A stretch of DNA of 64,000 nucleotides from Owenia fusiformis (taxonomy: Eukaryota > Annelida > Polychaeta > Sabellida > Oweniidae). Numbering within the stretch: position 1 is the stretch's first letter; every line of letters starts with the position of its first letter. The stretch covers positions 5,170,571 to 5,234,570 of the forward strand of contig CAIIXF020000011.1 of the NCBI GenBank assembly GCA_903813345.2, in the 5' to 3' direction. Positions 1-64,000 of the stretch are shown piece by piece. A model generated the notes under the pieces. It was not told the DNA's origin. It searched no databases and saw only the letters and a list, made by a program, of their open reading frames with translations. The position numbers and the translations under genes were made by a program.

Positions 1-770
1 CCAAGATTTTCATAAATACAAAATGTTCTTTATTATTCTTCAAATACCCTTTAAATGAGGTGGTGAAAAATTGAAGAATATCTAAGAACATATTAGTTCT
101 TCATTATTATTCAAATATCCTTTTAACAAATTGGTGAAAATATGAAGAATTTTCAGGGTATCAAAGGATACAAAATCTTCTTTCGTATTCTTCAAATATC
201 CTTCAAATTAGGTGGTGCAAAGGTGAAGAATATCTGAGAACATATTAGTTCTTCATTATTATTTGAGTATTCTTCAACAACATGGTGAAAATATCAAGGA
301 TTTCCAAGATTTCAAAAAATACAAAAGGTTCTTCATTATTCTTCAAATATTCTTCAAACATTTTGGTGAGAATATGAAGAATATTTAAGAACATAAATAT
401 TCTTCAGTATTATTCAAATATCTTTCACACAAGGTAGTGAAAAAAAGAAGAATATCTAAGAACAGAGATGTTCTTTATTATTCTTCAAATATCCTTCAAA
501 CAAGGTGGTGAAAAAATGAAGAATATCTAAGAACAGATGTGTTCTTCATAATTATCCAAATTTTCTTCATTCAGCGTGGTGAAATTATAAAGAATTTTCA
601 AGAACATGAACTTTTCTTTATTCTTCTTCAATCATTCACCATAGAAATTGAAGAATATTCAGGAACATAAATTATTCTTTATTCTTCTTCAAAAATACAA
701 GAATATGGTTAAATCTTTATTCTTCACAATTTATATCGATATTACAATATTCATCACACCTGAATATTCA
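1..770. repeat. Degenerate tandem array, ~71-bp unit with palindromic junctions
   Basis: About ten diverged units start near 25, 96, 176, 249, 328, 400, 471, 541, 613 and 673. Spacing alternates 71 and 80 bp at first (a ~151-bp dimer) and then settles at about 71 bp. Each unit carries ATTCTTC near its start and GAAGAAT near its end, and unit junctions read AAGAAC-(N6)-GTTCTT, so every unit can fold back. The array runs off the left edge of the window. No coding potential is seen. Confidence 0.85.
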
Positions 771-1533
771 TGAATAATTCATGAATATTCATATCACAAG
801 AATATCATTTCGCCGGGGCATTAATTAACTATAAAATTTTAATGTGTGTCAATGTTTTATTGATAAACTCTAAGTATCCGTCCCATTTCTTGTTAGATAT
901 TTCTCCAATCCTTTAGCAGTGTTGGGATAGGTAAGGGTGCGGGGATGGATGGGGGGGGGGGGAGGGGTAGTAATTTGACATTGAACTTAAGCTCTTGATA
1001 ATTCTGCCATTCATCATCAAAAAATTCTGTTTTTCAACTACAGCATTATTTCTCAAAAGGAACTTATAAAGACCAAGATTTTTCATAATGGTTTTAGATA
1101 GCATCTTGATCTGTTTTATCCCCTCACTGAAATCAACCTTGAATTACAAAGGGGAACCCCCAAACATTAGTTGACAACTATGCTTGAAAATAAATCATCC
1201 CAACTCTCACTATTCACACTTGTTAAAAGAATCTGGCTCCACAATGTTAAAATTTAACTTTCCCAAGTTTTAAGATTCAGATGGAAACGCAATCACAGAC
1301 TAAAATTAATCTCATTTCCATAAGCCACTGTTAATTTTATTTACCCTACAATTACTTATCTTAAATTCCATTCAATACCTTGTTTAGAAACACTGATTTA
1401 ACCCAAATATAAATATTTAGAAGTTAAACACTCGGGTCTAAATCTATCCCAACACCACACGATTACTGTGGCGAGAAATAATCAAAATTCATTTACAACA
1501 ACCAAATTGTTTATAACAATGACCATGTAATTT
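771..1533. other. Intergenic or intronic sequence, no gene seen
   Basis: A+T-rich single-copy-looking DNA with a short poly-G run near 950. The next exon of the minus-strand lectin gene should lie below position 2600, but no exon continuing the lectin or encoding a transmembrane segment was recognised here, so it probably lies beyond the left edge. Confidence 0.5.
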
Positions 1534-1910
1534 TACCCTGCGTGCAGAGTCTAGTTAAACTACACTCTGCCTAGTAGAGACCATAATACAGTTTAGTAGC
1601 CCCGCCCCCACGATGGGTACCGATGACAGTTTGGGTAATAAATGATTTTTGATCTACGCGCTGAGCTTTCTTCCACCAATCAGCGAGCTTGAAGAAACAT
1701 ACGCCAAATGCGTTCTAATTAAATATGCGCATGTAATTGGTCAATTCCGGGCTCAACGATGACGTCAGAAGTAATGACCATATATAGAACGTCAGTCGAA
1801 TTTGGCCGACGAACACTGATTGGCGCGGTGAGTTCACAGGTTTATTTTAGTTTGAAAGAGTGAAGACGAAGCTCTCTTTTAAGAAGTGAAGTCAAATGAA
1901 TGCAAAGGGT
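1534..1910 (+). mobile_element. Mutator-like MITE (TACCCT family), full-length copy
   Basis: The left end reads TACCCTGCGTGCAGAGTC and the right end, reverse-complemented, starts ACCCTTTGCATTCATT. The element is flanked by a perfect 9-bp duplication ATGTAATTT (1525-1533 and 1911-1919). The interior has the family's hallmark GAAGCTCTCTTTTAAGAAG hairpin near 1868 and the motif CTGATTGGC. Related copies in the window also have near-matching 9-bp flanks. A 9-bp duplication is characteristic of Mutator/MULE transposition; that assignment is an inference, as no transposase is present. Confidence 0.8.
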
Positions 1911-2339
1911 ATGTAATTTTAGGAAGGTACACATTTTTGGGATGATGAATGATTTCTAAAACATGAACTTCCAAAATACAATTATAGGTTTGGCATACAT
2001 AAGACAGGAAATGTTTCCTATAATAAACATGTCAAATTGAGTTATATTTTAAAACATTTTGTAATCATTTCAAAATGTATTTTTCAATTATATTTATTTG
2101 ATGAATCAATATCTCCTAGCCAGGAACTTTACTCATAGTAGATTTCATGACCAAACTTTGGCCAAAAAATTATGTAGACTTTAGTTAAAATGTATTAAAT
2201 TGATAAATGAGGGGGGGGCTTTATCTAGGTGGGTGCCTTCTCCTTCGAAAGACAATGGGATATTATTGATGTGGCTACTTGATTGTGACATCACATGGCC
2301 ACATGTAAACCAACAAACTGACTAACAGACTAACCAACT

Positions 2340-2554
2340 CAGGCCCGTAGCTAGGATTTGCCAAGGGGGGGGGGGGGGTTCAGTTTTCAAAAATTTCCAG
2401 GGGGCTCACATTTGACAATTTTGGCCCAAATATGGCTAAAATTACTTAAGAAGTGCTCAAAATGGTGAAAATCTGCATCATTTTGAAAGAATTTTCAGCC
2501 AGGGGGGGGGGGGGGTTCGCCTGAACCCTGCGAACCCCCCTAGCTACAGACCTG
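2340..2554 (+). mobile_element. CAGGCC-family MITE with 5-bp target duplication CAACT
   Basis: The element starts CAGGCCCGTAGCTAGG and ends CCTAGCTACAGACCTG (inverted). It is flanked by a perfect CAACT duplication at 2335-2339 and 2555-2559. The interior has poly-G tracts and the family signature TTTTGAAAGAATTTT. It lies downstream of the last recognised lectin exon. Confidence 0.85.
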
Positions 2555-2599
2555 CAACTAATGACCAACAGACCACTCAAATCAAAAGCCAGTACTTAC

Positions 2600-2743
2600 C
2601 ACATGTATATACAACATTTAGGTACTTTTGGGTTCCCCTAGTGCAGGGATCCCCAAATATTGCTTCACTTGCGGGTAAACGACACTTCCGTTTCCCATGG
2701 CAACGCTGCATCACTTCTTCTAGCGTGTAGTCTGATTGGCACT
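2600..2743 (-). CDS. EVA1C-like protein, exon encoding the C-terminal half of the second SUEL lectin domain
   Basis: The minus-strand exon begins after the acceptor TTTTTTAG and ends TGTG before the donor GTAAGTAC. Its phase-1 start joins exactly to the exon at 4105-4378, giving residues IECQSDYTLEEVMQRC across the junction. The exon encodes CHGKRKCRLPASEAIFGDPC followed by GTQKYLNVVYTC, the classic C-terminal signature of SUEL/rhamnose-binding lectin domains (FG-DPC-GT-KYL-V-Y-C). It ends in phase 1, so at least one more exon follows at lower coordinates or beyond the window. The product is probably a type I membrane protein that binds glycans or heparin. Two tandem SUEL domains argue for EVA1C/EVA-1 over latrophilin, which has one; a secreted rhamnose-binding lectin is the alternative. 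Confidence 0.85.
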
Positions 2744-3335
2744 CTAAAAAATAAACAAACAAAATTAAAATACTGGCGGGCATATCAATCATATCGATGT
2801 ATCAGTACACCTGTATCTTCTTGAAAATCAGAAAATAGGCTTGCACCATTAAGTATTCTCTTAAATCTTAATTGTTATATTAATATTAGTATCAAAACTA
2901 TTGTATTATTCTAGATCCTTGAAAGGTAGAATTTTACTGACTGGATTTGGGTGTGTATACAATATTTATAAAATCTTTATGATTTTGATTTGTATGAAAT
3001 AAGACTTTTACACTAATATAGATGTCACTGTGAAAATGATTCAAACAGAGTGGCTATACTACCAAGTAAAACATTATTTGAAATAAATGATTTGGTTAAT
3101 CCAAAATCATTAAAAATGTCACCATTCATGGGCTTACATGGTGATTCCTTATACAGTAAAACTTATGTATAATTGACATAAAATTGTCAAGAAAAAACAT
3201 TCCATGTTGGTAGGTGTTCATTACAGAAAGGAGAATTTATAAATAAGTCGATAGAGTTTGTGTGGAGGAAGGGTGTCCACTAGAGACAGGTGTTCACTAG
3301 AGAGAGGTGTTACTTTATTGTGAAATATATAGGGG

Positions 3336-3409
3336 TTGTGCACTGGGAGGTTTTGGATACAGGGAATATCCCGAGGGATATTCCATGTATCCAAACCGAC
3401 CGTGCATAA
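3336..3409. repeat. Long near-perfect hairpin
   Basis: Arms of about 35 bp (3336-3372 and 3375-3409) are nearly complementary, with GGAATATCCC meeting GGGATATTCC at the centre and TTGGATAC facing GTATCCAA further out. It sits in the 1,361-bp intron between two lectin exons. It may be the end of a fold-back element or a very short MITE. Confidence 0.8.
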
Positions 3410-3414
3410 CTGGT

Positions 3415-3750
3415 GTATCTCATACTTGAGTGGGTTTAGGGTAGATATAACCTTTCCCACCTTTTTCAAATGACAAGATATTTATATTTAACATTTTCGT
3501 AATATTCTTTTTGTTCAATACAATGAAATTGTAACATTTAAACTTAAAAAAAATTTAAAATTAAAAATTAAAACTTTTGATAATTTAACTTTTTTAAACT
3601 TTTGAAAAATTCCCGGGAGCGGGATGGATATAATATATCTGCCCGCATTTGGCCTGGAGCGGGACATATACAATATACCCTGCCCGCTCCTCAGATAGGA
3701 TATATATACCCGGGTGATATCTACCGCAAACCCACTCAAGTATGAGATAC
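3415..3750. mobile_element. Fold-back MITE with ~35-bp inverted ends
   Basis: The left end GTATCTCATACTTGAGTGGG is matched by the inverted right end CCCACTCAAGTATGAGATAC, and the similarity continues into GGTAGATAT. The interior is itself palindromic, with AGCGGG and CCCGCT blocks. A TA duplication (Tc1/mariner style) is possible but not certain. It lies in the intron between the 2600-2743 and 4105-4378 exons. Confidence 0.75.
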
Positions 3751-3754
3751 ATAA

Positions 3755-3893
3755 TTTTATCGTATGATATGTAAAATGAAGCCCTCTGATTGGTCAGCTC
3801 TTGTGTTGCACCAATCTGTTTTGCTTCTGAGATGGTCCCATTGGTACGGAGGGGACATTCTCAGTAGCAATACAGAGGATCACACGATAAAAA
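3755..3893. mobile_element. Short MITE-like inverted repeat (TTTTATCGTRTGAT ends)
   Basis: TTTTATCGTATGAT at 3755 is inverted at the right end as ATCACACGATAAAA. The roughly 139-bp element has CCTCTGATTGG in its interior. It directly follows another fold-back element, so the small lectin intron looks like a landing site for such elements. Confidence 0.6.
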
Positions 3894-3916
3894 CATTATA
3901 GAATGATTTGAAGTGC

Positions 3917-4011
3917 AATACATGATATATTCTGCTCTCGATATTCTGTATTGGCACTCAACTTCGTCTGGTTCTAATACAGAATTTCTCAAGCAGAATA
4001 TATCCTGTATG
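3917..4011. repeat. Double-stem hairpin
   Basis: Outer arms ATACATGATATATTCTGCT and AGCAGAATATATCCTGTAT pair, and inside them ATATTCTGTATT pairs with AATACAGAATTT. It lies 94 bp from the acceptor-distal end of the lectin exon. No function is evident. Confidence 0.7.
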
Positions 4012-4104
4012 TAAAAGTATGTTGTATTTGTATGTTTAGTATGCAGTTCACAGGGGCATGATGCAAGAGTTACCTTTATTGGATAAAATCTTAAATTCAA
4101 ATAC

Positions 4105-4378
4105 CTATTTTTGATCCTCTAGAAGTAGCGGGACATTCCAGTGTCCCATGCTCCCCTCTCCCAAACATGGCTGAATATACCGCTATACGTGTCGATTTTT
4201 CACACCATAATTGCATCTTCTCCCCTTCACATGTTATACGACTGTGGAATTCATTAGGTCGACATTTATAGGCAACCTCTAAATACTTGCTCGTCCCTCG
4301 GCAGGGATCTGGCCCAAATGTGGGGGTACTTGCTTGAACATGGCATTTCCGCTGGTCTTGGCATTCATCAAGCAGAAC
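4105..4378 (-). CDS. EVA1C-like protein, exon spanning the end of SUEL domain 1 and the start of SUEL domain 2
   Basis: The acceptor is CATGTTTTTCAG, the exon starts GTTCTGCTTGAT in phase 0, and it ends AAAATAG before the donor GTATTT in phase 1. At 274 bp it fits both neighbours: the 46765-47000 exon ends in phase 0 and the 2600-2743 exon starts by completing the split codon. The translation reads VLLDECQDQRKCHV, then FGPDPCRGTSKYLEVAYKC (end of lectin domain 1), then ITCEGEKMQLWCEKSTRIAV and MFGRGEHGTLEC (start of lectin domain 2). The family is known for heparin/glycan binding; in C. elegans EVA-1 is a co-receptor for Slit. Which partner is bound here is an inference. Confidence 0.87.
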
Positions 4379-4439
4379 CTGAAAAACATGGCAAATATAT
4401 TTATAGTAGTTTGAAGTAATAACATATAATTTAAATATC

Positions 4440-4953
4440 ATAACAAGGCACTTGGGAAGCTATATTCTTTAAATGAATGCTCAAAAATATTTCACATAGC
4501 AAACACAATACAGACATCTTGCTATCACCTGAAATAGGGAAAATACAATTCATAAGGAACTATAAGCTGAATATGTAGTTTTGCTAGGTTTGTACATGAA
4601 ATTTTGCAATAGTCATTCTTCTACTTGTATGCCCACCTTAAAGAAAGAAAAGTAGAAAAATACAACATTTCAGATGATATTGTTACAGCTTTACACAAAA
4701 ACTGCTTTAATTCGTCTTCATTCACTGGGATAACAAATGATTACTGATGAAATAGATCGAGTGTTTTAATAAAACACTATTATAGATTACAATATGTTTG
4801 TAGTTCAGGTATATAAGGTCATGTGATCTGACATTGAATTAATATTAATTCTTTAACTTTTATAATTATTAACCTGCTGATAACAAACCAAAAGTAGTTT
4901 TTGACCGAGGACTTTGAAACTTCACAAGGTTAGACTGTACAGGTAGTTGAACA
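4440..4953 (+). other. Upstream region of TRIM paralog 1
   Basis: No exon is seen here. The last ~110 bp resemble the corresponding region before paralog 2 (the shared sequence ATAATTATTAACC and a GACTTT stretch at 4905-4917). This places the left limit of the segmental duplication near 4850. The start codon context is ACAATGG, with G at +4. No TATA box is evident. Confidence 0.55.
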
Positions 4954-6980
4954 ATGGCGTCATATACAGAAGATCGTTATAAAACTGCTTTAACCTGCGG
5001 AATATGCCAGGACATTCTTACTGAACCAAGGGCATTGCCATGTATGCACACTTATTGCTTGAAATGCCTTGACAGCCTTACAAAGAAGGGCAAACTTCAA
5101 GGAGGATCCTTCAACTGCCCTGAATGCCGATATGTATGTACCATACCACAGGAAGGGGTTGGAGAGTTCCAGGTGAGCCCTACAATTTCATTCCTGGTTG
5201 ATGCCTATAAGGACAGTCAGCAGAGCCAAAAACCAGAATGTGATTCATGTCTTCGTTCACATGACAAACACACAATGGCCAAAGTCAGATGCCTCGACTG
5301 TAATAAACGATTGTGTACCATGTGCCGAAAAACACATGATGCACTGTTAGAAGGTCACAAACTACTGAACCTCACAGGAGACAGTGCAAAGGATTTACAA
5401 ACAGCACTAAGGTCAATAAAAGAGCAAACCGTGTACTGTCAACTGCATCCCACCAAGCCTCTAGACCTCTACTGTAAAGTTGATGAGATGTTGATTTGCT
5501 ATCAGTGCTATGCCACTAAACATCCTGGACATGCTTGCGAAGACATCAAAGAGACAGCTGCTAAGAATATGAAACCTATTGGAGCTGTTATATCACAGGG
5601 AAAGGGACTTGTGGATTTTTATGAGAAGGCCATTCAAGACACACAGGCTTATAAACATCAACTAGAACAAAATGCTGGAAAAGTAGCAGCTAAAATGATC
5701 AATGATATGAACAAGCTTATCCAAATCATTCGCAAGAGATATAATTCTAGCATTGAAAAGATGATGAAAGAAAAAGAATCAAATGTTAAGCAGGTTGTGT
5801 CCCATCTTGGCCACCTTGAGCTTCAAAGGGCCATCACTGAGGGTCAGGTGAACAAATACTGTACAATAGTTGAACATGGCCATCTTGTAGAGATTGCTGG
5901 CCTTAGAGAGCAAGTCAACAAGAAATCTGAGGAATGGTCAAACAAACCAAAGACCAACTTCTCTAAAAAATTGACTTTGAATTTACTGAGGGAAAATTTG
6001 GTGATGGTCTAGTTGAGATTGGAAAAGTGGCCACAGTGACTGTTAGAGAAGAAGGGGAAGACTATGATGTCCCGCCATTGTGTGAGCCAACAATAACAAG
6101 CAATGAATTGGACCTAAGTGTCATACAAGATTTAGCATCCAATCCTGGGGGTGACTATGGTGCAACAGAGGGAGTGGTAGAGGAAGACAATGATGTCCCG
6201 CCATTGTGTGAGCCAACAATAACAAAGAGTGACTTGCACCAAAGTTTGATAAAAGATTTAACATCCACTCCCGGAGGTGACTATGTTGCAACAGGAGGAG
6301 AATATTCCACAACCTGTATATATGATAGAAACCACAAGCTAAAGAAGGACTTGAAAAAAATATTTTCTCATGTAACCCTGACATATGACGAAACATTGGC
6401 ATTCACTGATGGCACCACCAACAAAATCAGTTTCTACAACACTGATGGCACTCATCAATGTGATGTGGTCTGCAGAGAGTTATCATCATTGCAGGGTATA
6501 GCAATGAGCCCTGAAGGGGAATTACTGGTGATAGATAGAAAGACCAAGAAAGTATACAGTGTTGATGAATCTACTGGAGAGTCCAAGGCACTAACAGGCA
6601 CATTCAATGATCCACAATATCTTGCTTGCAATAGTAAGCAAGTCAACATAATAAGTAGCTTCAATGGCCACTGCATTAGAGGAATAGCCAAAGATGGGAA
6701 AAAAGTCTTTACATATGGTGATTATGGAATCCAAAGCTCTGCTGATGGACATTTCCATTACCTACGCGGAGTTTGTAGTGATAAAGAAGATTATATATTT
6801 GTAGCAGACAGCTGCAACCACAGGGTCATTCTTCTTACGCCAGATGGCAGATTCCTGAGGAATATACTTACAAATGCTCATGGTGTATCCCTCCCATATG
6901 CAGTTGCAATTGGCAATGATGGCAAGCTTCTTGTTGGAGACAACAATGGAAAACTCTTCAGCATCAAGTACAGGGAATAA
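4954..6980 (+). CDS. TRIM RING/B-box/NHL protein, paralog 1, with a one-base frameshift
   Basis: A predicted E3 ubiquitin ligase of the TRIM-NHL class. RING: C15, C18, C30, H32, C35, C38, C55, C58. B-box 1 spans about 96-135 (C96, C99, C113, C116, C121, C124, H128, H135). B-box 2 spans about 162-193 (C162, H165, C174, C182, C185, H190, H193). A coiled coil follows, about 200-320. The frame runs to a stop at 6010-6012, but alignment with paralog 2 shows one base missing at the A6 run 5965-5970. After a -1 shift, 6015-6980 stays open and encodes the linker and NHL propeller, with typical blade motifs such as VADSCNHRVILLTPDGRFLR. The linker is duplicated (42 codons, from 6066 and 6192). There is no filamin domain, unlike TRIM2/3/71. 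The open second half argues for an assembly error or a very recent mutation; otherwise the gene makes a propeller-less RING/B-box protein. Confidence 0.85.
6066..6317 (+). repeat. Intragenic 126-bp tandem duplication in the TRIM linker
   Basis: GATGTCCCGCCATTGTGTG occurs at 6066 and again at 6192, exactly 126 bp apart. The two 42-codon units both encode DVPPLCEPTIT followed by a similar DL(A/T)S(N/T)PGGDY stretch. Paralog 2 has a single copy plus a longer acidic run. The duplication keeps the frame. Confidence 0.85.
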
Positions 6981-7084
6981 GGTAGATTATCAATTCCTCT
7001 TACAGCTTAAAATTGATGCCATTAGTATAGAATCTATGATCTTTAAATCTGGATAAGATATAAAGAGGAACTTGCATGTACAAC

Positions 7085-7303
7085 ATAGGCATAGCCAGGG
7101 GAGCGACCGCACCCCCTGACCAATAGAAATATAACCATGAGATAGAAGAAGAAAAGAGCTTTAAAATGGTTTTTATTTGAAGCTTCTAGCTCAATTTTGA
7201 AGGAAGTTGCATCAATTTTTGTAAAATTCAAGACAAATCTTAATTTTTTGGCTTGTTTTTGCCATAATCGCACCCCCTGACTGAAAGCTGGCTACGCCCC
7301 GGT
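7085..7303. mobile_element. MITE with GGCRTAGCCAG ends in the UTR intron
   Basis: The left end GGCATAGCCAGGGGAGCGAC is mirrored by CTGGCTACGCCCCGG at the right. CGCACCCCCTGAC appears in the same orientation near both ends, which is unusual. It resembles the CAGGCC family ends but has a different interior. No clear target duplication was found, and the element is absent from paralog 2. Confidence 0.6.
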
Positions 7304-7369
7304 ACTATATCATTACATGCTCATATCTTATCTATCCTTCGAAATATAGTTAATGCATATTGGTAATAA

Positions 7370-8700
7370 GGGGTACTTTCTTAACATGCATATATCTTCT
7401 CGTACATTGTAGGCACTTGTACCTTTGTGACCATTGATCAAAATGAAAGTTATGAAAGTATATGCTTTGGTAATTTTGTGCCATCTTTGACTTGTTAATT
7501 GACAGAGCATCTATAACACATATATTTAAATTGTTCACATTTGACAAGAGTCTTAGCTTAAGGTGATGAAGATAGTGGGGCAAAGCTTTCAAAAAATCAA
7601 ATTCTGATGCATTCTACATTATGTGCTTTGGTACCTTTGTGCCAATTTGTCTGTTGATGGGAAAAACATCTATGAGTATAAGAGAAGCATTAAAATTGTT
7701 TCCATTGTGACAACAGTCTTAGTTTAAGGATGGCATTTTTATAGCATACACACCTTCTACATTATATGCTTTGGTACCTTTGTGCCAATTTGTCTTGTTA
7801 ATGGGCAGAAGATGTATAACATTTTGACACATACATCTTCTACATTATATGCTTTGGTACCTTTGTGCCAATTTGTCTTGTTAATGGGCAGAAGATCTAT
7901 AACATTTTTGACACACACATCTTCTACATTATATGTTTTAGTACCTTTGTGCCGATTTGTCTTTTTAATGGGCAGAAGACCTATAACATTTTTGACACAC
8001 ACATCTTTTACATTATATGCTTTGGTACCTTTGTGCCAATTTGTCTTGTTAATGGGCAGAAGATCTATAACATTTTCGACACACACATCTTCTACATTAT
8101 ATGTTTTGGTACCTTTGTGCCAATTTGTCTTTTTAATGGGCAGAAGACCTATAACATTTTTGACACACACATCTTTTACATTATATGCTTTGGTACCTTT
8201 GTGCCAATTTGTCTTGTTAATAGGCAGAAGATCTATAACATTTTTGACACACACATCTTCTAAATTATATACTTTGGTACCTTTGTGCCAATTTGTCTTG
8301 TTAATGGGCAGAAGATCTATAACATTTTTGACACACACATCTTCTACATTATATGCTTTGGTACCTTTGTGCCAATTTTTTGTCTTGTTAATGGGCAGAA
8401 GGTCTATAATATCTTTGACACACTAATCTTCTACATTATATAATTTGGTACCTTTGTGCCAATTTGTCCTGTTAATGGGCAGAGCCACTATAAAAGTCAC
8501 ATTTAAATTGTTCCTATTGTGACAACAGACTAAGCTTTATGATGGCATTTTTATAGCATGCGCATATACTTCATCATATGCTTTGGTACCTTTGTGACAA
8601 GGTATCTTGTCAATAAGCAGAACATCTATAAAACAATATTTAAATTGTTCCCACTATGGCAGTCTTGGTTTTTAGAGGGTACATTGTAGGTATTTGATAC
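7370..8700. repeat. 84-bp minisatellite within an older ~145-bp repeat
   Basis: The core, about 7752-8475, has nine or so units of 83-86 bp containing GGTACCTTTGTGCCAATTTG and GGGCAGAAGATCTATAAC. Two unit types alternate between 7940 and 8275 (CTTTTTAATGGGCAGAAGACC versus CTTGTTAATGGGCAGAAGATC), giving a 168-bp higher-order repeat. On both sides lie longer, diverged units with an extra TTTAAATTGTTC and GATGGCATTTTTATAGCAT segment, so the 84-bp unit looks like a deletion derivative. Because 84 is a multiple of three, long reading frames stay open on both strands; they are not genes. Confidence 0.88.
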
Positions 8701-8768
8701 TATTGTAACAATGGGTCTTGCCATTAAATGAATGGGACTTTCATAACATAGTACTTTCTGATTTGCAG

Positions 8769-9455
8769 GCATTCTTACCATGAGGACAAGGGGTCTCACT
8801 GGCGGGTCTGGTCCATGGGGGCAACACCCCTCCCCCCTAGGGTGGGCCATGAAAAAGATTTTAGGGCCCCAAAAGCTTTAGGGCCAAAATTTTTGTATGG
8901 CCTCAAAAATGAATATTTTGGGTCTTTTTAGGCCAAGTTATCAAATATGGGCCTTACATTTTCAAAATTTTGGGCCAACATTTTCCTGACTTGGAGTGTG
9001 GGCCCCCATTGTTAGCTTCTGGATCCGCCAGTGAATCTATCAACAATGACAAGTTCTATCTGCAACTTTGAGTTCTACATACTGCACAGCAACTTAGATG
9101 TCCTAGAGGTGCCAATATATTAAGAGACTATGGCTAAATCATAAAATTAATTTTACTTCAACTGATTACAGAACTTTTTAAAACAGACTCTTGAGGGTGA
9201 TGAATGTAAACATCTGGATGTATGTTAAAAAGAATACATTTCCTCAAAATAAGTAACAGTACATTTCCAACAAGATAATACAAAATATGGAGAAATCATA
9301 GATTTGCCAGTTATTTTAAAACAAGTTACTATTCAAAGACATAATTTGAGAGACATACGTAGCTCACTATTGAACTTTCTGGACCAGCATTGAATGCTTC
9401 CCTTAATTTTTTTTCTATATTTGTAATTCACATAATTACATTTTTATGAAATAAA
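8769..9455 (+). other. Candidate 3'-UTR exon of TRIM paralog 1 with poly(A) signal
   Basis: Starts GCATTCTTACCATGAGGACA, matching the candidate 3' exon of paralog 2 at 20491. Similarity continues through TGCAACTTTGAGTTCTACA to AATAAA at 9450-9455, which aligns with AATAAA at 21245-21250. A 237-bp MITE interrupts it. It is probably non-coding 3' UTR. Confidence 0.55.
8797..9033. mobile_element. MITE with CACTGGCGG inverted ends
   Basis: It starts CACTGGCGGGTCTGG and ends CTGGATCCGCCAGTG (inverted). Paralog 2 provides the empty site: GGGGTCT runs straight into GTCAACAATG there. Flanks GGTCT and AATCT may be a mutated 5-bp duplication. A fragment of the same end occurs at 27433. The superfamily is probably hAT, by end sequence only. 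Confidence 0.8.
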
Positions 9456-9936
9456 CCGTATTTGACTCTATACCTGAAAAACACTGTCAAATGTTACATA
9501 ACATGATATTTGTCATTCTATGGTATAGCTTCAAATATGGCAAATATCAAACAATCACAAATATATCACAAACAATCACAAATACTATCAGACTATATTC
9601 ATCAAGTTATTATTAAAAAAGGGTACAGTATATGTGGTATAACAACATTGTATTTCATATGGTCTATCCAACAAGCCCTTCTACCCCCTTTCCTCTCAAA
9701 CATCAACTCATAAGGGGAGATATAGACAATGGGGGGGGGGGGGGGGGGAGTTGCAGAAGCTTAACCCAAGACTGTGTTTTATAATTTGAAACAGGATATT
9801 TTTGTTTGAGAATTTTTTGGAGAATTTTTCATGTTAGCCAGCCTTTGACATTTTAAGTCATACATACATAACAGTTGATGCTCAATAAAGCGAAATTAGT
9901 TTTTTGTTATTTTGTTATTATCTAACATTAGGTATA
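9456..9936. other. Spacer, no gene seen
   Basis: The first ~100 bp still resemble the paralog 2 flank (TTTGTCATTCTAT near 9511), marking the right limit of the segmental duplication at about 9.56 kb. A poly-G run of about 17 bases lies at 9732. Nothing else is recognised. Confidence 0.5.
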
Positions 9937-10244
9937 ATAGTCAGAAACCCATGCCTCTCTATCGTTTCAAAAAATTTACCCAACGTGTTCGTCTCTGTTA
10001 ATTTATGGCATCCATACTTTTTTGAAAGGTAACACTTTGAGGTTCAATTTGCTGCCGGATGCCCTTGCAAACTCTCATTGGTTGCTCTGTATTGTAGCAT
10101 TCCGTTACCATGGTTACGCATCTATAAACATCTTACCTTGGAATCTTAGATCATTTGTAACTTTGTCATTATTTGGTCTATAGAGATGATATTGGTATCA
10201 AATTAAACCTAATTAGATTCCCCATAAACTAATGATATTCAATT

Positions 10245-10280
10245 ATGCAAATTAGCTCATTTGCATAAATTGTGACGTCA
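10245..10280 (+). promoter_or_regulatory. Inverted octamer pair plus CRE-like palindrome
   Basis: ATGCAAAT and its inverse ATTTGCAT are 6 bp apart, followed 6 bp later by TGACGTCA. These match the POU/octamer and CREB/ATF consensus sites. The same arrangement recurs at 10618-10653 and, inverted, at 15774-15809 (TGACATCA) and 16146-16181. It is part of the repeat-arm sequence; regulatory activity is an inference. Confidence 0.5.
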
Positions 10281-11013
10281 TCAATCAATTTTTGATTCAG
10301 AATTTTCAAGTATAGCAACATATCTATTAGAATTGAGGCCATATGTCAGAATTTCTGCAAAGTTTGGTCCTTTAGTCTATAAGAAGAAGGTATAAGCAAC
10401 ATAAAAATGAAAACAGATTCAAAATTGGATCAGTATTACCAAAGTTATTAAACTTTCGAGGAAGCTACTGTGAATGTCATTATTTGACAATTATATTCAG
10501 ACATCTTACTATGGAAGTTTAAAATGTTTGTAGCTTTGTCATTATTTGGTCTATAGAAATGATATTGGTATCGAATTAGACCTTATTAAATTTCATGTAC
10601 GATTACAATGTTCAATTATGCAAATCAGCTAATTTGCATAAATTGTGACGTCATCAATCTATTTTGTTCAGAATATCCCAGTTTAGCAACATACCTATTA
10701 GAACTGAGGCCGTATGACAGAATGTGTGCATAGTTTTGACCTTTATTTGATGAGTGGAAGATATATAGGCAACATTGAAGAGACAACAGATTCAGAATTG
10801 GATCAGAATTAGCAGTTATTCAGCTTTTGGGGCAGCTACTGGGAACGACAATTATAAAAAGTTTTACAATAACGAAAAAAGAAACAAACATTGTTGCTTC
10901 AATCTTATTGAGTAAAAATGTACATGACTTGTTCATATTATTCCATTGAACTGAACATGTAAGTATGTGGAGATGTTACATGTATTTTGACTATCATTCA
11001 CAGGGGTCAAAAT

Positions 11014-12801
11014 CGTGTGATCTCGATCCTGCATTTTAAAATCCAATTTTATAATTTACCATACACTGTCAATGATTCATATAAATACATAGTAATGCTT
11101 TAATTATGCTATTTTGACATATGTTGACTAGTATACATATTAATATTTACAAAAATTATATGGAGGAGTGTTCTTGGTTTAATTTGATTTCTAACATGTG
11201 AAAAAGCTGAAAACAAAATTTTGTTGATATTTGGACATAAGCTAAATACACCTTAATTACCATTTTATATTCAAAATACAAATAGAGTGTCAATTTTACA
11301 ACTTGTGTCAAGTATTGAGGGAGTCACATCACACCCCCCAGGATGCATTCCTTTGATGGAACTGTCACACCTAGGCCTTGTAGCTCAGTGTATGCCACTG
11401 TGTGAATACTTTCCGGCAGATGGTAGGGTAAAGGGTACTAATATGATAACTACTTCAGGGGAATTTTGTAACCTTCAAAATCCTTGGTGATTCAATGAAA
11501 TAGCCACGAAGAAAAAATGCCCTTTAAAAGAAGTGATATTCGTAGGACTTTAAAGATGCATTATGCCATAGGTTTCTCCCCCAGACAATCAATGATGTCC
11601 TATTGTTATTGCTCATATAATATCTCACATACCATGGACATATCTTGAGAATAGCTTTTAGGTATATTATTGCCGAAATATCGGAAATAATCAACAGAAC
11701 AACCAAACTCCAGAATTAAACACAATCGATTCCTCGGCTAGCGAGGGGAATCCCCATTGAGTCACACAAGCGCCTTGAACCAGGCAGGCAATCAGGTTTA
11801 TGATAAATAGATTCAACGACCAATCAGATAACAGGATGACTTTCCTGGTATATTCAAACTTCAGATTGAATTAATTTCTTCGAAAATAATTAGATCAGCC
11901 AGCACAATCGCAAAATTAACACTGAAAGGGGGGGATTTGGGACTACTTCTTTGGTAAGTAGATATATGTGGTGAAACTCAATATGCAAAAAAGTCCAGAG
12001 GGGTCTTGATTGTGTTATCCTATGGCATAGAGCCTCTTTAACTAACCCTTCCTATATCTATATACATGTATAGGTTTCCTACATCTCCAATGGAAGTATG
12101 TGTGGTATGGAACTTATTATCTAAACTTGTTTTAAAAGGTTTCCAAAATATGAAATATGTACAAATCTATGAAAAATATGAGTCTCAAATGGATGGATTT
12201 CAGGTTTACCCCCATAGAGTATGGATACCATTCAAAACTGAGAACAGTAACAACAGGAGATTTTGGTGCAAAATAAAGGAGTTAATCACGTAGCATGATT
12301 GACAGAGGTTGAATCAAACTATTTTAATATACTTTTGATAGTTTAGAAGCTTTAATATGGCATGAAAATAGCATACAGTATGTAGTTTAGGGAGCAGAGA
12401 TATTATTTCATTGCATGGATTTAAATTATTTTCAGACAAGGGTTTCTGAAGATCTAATCAATATAACAGATTATATCAAAAACAAGGAGATTAATGTCAC
12501 ACAGATGATATTCGAGAGTCAAATCACACTGGTGAGGTGAACATGGAGATCAATGTGCATGACAAAGATGATGGATACATTAAGAATAAAAAGCATCCCT
12601 GTCATGAAAGTTACCACTGAAATAGATACAAAAGAAAAACTCAACCACTGCCATATAGGTTCCGGACATGGATAATGATACATGAAGATTATAGCATGAA
12701 TGAAATCCATATAGGTGATGTTAACGCAGATATCAATGTCACATGGATGACATGGTGATAAATCGTTAATTTGTTCAAAGTTACACTATAAAGGTGATGT
12801 A
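11014..12801. other. Interior of the long-armed element, no gene recognised
   Basis: Low-complexity A+T-rich sequence with short chance reading frames (60-75 codons). A stretch GGCCTTGTAGCTCAGTGTA near 11375 resembles a tRNA A box, but no B box follows at the right distance. Confidence 0.5.
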
Positions 12802-13867
12802 CGAGGGTTGTCCCAGAAGTAATGCACTATATGCTCTAACTTTCTTTAATATTCTTCAATTGAGCTGAAATTTTTTGTAAATAACAATTGAAGTTTTATC
12901 TATTATATACTGAAGTTTCAGCATCCAACATTAATATTAAGTTTCAATATGGTTGCTATAACAACATGGGGGTAGGGGTGGGCGGGGCAGGTACCAATTT
13001 TTCTAATTATGAAAATATCTAAAGTGTTATTTTATTAATATTTCTTTCCTTTAAATGGTCAAAATGTTTGGGAAATTGTTAAATTTATTCAGCATGATGT
13101 TTACCAAGTACAAATAATGACATTCAGCACAGTGATGTCATAATATTACAGTTCAATAGTCACAAATTAAAATACAGTCACAATCAAGAAATTGCAAAAA
13201 TGGCAGCAATTCTCACCTGATAACAGAAGGCCTTGCGTTTGGTGGCCTAATTTCATACTTCACTTGGACTCACAGCCACACAAAACAATGCTACCATGAA
13301 GAAAGTATATAAGGAGTATATACCAGATAGAACTACAATTATAGGGTCACAGAAGAGATTTAAAAGAGATGATTTGACCCTGGATGACAACACCAAACAT
13401 AGGAGGCAAAAACTCCACAAGTCAAAGTTGAAGAGATTGCCGAGAGTGTTTGACCTGACAGGCATCAAAAGTACATAACATGCAAAGGGCAATATTTTAA
13501 GAAAATGTGAAATGGGACACTGTGCAATATACATTCATTAAATCTAGGATGTGCTCAGAGTAATTTAGTATCTTAAAATGTATTTTTAAGCATACTTCTT
13601 ATAGCTACACCAAATGGCATTTGTTGATTAATTATTTCATATTTTCAATTTTTTATTCCTTTTGACGTGACTGTATAACCTGCCCCGCCCTACCTGAACA
13701 CACCAACTTGATTTTATTATAACATCAATATAGTTTTATCAGTCAACATGAATTTTTTTAGAATAATCAAAATGTCTCTAAGGAATATTTACTGAAAAGT
13801 TCATAGAAAAATATCAATTATTGATAAAGTTAGAGCATATAGTGCATTACTTCTGGGACAACCCTCG
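12802..13867. mobile_element. Mariner-like non-autonomous element with TA duplication
   Basis: The ends CGAGGGTTGTCCCAGAAGTA and TACTTCTGGGACAACCCTCG are perfectly inverted and flanked by TA. Inverted similarity continues in patches for about 200 bp, including GGGCGGGGCAGGT against ACCTGCCCCGCCC. The TIR matches the Tc1/mariner style. The interior has a chance-length frame at 13296-13478 but no recognisable transposase. Confidence 0.8.
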
Positions 13868-14027
13868 TAAGTCACATGGAAATCAGTAATACTTGGATGT
13901 AGGAACTCTTGGGTTCACTAGGGTTCACACAAGTCCTCACTATTCATTTCTACGCTTCATTAACACTTAATATAAAAATGCAATACTATCTATGAACTAT
14001 AATAGCTTGGTATGATAAATAATACTA

Positions 14028-15000
14028 GGTGTCTCAAAAATGTACCCAAAAGAATATTAATGGCACAGATAAACCAATCAATATTTTCAGATATTTTTGC
14101 ATGGTCATGTTGCTGAAGCATGTAAGTTTCCTCCCCAATACAACAAAGTTTTTAGTTCAGTCTTGCCTTTTTGATGATTTAACCCTTTACTTTCTTTTTC
14201 ATATTTCGATGACAGCCTATATCCTTTTGCTAGATAAAAAAATGTTCATTACATTTGATTATGTTTCAAGTGGATCGTTTTGATTTTCTCTTTGGGTGTT
14301 GGCCTTATGTTGTTCCAGGTCTGTTGGCTTGGGGTTAGCTTAACATGCTCCTTCAAATAACCCCAGAGAAAGAAGTTCCAAGGTTGAAGATGACAGAACA
14401 ATCTCAGAGAACCAGGTCAATTATCGTCAAATGATTTAGCGGTTAATTGATAATGGAGTTCCATCTGCCAGAGTTACGGAGACTGAATGATATACAAATG
14501 AGAACACTGTGGTTCCAGACAGTTTGAGTACCTCCATGTACAGCAAGGACCACACAAAAATTCTCATGAAAGCAGTTTCTTCTCTCTGTGTAAAGACATT
14601 GTTAGGGCCTCCCTATTCAACAGATTTGACACCCTAAACATTTTCTCTGGGGTGACTTGAAGAACCATGTTTACGCTTATCCCAAGCCAAGAGACATAGA
14701 ACAACTTGAGATCAACATGTAAAAGGAAATTCAAAACATTCCACTAGAAACATTGTATCATATACGATAGACAATGTAGCAGTAAGGATGCAGTCTTTCA
14801 TCGAAATGTAAGGAGGTTAAATTAAACACATGGAATAAAAAGGGTTAAAGCATTAAAAAGGCAAGACTGACCTAAAAATTTAGATTTGGAGAGAAAACTT
14901 ACATGCTTTTCCTAAATTTACCATGCAAAAAATATCTGAAAATATTGATTAATTTATCTTTGCTGTTGATATACCTTTGGGTACATTTTTTGAGACACCC
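14028..15000 (+). mobile_element. Degenerate mariner-like element with ~190-bp inverted ends
   Basis: The left end GGTGTCTCAAAAATGTACCC is inverted at the right as GGGTACATTTTTTGAGACAC, flanked by TA (14026-14027 and 15001-15002). Inverted similarity runs for about 190 bp, including CAATATTTTCAGATATTTTT. It carries a decayed plus-strand transposase remnant. It is nested in the long-armed element. Confidence 0.85.
14606..14822 (+). pseudogene. Mariner transposase C-terminal relic
   Basis: Broken reading frames give PPYSTDLTP and, after a frame change, WGDLKNHVYAYPKPRD, matching the conserved C-terminal stretch of mariner-type transposases (PPRSPDL-P-D-FLWG-LK--VY). Further on, NVAVRMQSFIEM resembles the family's final helix. 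There are several stops and at least one frameshift, so it is non-functional. Confidence 0.8.
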
Positions 15001-15214
15001 TAGATAATAAAAATTGTATTTTTAATGTCACTGCCAATAATCTGACAAAATGAATGAAGGGGAGTCGATTTCTGCTAGAAAATTCAACAAAACGCCATCT
15101 CAATAAATGGAGACCATAATAATATGTCACCGCTTTTGATGGTGACATAAAAAACAGCAATGACATACATTTTGTGATATAACGTCATCAATTTGTATAA
15201 ACAGGTCATATAGA

Positions 15215-15412
15215 TATTCACGCTTGAAACCCAGCACAAATATTAATGTTTGACCTTTCATGATGTTTAAATAGATTGACGCCTATGAAGCAAATCAGTT
15301 AAAAAATTCATGTAGAAGTTCACTGCTTGAATCACAGCACAAATATTTATGTCTGACCATGCAGTCATGATGTTTCGCCTTTTTAAATAGATTGACGCCT
15401 ATGGATCAAAAA
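15215..15412. repeat. Two-copy tandem duplication (~105 bp)
   Basis: CAGCACAAATATTAATGT and AATAGATTGACGCCTATG (first copy) are repeated with changes at about 15335 and 15393. The second copy has a small insertion before TTTAAATAG. It lies just inside the right arm of the long-armed element. Confidence 0.65.
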
Positions 15413-16489
15413 ACTGTTTTCACCCCTGTCAATGATAGTCAAAATTACAAATACCTGTATCATTTCTATAGACCAATTAATTCAGTGACATGGAAACTAT
15501 ATATTTTTCACTCAATAAGCTTGAATCAGCTTTGTTTCATTTTTGTTATTTTAGTGTTTTATTTATGATTTTCAAATAGTAACGTTCATAGTAGCTGTCT
15601 CAAAAGCTGAATTACTTTGCTAATACTAATTCAATTTTGAATCATTTTTTATGTTGCTCATACCTCTTCCACTCATAGAATAAATGACAAAGAATGCAGA
15701 AACTACGCCATACAACCTCGGATCTAATAAATATGTTGCTATACTTGGAAGTTCTGAACCAAAAATAGATTGATGACATCATGATTTATGCAAATTAGCT
15801 AATTTGCATAATTGAATATTGTTACCATACCGGTTTTTCAATTCGGATCAATTTGATACCAAGATCTCCTCTATATACCAAATAATGACAAAGCTACCAA
15901 ACATTTCAATTCTAAGGTAAGATGTTTAAAGTTAATTGTTAAATGATAACGTTCATGGTAGCTGCCTAGAAAGCTTAATAACTTTGTTAGTTCTGATCCA
16001 ATTTTGAATCTGTTTTCACTTTTTTGTTGCTTAAACCTTTTGCTCATAGAATAAAAGTCATAACCTTGAAGAAATTCTAACGTACGGCTTCAGTTCTTAA
16101 AGATACATTGCTATGCTTGAAAATTCTGAACCAAAAATGGATTTATGACGTCACAATTTATGCAAATGAGCTAATTTGCATAATTGAATATCGTAATTAT
16201 ATGGATAATTGTTTTAGGTTTAATTTGATACCAATATCATTTCTATAGACAAAATAATGACAAAGCTACAAATGATTTAAGATTCCAAGGTAAGATGTCT
16301 ATAGATGCGTAACCATGGTAACGGAATGCTACAATACAGAGCAACCAATGAGAGTTTGCAAGGGCATCCAGCAGAAAATTGAACCTCAAAGTGTTACCTT
16401 TCAAAAAAGTATGGATGTCATAAATTAACAGAGACGAACACGTTGGGTAAATTTTTTGAAACGATAGAGAGGCATGGGTTTCTGACTAT

Positions 16490-16823
16490 AAACAAAGAAG
16501 CATCTTCAAGTGCTAATCGCCATGTAGGCATTATAAGCACTCTAGCAAAAGAAGTAGTTAAAATGAAATTAGTTTCCAGAGATCATTTCTACAACTTTTA
16601 AAACATTTCTTTTTTGTTTAAATTGAATGAAAATTGTTCATATTAGAGTAATCTTAGTGAAAAATTTGGTAATCTTTTAATAACTTCGTATTTGATTAGA
16701 AACAGGATCTAAAAGCAAAATTATGAATGAAGGTACCTTTTTCCTAATTATTGTGCTATTTTTAGTAAAATGTCATGCTCTACAGCCAGTTCCCAAAATT
16801 AAACAATGGCACCCATATTGTAT
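16490..16823. other. Spacer, no gene seen
   Basis: A+T-rich sequence with no repeat or exon recognised. Confidence 0.5.
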
Positions 16824-17146
16824 TTTTTTTTGTTTACCACCAATGAAGGTGAGCAATACCTCTTGGGTATGTCCCGTATATATACGGTCATAATTTACGT
16901 AATTAACATGGAAGATAGACCCAGAAACCCCTCCTTGAAGGAGCCCTGTGTTCTTTTATGTGCACTTATACATAGACATACAAGTACACACCACAGCCTT
17001 TTGTACGAGTTGCGGACCACTCAGTCAAACACCCTGAAGTACTTCACGCAAACAAGCAAATTTAGTCTTGCCTGAACCGGGGATCGAATCCGGGACCTAT
17101 TGCGTAAGAGGTACCTGCGCTACTGCTGAGCTACACGGGTGGACTA
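16824..17146 (-). mobile_element. tRNA-derived SINE
   Basis: Read on the minus strand, the 5' head has a Pol III A box TAGCTCAGCAGTA (17133-17121) and a B box GATTCGATCCC (17090-17080) at tRNA spacing. A ~240-bp unrelated body ends in the A-rich tail AAACAAAAAAAAATACA. The acceptor stem does not pair and the T-stem has a mismatch, so it is not a working tRNA. The anticodon loop TTACGCA would read ACG, suggesting a tRNA-Arg ancestor, but this is weak. A plus-strand 89-codon frame over it is incidental. Confidence 0.75.
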
Positions 17147-17230
17147 TAGGTTTATTTTATGGCCAACATGATATTACAGTTTCTGTTACATTCAACATGC
17201 TTGTTTTTATCATTTCCAAATACAAATAAA

Positions 17231-17557
17231 ATGCTTATTCAATCATAAAAAGTTTAAAGTTTAGCATCATTTTGTAATCTTATGTTGTCAGTAGAGTAAA
17301 ACTTGTCAAATCCGAACACCTCTGGGCCCAACCAAAAATGCTTATTCCATCATAAAAAGTTTAAAGTTTAACTTCATTTTGTACTCTTATGTTGTCAGTA
17401 GAGTAAAACTTGTCAAATCCGAACACCTCTGGGCCCAACCAAAAATGCTTATTCAATCATAAAAAGTTTAAAGTTCAACTTCATTTTGTAGTGTTATGTT
17501 GTCAGTATGATAAAATTTGTCAAATCCGAACACCTCTGGGCCCAACCAAAAATGTTC
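17231..17557. repeat. 107-bp tandem repeat, three copies
   Basis: ATGCTTATTC...AAAAGTTTAAAGTT units start at 17231, 17338 and 17445, and the next partial unit at 17552, each exactly 107 bp apart. All contain CCGAACACCTCTGGGCCCAA. The following 100 bp repeat the words GTGTTCA and AGAGAGGTGT, as does 3270-3310. Confidence 0.9.
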
Positions 17558-17639
17558 ATATATGCAGGTGTTCACATTTCAATGTTTTTAAAATTGTGAG
17601 TGCAAATTTTGGATCAAGATAAGTGTTCACATTGAGAGG

Positions 17640-18185
17640 TGTTCAGATTAGAGAGGTGTTTGAATATACAGGTTTAACCATATTTTATTTTGGAGGTAAA
17701 CTCTACTACTATTCAAAAGAAACTAAGTAAACACTTGGGTTTAAAAAACTGTGAATAAAGGCAATGTTTGATTTCCTTTGAGGCCCTTGTTAAAGTTTAT
17801 GGTAACCCGATAACATTGGTTGCAATATAGATTGTTGATATTAAATAGGTTCTGAGAACTGCTTAACATAAAAATATGCATAGACCAGCCAACCATTTAA
17901 AAGAATTAATAAAACGAAAGGGTAACACCTTTTAACTTATAATGACGAAGTGGAATTATTTGATTTGAATACCAAGACCTTTATGGCAGAATTTATAGAG
18001 AAACATTCATTTATTTTGTATATTACTACGTCTGGATAGTGGATTATTTATACATCAACTCAATCATCAAACTAGATAATTATTAACCGTTGATATAATT
18101 CAAAAACAAAATCACTGTTTTTGGCCTTGGACTTTTGAATCAGTGTCTCTAACAAAACTGATTACATCTAAAGTTACGTTGAAAA
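17640..18185 (+). other. Upstream region of TRIM paralog 2
   Basis: No exon seen. Similarity to the paralog 1 upstream region begins near 18075 (ATAATTATTAACCG). The start codon context is AAAATGG. No TATA box is clear. Confidence 0.5.
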
Positions 18186-20117
18186 ATGGCATCATATGCA
18201 GAAGATCGTTATAAGACTGCTTTAACCTGTGGAATATGCCAGGACATTCTTACTGAACCAAGGGCATTGCCATGTATGCATGCTTATTGCTTGAAATGCC
18301 TTGACAGCCTTACAAAGAAGGGCAAACTTCAAGGAGGATCCTTCAACTGCCCTGAATGCCGTCATGTATGTACCATACCACAGGAAGGGGTGGGAGAGTT
18401 CAAGGTGAGCCCGACAATTTCATTCCTGGTTGATGCTTTCAAGGACAGTCAGCAGACCCAAAAACCAGAATGTGACCTATGTCTTGAATCAAATGCAAAG
18501 CATGTTGCAGCCAGAGTCAGATGTCTAGATTGCGACAAGCGATTGTGTGTCACGTGCCGTAAAACACATGACTTGCTCTTGAAAGGTCACAAATTACTTG
18601 ACCTTACAGGAGATAGTGCAAAAGATTTACAAACTGCACTACAGTCAATAAAAGAGCGTACTGTGTACTGTCAACTGCATCCTACCAAGCCCATTGAGCT
18701 GTACTGTAAGGTTGACAAAATGCTGCTTTGCCATCAATGCTACCCCACTAAACATCCTGGACATGCTTGCGAAGACATCAAAGAGACAGCTGCTAAGAAT
18801 ATGAAACCCATTGGGGCTGTTATATCACAGGGAAAGGGACTTGTGGACTTTTATGAGAAGGCCATTCAGGACACACAGACCTATAAACACCAACTGGAAG
18901 AAAATGCTGCAAATGTAGCAGCCGAAATGAACAATGACATGAACACACTGATCCAATCCATTCGCAAGAAATATAAATACAATGAAGAAAAGATGATGAA
19001 GGAAAAGGAATCAAATGTAAAGCAGGTCCTGTCCCACCTTGGCCACCTTGAGCTTCAAAAGGCCATCACTGAAGGTCAGGTCAACAAATATTGCACCATG
19101 GTAGAACATGGCCACCCAGTAGAAATCGCTGGCCTTGGAGAGCAGGTCAACAAGAAATCTGAAGAATGGTCAAATAAACCAAAGACCAACTTCTGCCAAA
19201 AAATTAACTTTGAGTTTACTGAAGGAAAATGTGGTGATGATGGAGTTCAGTTTGGAACAGTAACTGTGACTGCTACAGAAGAGGTAGAGGTAGATGATGA
19301 GGTAGAAATAGAGGATGATGATGAGGTAGAGAACGATGAAGTTCCACCATTCTGCGAGCCAACAATATCAAGCAATAAGCTGCATCCAAATTCCATACTT
19401 GATTTAACATCCACTCCTGCAGGTGACTATGTTGCAACTGGAGGTAGACGTTCCACAACCTGTATATATGATAGAAACCACAAGCTAAAGAAGGACTTGA
19501 AAAAGCATTTTTTGCGTGTAACATTAACACATGATGGAAACTTTGCATTCACTGATGGCTCCACTAACAAAATCAGCTTCTATAATATAGATGGCACTCA
19601 TCAACGTGATGTGGTCTGCAGAGGATTATCATTGTTGGGTATAGCAATAAACCCTGCAGGGGAATTACTGGTGATAGACAGCAAGACCAGGAAAGTATAC
19701 AGTGTTGATGAATCTACTGGAGAGTCCAAGGCACTAACAGGCACATTCAATGATCCACGATATCTTGCATGCAATAGTAAGCAAGTCAACATAATAAGTG
19801 ACTGTGGACGACAATGCATAAAAGGAATAGCCAAAGATGGTACAGAGGTCTTTACATATGGTGGGACATACGGCTCTGCTGATGGACAGCTCAATTATCC
19901 ACAAGGTGTTTGCAGAGATAAAGAAGACTATATATTTGTAGCAGACTGCAACAACCACAGGGTCATTCTTCTTAGCCCAGATGGCAGATTCCTGAGGAAT
20001 ATACTTACAAATGCTCATGGTGTATCCTACCCATATGCAGTTGCAATCAGCAATGATGGCAAGCTCCTTGTAGGAGACAACAATGGAACACTATTCAGCA
20101 TCAAGTACAGGGGATAA
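18186..20117 (+). CDS. TRIM RING/B-box/NHL protein, paralog 2 (643 aa, intact)
   Basis: Predicted E3 ubiquitin-protein ligase, cytoplasmic by family analogy. RING at 15-58 (C15, C18, C30, H32, C35, C38, C55, C58), B-box 1 at about 96-135, B-box 2 at about 162-193 with all zinc ligands present, and a coiled coil at about 200-320. A strongly acidic linker at 365-385 (EEVEVDDEVEIEDDDEVE) is followed by an NHL beta-propeller at about 390-640, with blade motifs such as PQGVCRDKEDYIFVADCNNH. The RING should recruit an E2 and the propeller should bind substrate protein or RNA. There is no filamin domain, which separates it from TRIM2, TRIM3 and TRIM71. The coding region is one exon. It lies antisense within the lectin-gene intron, 11.2 kb downstream of paralog 1. 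Orthology to a named TRIM gene cannot be decided here. Confidence 0.93.
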   Translation: MASYAEDRYKTALTCGICQDILTEPRALPCMHAYCLKCLDSLTKKGKLQGGSFNCPECRHVCTIPQEGVGEFKVSPTISFLVDAFKDSQQTQKPECDLCLESNAKHVAARVRCLDCDKRLCVTCRKTHDLLLKGHKLLDLTGDSAKDLQTALQSIKERTVYCQLHPTKPIELYCKVDKMLLCHQCYPTKHPGHACEDIKETAAKNMKPIGAVISQGKGLVDFYEKAIQDTQTYKHQLEENAANVAAEMNNDMNTLIQSIRKKYKYNEEKMMKEKESNVKQVLSHLGHLELQKAITEGQVNKYCTMVEHGHPVEIAGLGEQVNKKSEEWSNKPKTNFCQKINFEFTEGKCGDDGVQFGTVTVTATEEVEVDDEVEIEDDDEVENDEVPPFCEPTISSNKLHPNSILDLTSTPAGDYVATGGRRSTTCIYDRNHKLKKDLKKHFLRVTLTHDGNFAFTDGSTNKISFYNIDGTHQRDVVCRGLSLLGIAINPAGELLVIDSKTRKVYSVDESTGESKALTGTFNDPRYLACNSKQVNIISDCGRQCIKGIAKDGTEVFTYGGTYGSADGQLNYPQGVCRDKEDYIFVADCNNHRVILLSPDGRFLRNILTNAHGVSYPYAVAISNDGKLLVGDNNGTLFSIKYRG

Positions 20118-20118
20118 G

Positions 20119-20490
20119 GTAAAAATTACCAAAACCTTTTTAACTTAATATTGATGACAATATCACTGAACCTAGTACCTTTATATCTGAATCATACATT
20201 CTTATATCAATACTAACATATAACATGTACATCTTCCATATGCAAATTTCAAAATCATGCAGTGATTTTGGCCATTTTTGGACCAAAATTGTCAAAGGTG
20301 AACCCCCCCTGGAATTTTTCAAAAAGTGAACCCCCCTTGGCAAATCCTGGCAACGGGCCTGCAAATATTATGGTGAAAGTGAGCAAAGCATTCTTTATTA
20401 TCTTTTGTTTTAGGTTTTAGACTCTATTTTACAACATGCACATCTTCTTGCTAGGGGTGGCACTTTCATATACTATTTTCTGTTTTACAG
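20119..20490 (+). other. Candidate 3'-UTR intron of TRIM paralog 2
   Basis: The donor GTAAAA starts two bases after the stop codon, and the acceptor TTTCTGTTTTACAG ends at 20490. Length is 372 bp. Positions match those in paralog 1. It contains a truncated CAGGCC MITE. Confidence 0.6.
20247..20361 (-). mobile_element. Truncated CAGGCC-family MITE
   Basis: Only one end is kept: it finishes AATCCTGGCAACGGGCCTG and contains GTGAACCCCCCTTGGCAAA and TTTCAAAATCATGCAGT. The opposite terminus is missing. It inserted in the UTR intron after the gene duplication, since paralog 1 lacks it. Confidence 0.75.
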
Positions 20491-21250
20491 GCATTCTTAC
20501 CATGGGGACAAGGGGTCTGTCAACAATGACAAGTTGTACCTGCAACTTTGAGTTCTACAATCTACATACTGTATAGAAATATAGATGCGCCGGTGATGCC
20601 AATATATGAACAGACTAAGAATAAACTATAGAATTAATTTTGCTTAAACTGTTCACAGAGTACTTTTTGAAATTGCCTTTCTGGACAGATGAACATATAT
20701 ATGGATGCATTAAAATTGTATTTGAATGTTAAAGACTATATAAATGGCAATCCTCTCAAAATAATAGACTTAGCCTTAATCTTCATAATTCAATTACAAT
20801 TTATCAGATACATAATGTTACAGACTTAACAAATGGTCTTCATGACTATCTATAGATGGCGACAATTTCAGTGGGTTTAATAGCATATTTTAACATGTAA
20901 AAATTGCTCCAAAAATTTCCTAAGATAAATTTTATTGAAAATAAATCTTAAAACATGTTTGTAAATAATAATGAAGGAAAATATGATATTTGTTTGATAT
21001 GTGAAGTGAATTCGAAGTTTTAAAACAGCAATATTTACACACAAAGCAATGAACCAGATGTGAAGAACAACCTAGTAGTTAACTGCCATCTATACGAGTC
21101 CTGGCTCCCATTGACAAGGTTTCCACTTAGTTTCTTTATCCATATTTTCTTGACTGGTATGCACTTAGAGTTTGCTTTTTCTTGCCAAGTTCCATTACAA
21201 CTTTTCGTCCTTTCACCTTGGTATATGTGCTTATATTTTTATGAAATAAA
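20491..21250 (+). other. Candidate 3'-UTR exon of TRIM paralog 2 with poly(A) signal
   Basis: GCATTCTTACCATGGGGACA matches the paralog 1 candidate UTR exon. The region ends with AATAAA at 21245-21250 in the shared context TTTTTATGAAATAAAC. A ~95-bp dispersed repeat at 21146-21240 was added in this copy only. Confidence 0.55.
21146..21240 (+). repeat. Dispersed ~95-bp repeat, copy 1 of 2
   Basis: CTGGTATGCACTTAGAGTTT and AAGTTCCATTACAACTTTT recur in the same order at 59231-59325. In this copy it lies in the TRIM paralog 2 UTR exon. Confidence 0.75.
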
Positions 21251-22039
21251 CTGTTTTTATATAACTGAAATAACTGTCAAATATAACAGGCACCGTTCAA
21301 GGTATTTGTCATTCTATAGCATAGCAACATATCAAACAATCGCAAATATCAAAGAATACCAAATATCAAACCATAAAAAGACCCACAAAAATAGAAACTT
21401 TAATAAAAGCTGGAATCTGGATGGTATAAAATTGTTAAAGCATGTCCAGAGGTTGAAACAAAATTAGGTTGACATTTTACATGTTAAAAACATGTTCTTA
21501 AAAATGTAGACTTAAAATTAGACAAGTACAGTGTAGATAAATGAAGACATTTAACACTTCAAAAAACACTTTTTGCCAGGGGTGTATATTTGTGGTTTGT
21601 AGTAGTACTACTGAAACATTCCAACAAACCACACTTACCACAACTACACTCCCTTGCAAAAAAAATTAATTCCCAATTTTTAGTTGTAATATTGAGATAT
21701 TTGGATCAATCTCAAGGATTAAAATATGCATGAATAATTTCAGTTCTGCAAATGTGGAAATAAATGCTGAATTTCAACAGAAACAGTTGTTTATTTCGGC
21801 AAAAAGAAAAACAACAGGATGTTTAAAAAACCTAGAGGGTAAATTTTTGGTGGTAAGTGATAAAAGTCAATTGAATAATCTGTGGTTTATATTTAATTGT
21901 TTTCATTAGGAGACCACAAAATTGCTACTTTAGCATGTTTACAATGGTAATTTACAATTTAACCTGATAAAACCCTTATTTCTACTGCTTGATTACATTT
22001 CCTCTTGAAAACGTCATGGTTTCACACACAGCTTATCTC
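21251..22039. other. Spacer with a small inverted repeat
   Basis: TTTTTGCCAGGGGTGTA near 21571 and TACACTCCCTTGCAAAAA near 21645 form imperfect inverted ends of a ~93-bp MITE-like unit. A 135-codon plus-strand frame at 21060-21467 spans UTR and repeat sequence and looks incidental. Confidence 0.5.
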
Positions 22040-22241
22040 AAACTGACTGATAATGTGACCAATATTTCCACGACGAACTCTGATTGGCTCAGCGAGATCA
22101 GAGATTTATTGTAAACTGCAAGAGTGAAGATGAAGCTCTCTTTTAAGAGGTGAAGTCGAATGAATGCAAAGGGTAGTGAAATATGTAAATTTATTGTAAA
22201 CTGCAAGAGTGAAGACGAAGCTCTCTTTTAAGAGGTGATGT
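22040..22241 (+). mobile_element. Partial TACCCT-family MITE with duplicated 3' end
   Basis: ACGACGAACTCTGATTGGC and GAAGCTCTCTTTTAAGAGG match the 1534-1910 copy. The 3' end reaches GAATGCAAAGGGTA at 22175, and a second copy of the last ~50 bp follows at 22191-22241. The 5' end is missing. Confidence 0.7.
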
Positions 22242-22559
22242 TTCACAAAGCTAATAAAAAAACATGTAGTCCCTGACCCCACACAATCCTCTTATAGTAC
22301 ATAGATGAAATGCGTAATTCACTTCTAATATGCCATAATCTTTTTTTATTTAGTATCATAGAAAACTGATGGTAAACTTCAAAGCATAAACCCACCCCAC
22401 CCCCAGCCCCTAATGTATTGAATTTTATTTGAAAACCAACATCAATATTTTGAACCAAACCCTGATTAACCAATATAACAAATCTTTTACCAATGATCAA
22501 AATAAAGAATTAGACTTTAATTCTACAGCGTTAGTTGACAAAACCTCAACTTTTGGTGA

Positions 22560-22922
22560 GGCAATTGAGGCAATTGCCTCGCCTGCCTCAAGCACTGCTG
22601 ATTCGCTCGATTACGCTGGTTACTGAAACGGTTCGTTTCGGTAACAAAATGTTGGAACGTCGAAGGTATGATTTTTCTGTTTTCCTTATTTCACGCGTTG
22701 TAGGCAAAATCCCCACGACATTTTTTCTCACAAACGTGTATCAGTATCTTATGTTTTAGAAAATGTACACGTTTGTGGAAAAATAGCTCAGAAGACAACA
22801 GAATCATCGATTTAATTCCCCAATTAAGGTACATATAGTATGGGTTAAAAGTCCAGATCTTAACTGTTTTTGGAAATAACGTTTTTGAAGCGTTTCAGTA
22901 ACCAGCATAATTGAGTGGATCA
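22560..22922. mobile_element. Palindromic MITE with GCTGGTTACTGAAAC ends
   Basis: GCTGGTTACTGAAACG at 22612 is inverted at 22892 as GTTTCAGTAACCAGC, and the match extends outward as GATYCRCTC. Just upstream lies the perfect palindrome GAGGCAATTGCCTC. Short frames here (65 and 74 codons) are not genes. Confidence 0.65.
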
Positions 22923-23756
22923 CTATAGTCAAGCCTGGCTATACCAATGATTTTACAAAGCTCTTGTTCCTCAATATATAATATAATATACTAGTCTTGC
23001 CCAAAAGTCTTCTAATTGCATTCCTTCCATAATGTCAGGACAGTGACCTAAATGAGTGGGAGGTGGGGGGTGGTGGGGGGAGGCTTAAGAGAATTGAGCT
23101 CCAAACTTAATTCATTCCCATTCATACCTAGATTTACGGCTTTGTTAATTCATAAAGAAAGAAAAAACATAACCTAACAACCTTTTCTGTTACCTGATTA
23201 CGCCAGACAAATTACTTTTTTACAATCCAATATATCACTTGTAAGAACAACTTTCTGGTTCTAATTTGTTGAGCTATATATTTTAGACTGTGATAGCTAT
23301 ACTACTCTGTAAATTGTGATTGAGAAACTCTTTTATTAATAGCGGGGTAAAGTACAAATTAGTAGGTAGTAATTTTTCAGTAAAGCTAAAATTTGCTCAA
23401 AATGTTGCCAAAGCTGCAAACTTTGATTTGATTAAAACTGTCAACAAAAATATGCCAATTTTCAACAGAATATTCATGGAGGGATAGAGAGTGCGCACCC
23501 TTAGGAAAACGCAAAATGAAGAATAAGAAAACATGAAAGATTTCACATCAACAACCAGCTTTTGTCAAATAGGGTTCAATTTTTAAAATATTCTACAAGA
23601 GGGCTCAAATTTTGGGCAAAAATCACTTGAAAATGGTGCCAAATTGCATGAGTTAAAAAACAAAATATGTCTCTGACCCCCCCCCCCCCCCCCCCAGCCT
23701 CCCAGCTATGATGGCATGGACTTTATTCACAGGTAGTCAGACCAAGGGAAAGATCA
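22923..23756. other. Spacer, no gene seen
   Basis: A poly-G-rich stretch near 23060 and a poly-C run of about 18 at 23677. The sequence before the poly-C (AAATTTTGGGCAAAAATCAC) resembles degraded CAGGCC-family interior. Confidence 0.4.
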
Positions 23757-23941
23757 ATACCCGGTGATTTCAGCGGGAAGTGGCGTTTCGTTCATTGGAT
23801 GAGCTGCGCGCGCACGCATAAATGTGATTATCCAATATAATTAGGGGAGGGCTATTTGAAGTAGTTTTTGGTCTCAGGCGCGACCCAGGGCTGTTGTCTT
23901 AAGGACATTTCGTTGAAAATGAGCCATTCGGCTGATAATTG
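23757..23941 (+). promoter_or_regulatory. CpG-rich promoter-like segment with possible first coding exon
   Basis: An island of CpG-rich sequence (GAGCTGCGCGCGCACGCAT) in A+T-rich DNA, with ATTGGATG and TCCAATATAA boxes. It is followed by AAAATGAGCCATTCGGCTGA, giving MSHSADN, and then ATTG before a consensus donor GTAAGAG at 23942. This could be the promoter and 23-nt first coding exon (23919-23941) of another plus-strand gene inside the lectin intron. No downstream exon was identified, so the call is weak. Confidence 0.3.
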
Positions 23942-26538
23942 GTAAGAGTTTGCGATCTTATAATGTATAACTGTTACTCAGACACATATTTTGACACGAT
24001 TCTGTTGGAAATAAGCTTTGAACCGAGAGATATTCACGATTGATATGCACATTTTTGATTGTGCCATTGCTTTTCTATTGCACAACCCATGTATTGATAG
24101 AAGAAACATTAATAATACAGATTGGTTTACCTTCAATACATGGCAGACACTACATATCGGTCTATTAATACCAGTTTGTGCCTTAAATAGTTTTATATTT
24201 CCATCCACGGCCTGGAGCCTGGGTGTGTTTGTCTCTTATGTGTATGCTTGTGCATGGACTTCTAATCACTAGCAGAATTTAACATGATGCAAACTCGACA
24301 TTATAACTCATGCTGTAACATTTTGACTTCGCTGGAAAACAATAGGAATTATTTTTCTTGCCAATCAATCAGTCATGAATCACAATCAAAATTTCAGAAT
24401 GATCAATCAGGCAATGATCCAAATCAAGTTATAACATTATATGATATTCAGCAAGAAGTCCGGTAGAAATACAGAATATTTAAACATCAAAGCTGAAAGT
24501 TAAAAGCTAATCTGTCAATTTTTTGTCTGCAAAAGAGCGTCCCAAGAGCGTTTACATTTGACACAATAACAGACTGAGGCCTTGAAATCTAGGATTCCCC
24601 AGGAAAATATGACGTCATACTAATTAGCATAAGGATTTCCCTATTGGGGTGGGTCGAGCCTTGTTCGAAAACACAATCCATAAATACATGCTAATTTCTA
24701 AGGAGATAGGAAGTGTATAACGTGTTTATCGATTTTGTTTAAAGATTTAATCAATTATCAAATTGTTTAAGTGGATAAAGTGGTCACACTTGCTTCAATT
24801 CATAGCGAAATCGACGGATAGAAACTGACCGAATTCCCGATATCCTACCCCGTATTACTGTAGGCTATAAGCACAGTGACCTACAGAGGGCGCTATCACA
24901 AACAAGTACTGGACGAACCGATAAATTCCCGGGTATTGTAACGCCCTTGGTCAGACTAGCTACAGAGTCCATATTTTTGCAGGTAGTTGTTACAAGCACT
25001 GTATATATTTTGAAATAAGATGTTTTTATTACAGTATCACAAGTGAAAGTACTCCAAGGCTTTGAATAAACATTTACACAAAACTTCCTTTTGCTACAAA
25101 AACATAAGAAATCACATCCTTTACATGCTATCTCTTGTTTACTCAAACTTGAACCCTCTAACCTACCCTTTACACAAGAAAGTTTTCTCTGATACTCTTC
25201 ACATTTTAAGACCTTCAGGAGCCAATCAAGGGCCCTAAAGAAGAATGTTAATCCATACTCTTAAAATAACCAGAATTTCATGACCCAATCAGGGCCTGTA
25301 CAATCTCAAGATGATTCAATATGTTAACATATATAAACATTGCTGTTATATTGCTTGGCTTATGGTCAGAGGGTATTACCCTGTTCAAGAGAGGTTTCTT
25401 ATATTCTTCTATACTCTTAACATGACAAAAATTTCGAACAAATCAGAGTGTGTTGTCCTACAAAATGGCTCTCAGTATATGCAACATGTCATAGCTGCTC
25501 ATTTAATTGGTTGGATTCCAAACTGTGAAATTATCATTATAGTAAGAGAGTATTATACTGACTAATATCCTCAGGGTTCTTCAATCCAAGAACATCTCAG
25601 TGCATACATGTGATAATCATCTATAGTAAATCAGTATAGTAAAATCTGCATCTTTTGAATGATCTGAAAATCTCTGAACTTCTGAAATAAATACTAGTAT
25701 TAAGTAGAAAAACAGCAATTAAACAGAGTAGCTAATCCCAAATATAAAACATATTTTATCAAATCCCCATCAGCACATATACTGCCAAAATGTCAATGTT
25801 CAAAGGAATACTGGCATTTTGATATATGAGTAGCCATTTTGATTAAAAAGCACTTATAACTTTTAACTTCAACAAAGTGGTTGTTAACAAAAGTTATTAA
25901 CATGAATGCAAAATGTCACCAAAAATGCCATTTGTTACAGACCCTGACCGCTGAATGCCAACTGCCAAACACCATCCACAAAAATTGGGGACTTTAAACA
26001 GGAAAGTAATCAAAGCATGATGCCCTTATGAATATGTTGATATGCTTCTTTAAAGTAAAGCCTCATCAATTCACTATAGGTGGCTCTGACACTTAGCATA
26101 CCAGTTGAAAATGTTGAAAGTTTACAATCTATGTAAAATAATGTTTAGAGTTATAATATTGTAATATTAGATCACTGGAATGTATTCAGGTTATCTACTA
26201 ACTACCATCACATCGGAAACATCATTTTTTACTTCAATATCAAAATATTTCAGAACTGCGATCTATCATAACTTCAAAGAACAGGTGTCTCAAAGGTTAT
26301 AACACAGCGGCAAGGTATTTATAGGTGTGTAAAGGTATGATATAATTTGTTACCTGCTTGGAAAAAGAAATATTATTGATGTGCATTAGATAAGACTTCA
26401 TAACTTTTAATAACTTTTTTCTTGCTGCAGGAACTTTTTGGAACTTGGAAAAATGAGAAGTTGAATTGCAATAAAGGGGTTCTCTAAATTCAAGTACATA
26501 TAAGGTATACATATTAGGGAGGTGAAGATATACATTTA
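23942..26538. other. Spacer, no gene recognised
   Basis: Several 60-93-codon chance frames with no family features. ACAGAGGGCGCTAT near 24882 resembles a CTCF-type motif. One dispersed repeat lies at 25898-26003. Otherwise nothing is recognised. Confidence 0.45.
25898..26003 (+). repeat. Dispersed ~105-bp repeat (ATGTCACC family), copy 1 of 4
   Basis: GCAAAATGTCACC, GCCATTTGTTACAGAC and CACCATCCACAAAAATTGG appear in this order. The same series recurs near 39295, 49486 and 61726. No inverted ends were found. Confidence 0.7.
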
Positions 26539-26740
26539 CAGGCCTGTAGCCAGAATTTTCCAAGGGGGTTCGTTTTTCTAAAAAATTCTAGGGGGGGGGT
26601 TCACTTTGGCAAATATGGCCAAAAATCACTCAAAAATTAGTCAGAATGGTGAAAAAATGCATGATTTTGAAAGATATTTTGGCCAGGGGGGGTTCGCCTG
26701 AACCCCCCGAACCCCCCCCCCCCCCCCGGCTACGGGCCTG
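26539..26740 (+). mobile_element. CAGGCC-family MITE with 5-bp target duplication ATTTA
   Basis: Starts CAGGCCTGTAGCCAG and ends CCGGCTACGGGCCTG. Perfect ATTTA duplications lie at 26534-26538 and 26741-26745. A long poly-C run lies near the right end. Confidence 0.87.
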
Positions 26741-29700
26741 ATTTAAAAAAAAGCTTGTACGTGAGCGTGTAGAATTATGGGCCTCTGTGGACAAGTTCTT
26801 CCATTTGTACGGAAAATAATTGCAATTAGGTTCTTTTAAAAAATGTGTAACTTATAACCTCCCTATTCATTTTAAAATGTTTGTGGGGGAGATTTTAACA
26901 AGAACAACAAAAATTCCATGAAAAAACTATATCTTATCAAAATGAAAACAGATTCAGAGTAACCAAAGAAAATGTGTAACTTCTAGAATCTCCATCTGCA
27001 GATTTCTTGTCAGGCAGTCAGTAAGAAAATTGATGATGAATGGTATGTAGTTTTTATGCTGTAGTTATAATTGGGAGCACACTTCAAACTGTTGCCCACC
27101 ATGTTGTTCTTAAAATAAACACAACATTGACACAAGTGTACAAAAAATAGACCTCAAATGACACTTTGACTCCTTTAAACTTTGTATATTACTTAATGGT
27201 AGGATACCACTTTGCGGTAAGGTGGATATTACAAACTAGATTTAATGCAAGATTAGGGATTGTGTTTAATTATAAACAGCTATGGAATATTGAAGTTAGT
27301 TTCTTTAAGGGTGGGGATAAATGATGGTTTTCTTTAGCAAATAGTAGTGATTTTTTCAATAATCAAGTGAAAGACAAATTAACATTTTCAAATTTTATAA
27401 GATGAGGTAAGGGAGGGGGGGGGGGGGGCTTACACTGGCGGATCTGCCCCCCCCCCCTGGTTGGTCCTGAAAAAAATCGTATTAGCCTTTCAAAGGAATA
27501 ATAAAAATTGGACTTGTAATAATCAAAGCATTCAGACTTCAGAGGCAACCATTTCATAAGGATGCTCAAAATCAGAGGTTCAACATGTGTGTATGTATAC
27601 TACAACTTCTTCATATATAAGTAGAAAACCAGGCCCAATATCTAATGTAAAGATATCTCCAATACATGTTATCTGTATGCTTCATTACTACCCATAGCCC
27701 CAGGGAAAGACTTGAAAGAGAAAACCCAGCAAGTCAAAAAGAACTGATAAATCTTGAAGTTCACTTTTGGTATAATCTAGGCCACATGGAACCAAGTATT
27801 GATCACAGGAGGTAGCTGGTACCCATATGTACAAGAAATGCCTTTACCCATCAATCTATGAAGGGTTCAATCCATAATCATAAATATAGAGTACTTATCA
27901 GGTCATTTTTAGTAAACAGGTTAAAATATATGTTTCAGGAATCAAAGTAGAATACTGATATCCTATGATAAATAAATTTATTTGCAACATGTTAAATTTT
28001 ATATTGCATGCTTTACATTGTATAAGCAATGACCTGGTTTATACGAAAAGGGGGAGGGGGATAACAGGCGAAAAAATGAAGACACACAGATAAAATTATT
28101 GGAGGTCAATAAAATACAGAAACAGTTGCAGATTCTACAAAACAACAGGCACATTTGGGGAGAACAACTGTAGAAATCTTCTGTTGTCTGGTGCTAATAT
28201 AAAACCCCTGAAATAATAGAAGAAGTCCTGTTTTAGTATAACTCCTGAAATAATAGTAAACAGGAGCGAAACTGGTGTCTTATCAGAGACCCTTATATTT
28301 TTCTTGGGATCATCTTGGTTGAAACTAGACCCCCTTTGTCTTCTACCTTGGTATACATGTACAGGAGTATCCTGATTTCTCATACCCCAAAATATACCCT
28401 TGCAATTTCTACAAAACTTGACATGGGGAAAATATTTTGATTTGAACATTCTAGGAAAATTAAGTATAGACACATCATTGAACTTGGTTTTATAGCAGCA
28501 TTTACAATTTCACCTTGATTTAAGATATGATCTTTACCCTCAAGGTACATAACAACATTATGTCTTGAATATAAGAGTGTAGAAAGGGTATCATGATATC
28601 CTATACCCCAAAACATTGAGGGTAAATGTACCAACCAGAACTGTAATCAACTTTTAACATGTAAAACAGATAGGCATGAACAGTCTCATGTTAAGCCACA
28701 ATAAATGGCTCAATGGCAGGTATCCTTTGTTAAAACTAGCCTAGCTATAAAGTGTGGCTGGTCATTATATATTTTTTGTATAATGCTACCCCTAACAGGA
28801 AGAGACACGAAGTAAGAAATATTTTGAAGTTGAACTCCTGTTCTGAAAATTAGGAAGATTTGGGACCCATTTTCTAGAAATTGGGCCCTGGCCCCATTTT
28901 GAGGCCCTGACTGAAGTTCCTCAAATAGGACTGGATCAAATGTTTTTCTCTGGGTTGACCTTGGTGAGGGAGGCAAACCCCGAGACCCTCAGATCTAGCA
29001 GCATGCCTAATAAGCCATTTGGAGTCTGAAGCCTACTCTCAGATAACAAGAAACACATTTCTACATTGACCTATAATAAGACAGATTTTGAATATACTTA
29101 CAATTACCAGCAAAAGTCGCCACCAGCGCATCATATCCAATTGCATCATGGGAAATACAACAAATTAATCCATTTACATACTGAACTTATTCGTTTTATA
29201 AATCCAGCGTATCCTCCAAAACAAATCTACATTAATCAGTCTCCGCTTATAATTCCTCCGTCCTAAATCAAATCCTGACATCCTGTTCTGACATCATGAT
29301 GTCAGGGAGTTCGAAACATCAACTACCAAGTAATTTTTTGAATCATTACACGCTCACGTCTTTAAGTGTTTTCCAGTTTTCTAGATCCTGTTTATATCCA
29401 AAATGACTTTCTTAGAAAGTTAACTCTATCCAAATATGTCAAATATCTGTAACTCCAATGAGAAAATCAGAAGAAACTATGACTCCAAGGTCCCAGGTCT
29501 TAGTTTAATCTAACATGTTTATAAATCCATATCAATATTCCCTTAATGAATCCCTATATCATATCAATTTCCAAATTCCTAGATTTGTCACTATGTATCC
29601 AGTTGATCTTAGGTTAGTTTATTACATAACCATGGGATATGTGTCCCTGATTGGATAATCTATATCTCCCTGGTAGTAGATAGCAGTTAATCCTCAGGAG

Positions 29701-30599
29701 ATAATCCCATATAATCCATTCAGTTGATTAATACACACACCCACCCATAGAGGAAATCCTAGATATGTTCCATATGTTGTTAATACACAGAGATCCTTTA
29801 TTTCAAGGATAATTTATCCTTTAATCGCATCAAAGGTCCTATGTATCATGTATCCTTATTCTGTAGCTGTTATGGTTATGATATCCTTCATATGCTTATA
29901 GGGATGGATATGATATCCTGTCCCTGTTTTTCTCTGATCATGTATGTTATATTCCAAATATGTAGTCCGATTCCCAAACACTGCTCAATGTTAATCAGAT
30001 TAACATGTGCAACATCAGATTAACATGTGCACCATCAAATTAACATGCGCATGTTATAGCAGATGAGATGTGTATTTATATTCCAAACTGAGTCATTAAG
30101 ACAGTGTAAGCTGCTAAAAAGTCTTGTTTATTAAGTGTTAATGAAGTTTTGCTATCAATACCACAATTAACACACTTCTAACACTTATCAGTATATCCCA
30201 AGTCTGAATCCAACTTCACTCTTGAACATTTAGGCTGAAATGTTCCCACACCTAATTAACCCTTTGATTGCCACAGCATGTGTTATGATAAATACATCCA
30301 CATGCCTGGAGATGAAAGGGTTAATCTTAAAAGGAAGACCTGGGGAGATGCAGACAAAAAGATAAAAACAGACTCAACTGAAAAAGTACCCTTTTCCAGA
30401 ACTTAACCCTACATAGACTCTTAAACCAAAGATAGATTCTAAATTGAAAATCATCTGTAATAAGAGACAATGTATTTTGGTCAGCTGATGGAGATACAGG
30501 GTAAAATATATTGGTTATCAAAATATCTGAGAGGCTAGTAGTAAGTAATGTAGTAGTGAAAAGGGTATTCAGGACTAGAATATCAAAAAAGAACATGGA
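26741..30599. other. Spacer, no gene recognised
   Basis: Contains a CACTGGCGGATCTG MITE end with poly-G/poly-C runs at 27410-27470, and three short repeats of ATTAACATGTGCA at 29992-30052. Reading frames of up to 112 codons at 28135-28976 have no recognisable domains and look like chance. Confidence 0.45.
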
Positions 30600-30905
30600 T
30601 TCCACTCTTTTAAATGGTTACTATGACAATATGATTACTACAACGTAAAAAAGATTCTAAATAAATAGTTACCCCAACATTTGAAATAGTTACCATGACA
30701 ATCTGATTACTGTTACATAAGAATATTTCAAATGGTTACCATGACAATCTGATCATTATGATGTTACATTTTTTCTAATGGTTACTATGATAATCTGATC
30801 ACTACAGAAAACAACCTTTCAAATGGTTACCCTGACAAAGAAAAATAAAGAAAGATCATGGTAACACAACAACATTACAAATGGTTACCATGACACTGAT
30901 CATTT
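30600..30905. repeat. Degenerate tandem repeat, ATGGTTACCATGACAA units
   Basis: Five to six irregular units of about 45-60 bp share AAATGGTTACCATGACAATC and a following TGATCACT/TGATTACT. Divergence is high. Confidence 0.7.
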
Positions 30906-31355
30906 AACCTTCTTTTAACTTCAAAGTGATTATAGATGAAAAAACGCCTAGTTTTTTATCTTCCATGATGGCTCATAAACCAGATGTTGAGGGGGTGCAA
31001 ACTTTCCCCAGAATAGATAAACTTGCTTAACCAGCGAACAAATCAAATCAAAATAAGAGAAAAATATTAAGTGTGCATCTCCAAATAGAAATTAAGCAGT
31101 TATCGATTTGGATTCAGAAGATCAACCATTTGGAATTATCAAAAAATAAAATCTCCAATAGAATCTGATGAAATTAGGAAATTTCAAATATATGAATTTG
31201 GGATTTTTTGGAAGGGCTTGATTGGAACCATATTGCTGGAGTTACAACTAAAACTACTTTCACAGTTTGAGGAGACAACCCCCAGTGGTCAAGGTACATG
31301 AACTGGTGAAGCATGGAGGAACTTATAGAGAGATCAGAAAAATCATAATTCACAC

Positions 31356-31492
31356 CAGGCCCAAAGTCCTGGCCAAAAATTCTTTCAAAATCATGCAGTT
31401 TTTCACCATTTTGAGCTATTTTCCAGTGATTTTGGAACAAAATTGTCAAATCTAACCCCCCCCCTCCCCTAGCAAAGCTGGCTATGGGCCTG
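31356..31492 (-). mobile_element. CAGGCC-family MITE, internally shortened
   Basis: Ends CAGGCCCAAAG and GCTGGCTATGGGCCTG flank the family interior (CAAAATCATGCAGTTTTTCA). No target duplication is visible. The overlapping 112-codon minus-strand frame is repeat-derived. Confidence 0.75.
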
Positions 31493-33149
31493 GGTATCTC
31501 ATCTTGAAGCATTTAATGGGATGAGATATGAATGGAGAAAAAAGATTGCAGAAGTGGAATGAAAGGGAGAGAGGGAGTGGGTGGACAGAGCGGGACCCAT
31601 ACCTAGGTAAAGAGATAGGGGTAATTTAATTATGGCAGGGGGCAACATCAGATCCAAGAGGCATCTCCTTCAATATTTTGCAAAGAATCCAATTTCCATC
31701 TCCCAATTTGAATATCAAAAAAACATTGATTTTAAAATATTAATAATGAGCAAAATCATATCCTAATTCTTTTCAAAGCCAAGTTTCTTGATAAAACATT
31801 TTGTAGTCGTATTTAGGGCATATGTACTTTAATTACCAAAAATACTACAAGTTCTGAGCTGCAATCCATTAACCTGTTAGAAGCTAGAATAAATAAAATA
31901 CATGCTGCTCTTTTCTATGTCAACGTTAAATAAACTTTAACCAATTAAAGGTGAGATCGCAAGTCATTCTATTTACCCCTCATTGTGTCACTTAGGTAAA
32001 TTTGCCAAATTTAATAGGTGTACTAGACTTTAAATAATTAAATAATTAATTTAATTGAGTGACAGTTAGACTGACACTAGTTGATTTCCTTAAAAATCTG
32101 CTGCCCTTACAAATTAGAATATAATCACTCATATAAATGCATAAGCCCTTACAAAAAGAATATAAGATCACTCATATGATTTTATAGGCCTGCTCTTGTT
32201 AATTCAGGAATTAAAGTTCAAATATTAGCCCAAAATTCAAAAGAAAAAAGCTAAAAATTGTGAAAAACTGCACAATTTTGAAAAAAAGAATTCAGGGGTA
32301 GGGGTCGTTTGAGCCCCGAACCCCTTGGCTCCGAACCTGTAAGTAGAGTCTTCTTACTTTTCAAAAATTTGAATTTGCGTCATTAAAAAGCTCTATCTAA
32401 GTTAGAGAGTTGTGATTATTACTGCTTGATAGGTCACAGGGTTAGACCATCTTGACTTGTGTAAAATATTTTATAACAGACATACAACATAATGGTTCAG
32501 TATGACTTATGCTTGGCATGCTATTTTGTTACAATTCAATGGTTCAGTCTTCACTAACAAGAAACATCTTTTAAACAAAAAAATATGAATTTTCCTCAGA
32601 GAAAAATGTGAATTCTCCTATCATAAAATGATGATTTTTTAATAAAGAAGAATTTCTGATATATGAGAACACAAATCCAGTTTAAAATTTTAGTTTTACA
32701 AAAACTAGTTTCATTTCCCAAAATAAATTAACTAATTTTTCACAGCTTTTAACATTTGGCACCCATTATCCCTTAAAATGCAATATGATACCCATCAAAA
32801 ACCCTACATTAAAATATATTTTGTCAGATGATTATAAACTAATAATAGATATTATATTTGAATAATTTATAAATATTCAGTTTTATGTTTGTTTTATTGT
32901 GCGTCACCATGGTACCAGTATATTTCACGGCCTATGACCCTACTGAGGTATACCTCTTAGCTTTACCTCAGGAGTACAAGCGAAATATCCCCTAACACAA
33001 TATCTCTATGTACTTTTACAAACATTTTTACAATCTTCATTATTAATATCAGCGTTTCAAAAGTTTGTCACTTAACGTTGCCTCTGAGCAACACCTCCAA
33101 AATATGCTTGAAATATTGATTCAAAAATAACATATATCGTGAGAATCTG
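31493..33149. other. Spacer with one degenerate CAGGCC MITE
   Basis: 32187-32339 is a decayed family member (TAGGCCTG start, GCTCCGAACCTG end, internal TGAAAAACTGCACAATTTTG). Elsewhere no feature is recognised. Confidence 0.5.
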
Positions 33150-33214
33150 TACCCTACGCACAGAGTTATTAATAAACTAAGAGGAAGCTCTCTTTTAAGA
33201 AGCAAAGTTAACCC
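33150..33214 (+). mobile_element. Internally deleted TACCCT-family MITE
   Basis: TACCCTACGCACAGAGTTAT runs almost directly into GAAGCTCTCTTTTAAGAAGC, so the two ends remain and the middle is lost, as in the copy at 53632-53722. A further isolated AAACTCTCTTTTAAGAGG lies at 33380. Confidence 0.6.
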
Positions 33215-34062
33215 AAATGGCCATGATTTGCTGTATTAGAGAACCAGACTAGTTAAAATAAATAGCAAATAAATAGCAAATAAATAATGTTTTATTTATT
33301 ACATAAGATTTTACATATCTATGAAAATTGTAGAAAGCTGTGATTTTCCTTAACATGAGGTTAAGAGCCCAGAAGATGAAACTCTCTTTTAAGAGGAGGA
33401 AAAATCAAAGTTTTGAAACTACTGAAAAGGGTTAATTTTCCAATAGTAACATCAGGTCACATTGACATTTCTTTTGGTTGTTGCTACTTGAGAATCTGTG
33501 ATTTTTGACTTTTATTGCCTAATAACTTTTCTCCTTGTGTGCTACAGCTAAGCTATGAGTGATAGGCTTTTTTCTCTAATCTGAGAGAGCAATATATTTT
33601 GTATGTAAAAAAGTACAAACTTCTCAATAAACCGAGGTTTTAAATGTTCTCTTTAGCTATGACTTTTATGTAATTTTCTATCAAATTTGCTCATTTTCAG
33701 CCCTTTCTGATGCCTATGAATTTGAACTATTCATAAAATGCCTTCCACTCTAAAGCCTTTTTTCAGGTACAAAAAAGAAATGAAAATTTTTCCTAAAGCT
33801 GGAACAGTATATGTTCCATATGGAAAATGATCTAGATTCCAACAAAATCGGAACATAAGGTTGCAGATCCGAAAGTCCATTCGAGAAAATAAAATCATTC
33901 TGTTCCATGCCAGCCCTAATTTCCAGAGCAATCACCCGAAGAGGGAGGGGTCGTGGGTTCAATTCCCACTAGGGTGGACTGACTTTTTCACATCAGCCCT
34001 CAGTGCAGGATTCAATTCTGTGTTTTCATTAACTAATATCCTTCTGATTCTCTGTCTAAGCA
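33215..34062. other. Spacer, no gene recognised
   Basis: Overlapping frames of 66-70 codons on both strands around 33731-34073 show no domain. Confidence 0.45.
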
Positions 34063-34194
34063 CAGGCCCGTAACCAGGGGGGTTCGATGGGTTCGAGCGA
34101 ACCGCTCCCCTTGGACCAAAATTGTCACAAGTGAATCCCCCTCCGAATTTTTCAAAAAGTGAACCCCCCTTGGCAAATCCTGGCTACGGGACTG
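34063..34194 (-). mobile_element. CAGGCC-family MITE with 5-bp target duplication AAGCA
   Basis: Starts CAGGCCCGTAACCAGG and ends CCTGGCTACGGGACTG. Perfect AAGCA duplications lie at 34058-34062 and 34195-34199. The interior is shortened. Confidence 0.87.
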
Positions 34195-34965
34195 AAGCAC
34201 TTACTTAACATTCAATCAACTGATTGACTTACCACAACAATATGGTTCATCTTCTAATACCCTTCCAGACAAATTGATTATTGAACATAATTAGAATATC
34301 ATCTATTATGCAACTCAAGCCACTTAGCGTCGTTAAGTTAATTACAAATTCATACCCACAAATCTTCAATAGATTGTTATTATTTACTTATAGGCTCTTC
34401 AATCAAGAATTATGTAATGATTGTCAAAACTTGACCTTAATGTAACCACAATGATAAGATGTGAAGATTTAAAATCTGTGAAACTGACCCCCCCCCCCTC
34501 CCCCCCTCTGCCAGACATTATGGACAATATAGCAAACTGAAGATTTTACCTCTATGACAATAACCTTGAACTCTTAATGTGACCTTGACCCCTGAGGATT
34601 AACTTGACCTTTTGATGTAACCCTGTAATATCAGGAACCTAAAACCTAAATTCTCTGACCTCTGAAATCGAAACTTGCAGACACATCAAAGTGCACACCA
34701 TCATGTTGCACCTGATCATCTTGCACAAAGACTTCTTGCATATTGCATATTTGAAATATCTCTGTATCCAAGATGTGGACTCAAGATACCCTTTTCATAC
34801 TCCCATGATTTCACTTCTTTAAAATCAAGATCTTAGCAGCATCAAAACTGCATATTATTTATTTGTCCTTATCAGAGGTAAGTAATTTTTACTAGGCTCT
34901 TGGTCTCAGGGTTAACTAAAGAGAGATCAATCTATAGGAAACCTGAATTCAATACTCTGATTTCT

Positions 34966-35164
34966 CGTAGCCAAGGGGGGGGGGGGTTCGCAGGGTTCGG
35001 GCGAACAACCCCCCTTGCCAAAAATTCTTTCAAAATCATGCAGTTTTTCACCATTTTGAGCTGTGATTTTAGCCATATTTGGGCCAAAATTGTCAATTGT
35101 GAAGTCCCCCCTGGAAATATTTGAAAACTGAACCCCCCCTTGGCTAATCCTGGCTACGGGCCTG
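34966..35164 (-). mobile_element. CAGGCC-family MITE, left tip missing
   Basis: Begins CGTAGCCAAGG without the outer CAGGC and ends CCTGGCTACGGGCCTG. The interior carries AAAATCATGCAGTTTTTCAC and TTGTCAATTGTGAA. Confidence 0.8.
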
Positions 35165-36181
35165 AAGAGCCTGCCAATTCCAAGGGTTAGTACTGTCAGG
35201 CTGTGGATTCCATAATGGACCCATAATGCCAGTCTATTCAATAATCTGAACTATTTTGTCAGAAGACAAATCCAGGTGCTGCTTGTGACTTTGACAAAAG
35301 TATCAACTGTGAAAACAAATGTAATGGCATATATTATATCATAATGGATGCAAACAGGTTTAACTAGAGCATAATCCTGATTTATATTTTCTCATTTCTC
35401 ATATATTTGCCTCATTTTCTGTTTACTTTATTCCTTGCTGATTCCACTCTTTTCCACCCTTATTTTGCATTTCAAAACATGACTGTCATTATATGTAATG
35501 TTATTTCCTACCACACTAACCAATACATCTGTCACAAAATATAACTTTCAGTATACTGCACAGCTTCAAAATACTACTTTGAATACCCAAAATATAACTT
35601 CTAGATCAGTATATTGCATAGCCCCAAAAAAATATTCAAAATATATATCTGATGAATTTTTTTTCAATACCAACCATTTATGAATCATACTTTATCCTTT
35701 TTGATGATTTTTTCACATCATTAGTGCTAATCCTACAATCTTTCAATTTTAGTCTAATTAAAGATCCACGTATCCTCTTTTTTACAATGTGTAATCAAAA
35801 CTCAAATTCAGGTAATGTCTCTTATAACTTATCTCCATAATTCTTCCATTCGGAATAAACACTTATGCGTCTCTAAAAATAACCAAACTCACGCAGTTCC
35901 CTCGTTAACAGGTAGGTTAGGAAGGTATGCTTTATCTATCTAGCAACTACTTTTACATCAAATTGTATAAACAAATAGGGTAATGCATATACAGGTAGTT
36001 TTTATCAGTAATTCTGTATAGCCTGTGGCCGTGAAATATATTTTGTTTATTGGCCCTTAAAATGTTAGCATGTAGAGTTTTTAAGGTAGATGCAGATAAA
36101 AATGGTGTCTTATATGATCTGCTTGTTTCATATCTTTCCTTCTCAATTCTATTTTTCAAAAAGCCATACAACTTCATATCT
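35165..36181. other. Spacer with a dispersed-repeat fragment
   Basis: 35414-35490 (TTTATTCCTTGCTGATTCCA) is part of the repeat at 40978 and 44098. A weak two-copy duplication (CAAAATATAACTT) lies at 35530-35640. No gene recognised. Confidence 0.45.
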
Positions 36182-36368
36182 CAGGCCTGTAGCCAGGGAG
36201 GGCTACGAGAGCGACCCGTCCCCCTCCTGGACAAAAATTCTTTCAAAATCATGCAGTTTTTCACCATTCCAAGTACTTACCAAGTAATTTTGGCCACTTT
36301 TGGGTAAAAGTGAACCCTCCCCCCTGGAATTTTTTAAAATGTGAACCCCCTTGGTGAATCCTTGCTAC
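36182..36368 (-). mobile_element. CAGGCC-family MITE, right end decayed
   Basis: Starts CAGGCCTGTAGCCAGG. The interior AAAATCATGCAGTTTTTCAC and GTGAACCCCCTTGGTGAATC are kept, then it fades after CCTTGCTAC. Confidence 0.75.
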
Positions 36369-37473
36369 AACTACTATCTTATTCAAGAAAATACATAGTT
36401 CTTTACATTTTCCATCCTTCATTCAAAGGGCTTCATCTATTTCTCATACAATACATGGAATTAAGTGGAATACCCAATGATGTACATTTTCTTCTAAAAT
36501 AATTTTAAAACATGTGAATATAAATAACAAAGATACTTATTCATTGTAAATGGGGGGGGGGGGGGGGGTGCAAGCGCGGAATGCCCCCCCCCCCATTGTT
36601 GGTTTTAAGATCCACCCCTGTATGTTTATTCAAATCAGCTTGACTTTTAACTTTTTGTTTGATCATGAATTTGATTGATAGTTTCTCATATGAGCAGAGA
36701 AATGAAAAAATCTGAATTCTGACTTGTCAAGATCTATTTATTCATTGCATTATATTCCTTTTTGTTTACTTGACATCTCTCACCTTTAATTTTTGTGAAA
36801 TAAATCAGACGAGAATATTTTTTCAATTTTCATGAGTTTTAAATTACAGGACCTGAGGTTAAACATGATTTACATTTCGTTTTAATTAAAAGCCAAATCC
36901 TGATAGAGACAAGAGAGGCAACATGGAACCATTATATTTTCCAGAATACTGATGCATGATTGGTCAATATATATCACATGATCAATTTCAGAATTATGGG
37001 GAAGTACCTATTGCTTTCAAGTATCTGTTAATGAGACCTCAAGAGGGCCGCTCTATCCTATTAGGGAAATCTAGAAAACATATTTCACAATATTTGTTTC
37101 ATTTTTGAGAAACTTCTATTCTAATGATGCTGACTTCATAACACATCTTAATTTACTACTCCTTTTAGGCTTTCCAATAGGAAAAAACTATGAAGGCTTC
37201 TACCATTGGAAAGCCAAGATATCTATCATTATGCAGCTCCATTTTGCCCAAAAAATACATAGTCTAATTTCATCATCTTCCAAAGGAAAAACATAAGATA
37301 CAGTCATATATCACCTACTCTATATCATCTGAATGCCATACTATATAAATATATTGATGCAAAAACATCCTCTAGCCAGTCTTCCCTCTACCCCCCCCCC
37401 CCCCTTCTCAATTTACTAATCTGGCCTTATCCCACCATATGATCACTGTTTTAATATGAGCCAATTTCCTTAA
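36369..37473. other. Spacer, no gene recognised
   Basis: Poly-G followed by poly-C around 36552-36595, ending in AGATCCACCCCTG, may be a remnant MITE. Nothing else is recognised. Confidence 0.4.
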
Positions 37474-37766
37474 CCTCTTGAATACCCAGAGTGACGGATA
37501 TATCCGTCACAAATGAAATAAGACTGGTGCCCAGAGGGACGAGAAAATCCGTCACAAAATTTTTCATAAAAATTGCTCTCATTTGAACAATTTTCATCCA
37601 ATTTACACAAAAATTGTTTTAAAACGTGTAGAAATGATCTCTGCCGTCCAATTTTACTAAGCTGAGCATCTAAAGTTGTATAGGTATGTAATAAAATGTC
37701 AAAAGGTGGCAAAAAATGAAAAATTCTCTGGTTTCATGCCAATTTTAGAGCCTGGGATTCAAGAGG
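37474..37766 (-). mobile_element. TTAA-flanked piggyBac-like MITE, copy 1
   Basis: TTAA flanks both sides (37470-37473, 37767-37770). Ends CCTCTTGAATACCCAG and CCTGGGATTCAAGAGG are inverted. The interior has GTGACGGATATATCCGTCAC, itself a palindrome. Two further copies, at 52039 and 60740, lie in the opposite orientation. TTAA insertion is the hallmark of piggyBac; the assignment rests on that. Confidence 0.82.
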
Positions 37767-39294
37767 TTAATGGTCATCTTTCCTTACCCTCAGGGCCTAG
37801 TAATAAACATAGGTAAAGATCTTGAAAAGGGTACTTCTCCTCCCCCAGGAGCTGTTCATTTAACTTTCTTGGAAAAGTCAATCAAAAGTCAATTTAGTAA
37901 GCCAATAATCCTAGCACTATAAACCATATGAACTACAAAACACTAAAACTCCACTAAAACATACTTCAAAGGAACATGGAAAGCAATCATAATGAAAATG
38001 AAATAAAATTCTTCACTACCTTATTCCGATGGTTGTCATGGCAATAAAAACTCCACAAAACTGACATAAACATTCAATTTTATGATATTACTTAACGCCC
38101 ACCCTATGGGCGAAATGACTCTTTGACTTCCCTTTCCAGTTAACAACTAACTCGAAGATTTCCTCTAATATCTTTTAACGATTGTAATATTTTTTGTTAG
38201 AAAATTTCCAATTTCTAAGATTGAGTCTGCATCTAAACTTCCCAGAAACCAGAATGATTTATTTTCTTTACCCGGTAAACAATTATTTTGGCGATGTTCA
38301 ATTTGCGTCATATTAGTTCTTTATTTATCGATTGTGACTTCACAATTCCATTTATTTGATCAGATTCCATTAATCCACGAAAGATAATCGTTACCGGAAA
38401 GTTATTCTTCTTTTCCAGATAATATCCTTAGAAGTAATAGTTTTATGTATTTATTTCTTTTTTTATCAATCTTACTGTTTTAAGTATTTTGTCTCTGTCT
38501 TCTTCACTGAATTTCAGCTCTTATTCTATGATTTCTACCATTGACTTTTTATTTGTTTAATTTCCTATTGATCTTATTATATTTTATTCCTCCCTTGTTT
38601 TTATAGTTGTCACAAAAGCTCATATCATAAGAGGTTGACTTTGTGTGACTAACTGATTGGTTTCCAAGGCAACCTTTTTCTATCTATGGTTCTAATCTCC
38701 TTGACTACTGGAATCTAGGCCAAGTGACCACTGGCGACTGATGACTAAAATTCTAAGAGACCATGTAGACTAAAATTCCCATGATGTTTTATATGTCATT
38801 AATTTTACCAATATCCCCATTTGCGCAGCTGGTGCCAAAATCTTTTCTTTGATGGTTGGTACCTTATGGGTGACTAATGTGATTCCTATAGCAGACCAAC
38901 TAGCCTGAGGGTTACCATGGTGACAGCAAACACATGTGGCTAAGAACTGAGGGGTGGCTCCAATACTGTTCAGAAGGCAACCAAAAATATAGATAACAAA
39001 TGCATCATAATCAGGGGACCGAGGGCAGACCCATATCCGATCGGGGGGGGGGGGGGAGGGGGGGGGGTCACTTTAGTACCTAAACGTCTGGGAGGTTGTT
39101 GGGAGGTTAGAAAAATCCCAAAGATTCTGAGAGATCCTGATACTTTCCAGGGGCCCATTTTCCAAAATTACAATTTTAGTACATGTATTTCCATTTCATT
39201 TCATGTAAAGTACAATCTCAATTTTCACTTATCTATACATATATACATATATATTATTTATCACAAATACTGATTAAAATAAAAACAGGGCATT
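37767..39294. other. Spacer, no gene recognised
   Basis: A poly-G tract at 39043-39066. Otherwise A+T-rich sequence without recognised structure. Confidence 0.45.
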
Positions 39295-39425
39295 AACATG
39301 CAAAATGTCACCACCTGCCATTTGTTACAGACACCAAACGAAGACTGCCAAACGCTGAACAACACCTGCTTAATACCAGCCGCCAAGCATCATCTACAAA
39401 AGGTTGGACACTATAACAGTATGTC
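39295..39425 (+). repeat. Dispersed ATGTCACC-family repeat, copy 2 of 4
   Basis: AACATGCAAAATGTCACCAC, GCCATTTGTTACAGACACC and CATCTACAAAAGGTTGGAC occur in family order. A 72-codon frame over it is incidental. Confidence 0.7.
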
Positions 39426-40977
39426 AACACTCCTGGCGGTGACTGAATTCATACTTTTTGAAAAACAGGTCCCAGAATCCCTGCATATAAATGGTACACC
39501 CCTGGTGCATTATTGAAAGTGAAAGGTAATGTTAACCAATGTTGGTGTCACCCATAATTAACCCCATTTTCCTAAAATACCATCACAACACACCAGAACC
39601 ACATCAAAGTGATTCCACAGACCACCAAATGGAAAATACAATTTAGACTTTTTTTTATAAAATGTTGATATCAGACTGTTTTATTTTTATTGTTTCTATT
39701 TGATATTCTTTCATAAGATTAATTGTTAAGTTGAAATCTACTTGACTTAGTATCTATTATTCAAGTATGCCTGTTCTTTGTCATCATATAGAGAGAAGCC
39801 AAACCAGTCTTCTCCCCCTCCCCCTCTACCCCCCCCCCATAGAAAATAAGGGGCCAAAATATAACTATAAATGCCCAGAATCTAAGGGCCAATCTTAGAA
39901 TCTTTGAGTATAGTGACAGAGAGTAAGTAGGTATTTTGGAGAATTTACATGTAATTCATATTTTTTGTCTCTTTAAAAAAATGTTGGCCTTCAGGAGAAT
40001 TATGAAGAAATAGGCCTTACTGAGTAAATCAAAGCCAGTTTTTATATACCTAAAAATGACTGGTCCCTGGCCCCTAACTTTAATATGTCTACATTTGAAT
40101 TAAAGTAAAAAATACGTAAATATTAAAGTTGGTTTTGACACCATCGATCATTTCAAGATAATATGAGATAATGACTTATGAATAAAAAAAAGATTTTGTG
40201 TATGTCAAAAAATACCAATCTATTGATTTTTTTTTTGAAATATACATGCATTTTTACATATTTTAGCAAATGAATATTTCACTGTATATTTAAAGTCACA
40301 TTGATGAACAAAAATGAAGTGATGAAAAATAGTGGTAAAAATAAACACCTTATAATGGTGTGTACATGTAGTAATTTAGAAGGAGTGGGGGGGGGTTCTA
40401 GTCACAGAAGCTATAGCTTGTAGCTAGACTAAGATGAAACTGTATTTTAAAGTAACTCCAATGCAGTATATATATATTATATATGACCAATTTTTTTTAC
40501 ATCAATGTGTGTATAACCATGGGCTTGCAATGCTCATAATAGAATTTTTTGGGAGTTGTATACTCTTCATCTGAAAGCCCATGATATAACTTGGCATAAT
40601 AAAATTAGCAATCCTTTAGCCTCATTTTTAAATCCCCTATAAATACTTTACAGTCACAATCCCCCAAAACAAGTATCTAATTTTATCTACCCTGTCCCCA
40701 AATAACAAACTTTTAAGGATTTGCAGATAAAAGAATTGGCAATCAAAAGATCTTAAAGTGCAACTTGAAAAGTCCTTGACAAAACAATGAATATAAGTTA
40801 CATATATTTTGGACACATTCAACAATTAAATCAACATCATTTTGCATTTATTCAAGTTTGAGGGCATTCGGGGAATATTTTGGCAGTGGTCACTCACTAA
40901 TATGTCATTTGTAAATACAAGCTATAAAAGAGAGATTTTATGCCAATTTCTTCTTTCTAGTCATGTTTTTTCACACT
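39426..40977. other. Spacer, no gene recognised
   Basis: A+T-rich; a short TTCTAGTCACAGAAG...CTAGACTA inverted unit lies at 40396-40431. No exon-like frame. Confidence 0.45.
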
Positions 40978-41140
40978 TTTTCTCTCTAAAATTTGAATGA
41001 ACTGCCTGAATTTCTTACATTTCTATACAATTTTGAGTGTTAACTACATGCCTGTTTGGTTTATTCCTTGCTAATTTCACTCTTTTCACCTCTATTTTAC
41101 AGTTTAAAAATGACCATTCTGAATTTTTTCTAAGGGTTGC
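40978..41140 (+). repeat. Dispersed ~165-bp repeat (GAATGAACTGCCTG family), copy 1
   Basis: TTGAATGAACTGCCTGA, TTTCTATACAATTT, TACATGCCTGTTT and ATTCCTTGCT occur in the same order at 44098-44258, and the last part also at 35414. Confidence 0.75.
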
Positions 41141-41286
41141 CTTTCAGGAAAATGAATTATTTTAATGATTATATGTTGTATTATAATGATTATGACAATA
41201 CTTATTCTACAAAGTTTCCAGTATTCTATTTAAAGTTGAACTTAAATTCCAACACTTTCATTTCCATTTATACACTTTCAGAGAAT

Positions 41287-41596
41287 TACCCTTTGCATTC
41301 GTTTGACCTCACTTCTTAAAAGAGAGCTTCATCTTCACTCTTTTAGTTTACAATAAATCTTTGAACTCACCGAGAATTCACCATTCAGAGTTAGTTGTCG
41401 AAATACGGACGACTTTCACATGGTAATTGCGCCTGAGCTTGCTGATTGGTTGAGAAAAATCAGCATGATAGGTTTGAAATGATCTAGATCCCGCGGCCCG
41501 GGCTGTCATGACCATAGGTCATGGGGGGAGGGGCTGCTAAACTGTAATATAGTCTATATTAGGCAGAGGGTAGTTTATAAGACTGTGCCCAGGGTA
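41287..41596 (-). mobile_element. TACCCT-family Mutator-like MITE, full-length copy
   Basis: Starts TACCCTTTGCATTCG and ends GTGCCCAGGGTA. The 9-bp flanks TCAGAGAAT (41278-41286) and TCAGAGTAT (41597-41605) differ at one base. The interior includes CTTAAAAGAGAGCTTC and ACCAATCAG-type sequence. Confidence 0.8.
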
Positions 41597-41605
41597 TCAG
41601 AGTAT

Positions 41606-44097
41606 CTGTGCACTGGACTGGCATCTGGACTACAGACCTTCTGATTACATAACATTGAGTTAAGAATTCAGGAACTTATGTTTCATTAAATAATTATTTA
41701 GTAATTGATACATTATGGATCATGTCTGGGGGAGAAATGATGTAATTAGTTGGTAATTACCACTTAATTATAAATATGGAGATTATTTGAAACATTAAGA
41801 TTTGATGTATGATCTAGTAGACAGCTCCCAAGAAATATATGTGTCAATATTGTAAAATGAATTAAAATTGCAAACTTTTTGTCTTGCCATAGATGCATTC
41901 TGAAATTCATAGCATCTTTCTGTTTCACCTGAAATTAGATGAAATATGAGCTGGGATGAAAGATCTCAAAAATCCTCAATTTTGGGCTCTTCTAGATCAC
42001 CAAATCAAGCTCATTATATCATAGCATCTCAGGGCTGAGAAGATTTGAGATGTCATGGTTTATCATGATGACATTGATGCAATAATTATAAAAATACAGA
42101 TTTTAGATGCTTTGTGTTAATGACATGAAAGTAGTTATTGTGGTCTATAAAATTTGGAAAATAAGAGCCAGCTACCTGTGAAATCTGAAAAATTTAATCC
42201 AAGAACCGAGGATCACCTCTCATCCAAAGAGTGTAGATGAAACTCCCTTTTAAGGGAGCAAATTCACAAACTATAGCAAAGGGTATATCAACCACTGCCC
42301 ACACACAACATCAGAACATTCAGAACAGCAGGTCCATTTCAACTTTTGGTCACAAAGTGAAACCACATCCACCACAAAAAGGGAAACTCAAACTGTCAAA
42401 CTAGAATGTTTACTGATAAATTGTTCAAATTAGATCGAGTTTTGTCCAAAGTTTATTTTTGACATTTTTTCAGCTGGTTGAATATAAAACCAAAGTTGCT
42501 CAGTTTGTAATTAAAGCCTTGGTTTCTAATTATAGTCATCAAGCAGGGAGTACTTGGGGTTAATTGTTTTTTAAATATAATGTACCAATTTAGTGTTTTG
42601 TTCACCAAAAATATTTGTTTCATTGCCCTGTTTTTAATTTTTGAGGAAAGATTGATCAGTTTTTTCAGGCTGTTCAATTCCCAAAGCTGTAAATGCAGTA
42701 CTAGAATATTTCTATTTAGTGTTTTGTTTTTCATGATCAATTTCTTCCCATTTTACCAGAGTTAAAAAGTAGATTACAGCTACCTATATACTCCATTGTC
42801 TCCTAAAGGAAAAACACTGTGAATAAATGAGAAACAAACTTTTATGTATTTTTAAAACTATATCAACCCCGTTGATTGAAACACCTTGTAGAACACACCA
42901 AAGACCAATAGCCTGATAACCTCATGTTAAATGACCCTCCGTAAGCAGAACACCTTCCTAGTAGAAGACTTTTTGACATGCATACCAAAAGTGTTCAACT
43001 TACACAGGTTCTACACAGATTTACTGTACCATTAGAAAATCTAAAGGTTCCAGTAATAGTGAAAAATTTCACTATATAGTGCTGCCATCTTTACTCAAAA
43101 CAATAATCAAACTAACAGAACATGAAAAGATATTATTATATGATTAAAGATTTCATAAAATAAGACCATATAACAGGTTTCTTTATCAATGCCAAAACTG
43201 AACAAAAACATCGAAATTAAAAAAACATATAATTACGGAGGAGAACTTTTAGAGTGACACTGATTCCCCTATTGAATTGATACAGTAGATTTTACTCCCA
43301 GGGAGGTGTGAAAATGACAACTGAAATTGATATATGCATTTGACTCGCAGTCATTTTCCTTCAAGTTTTTTTGTAATAAAAACAACTATTTTGTAATGAC
43401 TTTTAAAGTTGGTGCAATAGAGTGCCTGATATTTAAGAAACTTTGACATTTATCAATGGCATTATAACAGTATAGGGGGTCACGCCCTGAGTCATCAAAT
43501 TACAGAAATTGTGTATTTCTTTAAAGTTAATGAAAATATAAAACTGGTGAATAGGATATGAGATCACTGGGAGGTATATTCTTATATGAGGGTGTGTCAG
43601 AGAACAGGTCGGAAGAAAAGGATCACAAAAAAGGATGACACTGGTAGAAAAAGATGATACAAGTAGACAAAAAGATGACACCAAAAAGATGACAGTAGAT
43701 TGCACTTGTTCAGTGTCATATTTTTATACTTGTATCATTATTTTTCACAAAACATCATTCTTTTACTGTTAGTTCTGGCTTGTTAGTCAATTTCTGCCCA
43801 ACAAAAGTGGACTTTGCCAATGTCATACCTAGGGCTATGTCGTAACTTGGTTCACATGGTACATGTACCTACAGTTTCAACCTGTATAGTATACCACATT
43901 CGAAGTCTAAAAAGAAATATTTCAAACACTGTCTCTTGAAGAAATCTCTAGTTAATTAGAATTGGAAAAAACTTCACAACTGATCCTAAATTCAATTTGA
44001 CCATCAGTAAAACAGAAATGTAAACATCTACCCTACAAACTGGTCTATGTATTTATTTCCTTGGTAGAAAATCTCATTATTGCCCACTTTATACTAT
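41606..44097. other. Spacer, no gene recognised
   Basis: A fragment related to the TACCCT family (AACTCCCTTTTAAGGG, then GCAAAGGGTATAT) lies at 42230-42290. An A+G-rich stretch (AAAAAGATGACA repeated) lies at 43610-43690. Frames up to 95 codons have no domains. Confidence 0.45.
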
Positions 44098-44258
44098 TTT
44101 CTCTTAAAGTTGAATGAACTGCCTGATTTTCTTGTATTTCTATACAATTTAGAATATCCACTACATGCCTGTTTACTTTATTCCTTGCTGATTCCACTCT
44201 TTCCCACTCTATTTTGCATTTTAAAACTTGACCATATAATTTTCTTAGGGTGTATATT
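44098..44258 (+). repeat. Dispersed GAATGAACTGCCTG-family repeat, copy 2
   Basis: Matches 40978-41140 over its whole length with moderate divergence (AAAGTTGAATGAACTGCCTG to TTTAAAACTTGACCAT). Confidence 0.75.
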
Positions 44259-44689
44259 ACAATATTGAGAGGCCTTTATTTATGCCAATACACATCACAA
44301 GTTCTTCTCAATCCATTTGTACAAAATAAGAATAGATGAATGAACCTCAGTTTGTATTCAAAACAATCCAGATTCTATTGAGGTTGATTCACCTGTATGA
44401 ATCTAGTGAAGAACTCCCTTGACGTTTTTTTCTTCAAATTTGAGCTTCAAGAAACCACGAAACCATTACCAAATTATAGTTTCTGTGGCTGATTATGACA
44501 AACTATGAACTATAATTATAGAGAGATGAAAATATCAATTGTGAAACCCTATATTTCAAGGTTCATGTGTATGAAACTAAATATGTATTAAAAATAAGTG
44601 AAAGAATTTTGGGTGACTTTTTTCAAAGGGTTCGTAGTTGTGGTTAGTTTTGTGGTTAAAGGTGTTACTTTTGAAGCTACTTCCTTACT

Positions 44690-44985
44690 GCTCTCTTCCT
44701 TACTCCCTTATTCACCTTCTATCCCCCATTCCCCTTCTTCCCCATCCCCTTTTTCTCCTTATCCCTCTTCCTATTCCCTTTCTTTCCCATCTCAATATTC
44801 TTCTTCCCCACCCCCTTCTTCCCCATCCCCTTCTTCTCCCTCTTCCCCATCCCCACTCTCCTTCTCTCCCTCCCCTTATTCCCCCTTTCCACATTCCCAT
44901 GTTCTCCCTATTTCCCCTCCCTTATTCTCCTTCTTCCCATCCCCCTATTTACTCTGTCCTCACCCTCTCAGCCCTCAATACATTT
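44690..44985 (+). repeat. ~290-bp polypyrimidine tract
   Basis: Almost all C and T on the plus strand, built of CCCCTTCTTCCCCATCC-like words. The minus strand is correspondingly G+A-rich. Frames of 117-164 codons over it are low-complexity Ser/Pro/Leu runs and not convincing genes. Confidence 0.9.
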
Positions 44986-45092
44986 TTCTAGATAAATCTA
45001 GATCAATTTCATACAAATGTCTCAATTTTCCTTTTTTAAATGCTGTCACTGGGAAAGATGCATTATCATTTCTAAGAATCTCAGCAAAATGA

Positions 45093-45480
45093 GATTATAT
45101 GAAATTATATGAGATTCCAAGTCACCAGGTGATACTTTAAATCATATCAACATCTCCATGCTTTTTAATCTCCATAAAAAACAACCATCAACTAAATCAC
45201 AAATTCCTATAAAAACATCACTTTTATGTGGTTCTACCAGCTTGTAGTTCCCACAACATTTCCCAGGATCAACACTTGGAAATAAATCTAAATAAATATA
45301 AATCTCCAGCCAAACATAAACTTGTGGCTTGCACCCTGGTCAACACACAAAGATGAGAGGGTATTCTATTGTAATTCCACAACACCATGTTGGGTCTCGG
45401 GGGAGGGGGGATACAAATATTATAATGAAGCAATAAAGGAGTCTACTAATTCTGTCCATATTATCACCATCAATCTCCTA
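45093..45480. other. Spacer, no gene recognised
   Basis: A+T-rich, with a small G run at 45400. Nothing recognised. Confidence 0.4.
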
Positions 45481-45488
45481 GGTTACTA

Positions 45489-46064
45489 TAGTGGTGTCAA
45501 TTAACCGCTTGAGCATTAACCGGTTAACCGGGGGTTTTTACCGGTTAAAGTCGGTTAACCGGCGGGAAATTTGAACTTATAATTTTAAATGAAATCTTCA
45601 TCTTCGATCTTGAAAGTTGAAAAGATAATATATCGGCGTTTATTTTTTACGTTCGTCAAGCTTTACGCTATTCTATGTAAGTAAGCGCGGGAAAGCAATG
45701 TGGCAGGGATTAAAGTTGCTGATTGGATGTTTGTAAGGAATTATCGGACCTATCACATGTATGAGTAGCTCACATGAAACTGACGCTTGAAAAACAAACA
45801 GATTAAAATGCAAAGTAAGCGCGGGAAAGCAATGTGACAGGGATTAAAGTTGCTGATTGGATGTTTGTAAGGAGTTATAGGACTTATGACATGTATGAGT
45901 AGCTTACGTGAAACTGACACCATAAAACCAAACGGATTAGCATGCAAAATAAGCGCGGAAAATAACAGAATTATACACGGTCAACTAACCGCCCATAAAA
46001 ACTCAGACCGGTCAAGGCATTATCGGCGGTTAACCGGTTAACCGGTTAATACTTGACACCTCTA
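45489..46064. mobile_element. Non-autonomous hAT element with 8-bp target duplication
   Basis: Ends TAGTGGTGTCAATTAACCG and TTAATACTTGACACCTCTA are inverted. Perfect GGTTACTA duplications lie at 45481-45488 and 46065-46072. Both subterminal regions are packed with CGGTTAACCG words. The centre is a ~132-bp tandem duplication (AAGTAAGCGCGGGAAAGCAA, twice, from about 45680 and 45812). No transposase frame. An 8-bp duplication plus TAG-type ends supports hAT. Confidence 0.9.
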
Positions 46065-46120
46065 GGTTACTATGACTTCTTACAAATAGGCCTCTCTCAT
46101 GTAAATGCCTATTTGACAAA

Positions 46121-46174
46121 AAGGGAATTTTCTAAAAAGTGACCCCCCCTGGTAAATCCTGGCTACGGGCCCTG
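46121..46174 (-). mobile_element. CAGGCC-family MITE end fragment
   Basis: TTTTCTAAAAAGTGACCCCC to AATCCTGGCTACGGGCCCTG: only one end remains. Confidence 0.7.
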
Positions 46175-46764
46175 CAGCCCATATGAAATATACAGGGAGG
46201 GAGGGGGGAACCAGATACATAAAGAAAGATTAGGAAGGGATCTGTACACTACCTGCAAATTCTCAATCAGATTAGAAGACTCCCAGAGTTGTAAATAATA
46301 AGATACCAGAAGTAAACAGTAAACACCCCAGAATGTGTGAAAAAATACTGACCAGTACTGATAAACTCTGATAAGAGTCTTAGATGTCTGATTTAAAGGC
46401 ACTTGTCTTGCCTAGGGTGTCTTTAAAGGCCATTTCCTTTGATAAGCCCCTTGCCTCAGATGTGTGGTTCCGAAGCCCTTGTCTTAAATATTATGCTTAA
46501 AGGCCCTAGCCTAGTATGGACTAGTGTTTTAAATATATAGAAGCCACTTCCTTAATCTCTAACTTAAGTTGCTTTTTAGTTAGATTTTCTGCTTAAAGAC
46601 ACTTGCGTAGTATAAATATAGCTTTGACATGAAGATCCTTGTCTCAAATATTTTTTGATCTCTGGTCTTAGATGTCTTTCTTATTGCATAATAAGTGGAC
46701 AAAACTAGCTGCAATGACAAAAGAATATACCATCATGACATTTGACTTAAAAATCTAAACTTAC
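46175..46764. other. Intron sequence next to the lectin exon
   Basis: Recurrent words such as CACTTGYCT and GGCCCTAGCCT suggest an old tandem repeat at 46395-46660. No exon recognised. Confidence 0.4.
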
Positions 46765-47000
46765 CTGGAGGGATGATGGTGATATGCAGTTTGTATCTTC
46801 ATTCCAGTTGACCTTGACATTTGAACTATGTTGACCTTGACCCCCAGATGACCTTGGAGGGCAAAGTTGGTGACTAGGAATTTGGCGGCCATATTGGGCG
46901 AATTGCACACTGATCGTTGTCCCCTCGGGACACCTTATATGGAGATGATCACCTTCACACGCACGTTCTTGGAATGTGAATAAAGTACTAGAGAGAAGTC
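46765..47000 (-). CDS. EVA1C-like protein, exon encoding the N-terminal part of SUEL lectin domain 1
   Basis: The acceptor is TTTGTGATTTCAG (exon from 47000) and the donor GTAAGTTT follows CCTCCAG at 46765. The 236-bp exon starts with two bases of a split codon and ends in phase 0, matching the phase-0 start of the next exon at 4378. It encodes ERACEGDHLHIRCPEGTTIS, then VQFAQYGRQIPS and VKVNWNEDTNC, which fit the start of a SUEL/galactose-binding lectin domain (CEG--L-I-C and YGR motifs). The preceding exon, which must end in phase 1 and should carry the signal peptide, was not found between here and 64000. In animals this receptor type acts at the cell surface in Slit/heparin binding; that role is inferred. 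Confidence 0.87.
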
Positions 47001-47073
47001 CTGAAATCACAAAAATACTAAATTTTAGTAATGGCTGACTTCCTGTATTTATTTGTTCTATTCAGAGATTAAT

Positions 47074-47412
47074 TACCCTTTGTATTCATTCTACTTTGCT
47101 TCTTAAAAGAGAGCTTCGTCTCACTCTTTCAATTTACAATACATCTTTGAACTTACTAAACCATTCAGAGTTCATTGGCGAAATAATATATTTCTCTATG
47201 GTTATTTCATCTGATGTCATCATATAGTTAATGAGCACACATTTAGCATGTGTTTTTCAAGGTCGCTGATTGGTTGAGAAATAATCAGCGTGGTAGGTTT
47301 GAAATGATTTATGACCCAGGCTCGTGGTCGTGGGGGCAGGACTTCTAAATTGTAATATAGTCAGTATACTAGGCAGAGGGTTAGTTTATAACTAGACTCT
47401 GCACGCATGGTA
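47074..47412 (-). mobile_element. TACCCT-family Mutator-like MITE, full-length copy
   Basis: Starts TACCCTTTGTATTCATTC; the far end reads GACTCTGCACGCATGGTA. 9-bp flanks GAGATTAAT (47065-47073) and GAGCCTAAT (47413-47421) match at seven positions. It inserted just upstream of the first recognised lectin exon. Confidence 0.78.
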
Positions 47413-47421
47413 GAGCCTAAT

Positions 47422-49203
47422 ATACCAGGCACTGATACTCAGGGTAGTGATTTATCATACCCCATTCAATAATTATTTTTCTAAGAAGTAGAGGTAAAGA
47501 AAGTCTTCTTCAAATAAAAAAACAAACTGTTTTTGATATAGTTTTACAGATGGTGTTTTGACACATAACATTGTGAACATGAGACTTTAAAAAACAAATT
47601 AAAAACAGGAAGTTCTTTTTGTAGATTTTGATTTCTTCAGTATACTGTATAAAAAAAAGTGTCACATTTAAAATTAATCTGAAATTAAATGTCAACATAA
47701 ATTGGTGATTTTTCTAAGATGAGATTTGGGGTGACAGTTTTCTTAAAGAAAAGTTATGCCCAAATATTTTTTATGCACTTTTGACTTGAGCATTCTTGTC
47801 TTGACTCATTTAAATGAAGATTAAATATGAATTTTGTATCGTATCATGAGATCTTGGGGCTTATTTTTGATTGTTAAATTACAAAAATGTAGCCTGGTAA
47901 AAGTGTTAGTTTGACCTTTTTACATATTTTATAATAATATTTCATTTAGTTTAAGATTCATGAAACTTTTGTATTTCATGAGAAACATGGGGAATGAGAG
48001 TGTTTTAACAAACAAACAAACATATTAAAATAACAGTATGTAAGTTTTCACACAATCTGTTTTCAAGACAGAATTATGAATTGACATGAACTGAAAGATA
48101 TTTCCTTAAGTGATCTATAAAATATTGAGGGGTTCCGATAACAAAAATTATTTTGAAATTTCGGCTCAAGGATGAAATTTAAAAACAAGTAACTTTAAAG
48201 TAACAAATATGCTGTAGGTCTTAAAGCTAAAGGTCTTATAGCAATAGAAAACAGGTGAATTTTTCAATGAATAACAAAAGTTCTACAATTTCATTTATGG
48301 GTGAATAAAAAGATCAAAGAGCTCATACCAAAATAAATCTAAACTCAGATTTAAGTAACTCTTTGAAGAAATGGCAAACTGCCCTTACAAAATTCAATAA
48401 ATAAATAAATAAACAAACAATAAATATTTAATAAATTAATTGAATTGCCTCCAATTTTTCAAAAGTATTTATTTCTAAATAACTAAGTAAACACATGAAA
48501 TATAAATTCAATCCATGTTAATGAAATTATTATAAACTAGTATTTATTTCCACAGTTAATACAGTAGGACCACCATGTATTGTATAGAATCTGGATTGTT
48601 TAGAATTCATTGTTGAGAAATAAAACTGTCATTAAGTGGCACTTTTGCTTTGTAATGTGGAGACATATATGCCACTTTAAATTACTTCAGACTTTTTACT
48701 TCCGTATTTTAGTTAAGAAGAGGGTTATTTGTAAGAGATTTTATCCGAGCCTAAATGGTCAATTTCTATTAAGTACCACAATAGATATGATATCATCTTG
48801 AAATTTTTCAATGTGTTGGGTTTTCTCAAAACTTGAGTGCCACTTTAAAATTATCATTTGTAATTTTTTATGAAATAGTGAAACAGTGGTCAAAGGTGGT
48901 CTATACTTACAACATAAAAGTTATACATAAAATTTGAATATTCACTGGACTTATATTGTTCAGGAATCTCTTTAAACATTTTCAAAATACATTAACATCT
49001 TCAGTTTATTTACATTTGTAAAGCCATAGTGGTCATATTTACTAAGAGCTTTGTTTTTTATTCTATTTATAGACCTACAGCATGGTTGTTTCTATAGTAA
49101 CTGTTTTTAATTTCACCCTTGAGTCATAATTTAAAAAAGTTAAAAAAAATACTTCCTCACCTTGTTATATTGATTGTCTAATTAAAACAGTATGAAATAT
49201 CAA
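47422..49203. other. Spacer, no gene recognised
   Basis: A+T-rich DNA with AAAT/CAAA runs at 48395-48440. The upstream lectin exon (signal peptide) was sought here and not recognised. Confidence 0.45.
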
Positions 49204-49347
49204 AATACTTCTTTAATTCATCAATTCTATACCCTTTACAAAAGACAAACTTCACATAAACTCTTAAAATATTAGAATACTTCTTTAATTCATCAATTTC
49301 ATACCCTTTACAAAAGACGAACATCACATAAACTCTTAAAATTAGAG
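49204..49347. repeat. 72-bp tandem repeat, two copies
   Basis: AATACTTCTTTAATTCATCA starts at 49204 and 49276. Both copies contain ATACCCTTTACAAAAGAC and CACATAAACTCTTAAAAT. Confidence 0.85.
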
Positions 49348-49485
49348 ATAATTTGTTGATCAAGCCACAACAGAATATATAATCATTAATATAAAAGCAT
49401 GATATTAATTACAAGAAGCTGCCATTTGGACCAAGACAGTTCCATTTAAGATTATTAAGATTTCTGTGAAACAACACAAGGCATA

Positions 49486-49595
49486 AACATGCAAAATGTC
49501 ACCAAATGCCATTTCTTACAGTTGCCCAAACCAGATGCCAGATACCGGATGCCAACCACCATCACTAAAAATGGAGATCATAACAAAATGTCACC
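49486..49595 (+). repeat. Dispersed ATGTCACC-family repeat, copy 3 of 4
   Basis: AACATGCAAAATGTCACCAA, GCCATTTCTTACAG and ATGCCAACCACCATCACTAA in family order. Confidence 0.7.
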
Positions 49596-51196
49596 ATAAA
49601 AATCATCTGTATCAGCTATGTTTTTTTATTAATCATTTTTATTTCAAGTTCATATATTATAACATTTACAATGAAAATTCAACAATTTCAATCAATTTAA
49701 CATTTGTATTAGTCAGAACGAAAAGCAAATCCAGTGTACCAAATATCTCATTTCCTTGTTTTGCCCAATGTTTTCATTTGTTTTGAATTATCACCTTGGA
49801 GATACAAATTGAAAACACACCTTACTACAGACAAACTCTCAGATCTCCTTATGTAAATATCTAAGAAAGGTCATATTTGTAAAACTTGAAATAAAGTGAA
49901 ATCCAAGGAATGAGCAAGGAATTATGTTGATATATAAAAAATGCTCCAAATTGTAACATAAATGCAAAATTTTCAGAAATTCTAATCAGTTTTAACGAGA
50001 AAAATACATGTTTTAAACATGAAAAGTTTGGTATTGTAAGTACAGGTCAATTAGTGATTAAAATTAATTAAACAATCTGACCTCCATCAAAAGATGTTAA
50101 TTAATAAAAGTTGAAGATTAGTTATACCAAAGTAGACTTTTTCATTAGACTAAAGTTGACAACCGCTCACATATCACACTTTGATAACATTGGGTAAGAC
50201 TACAATATAAGCCAAAGTGGTTTAAACTTTATATGGGGCCTTAAAGGATAGCTCCACTGTGTTTTTCCCTGAGATCAGACACTATAATATGCTCTGACTA
50301 ATGCCTGGGTCACATTTCCTCAGATTCATTGACCGGCACCCAGCCGATTGAGTATCCTGTTCACAATTGTATTCAATTTCAATCGGATTTATCGGAGCAA
50401 ATGGGACCCAAGCATTAGGATCGATTTATAGTATACAGTTTGGATTTAAACCAATCAGAATTGTAGTGCCACATAAATATATGTACATATAATGATCGGG
50501 ATCAATATCAGAGGGATGGTGAATTCTGATTGGCTTAGCATCAGGTTTCGAGATAATTTGAAATTAAAAGTATGGGCAGAGATAAAGCTGGAATTTAAAT
50601 AAATGATTCTGATTGGTTAAGCTAGATCTAAGGATTATCTTTTGTGGACTAAAATGAAAATATTGAAAAGGGTTAAATATTCCCAAGTCAAGAGTATATT
50701 TTCTGAATCAAAATACTCTATAACCTCCAGTTCACCTTTAGAAATAACTAAAGCAATTTTTCATATTATTAGACCCCATCATGCTTTAAATGTCAATTCT
50801 AATACACTTTTACAACTTTGCCTTGTCAAAAATCATAACTTTTAAACTGTGACAGATATTGGTAATTTTAATAAAAGTTGGCAAAATATTGTGCATGCAG
50901 GTATTTTGTTGACTTTGTCAGAATTTTAATCAAGAATGATATTTTGAAAGGAAGGGTGTGATTTGCTATCTTTAACATGATCTCTGTATTTCAAAGGCAA
51001 TCTGTGAGGACAATCAGTCACTGAGTATTTTACTTTTGATATACATGCACCTCAGTTCATATTTAAGCAACTTACATGGTCAAAAGTTTCTACCAACCAG
51101 GAAATACAAAATGAGATTTTTACTTGCTGCAAATGTTTTTGGCATACTTCATCATCCTTCAAGATTGGGCTTCACTGCTATGGCAGCTATTAAAAG
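49596..51196. other. Spacer with a small MITE-like unit
   Basis: At 50300-50418, CTAATGCCTGGGTCACATTT and GAGCAAATGGGACCCAAGCA form imperfect inverted ends, PIF/Harbinger-like. CTGATTGGYTWAGC recurs at 50526 and 50610. No gene recognised. Confidence 0.45.
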
Positions 51197-51308
51197 CATA
51201 GTCTTGATTCAAGACCTTGGATCCCCACCCCCTATCTATTTTAACAACAGGGCATGTGGTAAAGTAGATAAGGGCGGGGGGGGTCCAGGGTCTTGAAGCA
51301 AGACTATG
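51197..51308. mobile_element. Short fold-back MITE (CATAGTCTTG ends)
   Basis: CATAGTCTTGATTCAAGACC is inverted as GGTCTTGAAGCAAGACTATG, and pairing continues through CCCCCTATCTA against TAGATAAGGGCG. A related end (TAGTCTTGCTTCAAGAC) lies in the nested insertion near 54988. Confidence 0.8.
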
Positions 51309-51796
51309 GAAGGCATTGAAACTCTTGAACCACATTCTGATTTATCAGAGTCCCTCTTTACCTAACGCTTTTGAGAGAACTATTCCAAAAGGATAGTGAA
51401 GGATGTGGATCCCACAATGCTTGAACCAGGATGTACTTGAATAAGTATAATAAGTTTACATCTGTTAGTATAAAGTAATATTGTAAGTGTATGCCACAGC
51501 TGCTCAAGTGACACATGCGAGGTGTCAAAAATATATTTTTAGACCCAACATAAGAGGTTTCAAAACAAATGAAAAACAACAGGTATAAAATGCTTGGAAA
51601 TTATCAGGAAACAGTTACAAATGGTGATTTTTGTAAAGATCACCTGCTAGTGAAACCCCTGAAATAATAGTAAAACATAAAGTGACACATTCCATTTTGA
51701 ATTTGATTTATCCCTTTCTAACAATATAGAGCTTTATCTGTTTCTGAGCCACTGGGTAATCTTGAGTACCTCAAACAAACCTCAAACAAACCATTT

Positions 51797-51916
51797 TTGC
51801 TAAAGAGAGTTTCAAAAAATCTAAGGGGGTTTCACAATAGACAACTTTGGCTCAAAATCACTGAAGAAGTGCTCAGAACGTTAAATGATTTTGAAAGAAT
51901 TTTTTACCAAGGGGCT
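51797..51916 (+). mobile_element. Degenerate CAGGCC-family MITE interior
   Basis: TCAAAATCACTGAAGAAGTG, GATTTTGAAAGAATTTTTTA and ACCAAGGGGCTCC match the family interior; both termini are lost. Confidence 0.55.
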
Positions 51917-52038
51917 CCATATATATACAAAGGTATCAGTTCCATACCCATTTCAATAGGTTGCTTTTGCTTCTTTAAAAGAGAGGTTCATATACCATTA
52001 TGTAAAGCACTGGTACTAAGGGACCTATGGGCCCTTAA

Positions 52039-52318
52039 CCTCTTGAATCCCAGACTCTAAAATTGGTTGAAACCAGAGATTTTTTGACATTATACAACAT
52101 ACCTACATGTATACAACTTCATATGCTCAACTTAGTAAAATTAGAAGGCAGGGATCCTTTGTACAAATTCTAAAACAATTTTTGTGTAAATTGGATGAAA
52201 ATTGTTCAAATAAGAGCAGTTTTAGTGAAAAATTTTGTGACACATTTTCTCGTCACTCTGGGTTTCAAGGTCATTTCTGAGGTGACGAGAAATCTTGTCA
52301 CTCCAGGTAGTCAAGAGG
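52039..52318 (+). mobile_element. TTAA-flanked piggyBac-like MITE, copy 2
   Basis: TTAA at 52035-52038 and 52319-52322. Left end CCTCTTGAATCCCAGACTCT; right end CCAGGTAGTCAAGAGG. The interior CTCGTCACTCTGGGTTTCA is shared with the 60740 copy. Confidence 0.82.
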
Positions 52319-52322
52319 TTAA

Positions 52323-52940
52323 TTTATTATCATACTGGCTATGACCCTAGCATTTCTCCACTTCAAATGATATTAAAAATGTGAAATATTCAAAAAGGCA
52401 CCACCCGATACCTTTCATGTATAAATGCCCAACTAGCCAGAAGGGGGCTAAAGAGGGAGGAAATTACCCATCAGCCACCACATAGACCATGTGACCAAAA
52501 TCACCAAATAAAGCACTGACATGTAATTAGAAGACTCTGGTTCTGTTAGTACCTTCTGCTAACTCCCCAGATAAGTCAAAAATTGCAAAAAGTATATTTT
52601 CATATTTCAAATGTCAATATGAAATAGGGAAAATATATTGTGATAAACAATGAAAAAAATAAAAAATAAATAAACAATGAATGACTGATGCATTAAGAAC
52701 AGATTTGTATCAAATTCCAAAGATTTGTATTAAATTCCTATATGCCACTCTCTCAGTGCAAAACCTGTCATGTTAAAAGTGATTTGCAACATTCTAAATA
52801 TAAAGTGAAACCTGATTCTCAGACCATTCTAGTCCATGAACAAGTACAATGTACATGAAATTCAATGATGTCAAATAAAGCCTTACCGATTTGATCAGTA
52901 ATCTAGACAATTCCTTTAATTCTATGAATATAATATTTTC
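52323..52940. other. Spacer, no gene recognised
   Basis: A+T-rich sequence; a short duplication of AAATTCCWAAGATTTGTAT at 52710-52735. Confidence 0.4.
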
Positions 52941-52992
52941 CAGGCCCGTAGCCAGGATTTGCCAAGGGGGGGGGGGGTTCACTACGGGCCTG
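52941..52992 (+). mobile_element. 52-bp minimal CAGGCC MITE with TSD TTTTC
   Basis: CAGGCCCGTAGCCAGG runs through a short poly-G to ACTACGGGCCTG, so nearly all of the interior is lost. Perfect TTTTC duplications lie at 52936-52940 and 52993-52997. Confidence 0.85.
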
Positions 52993-53061
52993 TTTTCAGT
53001 ATTCTTCTTTGGCTTTACTTTAAATATAAGAATTCCATCACAGGGACTTATTTAAGTTATC

Positions 53062-53215
53062 ATGTGAACATCTAATACTCCAGTTATCATTTGAATATTT
53101 AAAATTTTTGATTTTGAACATCTTATATTTTAATCATCATTTGAACATTTAAGATTTTAATCATCATTTGAACATTTAAGATTCTAGTTATCATTTGAAC
53201 ATCTAAGATTTTCTC
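53062..53215. repeat. ~30-bp tandem repeat, about five units
   Basis: Units share ATCATTTGAACATTTAAGAT with drift; A+T-rich. Confidence 0.8.
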
Positions 53216-53631
53216 CAAAATCATAGGTTAGAACATCTTAAAAAATTCATTATTCTAAGTAGAATTTCTAAAGATTTATCTGACAAGGAAAGGGGTCCTC
53301 TCAAAACATGAATTAATTTAATGAAACAACAATATATCCCTTTAGATAAAAGCCTAGGATGCTGTTGTGTTGTCAAATGTTGTGAAACTGAGTTAAATTC
53401 GATTTCATTAAACTTTGAAGTATGATGATTTTTAGTTGTATGGTAGGAGGGAAAGGTTAAACTATGATGAGATCAACTTCATTTTCCACAATTATGGCAC
53501 AAATAGACACCATCTACTTTGAGATCCACAGCATGCAATACCTCAAGGGATATAGGCCCTTCCAAGTATAAGAAGATAAAGATGAACTCAAATCAGAATG
53601 AACAGCATTCCTAATTCCAAAGCAAATGACA

Positions 53632-53722
53632 TGCCCTTTGCATTTGTTGGACTTCACTTCTTAAAAGAGAGCTTCGTCTTCACTCAGTCAGTAGTTTATA
53701 ACTAGATTCTGCACGCAGGGTA
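53632..53722 (-). mobile_element. 91-bp internally deleted TACCCT MITE with 9-bp flanks
   Basis: Starts TGCCCTTTGCATTTG; the other end reads TTCTGCACGCAGGGTA. Flanks CAAATGACA (53623-53631) and CAAAGGACA (53723-53731) differ at one base. Both ends are joined with no middle. Confidence 0.8.
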
Positions 53723-53734
53723 CAAAGGACACTG

Positions 53735-54053
53735 TTATAATCCTTGTCATGAAATATGAAATATATCGATGGCAAAATGAGACCACTGTTATACTGTTAT
53801 ACAGAAAAATGTCACCATTGAAACACAATTTGTCTTACTCACTGTATATGAAGTCTGTTCATCTTTTGACAGTGAAGGAAGCTTAGATTTCTAATATTAT
53901 GATATCCTATACCAAGCATCTGTTAATTACAAGAGTTTTGTTTTGGTAAGGGGTCTTCTTTAGAAATGTTTTTGTTTGCAAAAGTCCATGTTGTTTTGAT
54001 GTTTTGAGTTTTTTTTGTCAATGTTATGATACCTCAAACTGTTTCTGGTTTCT
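53735..54053. other. Spacer, no gene seen
   Basis: A+T-rich; nothing recognised. Confidence 0.4.
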
Positions 54054-54221
54054 CAGGCCCTAAGCGGAGGATGGGGCGGGGGGGGGGGGGGCATTGGTGT
54101 GGGGGGGGGGCAATTAGCAACTTTTCATCATTTATTTATTTTGGGTCAAATTTGTCATACATGAATCTCCACTGGAATTTTAGGAAAAGTGAACCCCCTT
54201 GGCAAAAGCTGGCAATGAGCT
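54054..54221 (-). mobile_element. Diverged CAGGCC-family MITE
   Basis: CAGGCCCTAAGCGGAGG start, two poly-G runs, then GTGAACCCCCTTGGCAAAAG and CTGGCAATGAGC. No clear target duplication. Confidence 0.65.
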
Positions 54222-54510
54222 TACTCCTAAAACCCCTCACTACCCACCACCCTACCACACCCCTTTCCCCATTAAAAGTAGTACCTCTAGAAAGGGGTAA
54301 TGATAAACATCTTCCATTGATATACTAATAACAAAACATTTTTACGATAGTGACATCTACTGACTGAATTTGCTCTTACGATTTGATGCCAATGAAACTA
54401 GACACAATGTTGCGTACCATACATAAAATACATCCTTCTTTTCTTATTGTTTAATATGGATAATTATCATATCACCTGCTATGAACCCAGATCAGATTTA
54501 TACCCATCCT

Positions 54511-54833
54511 CCGGCCCGTAGCCAGGGGAAGGGGGGGGGGGGTGCAGGGTTCCGGCCTTTGCCAAAATTTCTTTCAAAATCATGCAGTTTTTCACCATTT
54601 TGAGCACTTCTCAAGTGATTTAAGCCATATTTGGGCCAAAATTGTCAAATGCAGGCCTGTAGCCAGGGGAGTTCGCAGGGCCAAAAATTCTTTCAAATTC
54701 ATCCAGTTTTTCACCATTTTGAGCGCTTCTCAAGTGATATTAGCCACATTTGAGCCAAAATTGTCAAATGTGAACCCCCCCTGGAAAATTTTGAAAACTG
54801 AACCCCCCTTTGCAAATCCTGGCTACGGGCCTG
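54511..54833 (-). mobile_element. Dimeric CAGGCC MITE sharing one 5-bp duplication ATCCT
   Basis: Two head-to-tail family members: the first runs from CCGGCCCGTAGCCAGG (54511) and is cut at 54651; the second, complete one starts CAGGCCTGTAGCCAGG at 54652 and ends CCTGGCTACGGGCCTG at 54833. Perfect ATCCT duplications flank only the whole unit (54506-54510, 54834-54838), so it probably moved or formed as one dimer. Confidence 0.85.
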
Positions 54834-54929
54834 ATCCTTCTATGAAAAAACTCTAAGATATATATGATCACAACATGGCCTTGGAGAATATCAGGTAGAA
54901 TGCTCTTATATCAAACAAACAACTACCAA

Positions 54930-55180
54930 GCCCATTTTGCCAAGGGGATTCACTTTTCAATAAATTCCAGGGGGTTCACATTTTTCTAGTCTTGCTTCAA
55001 GACTGTGGACAATCTACTCTAGCAACTTGTGTCACATAAGCTTGTAGCTAGACTAATTTTTGACAACCTTGGCCCAAATTCAAGTGACATTATTGCTCAA
55101 AATTGCACAAGTTTGAAAGAATATTTGGCCAATGGGGGTTCGCTCAAATCCCCCTCCAAAACTTCCCTACCCTGGCTAAA
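54930..55180 (+). mobile_element. Degenerate CAGGCC MITE with nested insertion
   Basis: Family interior words (TTTTGCCAAGGGGATTCAC, TTGAAAGAATATTTGGCC) are split at about 54987-55058 by a ~71-bp insert with imperfect inverted ends TAGTCTTGCTTCAAG and CTTGTAGCTAGACTA. Confidence 0.6.
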
Positions 55181-55891
55181 TATTCTACTTGGGAGGTGTT
55201 CTACTCATAGAGGTTCATTTAATAATAGGACAGTTGCATGTCTTGGGACTCTGAAAAAATTGTTCCCCTAACAGGAGTTCTACATATGTGTTAAATTTTA
55301 CAGGTTTCACTGCACATATACCTAATAGGGCCTCAATTGGTCTATTTAGTATTAATATCCTTGATGCGAGTAGAAATAATCTTGATTTACGTCATTAAAA
55401 ATTCACAATTCAGTCAAACTGATGTCATATTTGGAATCTACATGTAGAATTACATCTAGAAATGTGGTTTTGAAAAGAGTTTATCAACTTTGGAAATTTA
55501 ATTTTCCTTGAAAATGTGACTTCTAGGTCGAGGAGATTCCCCATAGACCCCATGTTGTAAAACCACAAAAAAGTGAAATATCTTTTCTTGTGTTGAGCAG
55601 ATAATATTTTCTTTTACTGGACATGTTGTAATTTGTATAACTATCACATACATAAGGATGATATGAAAAGTGAACCACTAAAACTGATGAATATTCAGGT
55701 TTAAGGGAATTTTGTAATACCCTGCCATGTTATTTCCCCCGAATCAGCCACCTGGTGGCGAAACTGGTAACTACCTACTCGCATCTGAGTAATTGTCTTG
55801 TGATATTAGTCATATCCTGTGGGGGTAGCCTAGGTCAGGTGTGTTAGGAGGTCTAAGGGGAACATGACACATAAGGTCAAGGGTTCTTGAT
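55181..55891. other. Spacer, no gene recognised
   Basis: CCACCTGGTGGCG at 55750 is close to a CTCF-type site. Otherwise nothing. Confidence 0.4.
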
Positions 55892-56515
55892 GGTAGAGAT
55901 TAAAAGGTGGATTGGATCGAGTGGATTGGATTCATGTAAAAGGTGGATTGGATCGGGAATCTTCAAAATATGGATTTTTTAGTTGATCTCCCTCTAAGCA
56001 ATTTCCTCCGGCCTAAGTACTTTGTGATTACATGGGTCCCTTTAAGGAATCGACAAAGCAATGACAAATACATCTTCAATTAGTTGATAGATACTCTAAA
56101 GTATTCAACTGCTCTCCCTTGTAAATCAACATTAGAAAGACATAATAAACAAAGATCTGTAGATAAGAGCTGTCATTCAAATTGACGTGTGGGTGTTCCC
56201 AAGATATTTCTGCCATGTTCTGAAAACAGATGATATGGATCTTCGACTTCAAAAGTCTGCCTTATGATTTGTGAAATGTCTAAAATTACCCTTGGAATGA
56301 ATAAGATTGTGTATCAGATCACCTTTCCAGCCTACACAAGCAAAATAATATAATTTCTATTATTTGACATTGTGGAAGTGAGGAGAGCATTAATCGTCTG
56401 ATGGGAGATCAATGTAAATTTTTTAAGGAAAATCCATATTTTGAAGAATCCCGATCCAATCCACCTTTTACATGAATCCAATCCACTCGATCCAATCCAC
56501 CTTTTAATCTTTACC
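55892..56515. mobile_element. Merlin-like non-autonomous element, 8-bp target duplication
   Basis: Inverted ends of about 88 bp are nearly identical: GGTAGAGATTAAAAGGTGG at the left against GGTAAAGATTAAAAGGTGG (reverse-complemented right). They include GGTGGATTGGATCG repeated within each arm. Perfect TTCTTGAT duplications lie at 55884-55891 and 56516-56523. GG-starting ends with an 8-bp duplication suggest Merlin. High arm identity implies recent activity. No transposase. Confidence 0.9.
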
Positions 56516-56523
56516 TTCTTGAT

Positions 56524-57139
56524 CCTATAGGTATGTATGACATGAGCTCACTATGGTGCACAGCAAGGGATGTGTCATTGTCAAACATACAATTTATAAA
56601 TGCTATCCTTCATATAGGTCCTAATTAGCAATGGTCAAAGTTTACTTTCTAAGGCTCCATTCTCTGATCACAGGGCTTCAATATCCAGAATATATTCTTT
56701 CTTTTTACCCCCCCCGCGATAAGCAGTTAGCATTTCCCTGATTAAGAACTCACAATCTGATTGGCTGTCACAACACTGCGACAGAATTCATGTATAAGTC
56801 ATTGCGCATAATTAGATCACGTGATTCATTTCAATCGGGCACTTCCAAATTGGTTAAAGCAGGGGGGAAGGAGGTACGGATTCTGGACACCTGCTTAGGA
56901 GGATGTAAGGCTCAGGCTGATCAATTTGTGTGGCATGAAGGGAGATAGATACTAGCATCCCATATGCTCCTGAAGGAGCAGCTTTATTCACCCTTTGTAA
57001 AAATATCTTTTATTTCAATAAAGCAATATCAAAATCATGACACTTAATTTATGATTGTGCACCTTATCCAAGTTCTGGTCTTGGATTGTGATATTGGTTC
57101 TTGAATGGTGGGGGAAAGGGGGTGTTATACATTGTTTCT
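56524..57139. other. Spacer, no gene recognised
   Basis: Contains CCCCCCGCGATAAGC near 56709 and an AATAAA at 57017. No exon recognised. Confidence 0.4.
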
Positions 57140-59230
57140 TTTCACGTTAGATCATGGTTTTGGGATATACCATGTTTAAACGTAAACCATGATACCATGG
57201 TATACCATGGTTTACCATGGTCTATCATGATCGGCAATGAAATTACCATCAACTCTGACCATGGTGGCAATGATGTTTTTGTGGTCAATTTTTGACCATG
57301 GTATACCATGGTATATCATGTTATACCATGTTTCATGGTATTTCATGTCCAAAATTTGCCATCAAATACCATGGTATTTCATTGCCATGTTCCTGACCAT
57401 CATTTACCATGGTATTACCATGGTATATCATGGTTGATTGCATTTCATGGCATTTCATTGTAAGATGTGACAATCAAATACCATGGTATTTCAATGCCAT
57501 GTTCCTGACCATAATTTACCATGGTATATCATGGTTGATGGCATTTCATTATAAGATGTGACAATCAAATACCATGGTCATACCATGGTATTTCATTGCC
57601 ATGTTCCTGACCATCATTTACCATGGTATTACCATTGTGTATCATGGTTGATGGTATTTCATTGTACAATTTGACAATCAAATGTCATGGTCATACCATG
57701 ATATTTTATTGTTATGTACCTGACCATCATTTACCATGGTATTACCATTGTATATCATGGTTGATGACATTTCATGGCATTTCATTGTACCGTGTGACAA
57801 TCAATTACCATGGTCATACCATGTCATTTCATTGCCAAAATCATAACTCTCATTTATTATGGTTTTATCATTGCATTTCATGGTTGGTGGTATTTCATGG
57901 CATTTTATTGTCAAACCTGACCATCAAATACTATGGTCATACGATGGTATTTCATTGCCATAATCATAACTATCATTTATCATGGCATATCATTGCATTT
58001 CATGGTTGATTGTATTTCATAGCATTTCATTGTCAAACCTGACCATCAAATACCATGGTTATACCATGGTATTTCATTGCTAAAAAGAACTCTACAAGAG
58101 TCTAAAGTCTAAATTTGGTCAGAGTTGAAATGGATCATGAAATGCAATGAAATACCACGTTAAACCATGAAATGCAATGAAATACAATGATTGATCATGA
58201 TATACAATGAAATGCAATGGTGTTTCTTGCAATGCAGTGAAATACAATGAAAGACCATGTTCAAAAAGTATTTTTTACATGAAATATCTTTATTAATAAA
58301 TGTTAATTAGATTAACCAAATTATTATAATTAGTGATTCTGATATTCATCAAAATCACAAATTTATATACTTTTGTTCCTTTATTTAATAAATTAATTTC
58401 TATTATGAATAATTAAGTTAATAACCCTAGAAACAAATTTTTTTTGTTAAACAAATATGCTTTACTTTTATTTGACTGTTGTCAGGTAAATAAGAGATCA
58501 ACTTAATATTTTGTAAGTCAAACCTCCAGTCTTCGATTAAACATCTTGACTGTACTTCATTGCATTTGATGGTTTGCAACCATGAAATACTGCAAAATAG
58601 CAGTATTTTTAAATGCAAAATTTTAAGTATAATTTCCACAGTATACCATGGTAGATCGTGATAATTAAATGGCTCCATTGCATATCATGGTTAAATGTCT
58701 AGACTATGATATCACTGCATTTGATGGTATTTGACCATGAAATACTGTGAAACGGTGGTATTTTTTAGATACAAAATTACATGTTAATTGACCATGGTAT
58801 ATCATGATCGTTAAATGGCACCATTGCATTTCATGGTCAGGAGCGTTTTTAACATTGAGTTTCCCATTGAAAAAATACTGCCGTTTCACAGTATTTCATG
58901 GTCAGAAACCATCAAATGCAATGATATCATGGTCAAGAAACCATCAAATGCAATGATATCATGGCCGAGAACTTGACCATGATATCATTGCATTTGATAG
59001 TTTCTGACCATGAAATACTGTGAAACGGCAGTATTTTTTCAATGGAAAACTCCATGTTAAAAACGCACTGTTAACAATGAAATGCAATGGTGCCATTTAA
59101 CGTTCATGATCGGCCATGGTATTACCATGGTATTTCATTGCATTTCATGGCCATATACCATGGTATACCATGGTCATACCATGGTATACCATGGTATGGC
59201 CATGGTCCATTTCAACATGGTATGGGGTTT
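57140..59230. repeat. 2-kb CCATGG-rich fold-back satellite
   Basis: 57140-58075 is a degenerate array (period about 102-120 bp, seven or so units) of ACCATGGTATTTCATTGCC and TTCCTGACCATCATTTACC. From 58125 the same words appear inverted (GAAATGCAATGAAATACC), and 58540-59220 mixes both orientations around GAAACGGCAGTATTTT. ACCATGGT palindromes occur throughout, so it can fold at many scales. Frames of up to 128 codons (57623-58009) are repeat-encoded. 58260-58540 is a non-repetitive A+T-rich interruption. Confidence 0.85.
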
Positions 59231-59325
59231 GTTTTTCTTAACTGGTATGCACTTAGAGTTCGCTTTATCTTGCTAAGTTCCATTACAACTTTTGGTCCTT
59301 TCCCTTTGGCACTAATGCTTAGATA
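59231..59325 (+). repeat. Dispersed ~95-bp repeat, copy 2 of 2
   Basis: CTGGTATGCACTTAGAGTTC and AGTTCCATTACAACTTTTGG match 21146-21240 closely. It directly abuts the CCATGG satellite. Confidence 0.75.
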
Positions 59326-60017
59326 TTTACATTCAATCTAATAAGATACTGAGCAAAATTGAGGTCCATGGACAGAGATTCGTTGAAAGACTCCACTTTG
59401 TTGTGACTCTACAATATATCGAAACAAAGACATCAATAATTTCATATTGTTGTTTTTTATAATTACTTCCTTGAGAACCCATAAAAAATTGTGGTTCTTT
59501 AATTAATGAGACCTCGGCATAATAGACCAATATAACCTCCAAGATTTCTCTTTGTCTCCAATTATCTGGTTTATGCCAGAAACAATCATGCATAAAGTTT
59601 CAGACCCCTTGTGTTTTCAGATCAATGATAATATTTAAATAATTAATACTATCATGTATTGTATGACATCCTGGTCCTTGTCATGAGTAAAAGTAGAAGA
59701 ATGACCTTGTCATGAAAAATAAAGAAATTATGATGAAATCACGTGAAATTGGAGTGGAAAATCAAGAAATGTCTAAAATGAGACAAAACACAAATTTTGA
59801 TTAAAATCAAAGTAGATCAAGAATATTCGAGACCTTAAAAATGATGATTTTGGTTGAAGTGTTATAATATTTGAAGAGGTACTTTATAACATGATAAATG
59901 GGTTTAGCCGCAATGGGAATTCAAATAGAGATAGTCCCATCTGTTTTTATAATATGACTAAATCCAGCTTAGAAATGAAATGTCTTGAGAATGAACTTCT
60001 GTTAATGGTTGCTCTGT
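59326..60017. other. Spacer, no gene recognised
   Basis: A+T-rich, nothing recognised. Confidence 0.4.
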
Positions 60018-60335
60018 TTGCTAGGATCTTTTACAAATAATTTCATGATTCTCCTAACCACACTCTGTTATCAAACTTCAAAAACTTATATGCCGAATGG
60101 TTGAAAAAACAGATATTTTTTTGCTAGGATCTTTTACAAATAATTTCATGATTCTCCTAACCACACTCTGTTATCAAACTTCAAAAACTTATATGCCGAA
60201 TGGTTGAAAAAACAGATATTTTTTTGCTAGGATCTTTTACAAATAATTTCATGATTCTCCTAACCACACTTCAAAAAATTATATGCTGACTGGTTGGAAA
60301 AACAGATATTTTCAAAAAATTTCTGAAAAATTGAA
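60018..60335. repeat. 103-bp tandem repeat, three copies
   Basis: GCTAGGATCTTTTACAAATA starts at 60020, 60123 and 60226. The first two units look identical over their full length and the third has a short deletion, so the duplication is recent. Confidence 0.92.
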
Positions 60336-60739
60336 AACGGGCTGAAATATATTTATTTTGTCCTTCAAATCCCCTGAAAATGTAAATCAGATACTGAAAA
60401 ACAATGTTTCTTGCCGAAAGTATGCATCTGTCCAAAGATGAATTTCAGAAAATAAATATCTTTTAAAATAACAGCTATCAACAAGCTGAAAGCTAACAAC
60501 TGATCAAAGTCAGCAGAATACAAAAATAAAAATCAATCGAACAATCTCATCCACCATATGTTTCAAAATAAAAACATGTTAAATCAAAATAGTGTTTACT
60601 TTAGATATCAATCAGTAAATGATTCAATTTATGTTTGATATTAATACATTTGTATGTTCAATGATGTTCAATACCTTTGATAACGTTGAGTCATAATTTT
60701 GACTTTGAAAGTACAATGTATTCTTGCATTTTCCCTTAA

Positions 60740-61009
60740 CCTCTTGAATCCCAGGCTCTAAAATCGGTTGAAACCAGAGAATTTTTCATATTTGCCACCT
60801 TTTGACATTTTTCTATATACCGATACAACTTAAGATGCTGAACTTAATAAAATTAGAGAGCAGAGATCCTTTTTACACATTTTAAAACAATTTTCTTGTA
60901 AATTGGATGATAATTGTTCAAATAAGAGCAATTTTAGTGAACAATTTTGTGACGGATTTTCTCGTCACTCTGGGTTTCAGGTCATTTCTGAGGTGATGAG
61001 AAATTTTGT
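60740..61009 (+). mobile_element. piggyBac-like MITE, copy 3, right end lost at poly-C
   Basis: TTAA at 60736-60739, then CCTCTTGAATCCCAGGCTCT. The interior matches 52039-52318 up to GATGAGAAATTTTGTAC, where a poly-C tract replaces the right end. Confidence 0.75.
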
Positions 61010-61027
61010 ACCCCCCCCCCCCCCCCT

Positions 61028-61725
61028 TGCATCCTTCATACACATATTGGAGTAGCAATGTAGAGGGATGTCTAAAATTAGAATGCTCATGATAAATTAA
61101 AATGTTTTATTTTTTCTGGCTTGTAATCTCGATGAATAGTAAACAAATAGATGGTTAACAAAGATTTTTTTTAATTTTCAAACAATTATTTATTTACTCA
61201 TATTTTTAAACTTAAAGGCTGTATGATCGTTAAGTAGGGTGGGAAAAGGGCTCAGTGCAAGACTACCTGAAAATATCAACTTCTACTGTTAACCACCCAG
61301 GAATTTCCCAATGACTTTGAACCATTGTTATGTCCAACATAACCACAAGTCATTCAACAAACATGTTTGAGTATTTGTCTTTCTCTAAATCCTCTGATCG
61401 GACATGAAATCTCACGCTGAAGTATGCTGGGTCAATGACTACTCTTTAAAGTTTAAGATATGAACATGGCTAATTTGCTTTCACTTAGATTAATTCTGAT
61501 GTTCATTTGTTTTTGATGTGATCGATTTGGCGATGGTTTACTTTACACCCCTTAGACCAGAACTTCACGATAGGTGTTTTACAAACCATACCTTTGAATA
61601 CAATTTAGAAAGTAAAAACATCTTAATATACAGATTCAAAATCGAAAATCTAGCTAGTTTTTATACTCTCATACAACTTAAGAATGCAAATTAAAAATGA
61701 AACCCACAGTTTACATAAACAAGAC
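61028..61725. other. Spacer, no gene recognised
   Basis: A+T-rich, nothing recognised. Confidence 0.4.
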
Positions 61726-61835
61726 ATTAACATGTCACCACCAGCCATTTGTTACATGTGCTGTACACCAAATGCCAACCACCCATTGCCGTCCACAAAA
61801 AAGTTGGAGACTGTATATAACAATATGTCAAAAAA
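61726..61835 (+). repeat. Dispersed ATGTCACC-family repeat, copy 4 of 4
   Basis: AACATGTCACCACCAGCCAT, TTTGTTACA and CCACAAAAAAGTTGGAGAC in family order. Confidence 0.65.
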
Positions 61836-61870
61836 CTAAACTATACACAGAAGTTGTTTGACAGAAATCA

Positions 61871-62140
61871 ATGTTTTGACCTGACCCCTAATCTAGAAAA
61901 AAGAAGTGACGCACTAGATGTTTTGACCTAATCCCCAATCGAGAAAGAAGTGACCCACTAGATGTTTTGACCTAATCCCCAATCAAGAAAGAAGTGACGC
62001 ACTAGATGTTTTGACCTAATCCCCAATCGAGAAAGAAGTGACCCACTAGATGTTTTGACCTAATCCCTAATTGAGAAAGAAGTGACCCATTAGATGTTTT
62101 GAACTGACCCCTAATCTAGAAAGGAGTGACCCACTATCCT
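61871..62140. repeat. 44-bp tandem repeat, about six copies
   Basis: Units contain TGTTTTGACCTAATCCCCAA and GAAAGAAGTGACCCACTAGA. Middle units are almost identical; the outer two are more diverged. Confidence 0.92.
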
Positions 62141-62660
62141 TTAGGCAATATATAAATAGGCATATATCATGTCTTCTTGAATGAAATGAAGATGTTTTTT
62201 ATCTTTGGTCAACAGGGAAAGATTTAATTTATAGGCTAGACCCCATTAGACTTCAGCCAATTAATCTACATACTAGATCAGTTTTATTTCAACACTGATT
62301 TTGAAAATGTATTTTATAGCTTTTCATTCATCAGTCTTTCTTGTAGAAAGGTACTTTTCTTTGAGCAATGCACAAGATTGAGTTTTTCATTTTTATTTAT
62401 TTTGCTAATGCTTCTGTACAATGGCATTTTACTCTTCTAAAAACTAAATAATTTCTATATTTTGTAATGCAGGTTAGGCTATCACTTATAAAGAATTAAA
62501 ATTTTGTTTAACTAATTAAATTACACATGAACTTCTGTATTTCTATGCAGAGGTAAGTTACAGTTTAAAGTGTTTCTAATTCCATCTCCCCCTTGGAGAC
62601 TATATTAGAGTTCCTTTTCACAAGCAAACTTGTAATAAAATACTTCCATACATCACATGT
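62141..62660. other. Spacer, no gene recognised
   Basis: A+T-rich, nothing recognised. Confidence 0.4.
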
Positions 62661-62872
62661 CAGACCTGTAGCCAGGGAGGGAGGGGTTCGATGGGATCGA
62701 GTGAACCCCCCCCCCCCCTGGCCAAAAATTCTTTCAAAATCATGCAGTTTTCACCATTCTGAGCACCTTTTAAGTGATTATGGCCATTTTTGAACCAAAA
62801 ATTGTCAAAAGTGAACCCTCCTGGAATTTTTCAAAAAGTGAGCCCCCTTGGCAAATCCTGGCTACGGGCCTG
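62661..62872 (-). mobile_element. CAGGCC-family MITE with 5-bp target duplication CATGT
   Basis: Starts CAGACCTGTAGCCAGG and ends CCTGGCTACGGGCCTG. Perfect CATGT duplications lie at 62656-62660 and 62873-62877. This is one of the most complete copies, with both poly-C blocks and the CAAAATCATGCAGTTTTCAC interior. Confidence 0.88.
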
Positions 62873-62877
62873 CATGT

Positions 62878-64000
62878 CATATAAAACTGTATCATCTCAC
62901 CCTTTTTATAACCCTAAACTTCCAGATTGCTAAAATTACAAAACAAAAAGATCTGATGAGTATCAGGACACATCCTTATGTTATATTTGATAACTCTGGT
63001 GCCTATTTTCTGCAAAGGCCAAGTCAATTCAGTTTAAGAATGTTTGATATGTCAAGATTAGATAACTATCTGCTTGGAATATATTCCACTGAGAGGGGTA
63101 GAGTGACCATTCTTTGGTCATAACAAGCCTGTGAATATTGCAAGATCAATGTCTCCAAGAATTGATTATTCATTTTGGTATAGCCCTGTACAGCAAAACA
63201 AATGCCATTTGACCATTTAAAATGTTATCCTTTCAAATAAATTAATTTCACTTTTCAATTAAAAGAGAGCTTCGTCTACCTCCTTGTCTTGTTTTGAAGA
63301 TTTCAGTGATTATAATACTGTAGGGCAAAACAAATACCATTTGAAACATTTTTTCATTAGTTTGATTTCACTTCTAAAAGAGAATTTCATCTACCTAATT
63401 GTCTTGAAGAATCCATATATCATTTTGGTTTAACCTGCACTATGCAGTGAAACTGTTTATTTTGAACAATCAATACCAATATGAAGAACTCTCTCAAATC
63501 ATATTTTTATTTTCTGGAAAACTTTCAAAATTATTCTTGTGATAAAAAAGCCCTTTTGGGAAAATGGCCTTTAATATCAACACATTTCTTTGTTCTTGGG
63601 GTGTGTAATCAATCATGGTATCAAGGCCATTGTTTATCAATATGTTTATCAATCTAATTAGGCCAAGATAAATAGCAAGTCTGTTTTATGTCAAACATTA
63701 CAAACAAGTAAATAAGTAAATGCATCAAATCCAGCATATAAGTTAGGGAATTCTAACTCTCACTCCAAGCTTCTGTTATTTATCTAAGAATTACTGTAGG
63801 TCTTTTCAAATTGATTATAATCAAAAAGGCCTAGTTTGAAACCTAAATTAATTAACAAGTATAGTTTGGGCCCATATATGAGTCAAAATGTAGCTACCTT
63901 TAGTATTCATACATTTTCTATCAAGACACCCCATCAAGGAAAATAAAAGAGCAGGAAGATTAGAAATCCTATAAACCAATATCAGAATGCCCGTAATTTT
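62878..64000. other. Right-edge region, no gene recognised
   Basis: Two fragments related to the TACCCT MITE (AAAAGAGAGCTTCGTCTACC at 63263 and AAAAGAGAATTTCATCTACC at 63377). A 91-codon plus-strand frame at 62848-63123 starts inside a MITE and has no recognisable domain. Confidence 0.45.

Follow-up and report, generated by a model that had tools for sequence, protein, structure and literature searches.

The window analysed here, a stretch of 64,000 nucleotides (nt) of Owenia fusiformis DNA that contains no N, holds part of a minus-strand gene and, inside one of its introns, two TRIM-NHL copies on the plus strand. It covers bases 5170571-5234570 of contig 11, which probably corresponds to chromosome 8. 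The 38 forkhead matches in the genome are confined to contigs 1, 3, 4, 5, 6, 8, 9, 10 and 11, leaving 2, 7 and 12 without any; if the contigs follow chromosome names sorted as text, these are chromosomes 1, 2, 3, 5, 6, 7, 8, 11 and 12, the same nine of 12 that the passages seen of PMC9539403 give for Owenia fusiformis. Four forkhead matches within 16 kb on chromosome 5 and three within 20 kb on chromosome 7 lie on chromosomes for which that paper reports foxQ2 tandems, and two are 30 kb apart on chromosome 11, as it describes for foxC and foxL1. Three host exons lie within the window: exon 2 (46765-47000; AG/GT flanks, phases 1 and 0), which encodes the first part of SUEL domain 1; exon 3 (4105-4378; phases 0 and 1), which encodes the remainder of this domain and the beginning of SUEL domain 2; and exon 4 (2600-2743; phases 1 and 1), which encodes the rest of the second. 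As the preliminary description had proposed, joining 47000-46765, 4378-4105 and 2743-2600 on the minus strand gives a single open frame with phases 0 and 1 at the junctions, and the joined peptide contains two SUEL domains (Pfam, E 3.4e-40). The first is indeed split by intron 2 (4379-46764, minus strand), which is 42,386 nt long and without N, and the Pfam profile is complete from 1 to 80 across the junction.

Extended beyond the window, the predicted gene comprises seven minus-strand exons with GT-AG sites and matching phases, which together form one open frame of 1641 nt (546 aa) over a locus of about 90.7 kb. Exon 1 (78828-78747, minus strand), which carries a signal peptide, lies 31.7 kb further upstream, and exons 5-7, encoding a basic linker, the membrane span and the tail, lie downstream on the same strand between -9719 and -11892; the six introns measure 31746, 42386, 1361, 12318, 430 and 839 nt. 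Exons 1 (the top scorer among four candidate rows) and 5-7 were picked by simple scores and by eye, and are less certain than exons 2-4. A search of the genome (498 Mb in 525 contigs, abbreviated here as C1, C2 and so on) with exons 2-4 yielded eight matches, three of them the exons themselves (90-98% identity) and the other five at 28-56%; exon 2 has no second near match genome-wide. Nothing would be nested at this locus if exon 2 belonged to another gene or if the assembly were wrongly joined inside the intron, a reading favoured by the weak donor of exon 3 (TAGGTATTT, score 3.2). Against it, exons 2 and 3, joined in their order and with matching phase, make up one complete SUEL domain, the seven-exon open frame passes through both, and the window is free of N; we regard such an artefact as very improbable. 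At the level of sequence, the host gene model and the nested layout stand.

The domain plan of EVA1C consists of a signal peptide, two SUEL domains and one membrane span. The predicted host protein resembles the EVA-1/EVA1C Slit receptors in each of these: a signal peptide in exon 1 and a single membrane span in exon 7 (peak 2.82 over 19 residues), both judged by hydropathy only, and two tandem SUEL stretches in the full model (Pfam, E 9.9e-39). It differs from them in its long, basic linker and in its FAM176 match at the membrane span (residues 388-436, E 0.0002), which at 21.7 bits falls below the curated cut-off of 31.5; an unrelated model, POP1_C, likewise falls below its own cut-off there (19.9 bits, E 0.0009). 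An exon-by-exon search of the genome for FAM176 gave nothing over the cut-off, and a FAM176 gene elsewhere in the genome was rejected as a candidate, just one weak match having been found, on C6. All 12 PDB matches of the host are to lectins and latrophilins. Taken together, the predicted protein fits an EVA-1-like cell-surface receptor, and the earlier name EVA1C is supported by the signal peptide, the two SUEL domains, the membrane span and the sub-cut-off FAM176 match, though not proved by them.

Both nested coding regions lie wholly inside host intron 2, antisense to the host. The intact copy (18186-20117, plus strand; labelled 'TRIM2') is a single-exon TRIM-NHL gene of 643 aa in one open frame, with RING, B-box and NHL regions recognized by Pfam. 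The broken copy (4954-6980, plus strand; labelled 'TRIM1') begins 575 nt from host exon 3 and occupies two frames, a one-nucleotide frameshift changing the frame near 5967. The zf-RING_UBOX and zf-B_box models score over their curated cut-offs in both copies, and the coiled coil is weak (TRIM_CC, 18.4 bits for a cut-off of 30, in the broken copy only). NHL is detected in the frame of the intact copy at E 3.9e-12, with a single NHL stretch scoring alone; the NHL repeats of the broken copy are out of its main frame. A search with a profile built from 12 members of the family finds the solved NHL domains of TRIM71, TRIM2, TRIM3 and Thin. The window contains no third TRIM copy by tblastn at E 1, and no known RNA families or tRNA genes at the search thresholds.

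The claim that the intron holds two TRIM genes is correct as to position and strand for both and as to the intactness of one; the frameshift in the other, together with its lack of the family promoter element described below, reduces the pair to one gene and one probably decaying copy. The latter has probably become a pseudogene in recent times; at most it would encode a truncated RING/B-box product. Its 333 codons after the frameshift contain zero stops, and in simulations of evolution without constraint, 174, 43, 14 and 0 runs of 1000 stayed stop-free at branch lengths of 0.05, 0.1, 0.17 and 0.25 changes per site, which argues that the copy was probably under constraint until recently. Between the nested copies dN/dS is 0.15 before the frameshift and 0.47 after it (dS 0.50 and 0.34). 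When the nested copies are compared with four copies on C2, the ratio is 0.125-0.186 in the first half and 0.315-0.411 in the second; both are thus more weakly constrained in the second half, and the value of 0.47 is just slightly high.

The frameshift could also have arisen in assembly or be polymorphic, in which case both copies might be functional, as they might if the frameshift left a useful protein without NHL. Consistent with this, the frame is open on either side of the frameshift, including the 333 codons just mentioned, and some other family matches also stop early in short open frames, for example at 344, 390 and 408 codons. The absence of the family promoter element and an upstream region that stops resembling the family's some 90 nt away from the ATG both speak for decay instead, as does the branch length of the broken copy (0.19, against 0.093 for its sister), a difference that gene conversion may inflate. 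Two functional genes are a possibility to which we give clearly the lesser weight.

The intact protein matches the genome in at least 80 rows, which merge to at least 67 loci, a count that is a lower bound because 69 of 431 candidates were scored. Many of these loci consist of one uninterrupted frame of some 630-650 aa, and, judged by its sequences, the TRIM-NHL family is expanded, largely single-exon and dispersed. The nested copies are sisters within it, with support of 100/99 in a tree of 15 rows and 100/100 in a larger tree of 54 rows, a relation that makes duplication in place probable. In local alignments with the intact sister, made to weigh a possible retrogene origin, the broken copy matches upstream only over 65 positions adjoining the ATG (score 41, against at most 32 in shuffles) and downstream over 69 positions (score 36, against at most 31).

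Upstream of the intact copy lies a 24-nt family element with a STAT-like core, TTCTGAGAA (17849-17872, plus strand), a perfect match that starts 337 nt before the ATG. The element, GTTCTNAGAACTGNTTAACATAAA, was found in 10 of 13 compared upstream regions. Allowing up to two mismatches, it matches the genome 23 times, compared with twice for a reversed-pattern control. In 21 of the 23 cases a TRIM-NHL match follows on the same strand, 53-1164 nt further downstream; for exact matches the figure is 11 of 11. Ten of the 23 belong to copies that served to define the element, and among the 13 outside this discovery set 11 precede a TRIM-NHL match. The two exceptions (C2:993005 and C2:24561026) have no nearby TRIM-NHL match, tblastn beside them giving at best E 0.004 over 40 residues.

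Upstream stretches were taken for 64 of the 67 loci, omitting three partial or split matches (C9:28.36 Mb, C7:7.43 Mb and C7:10.34 Mb); one of the 64, that of L023, was taken 1.4 kb long, its match being known beforehand. At up to three mismatches the element occurs in 22 of the 64, and its core TTCTNAGAA, retained by all 22 carriers, occurs in 24, against a mean of 1.6 (maximum 5) in shuffled sequence. Among 14 de-replicated copies the columns of the element stand out from their flanks, even though coding dS is often greater than 1. The upstream region of the intact copy is 77-81% identical to those of the four C2 copies over 228-479 nt. That of the broken copy lacks the element and has no match at E 0.01 among 12 family upstream regions. 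One locus, L006, is without the element and has an intact reading frame, so that absence of the element alone is no proof of a dead copy.

In the 54-row tree a single clade with 36 members and support of 100/100 contains all 22 carriers, and the other 18 rows contain none; 14 of the 36 are without the element in the stretch searched. The tree omits 10 of the 64 loci, for which no coding stretch was fetched and none of which carries the element; it also drew a long-branch warning, and the placement of one carrier, L033, is unsure. Nine changes are needed to account for the history of the element on this tree, at least seven of them forced by starred branches, which makes a single gain followed by repeated loss the likely course. 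Since the carriers all belong to one clade, common ancestry may be all that the element reflects.

Vertebrate interferon-inducible TRIM genes have STAT-type sites in their promoters. The element carriers resemble them in this respect, the core TTCTNAGAA fitting the STAT site TTC(N)3GAA; they differ in that the STAT link is drawn here from the palindrome alone. The motif TTC(N)3GAA taken by itself is common by chance, being present in 37 of the 64 upstream stretches for a shuffled mean of 13.6. The genome contains a STAT gene (four exon matches over the cut-off at C1:53.98 Mb), and the spacing of TTC(N)3GAA can, according to the passages seen of one study, be bound by STATs 1, 3, 4 and 5 (PMC1698493). 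The intact copy may be under STAT control and may have an immune role. A bolder and quite tentative suggestion, to which we give well under even odds, is that these genes form a TRIM-NHL regulon in an annelid: 36 sampled paralogues of one clade, found on one small contig and seven of chromosome scale, would, with the near-private 24-nt STAT-palindrome module that 22 of them share, be an invertebrate counterpart of the interferon-stimulated TRIM genes, and the intron-nested copy would be a member.

We consider it probable that an autonomous, perhaps immune-inducible TRIM unit came by chance to lie in an intron of an EVA-1-type gene and was duplicated there, the intact copy keeping the family promoter and the other decaying. 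In the order of events that we infer, a TRIM-NHL copy of the dispersed family would have arrived in intron 2 on the strand opposite to the host and then duplicated within that intron. The intact copy would be a self-contained transcription unit, its family promoter including the 24-nt STAT-type palindrome, and would fire from this promoter head-on to the host to produce a putative TRIM-NHL E3 ligase. Host transcription would cross both copies, splicing would remove them from the pre-mRNA, and the broken copy would probably no longer yield a full protein.

The preliminary description had instead raised co-regulation or silencing of host and nested genes, with convergent transcription through the intron affecting one or the other. 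The two do lie on opposite strands, and in human cells a nested gene can interfere with the splicing of its host, as far as the consulted part of one report goes (PMC3192792). The proposal of coupling finds no support at this locus, however, given that the intact copy carries an element typical of its dispersed family, one also present at scattered sites on other chromosomes; in the parts consulted of a study of fly tim2 and its nested gene 2mit, moreover, the two are seemingly unrelated in function (PMC3786989). Neither point excludes coupling, which we judge improbable. Because the nested coding regions overlap the host intron only, their coding parts would not pair with mature host mRNA.

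Antisense nesting of genes is itself ordinary and well known; in the fly, about 6% of genes are located in introns, according to the excerpts seen of the same study (PMC3786989). An intronless TRIM gene and rapid TRIM expansion through tandem duplication are likewise already on record in the passages seen of PMC3503706, and the passages seen of PMC9977687 contain no TRIM protein. In the literature searched we found no earlier account of this locus or of the element, which does not prove that none exists, and the promoter module is the part that we have not seen described. Being nearly restricted to TRIM-NHL upstream regions in this genome, the 24-nt sequence offers a testable handle on the control of a large invertebrate TRIM family, bears on the question of STAT control of TRIM genes beyond the vertebrates, and may help to separate live TRIM copies from dead ones.

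The locus can be set beside several known systems, each as far as the consulted parts of its source describe it. The Subfamily C TRIM-NHL proteins (TRIM2, TRIM3, TRIM71, Brat and Mei-P26) share RING, B-box and NHL with the nested family by profile, whereas the Owenia family is largely single-exon, numbers at least 67 loci in the genome and has one NHL stretch scoring alone (PMC3503706). The LRRTM genes in introns of vertebrate alpha-catenin (CTNNA) genes, a close parallel, similarly lie on the opposite strand in a large host intron; most jawed vertebrates have retained that arrangement, whereas one of the nested copies in Owenia is broken (PMC3933685). Drosophila 2mit, in an intron of tim2, is also protein-coding, oppositely oriented and apparently unrelated to its host in function, but it is a single nested gene maintained among Drosophila species, where Owenia has two tandem copies from a dispersed family (PMC3786989).

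The plus-strand TRIM-NHL copy at 4954-6980, the first of two nested antisense in an intron of the EVA-1-like host gene, has a mosaic appearance at about codon columns 90-150 of the family alignment. Across these columns, its third positions match those of three TRIM-NHL copies on contig 2 (L006, L007 and L009) at 0.87-0.97, compared with 0.57-0.70 for its nested sister and 0.53-0.73 for L008, the fourth contig 2 copy. The longest identical run shared with L009 spans 44 polymorphic sites, a length equalled in none of 500 permutations. Together, the mosaic third positions and this run suggest interchromosomal gene conversion. This reading is tempered because the permutation test takes no account of rate variation and because the nested sister pair, elsewhere in the alignment, carries a run of 42 sites that was likewise equalled in 0 of 500 permutations.

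The linker of the first copy also contains a 126-nt (42-codon) tandem duplication at 6046-6297, whereas the unit is single in the nested sister. Downstream lies an 84-nt tandem repeat (8.7 copies, 7748-8483). As 84 is a multiple of three, one frame stays open for 232 codons and another, on the opposite strand, for 221; this array is probably not a gene. Between the two TRIM copies lie the arms of an inverted repeat, 580 nt each (9937-10516 and 15910-16489), 89% complementary and separated by 5.4 kb, which could be transposon ends and could fold within the host pre-mRNA.

The family's 24-nt promoter element is also matched at two contig 2 sites, L068 (C2:993005) and L069 (C2:24561026), with no convincing TRIM match in the flanks of either. 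These may be chance matches, given that the control also yielded two, or other genes using the element. At the TRIM copy L023 (C11:27825428), the element lies 1164 nt upstream, as opposed to 53-332 nt in the other 20 copies, a spacing that may reflect a 5' UTR intron.
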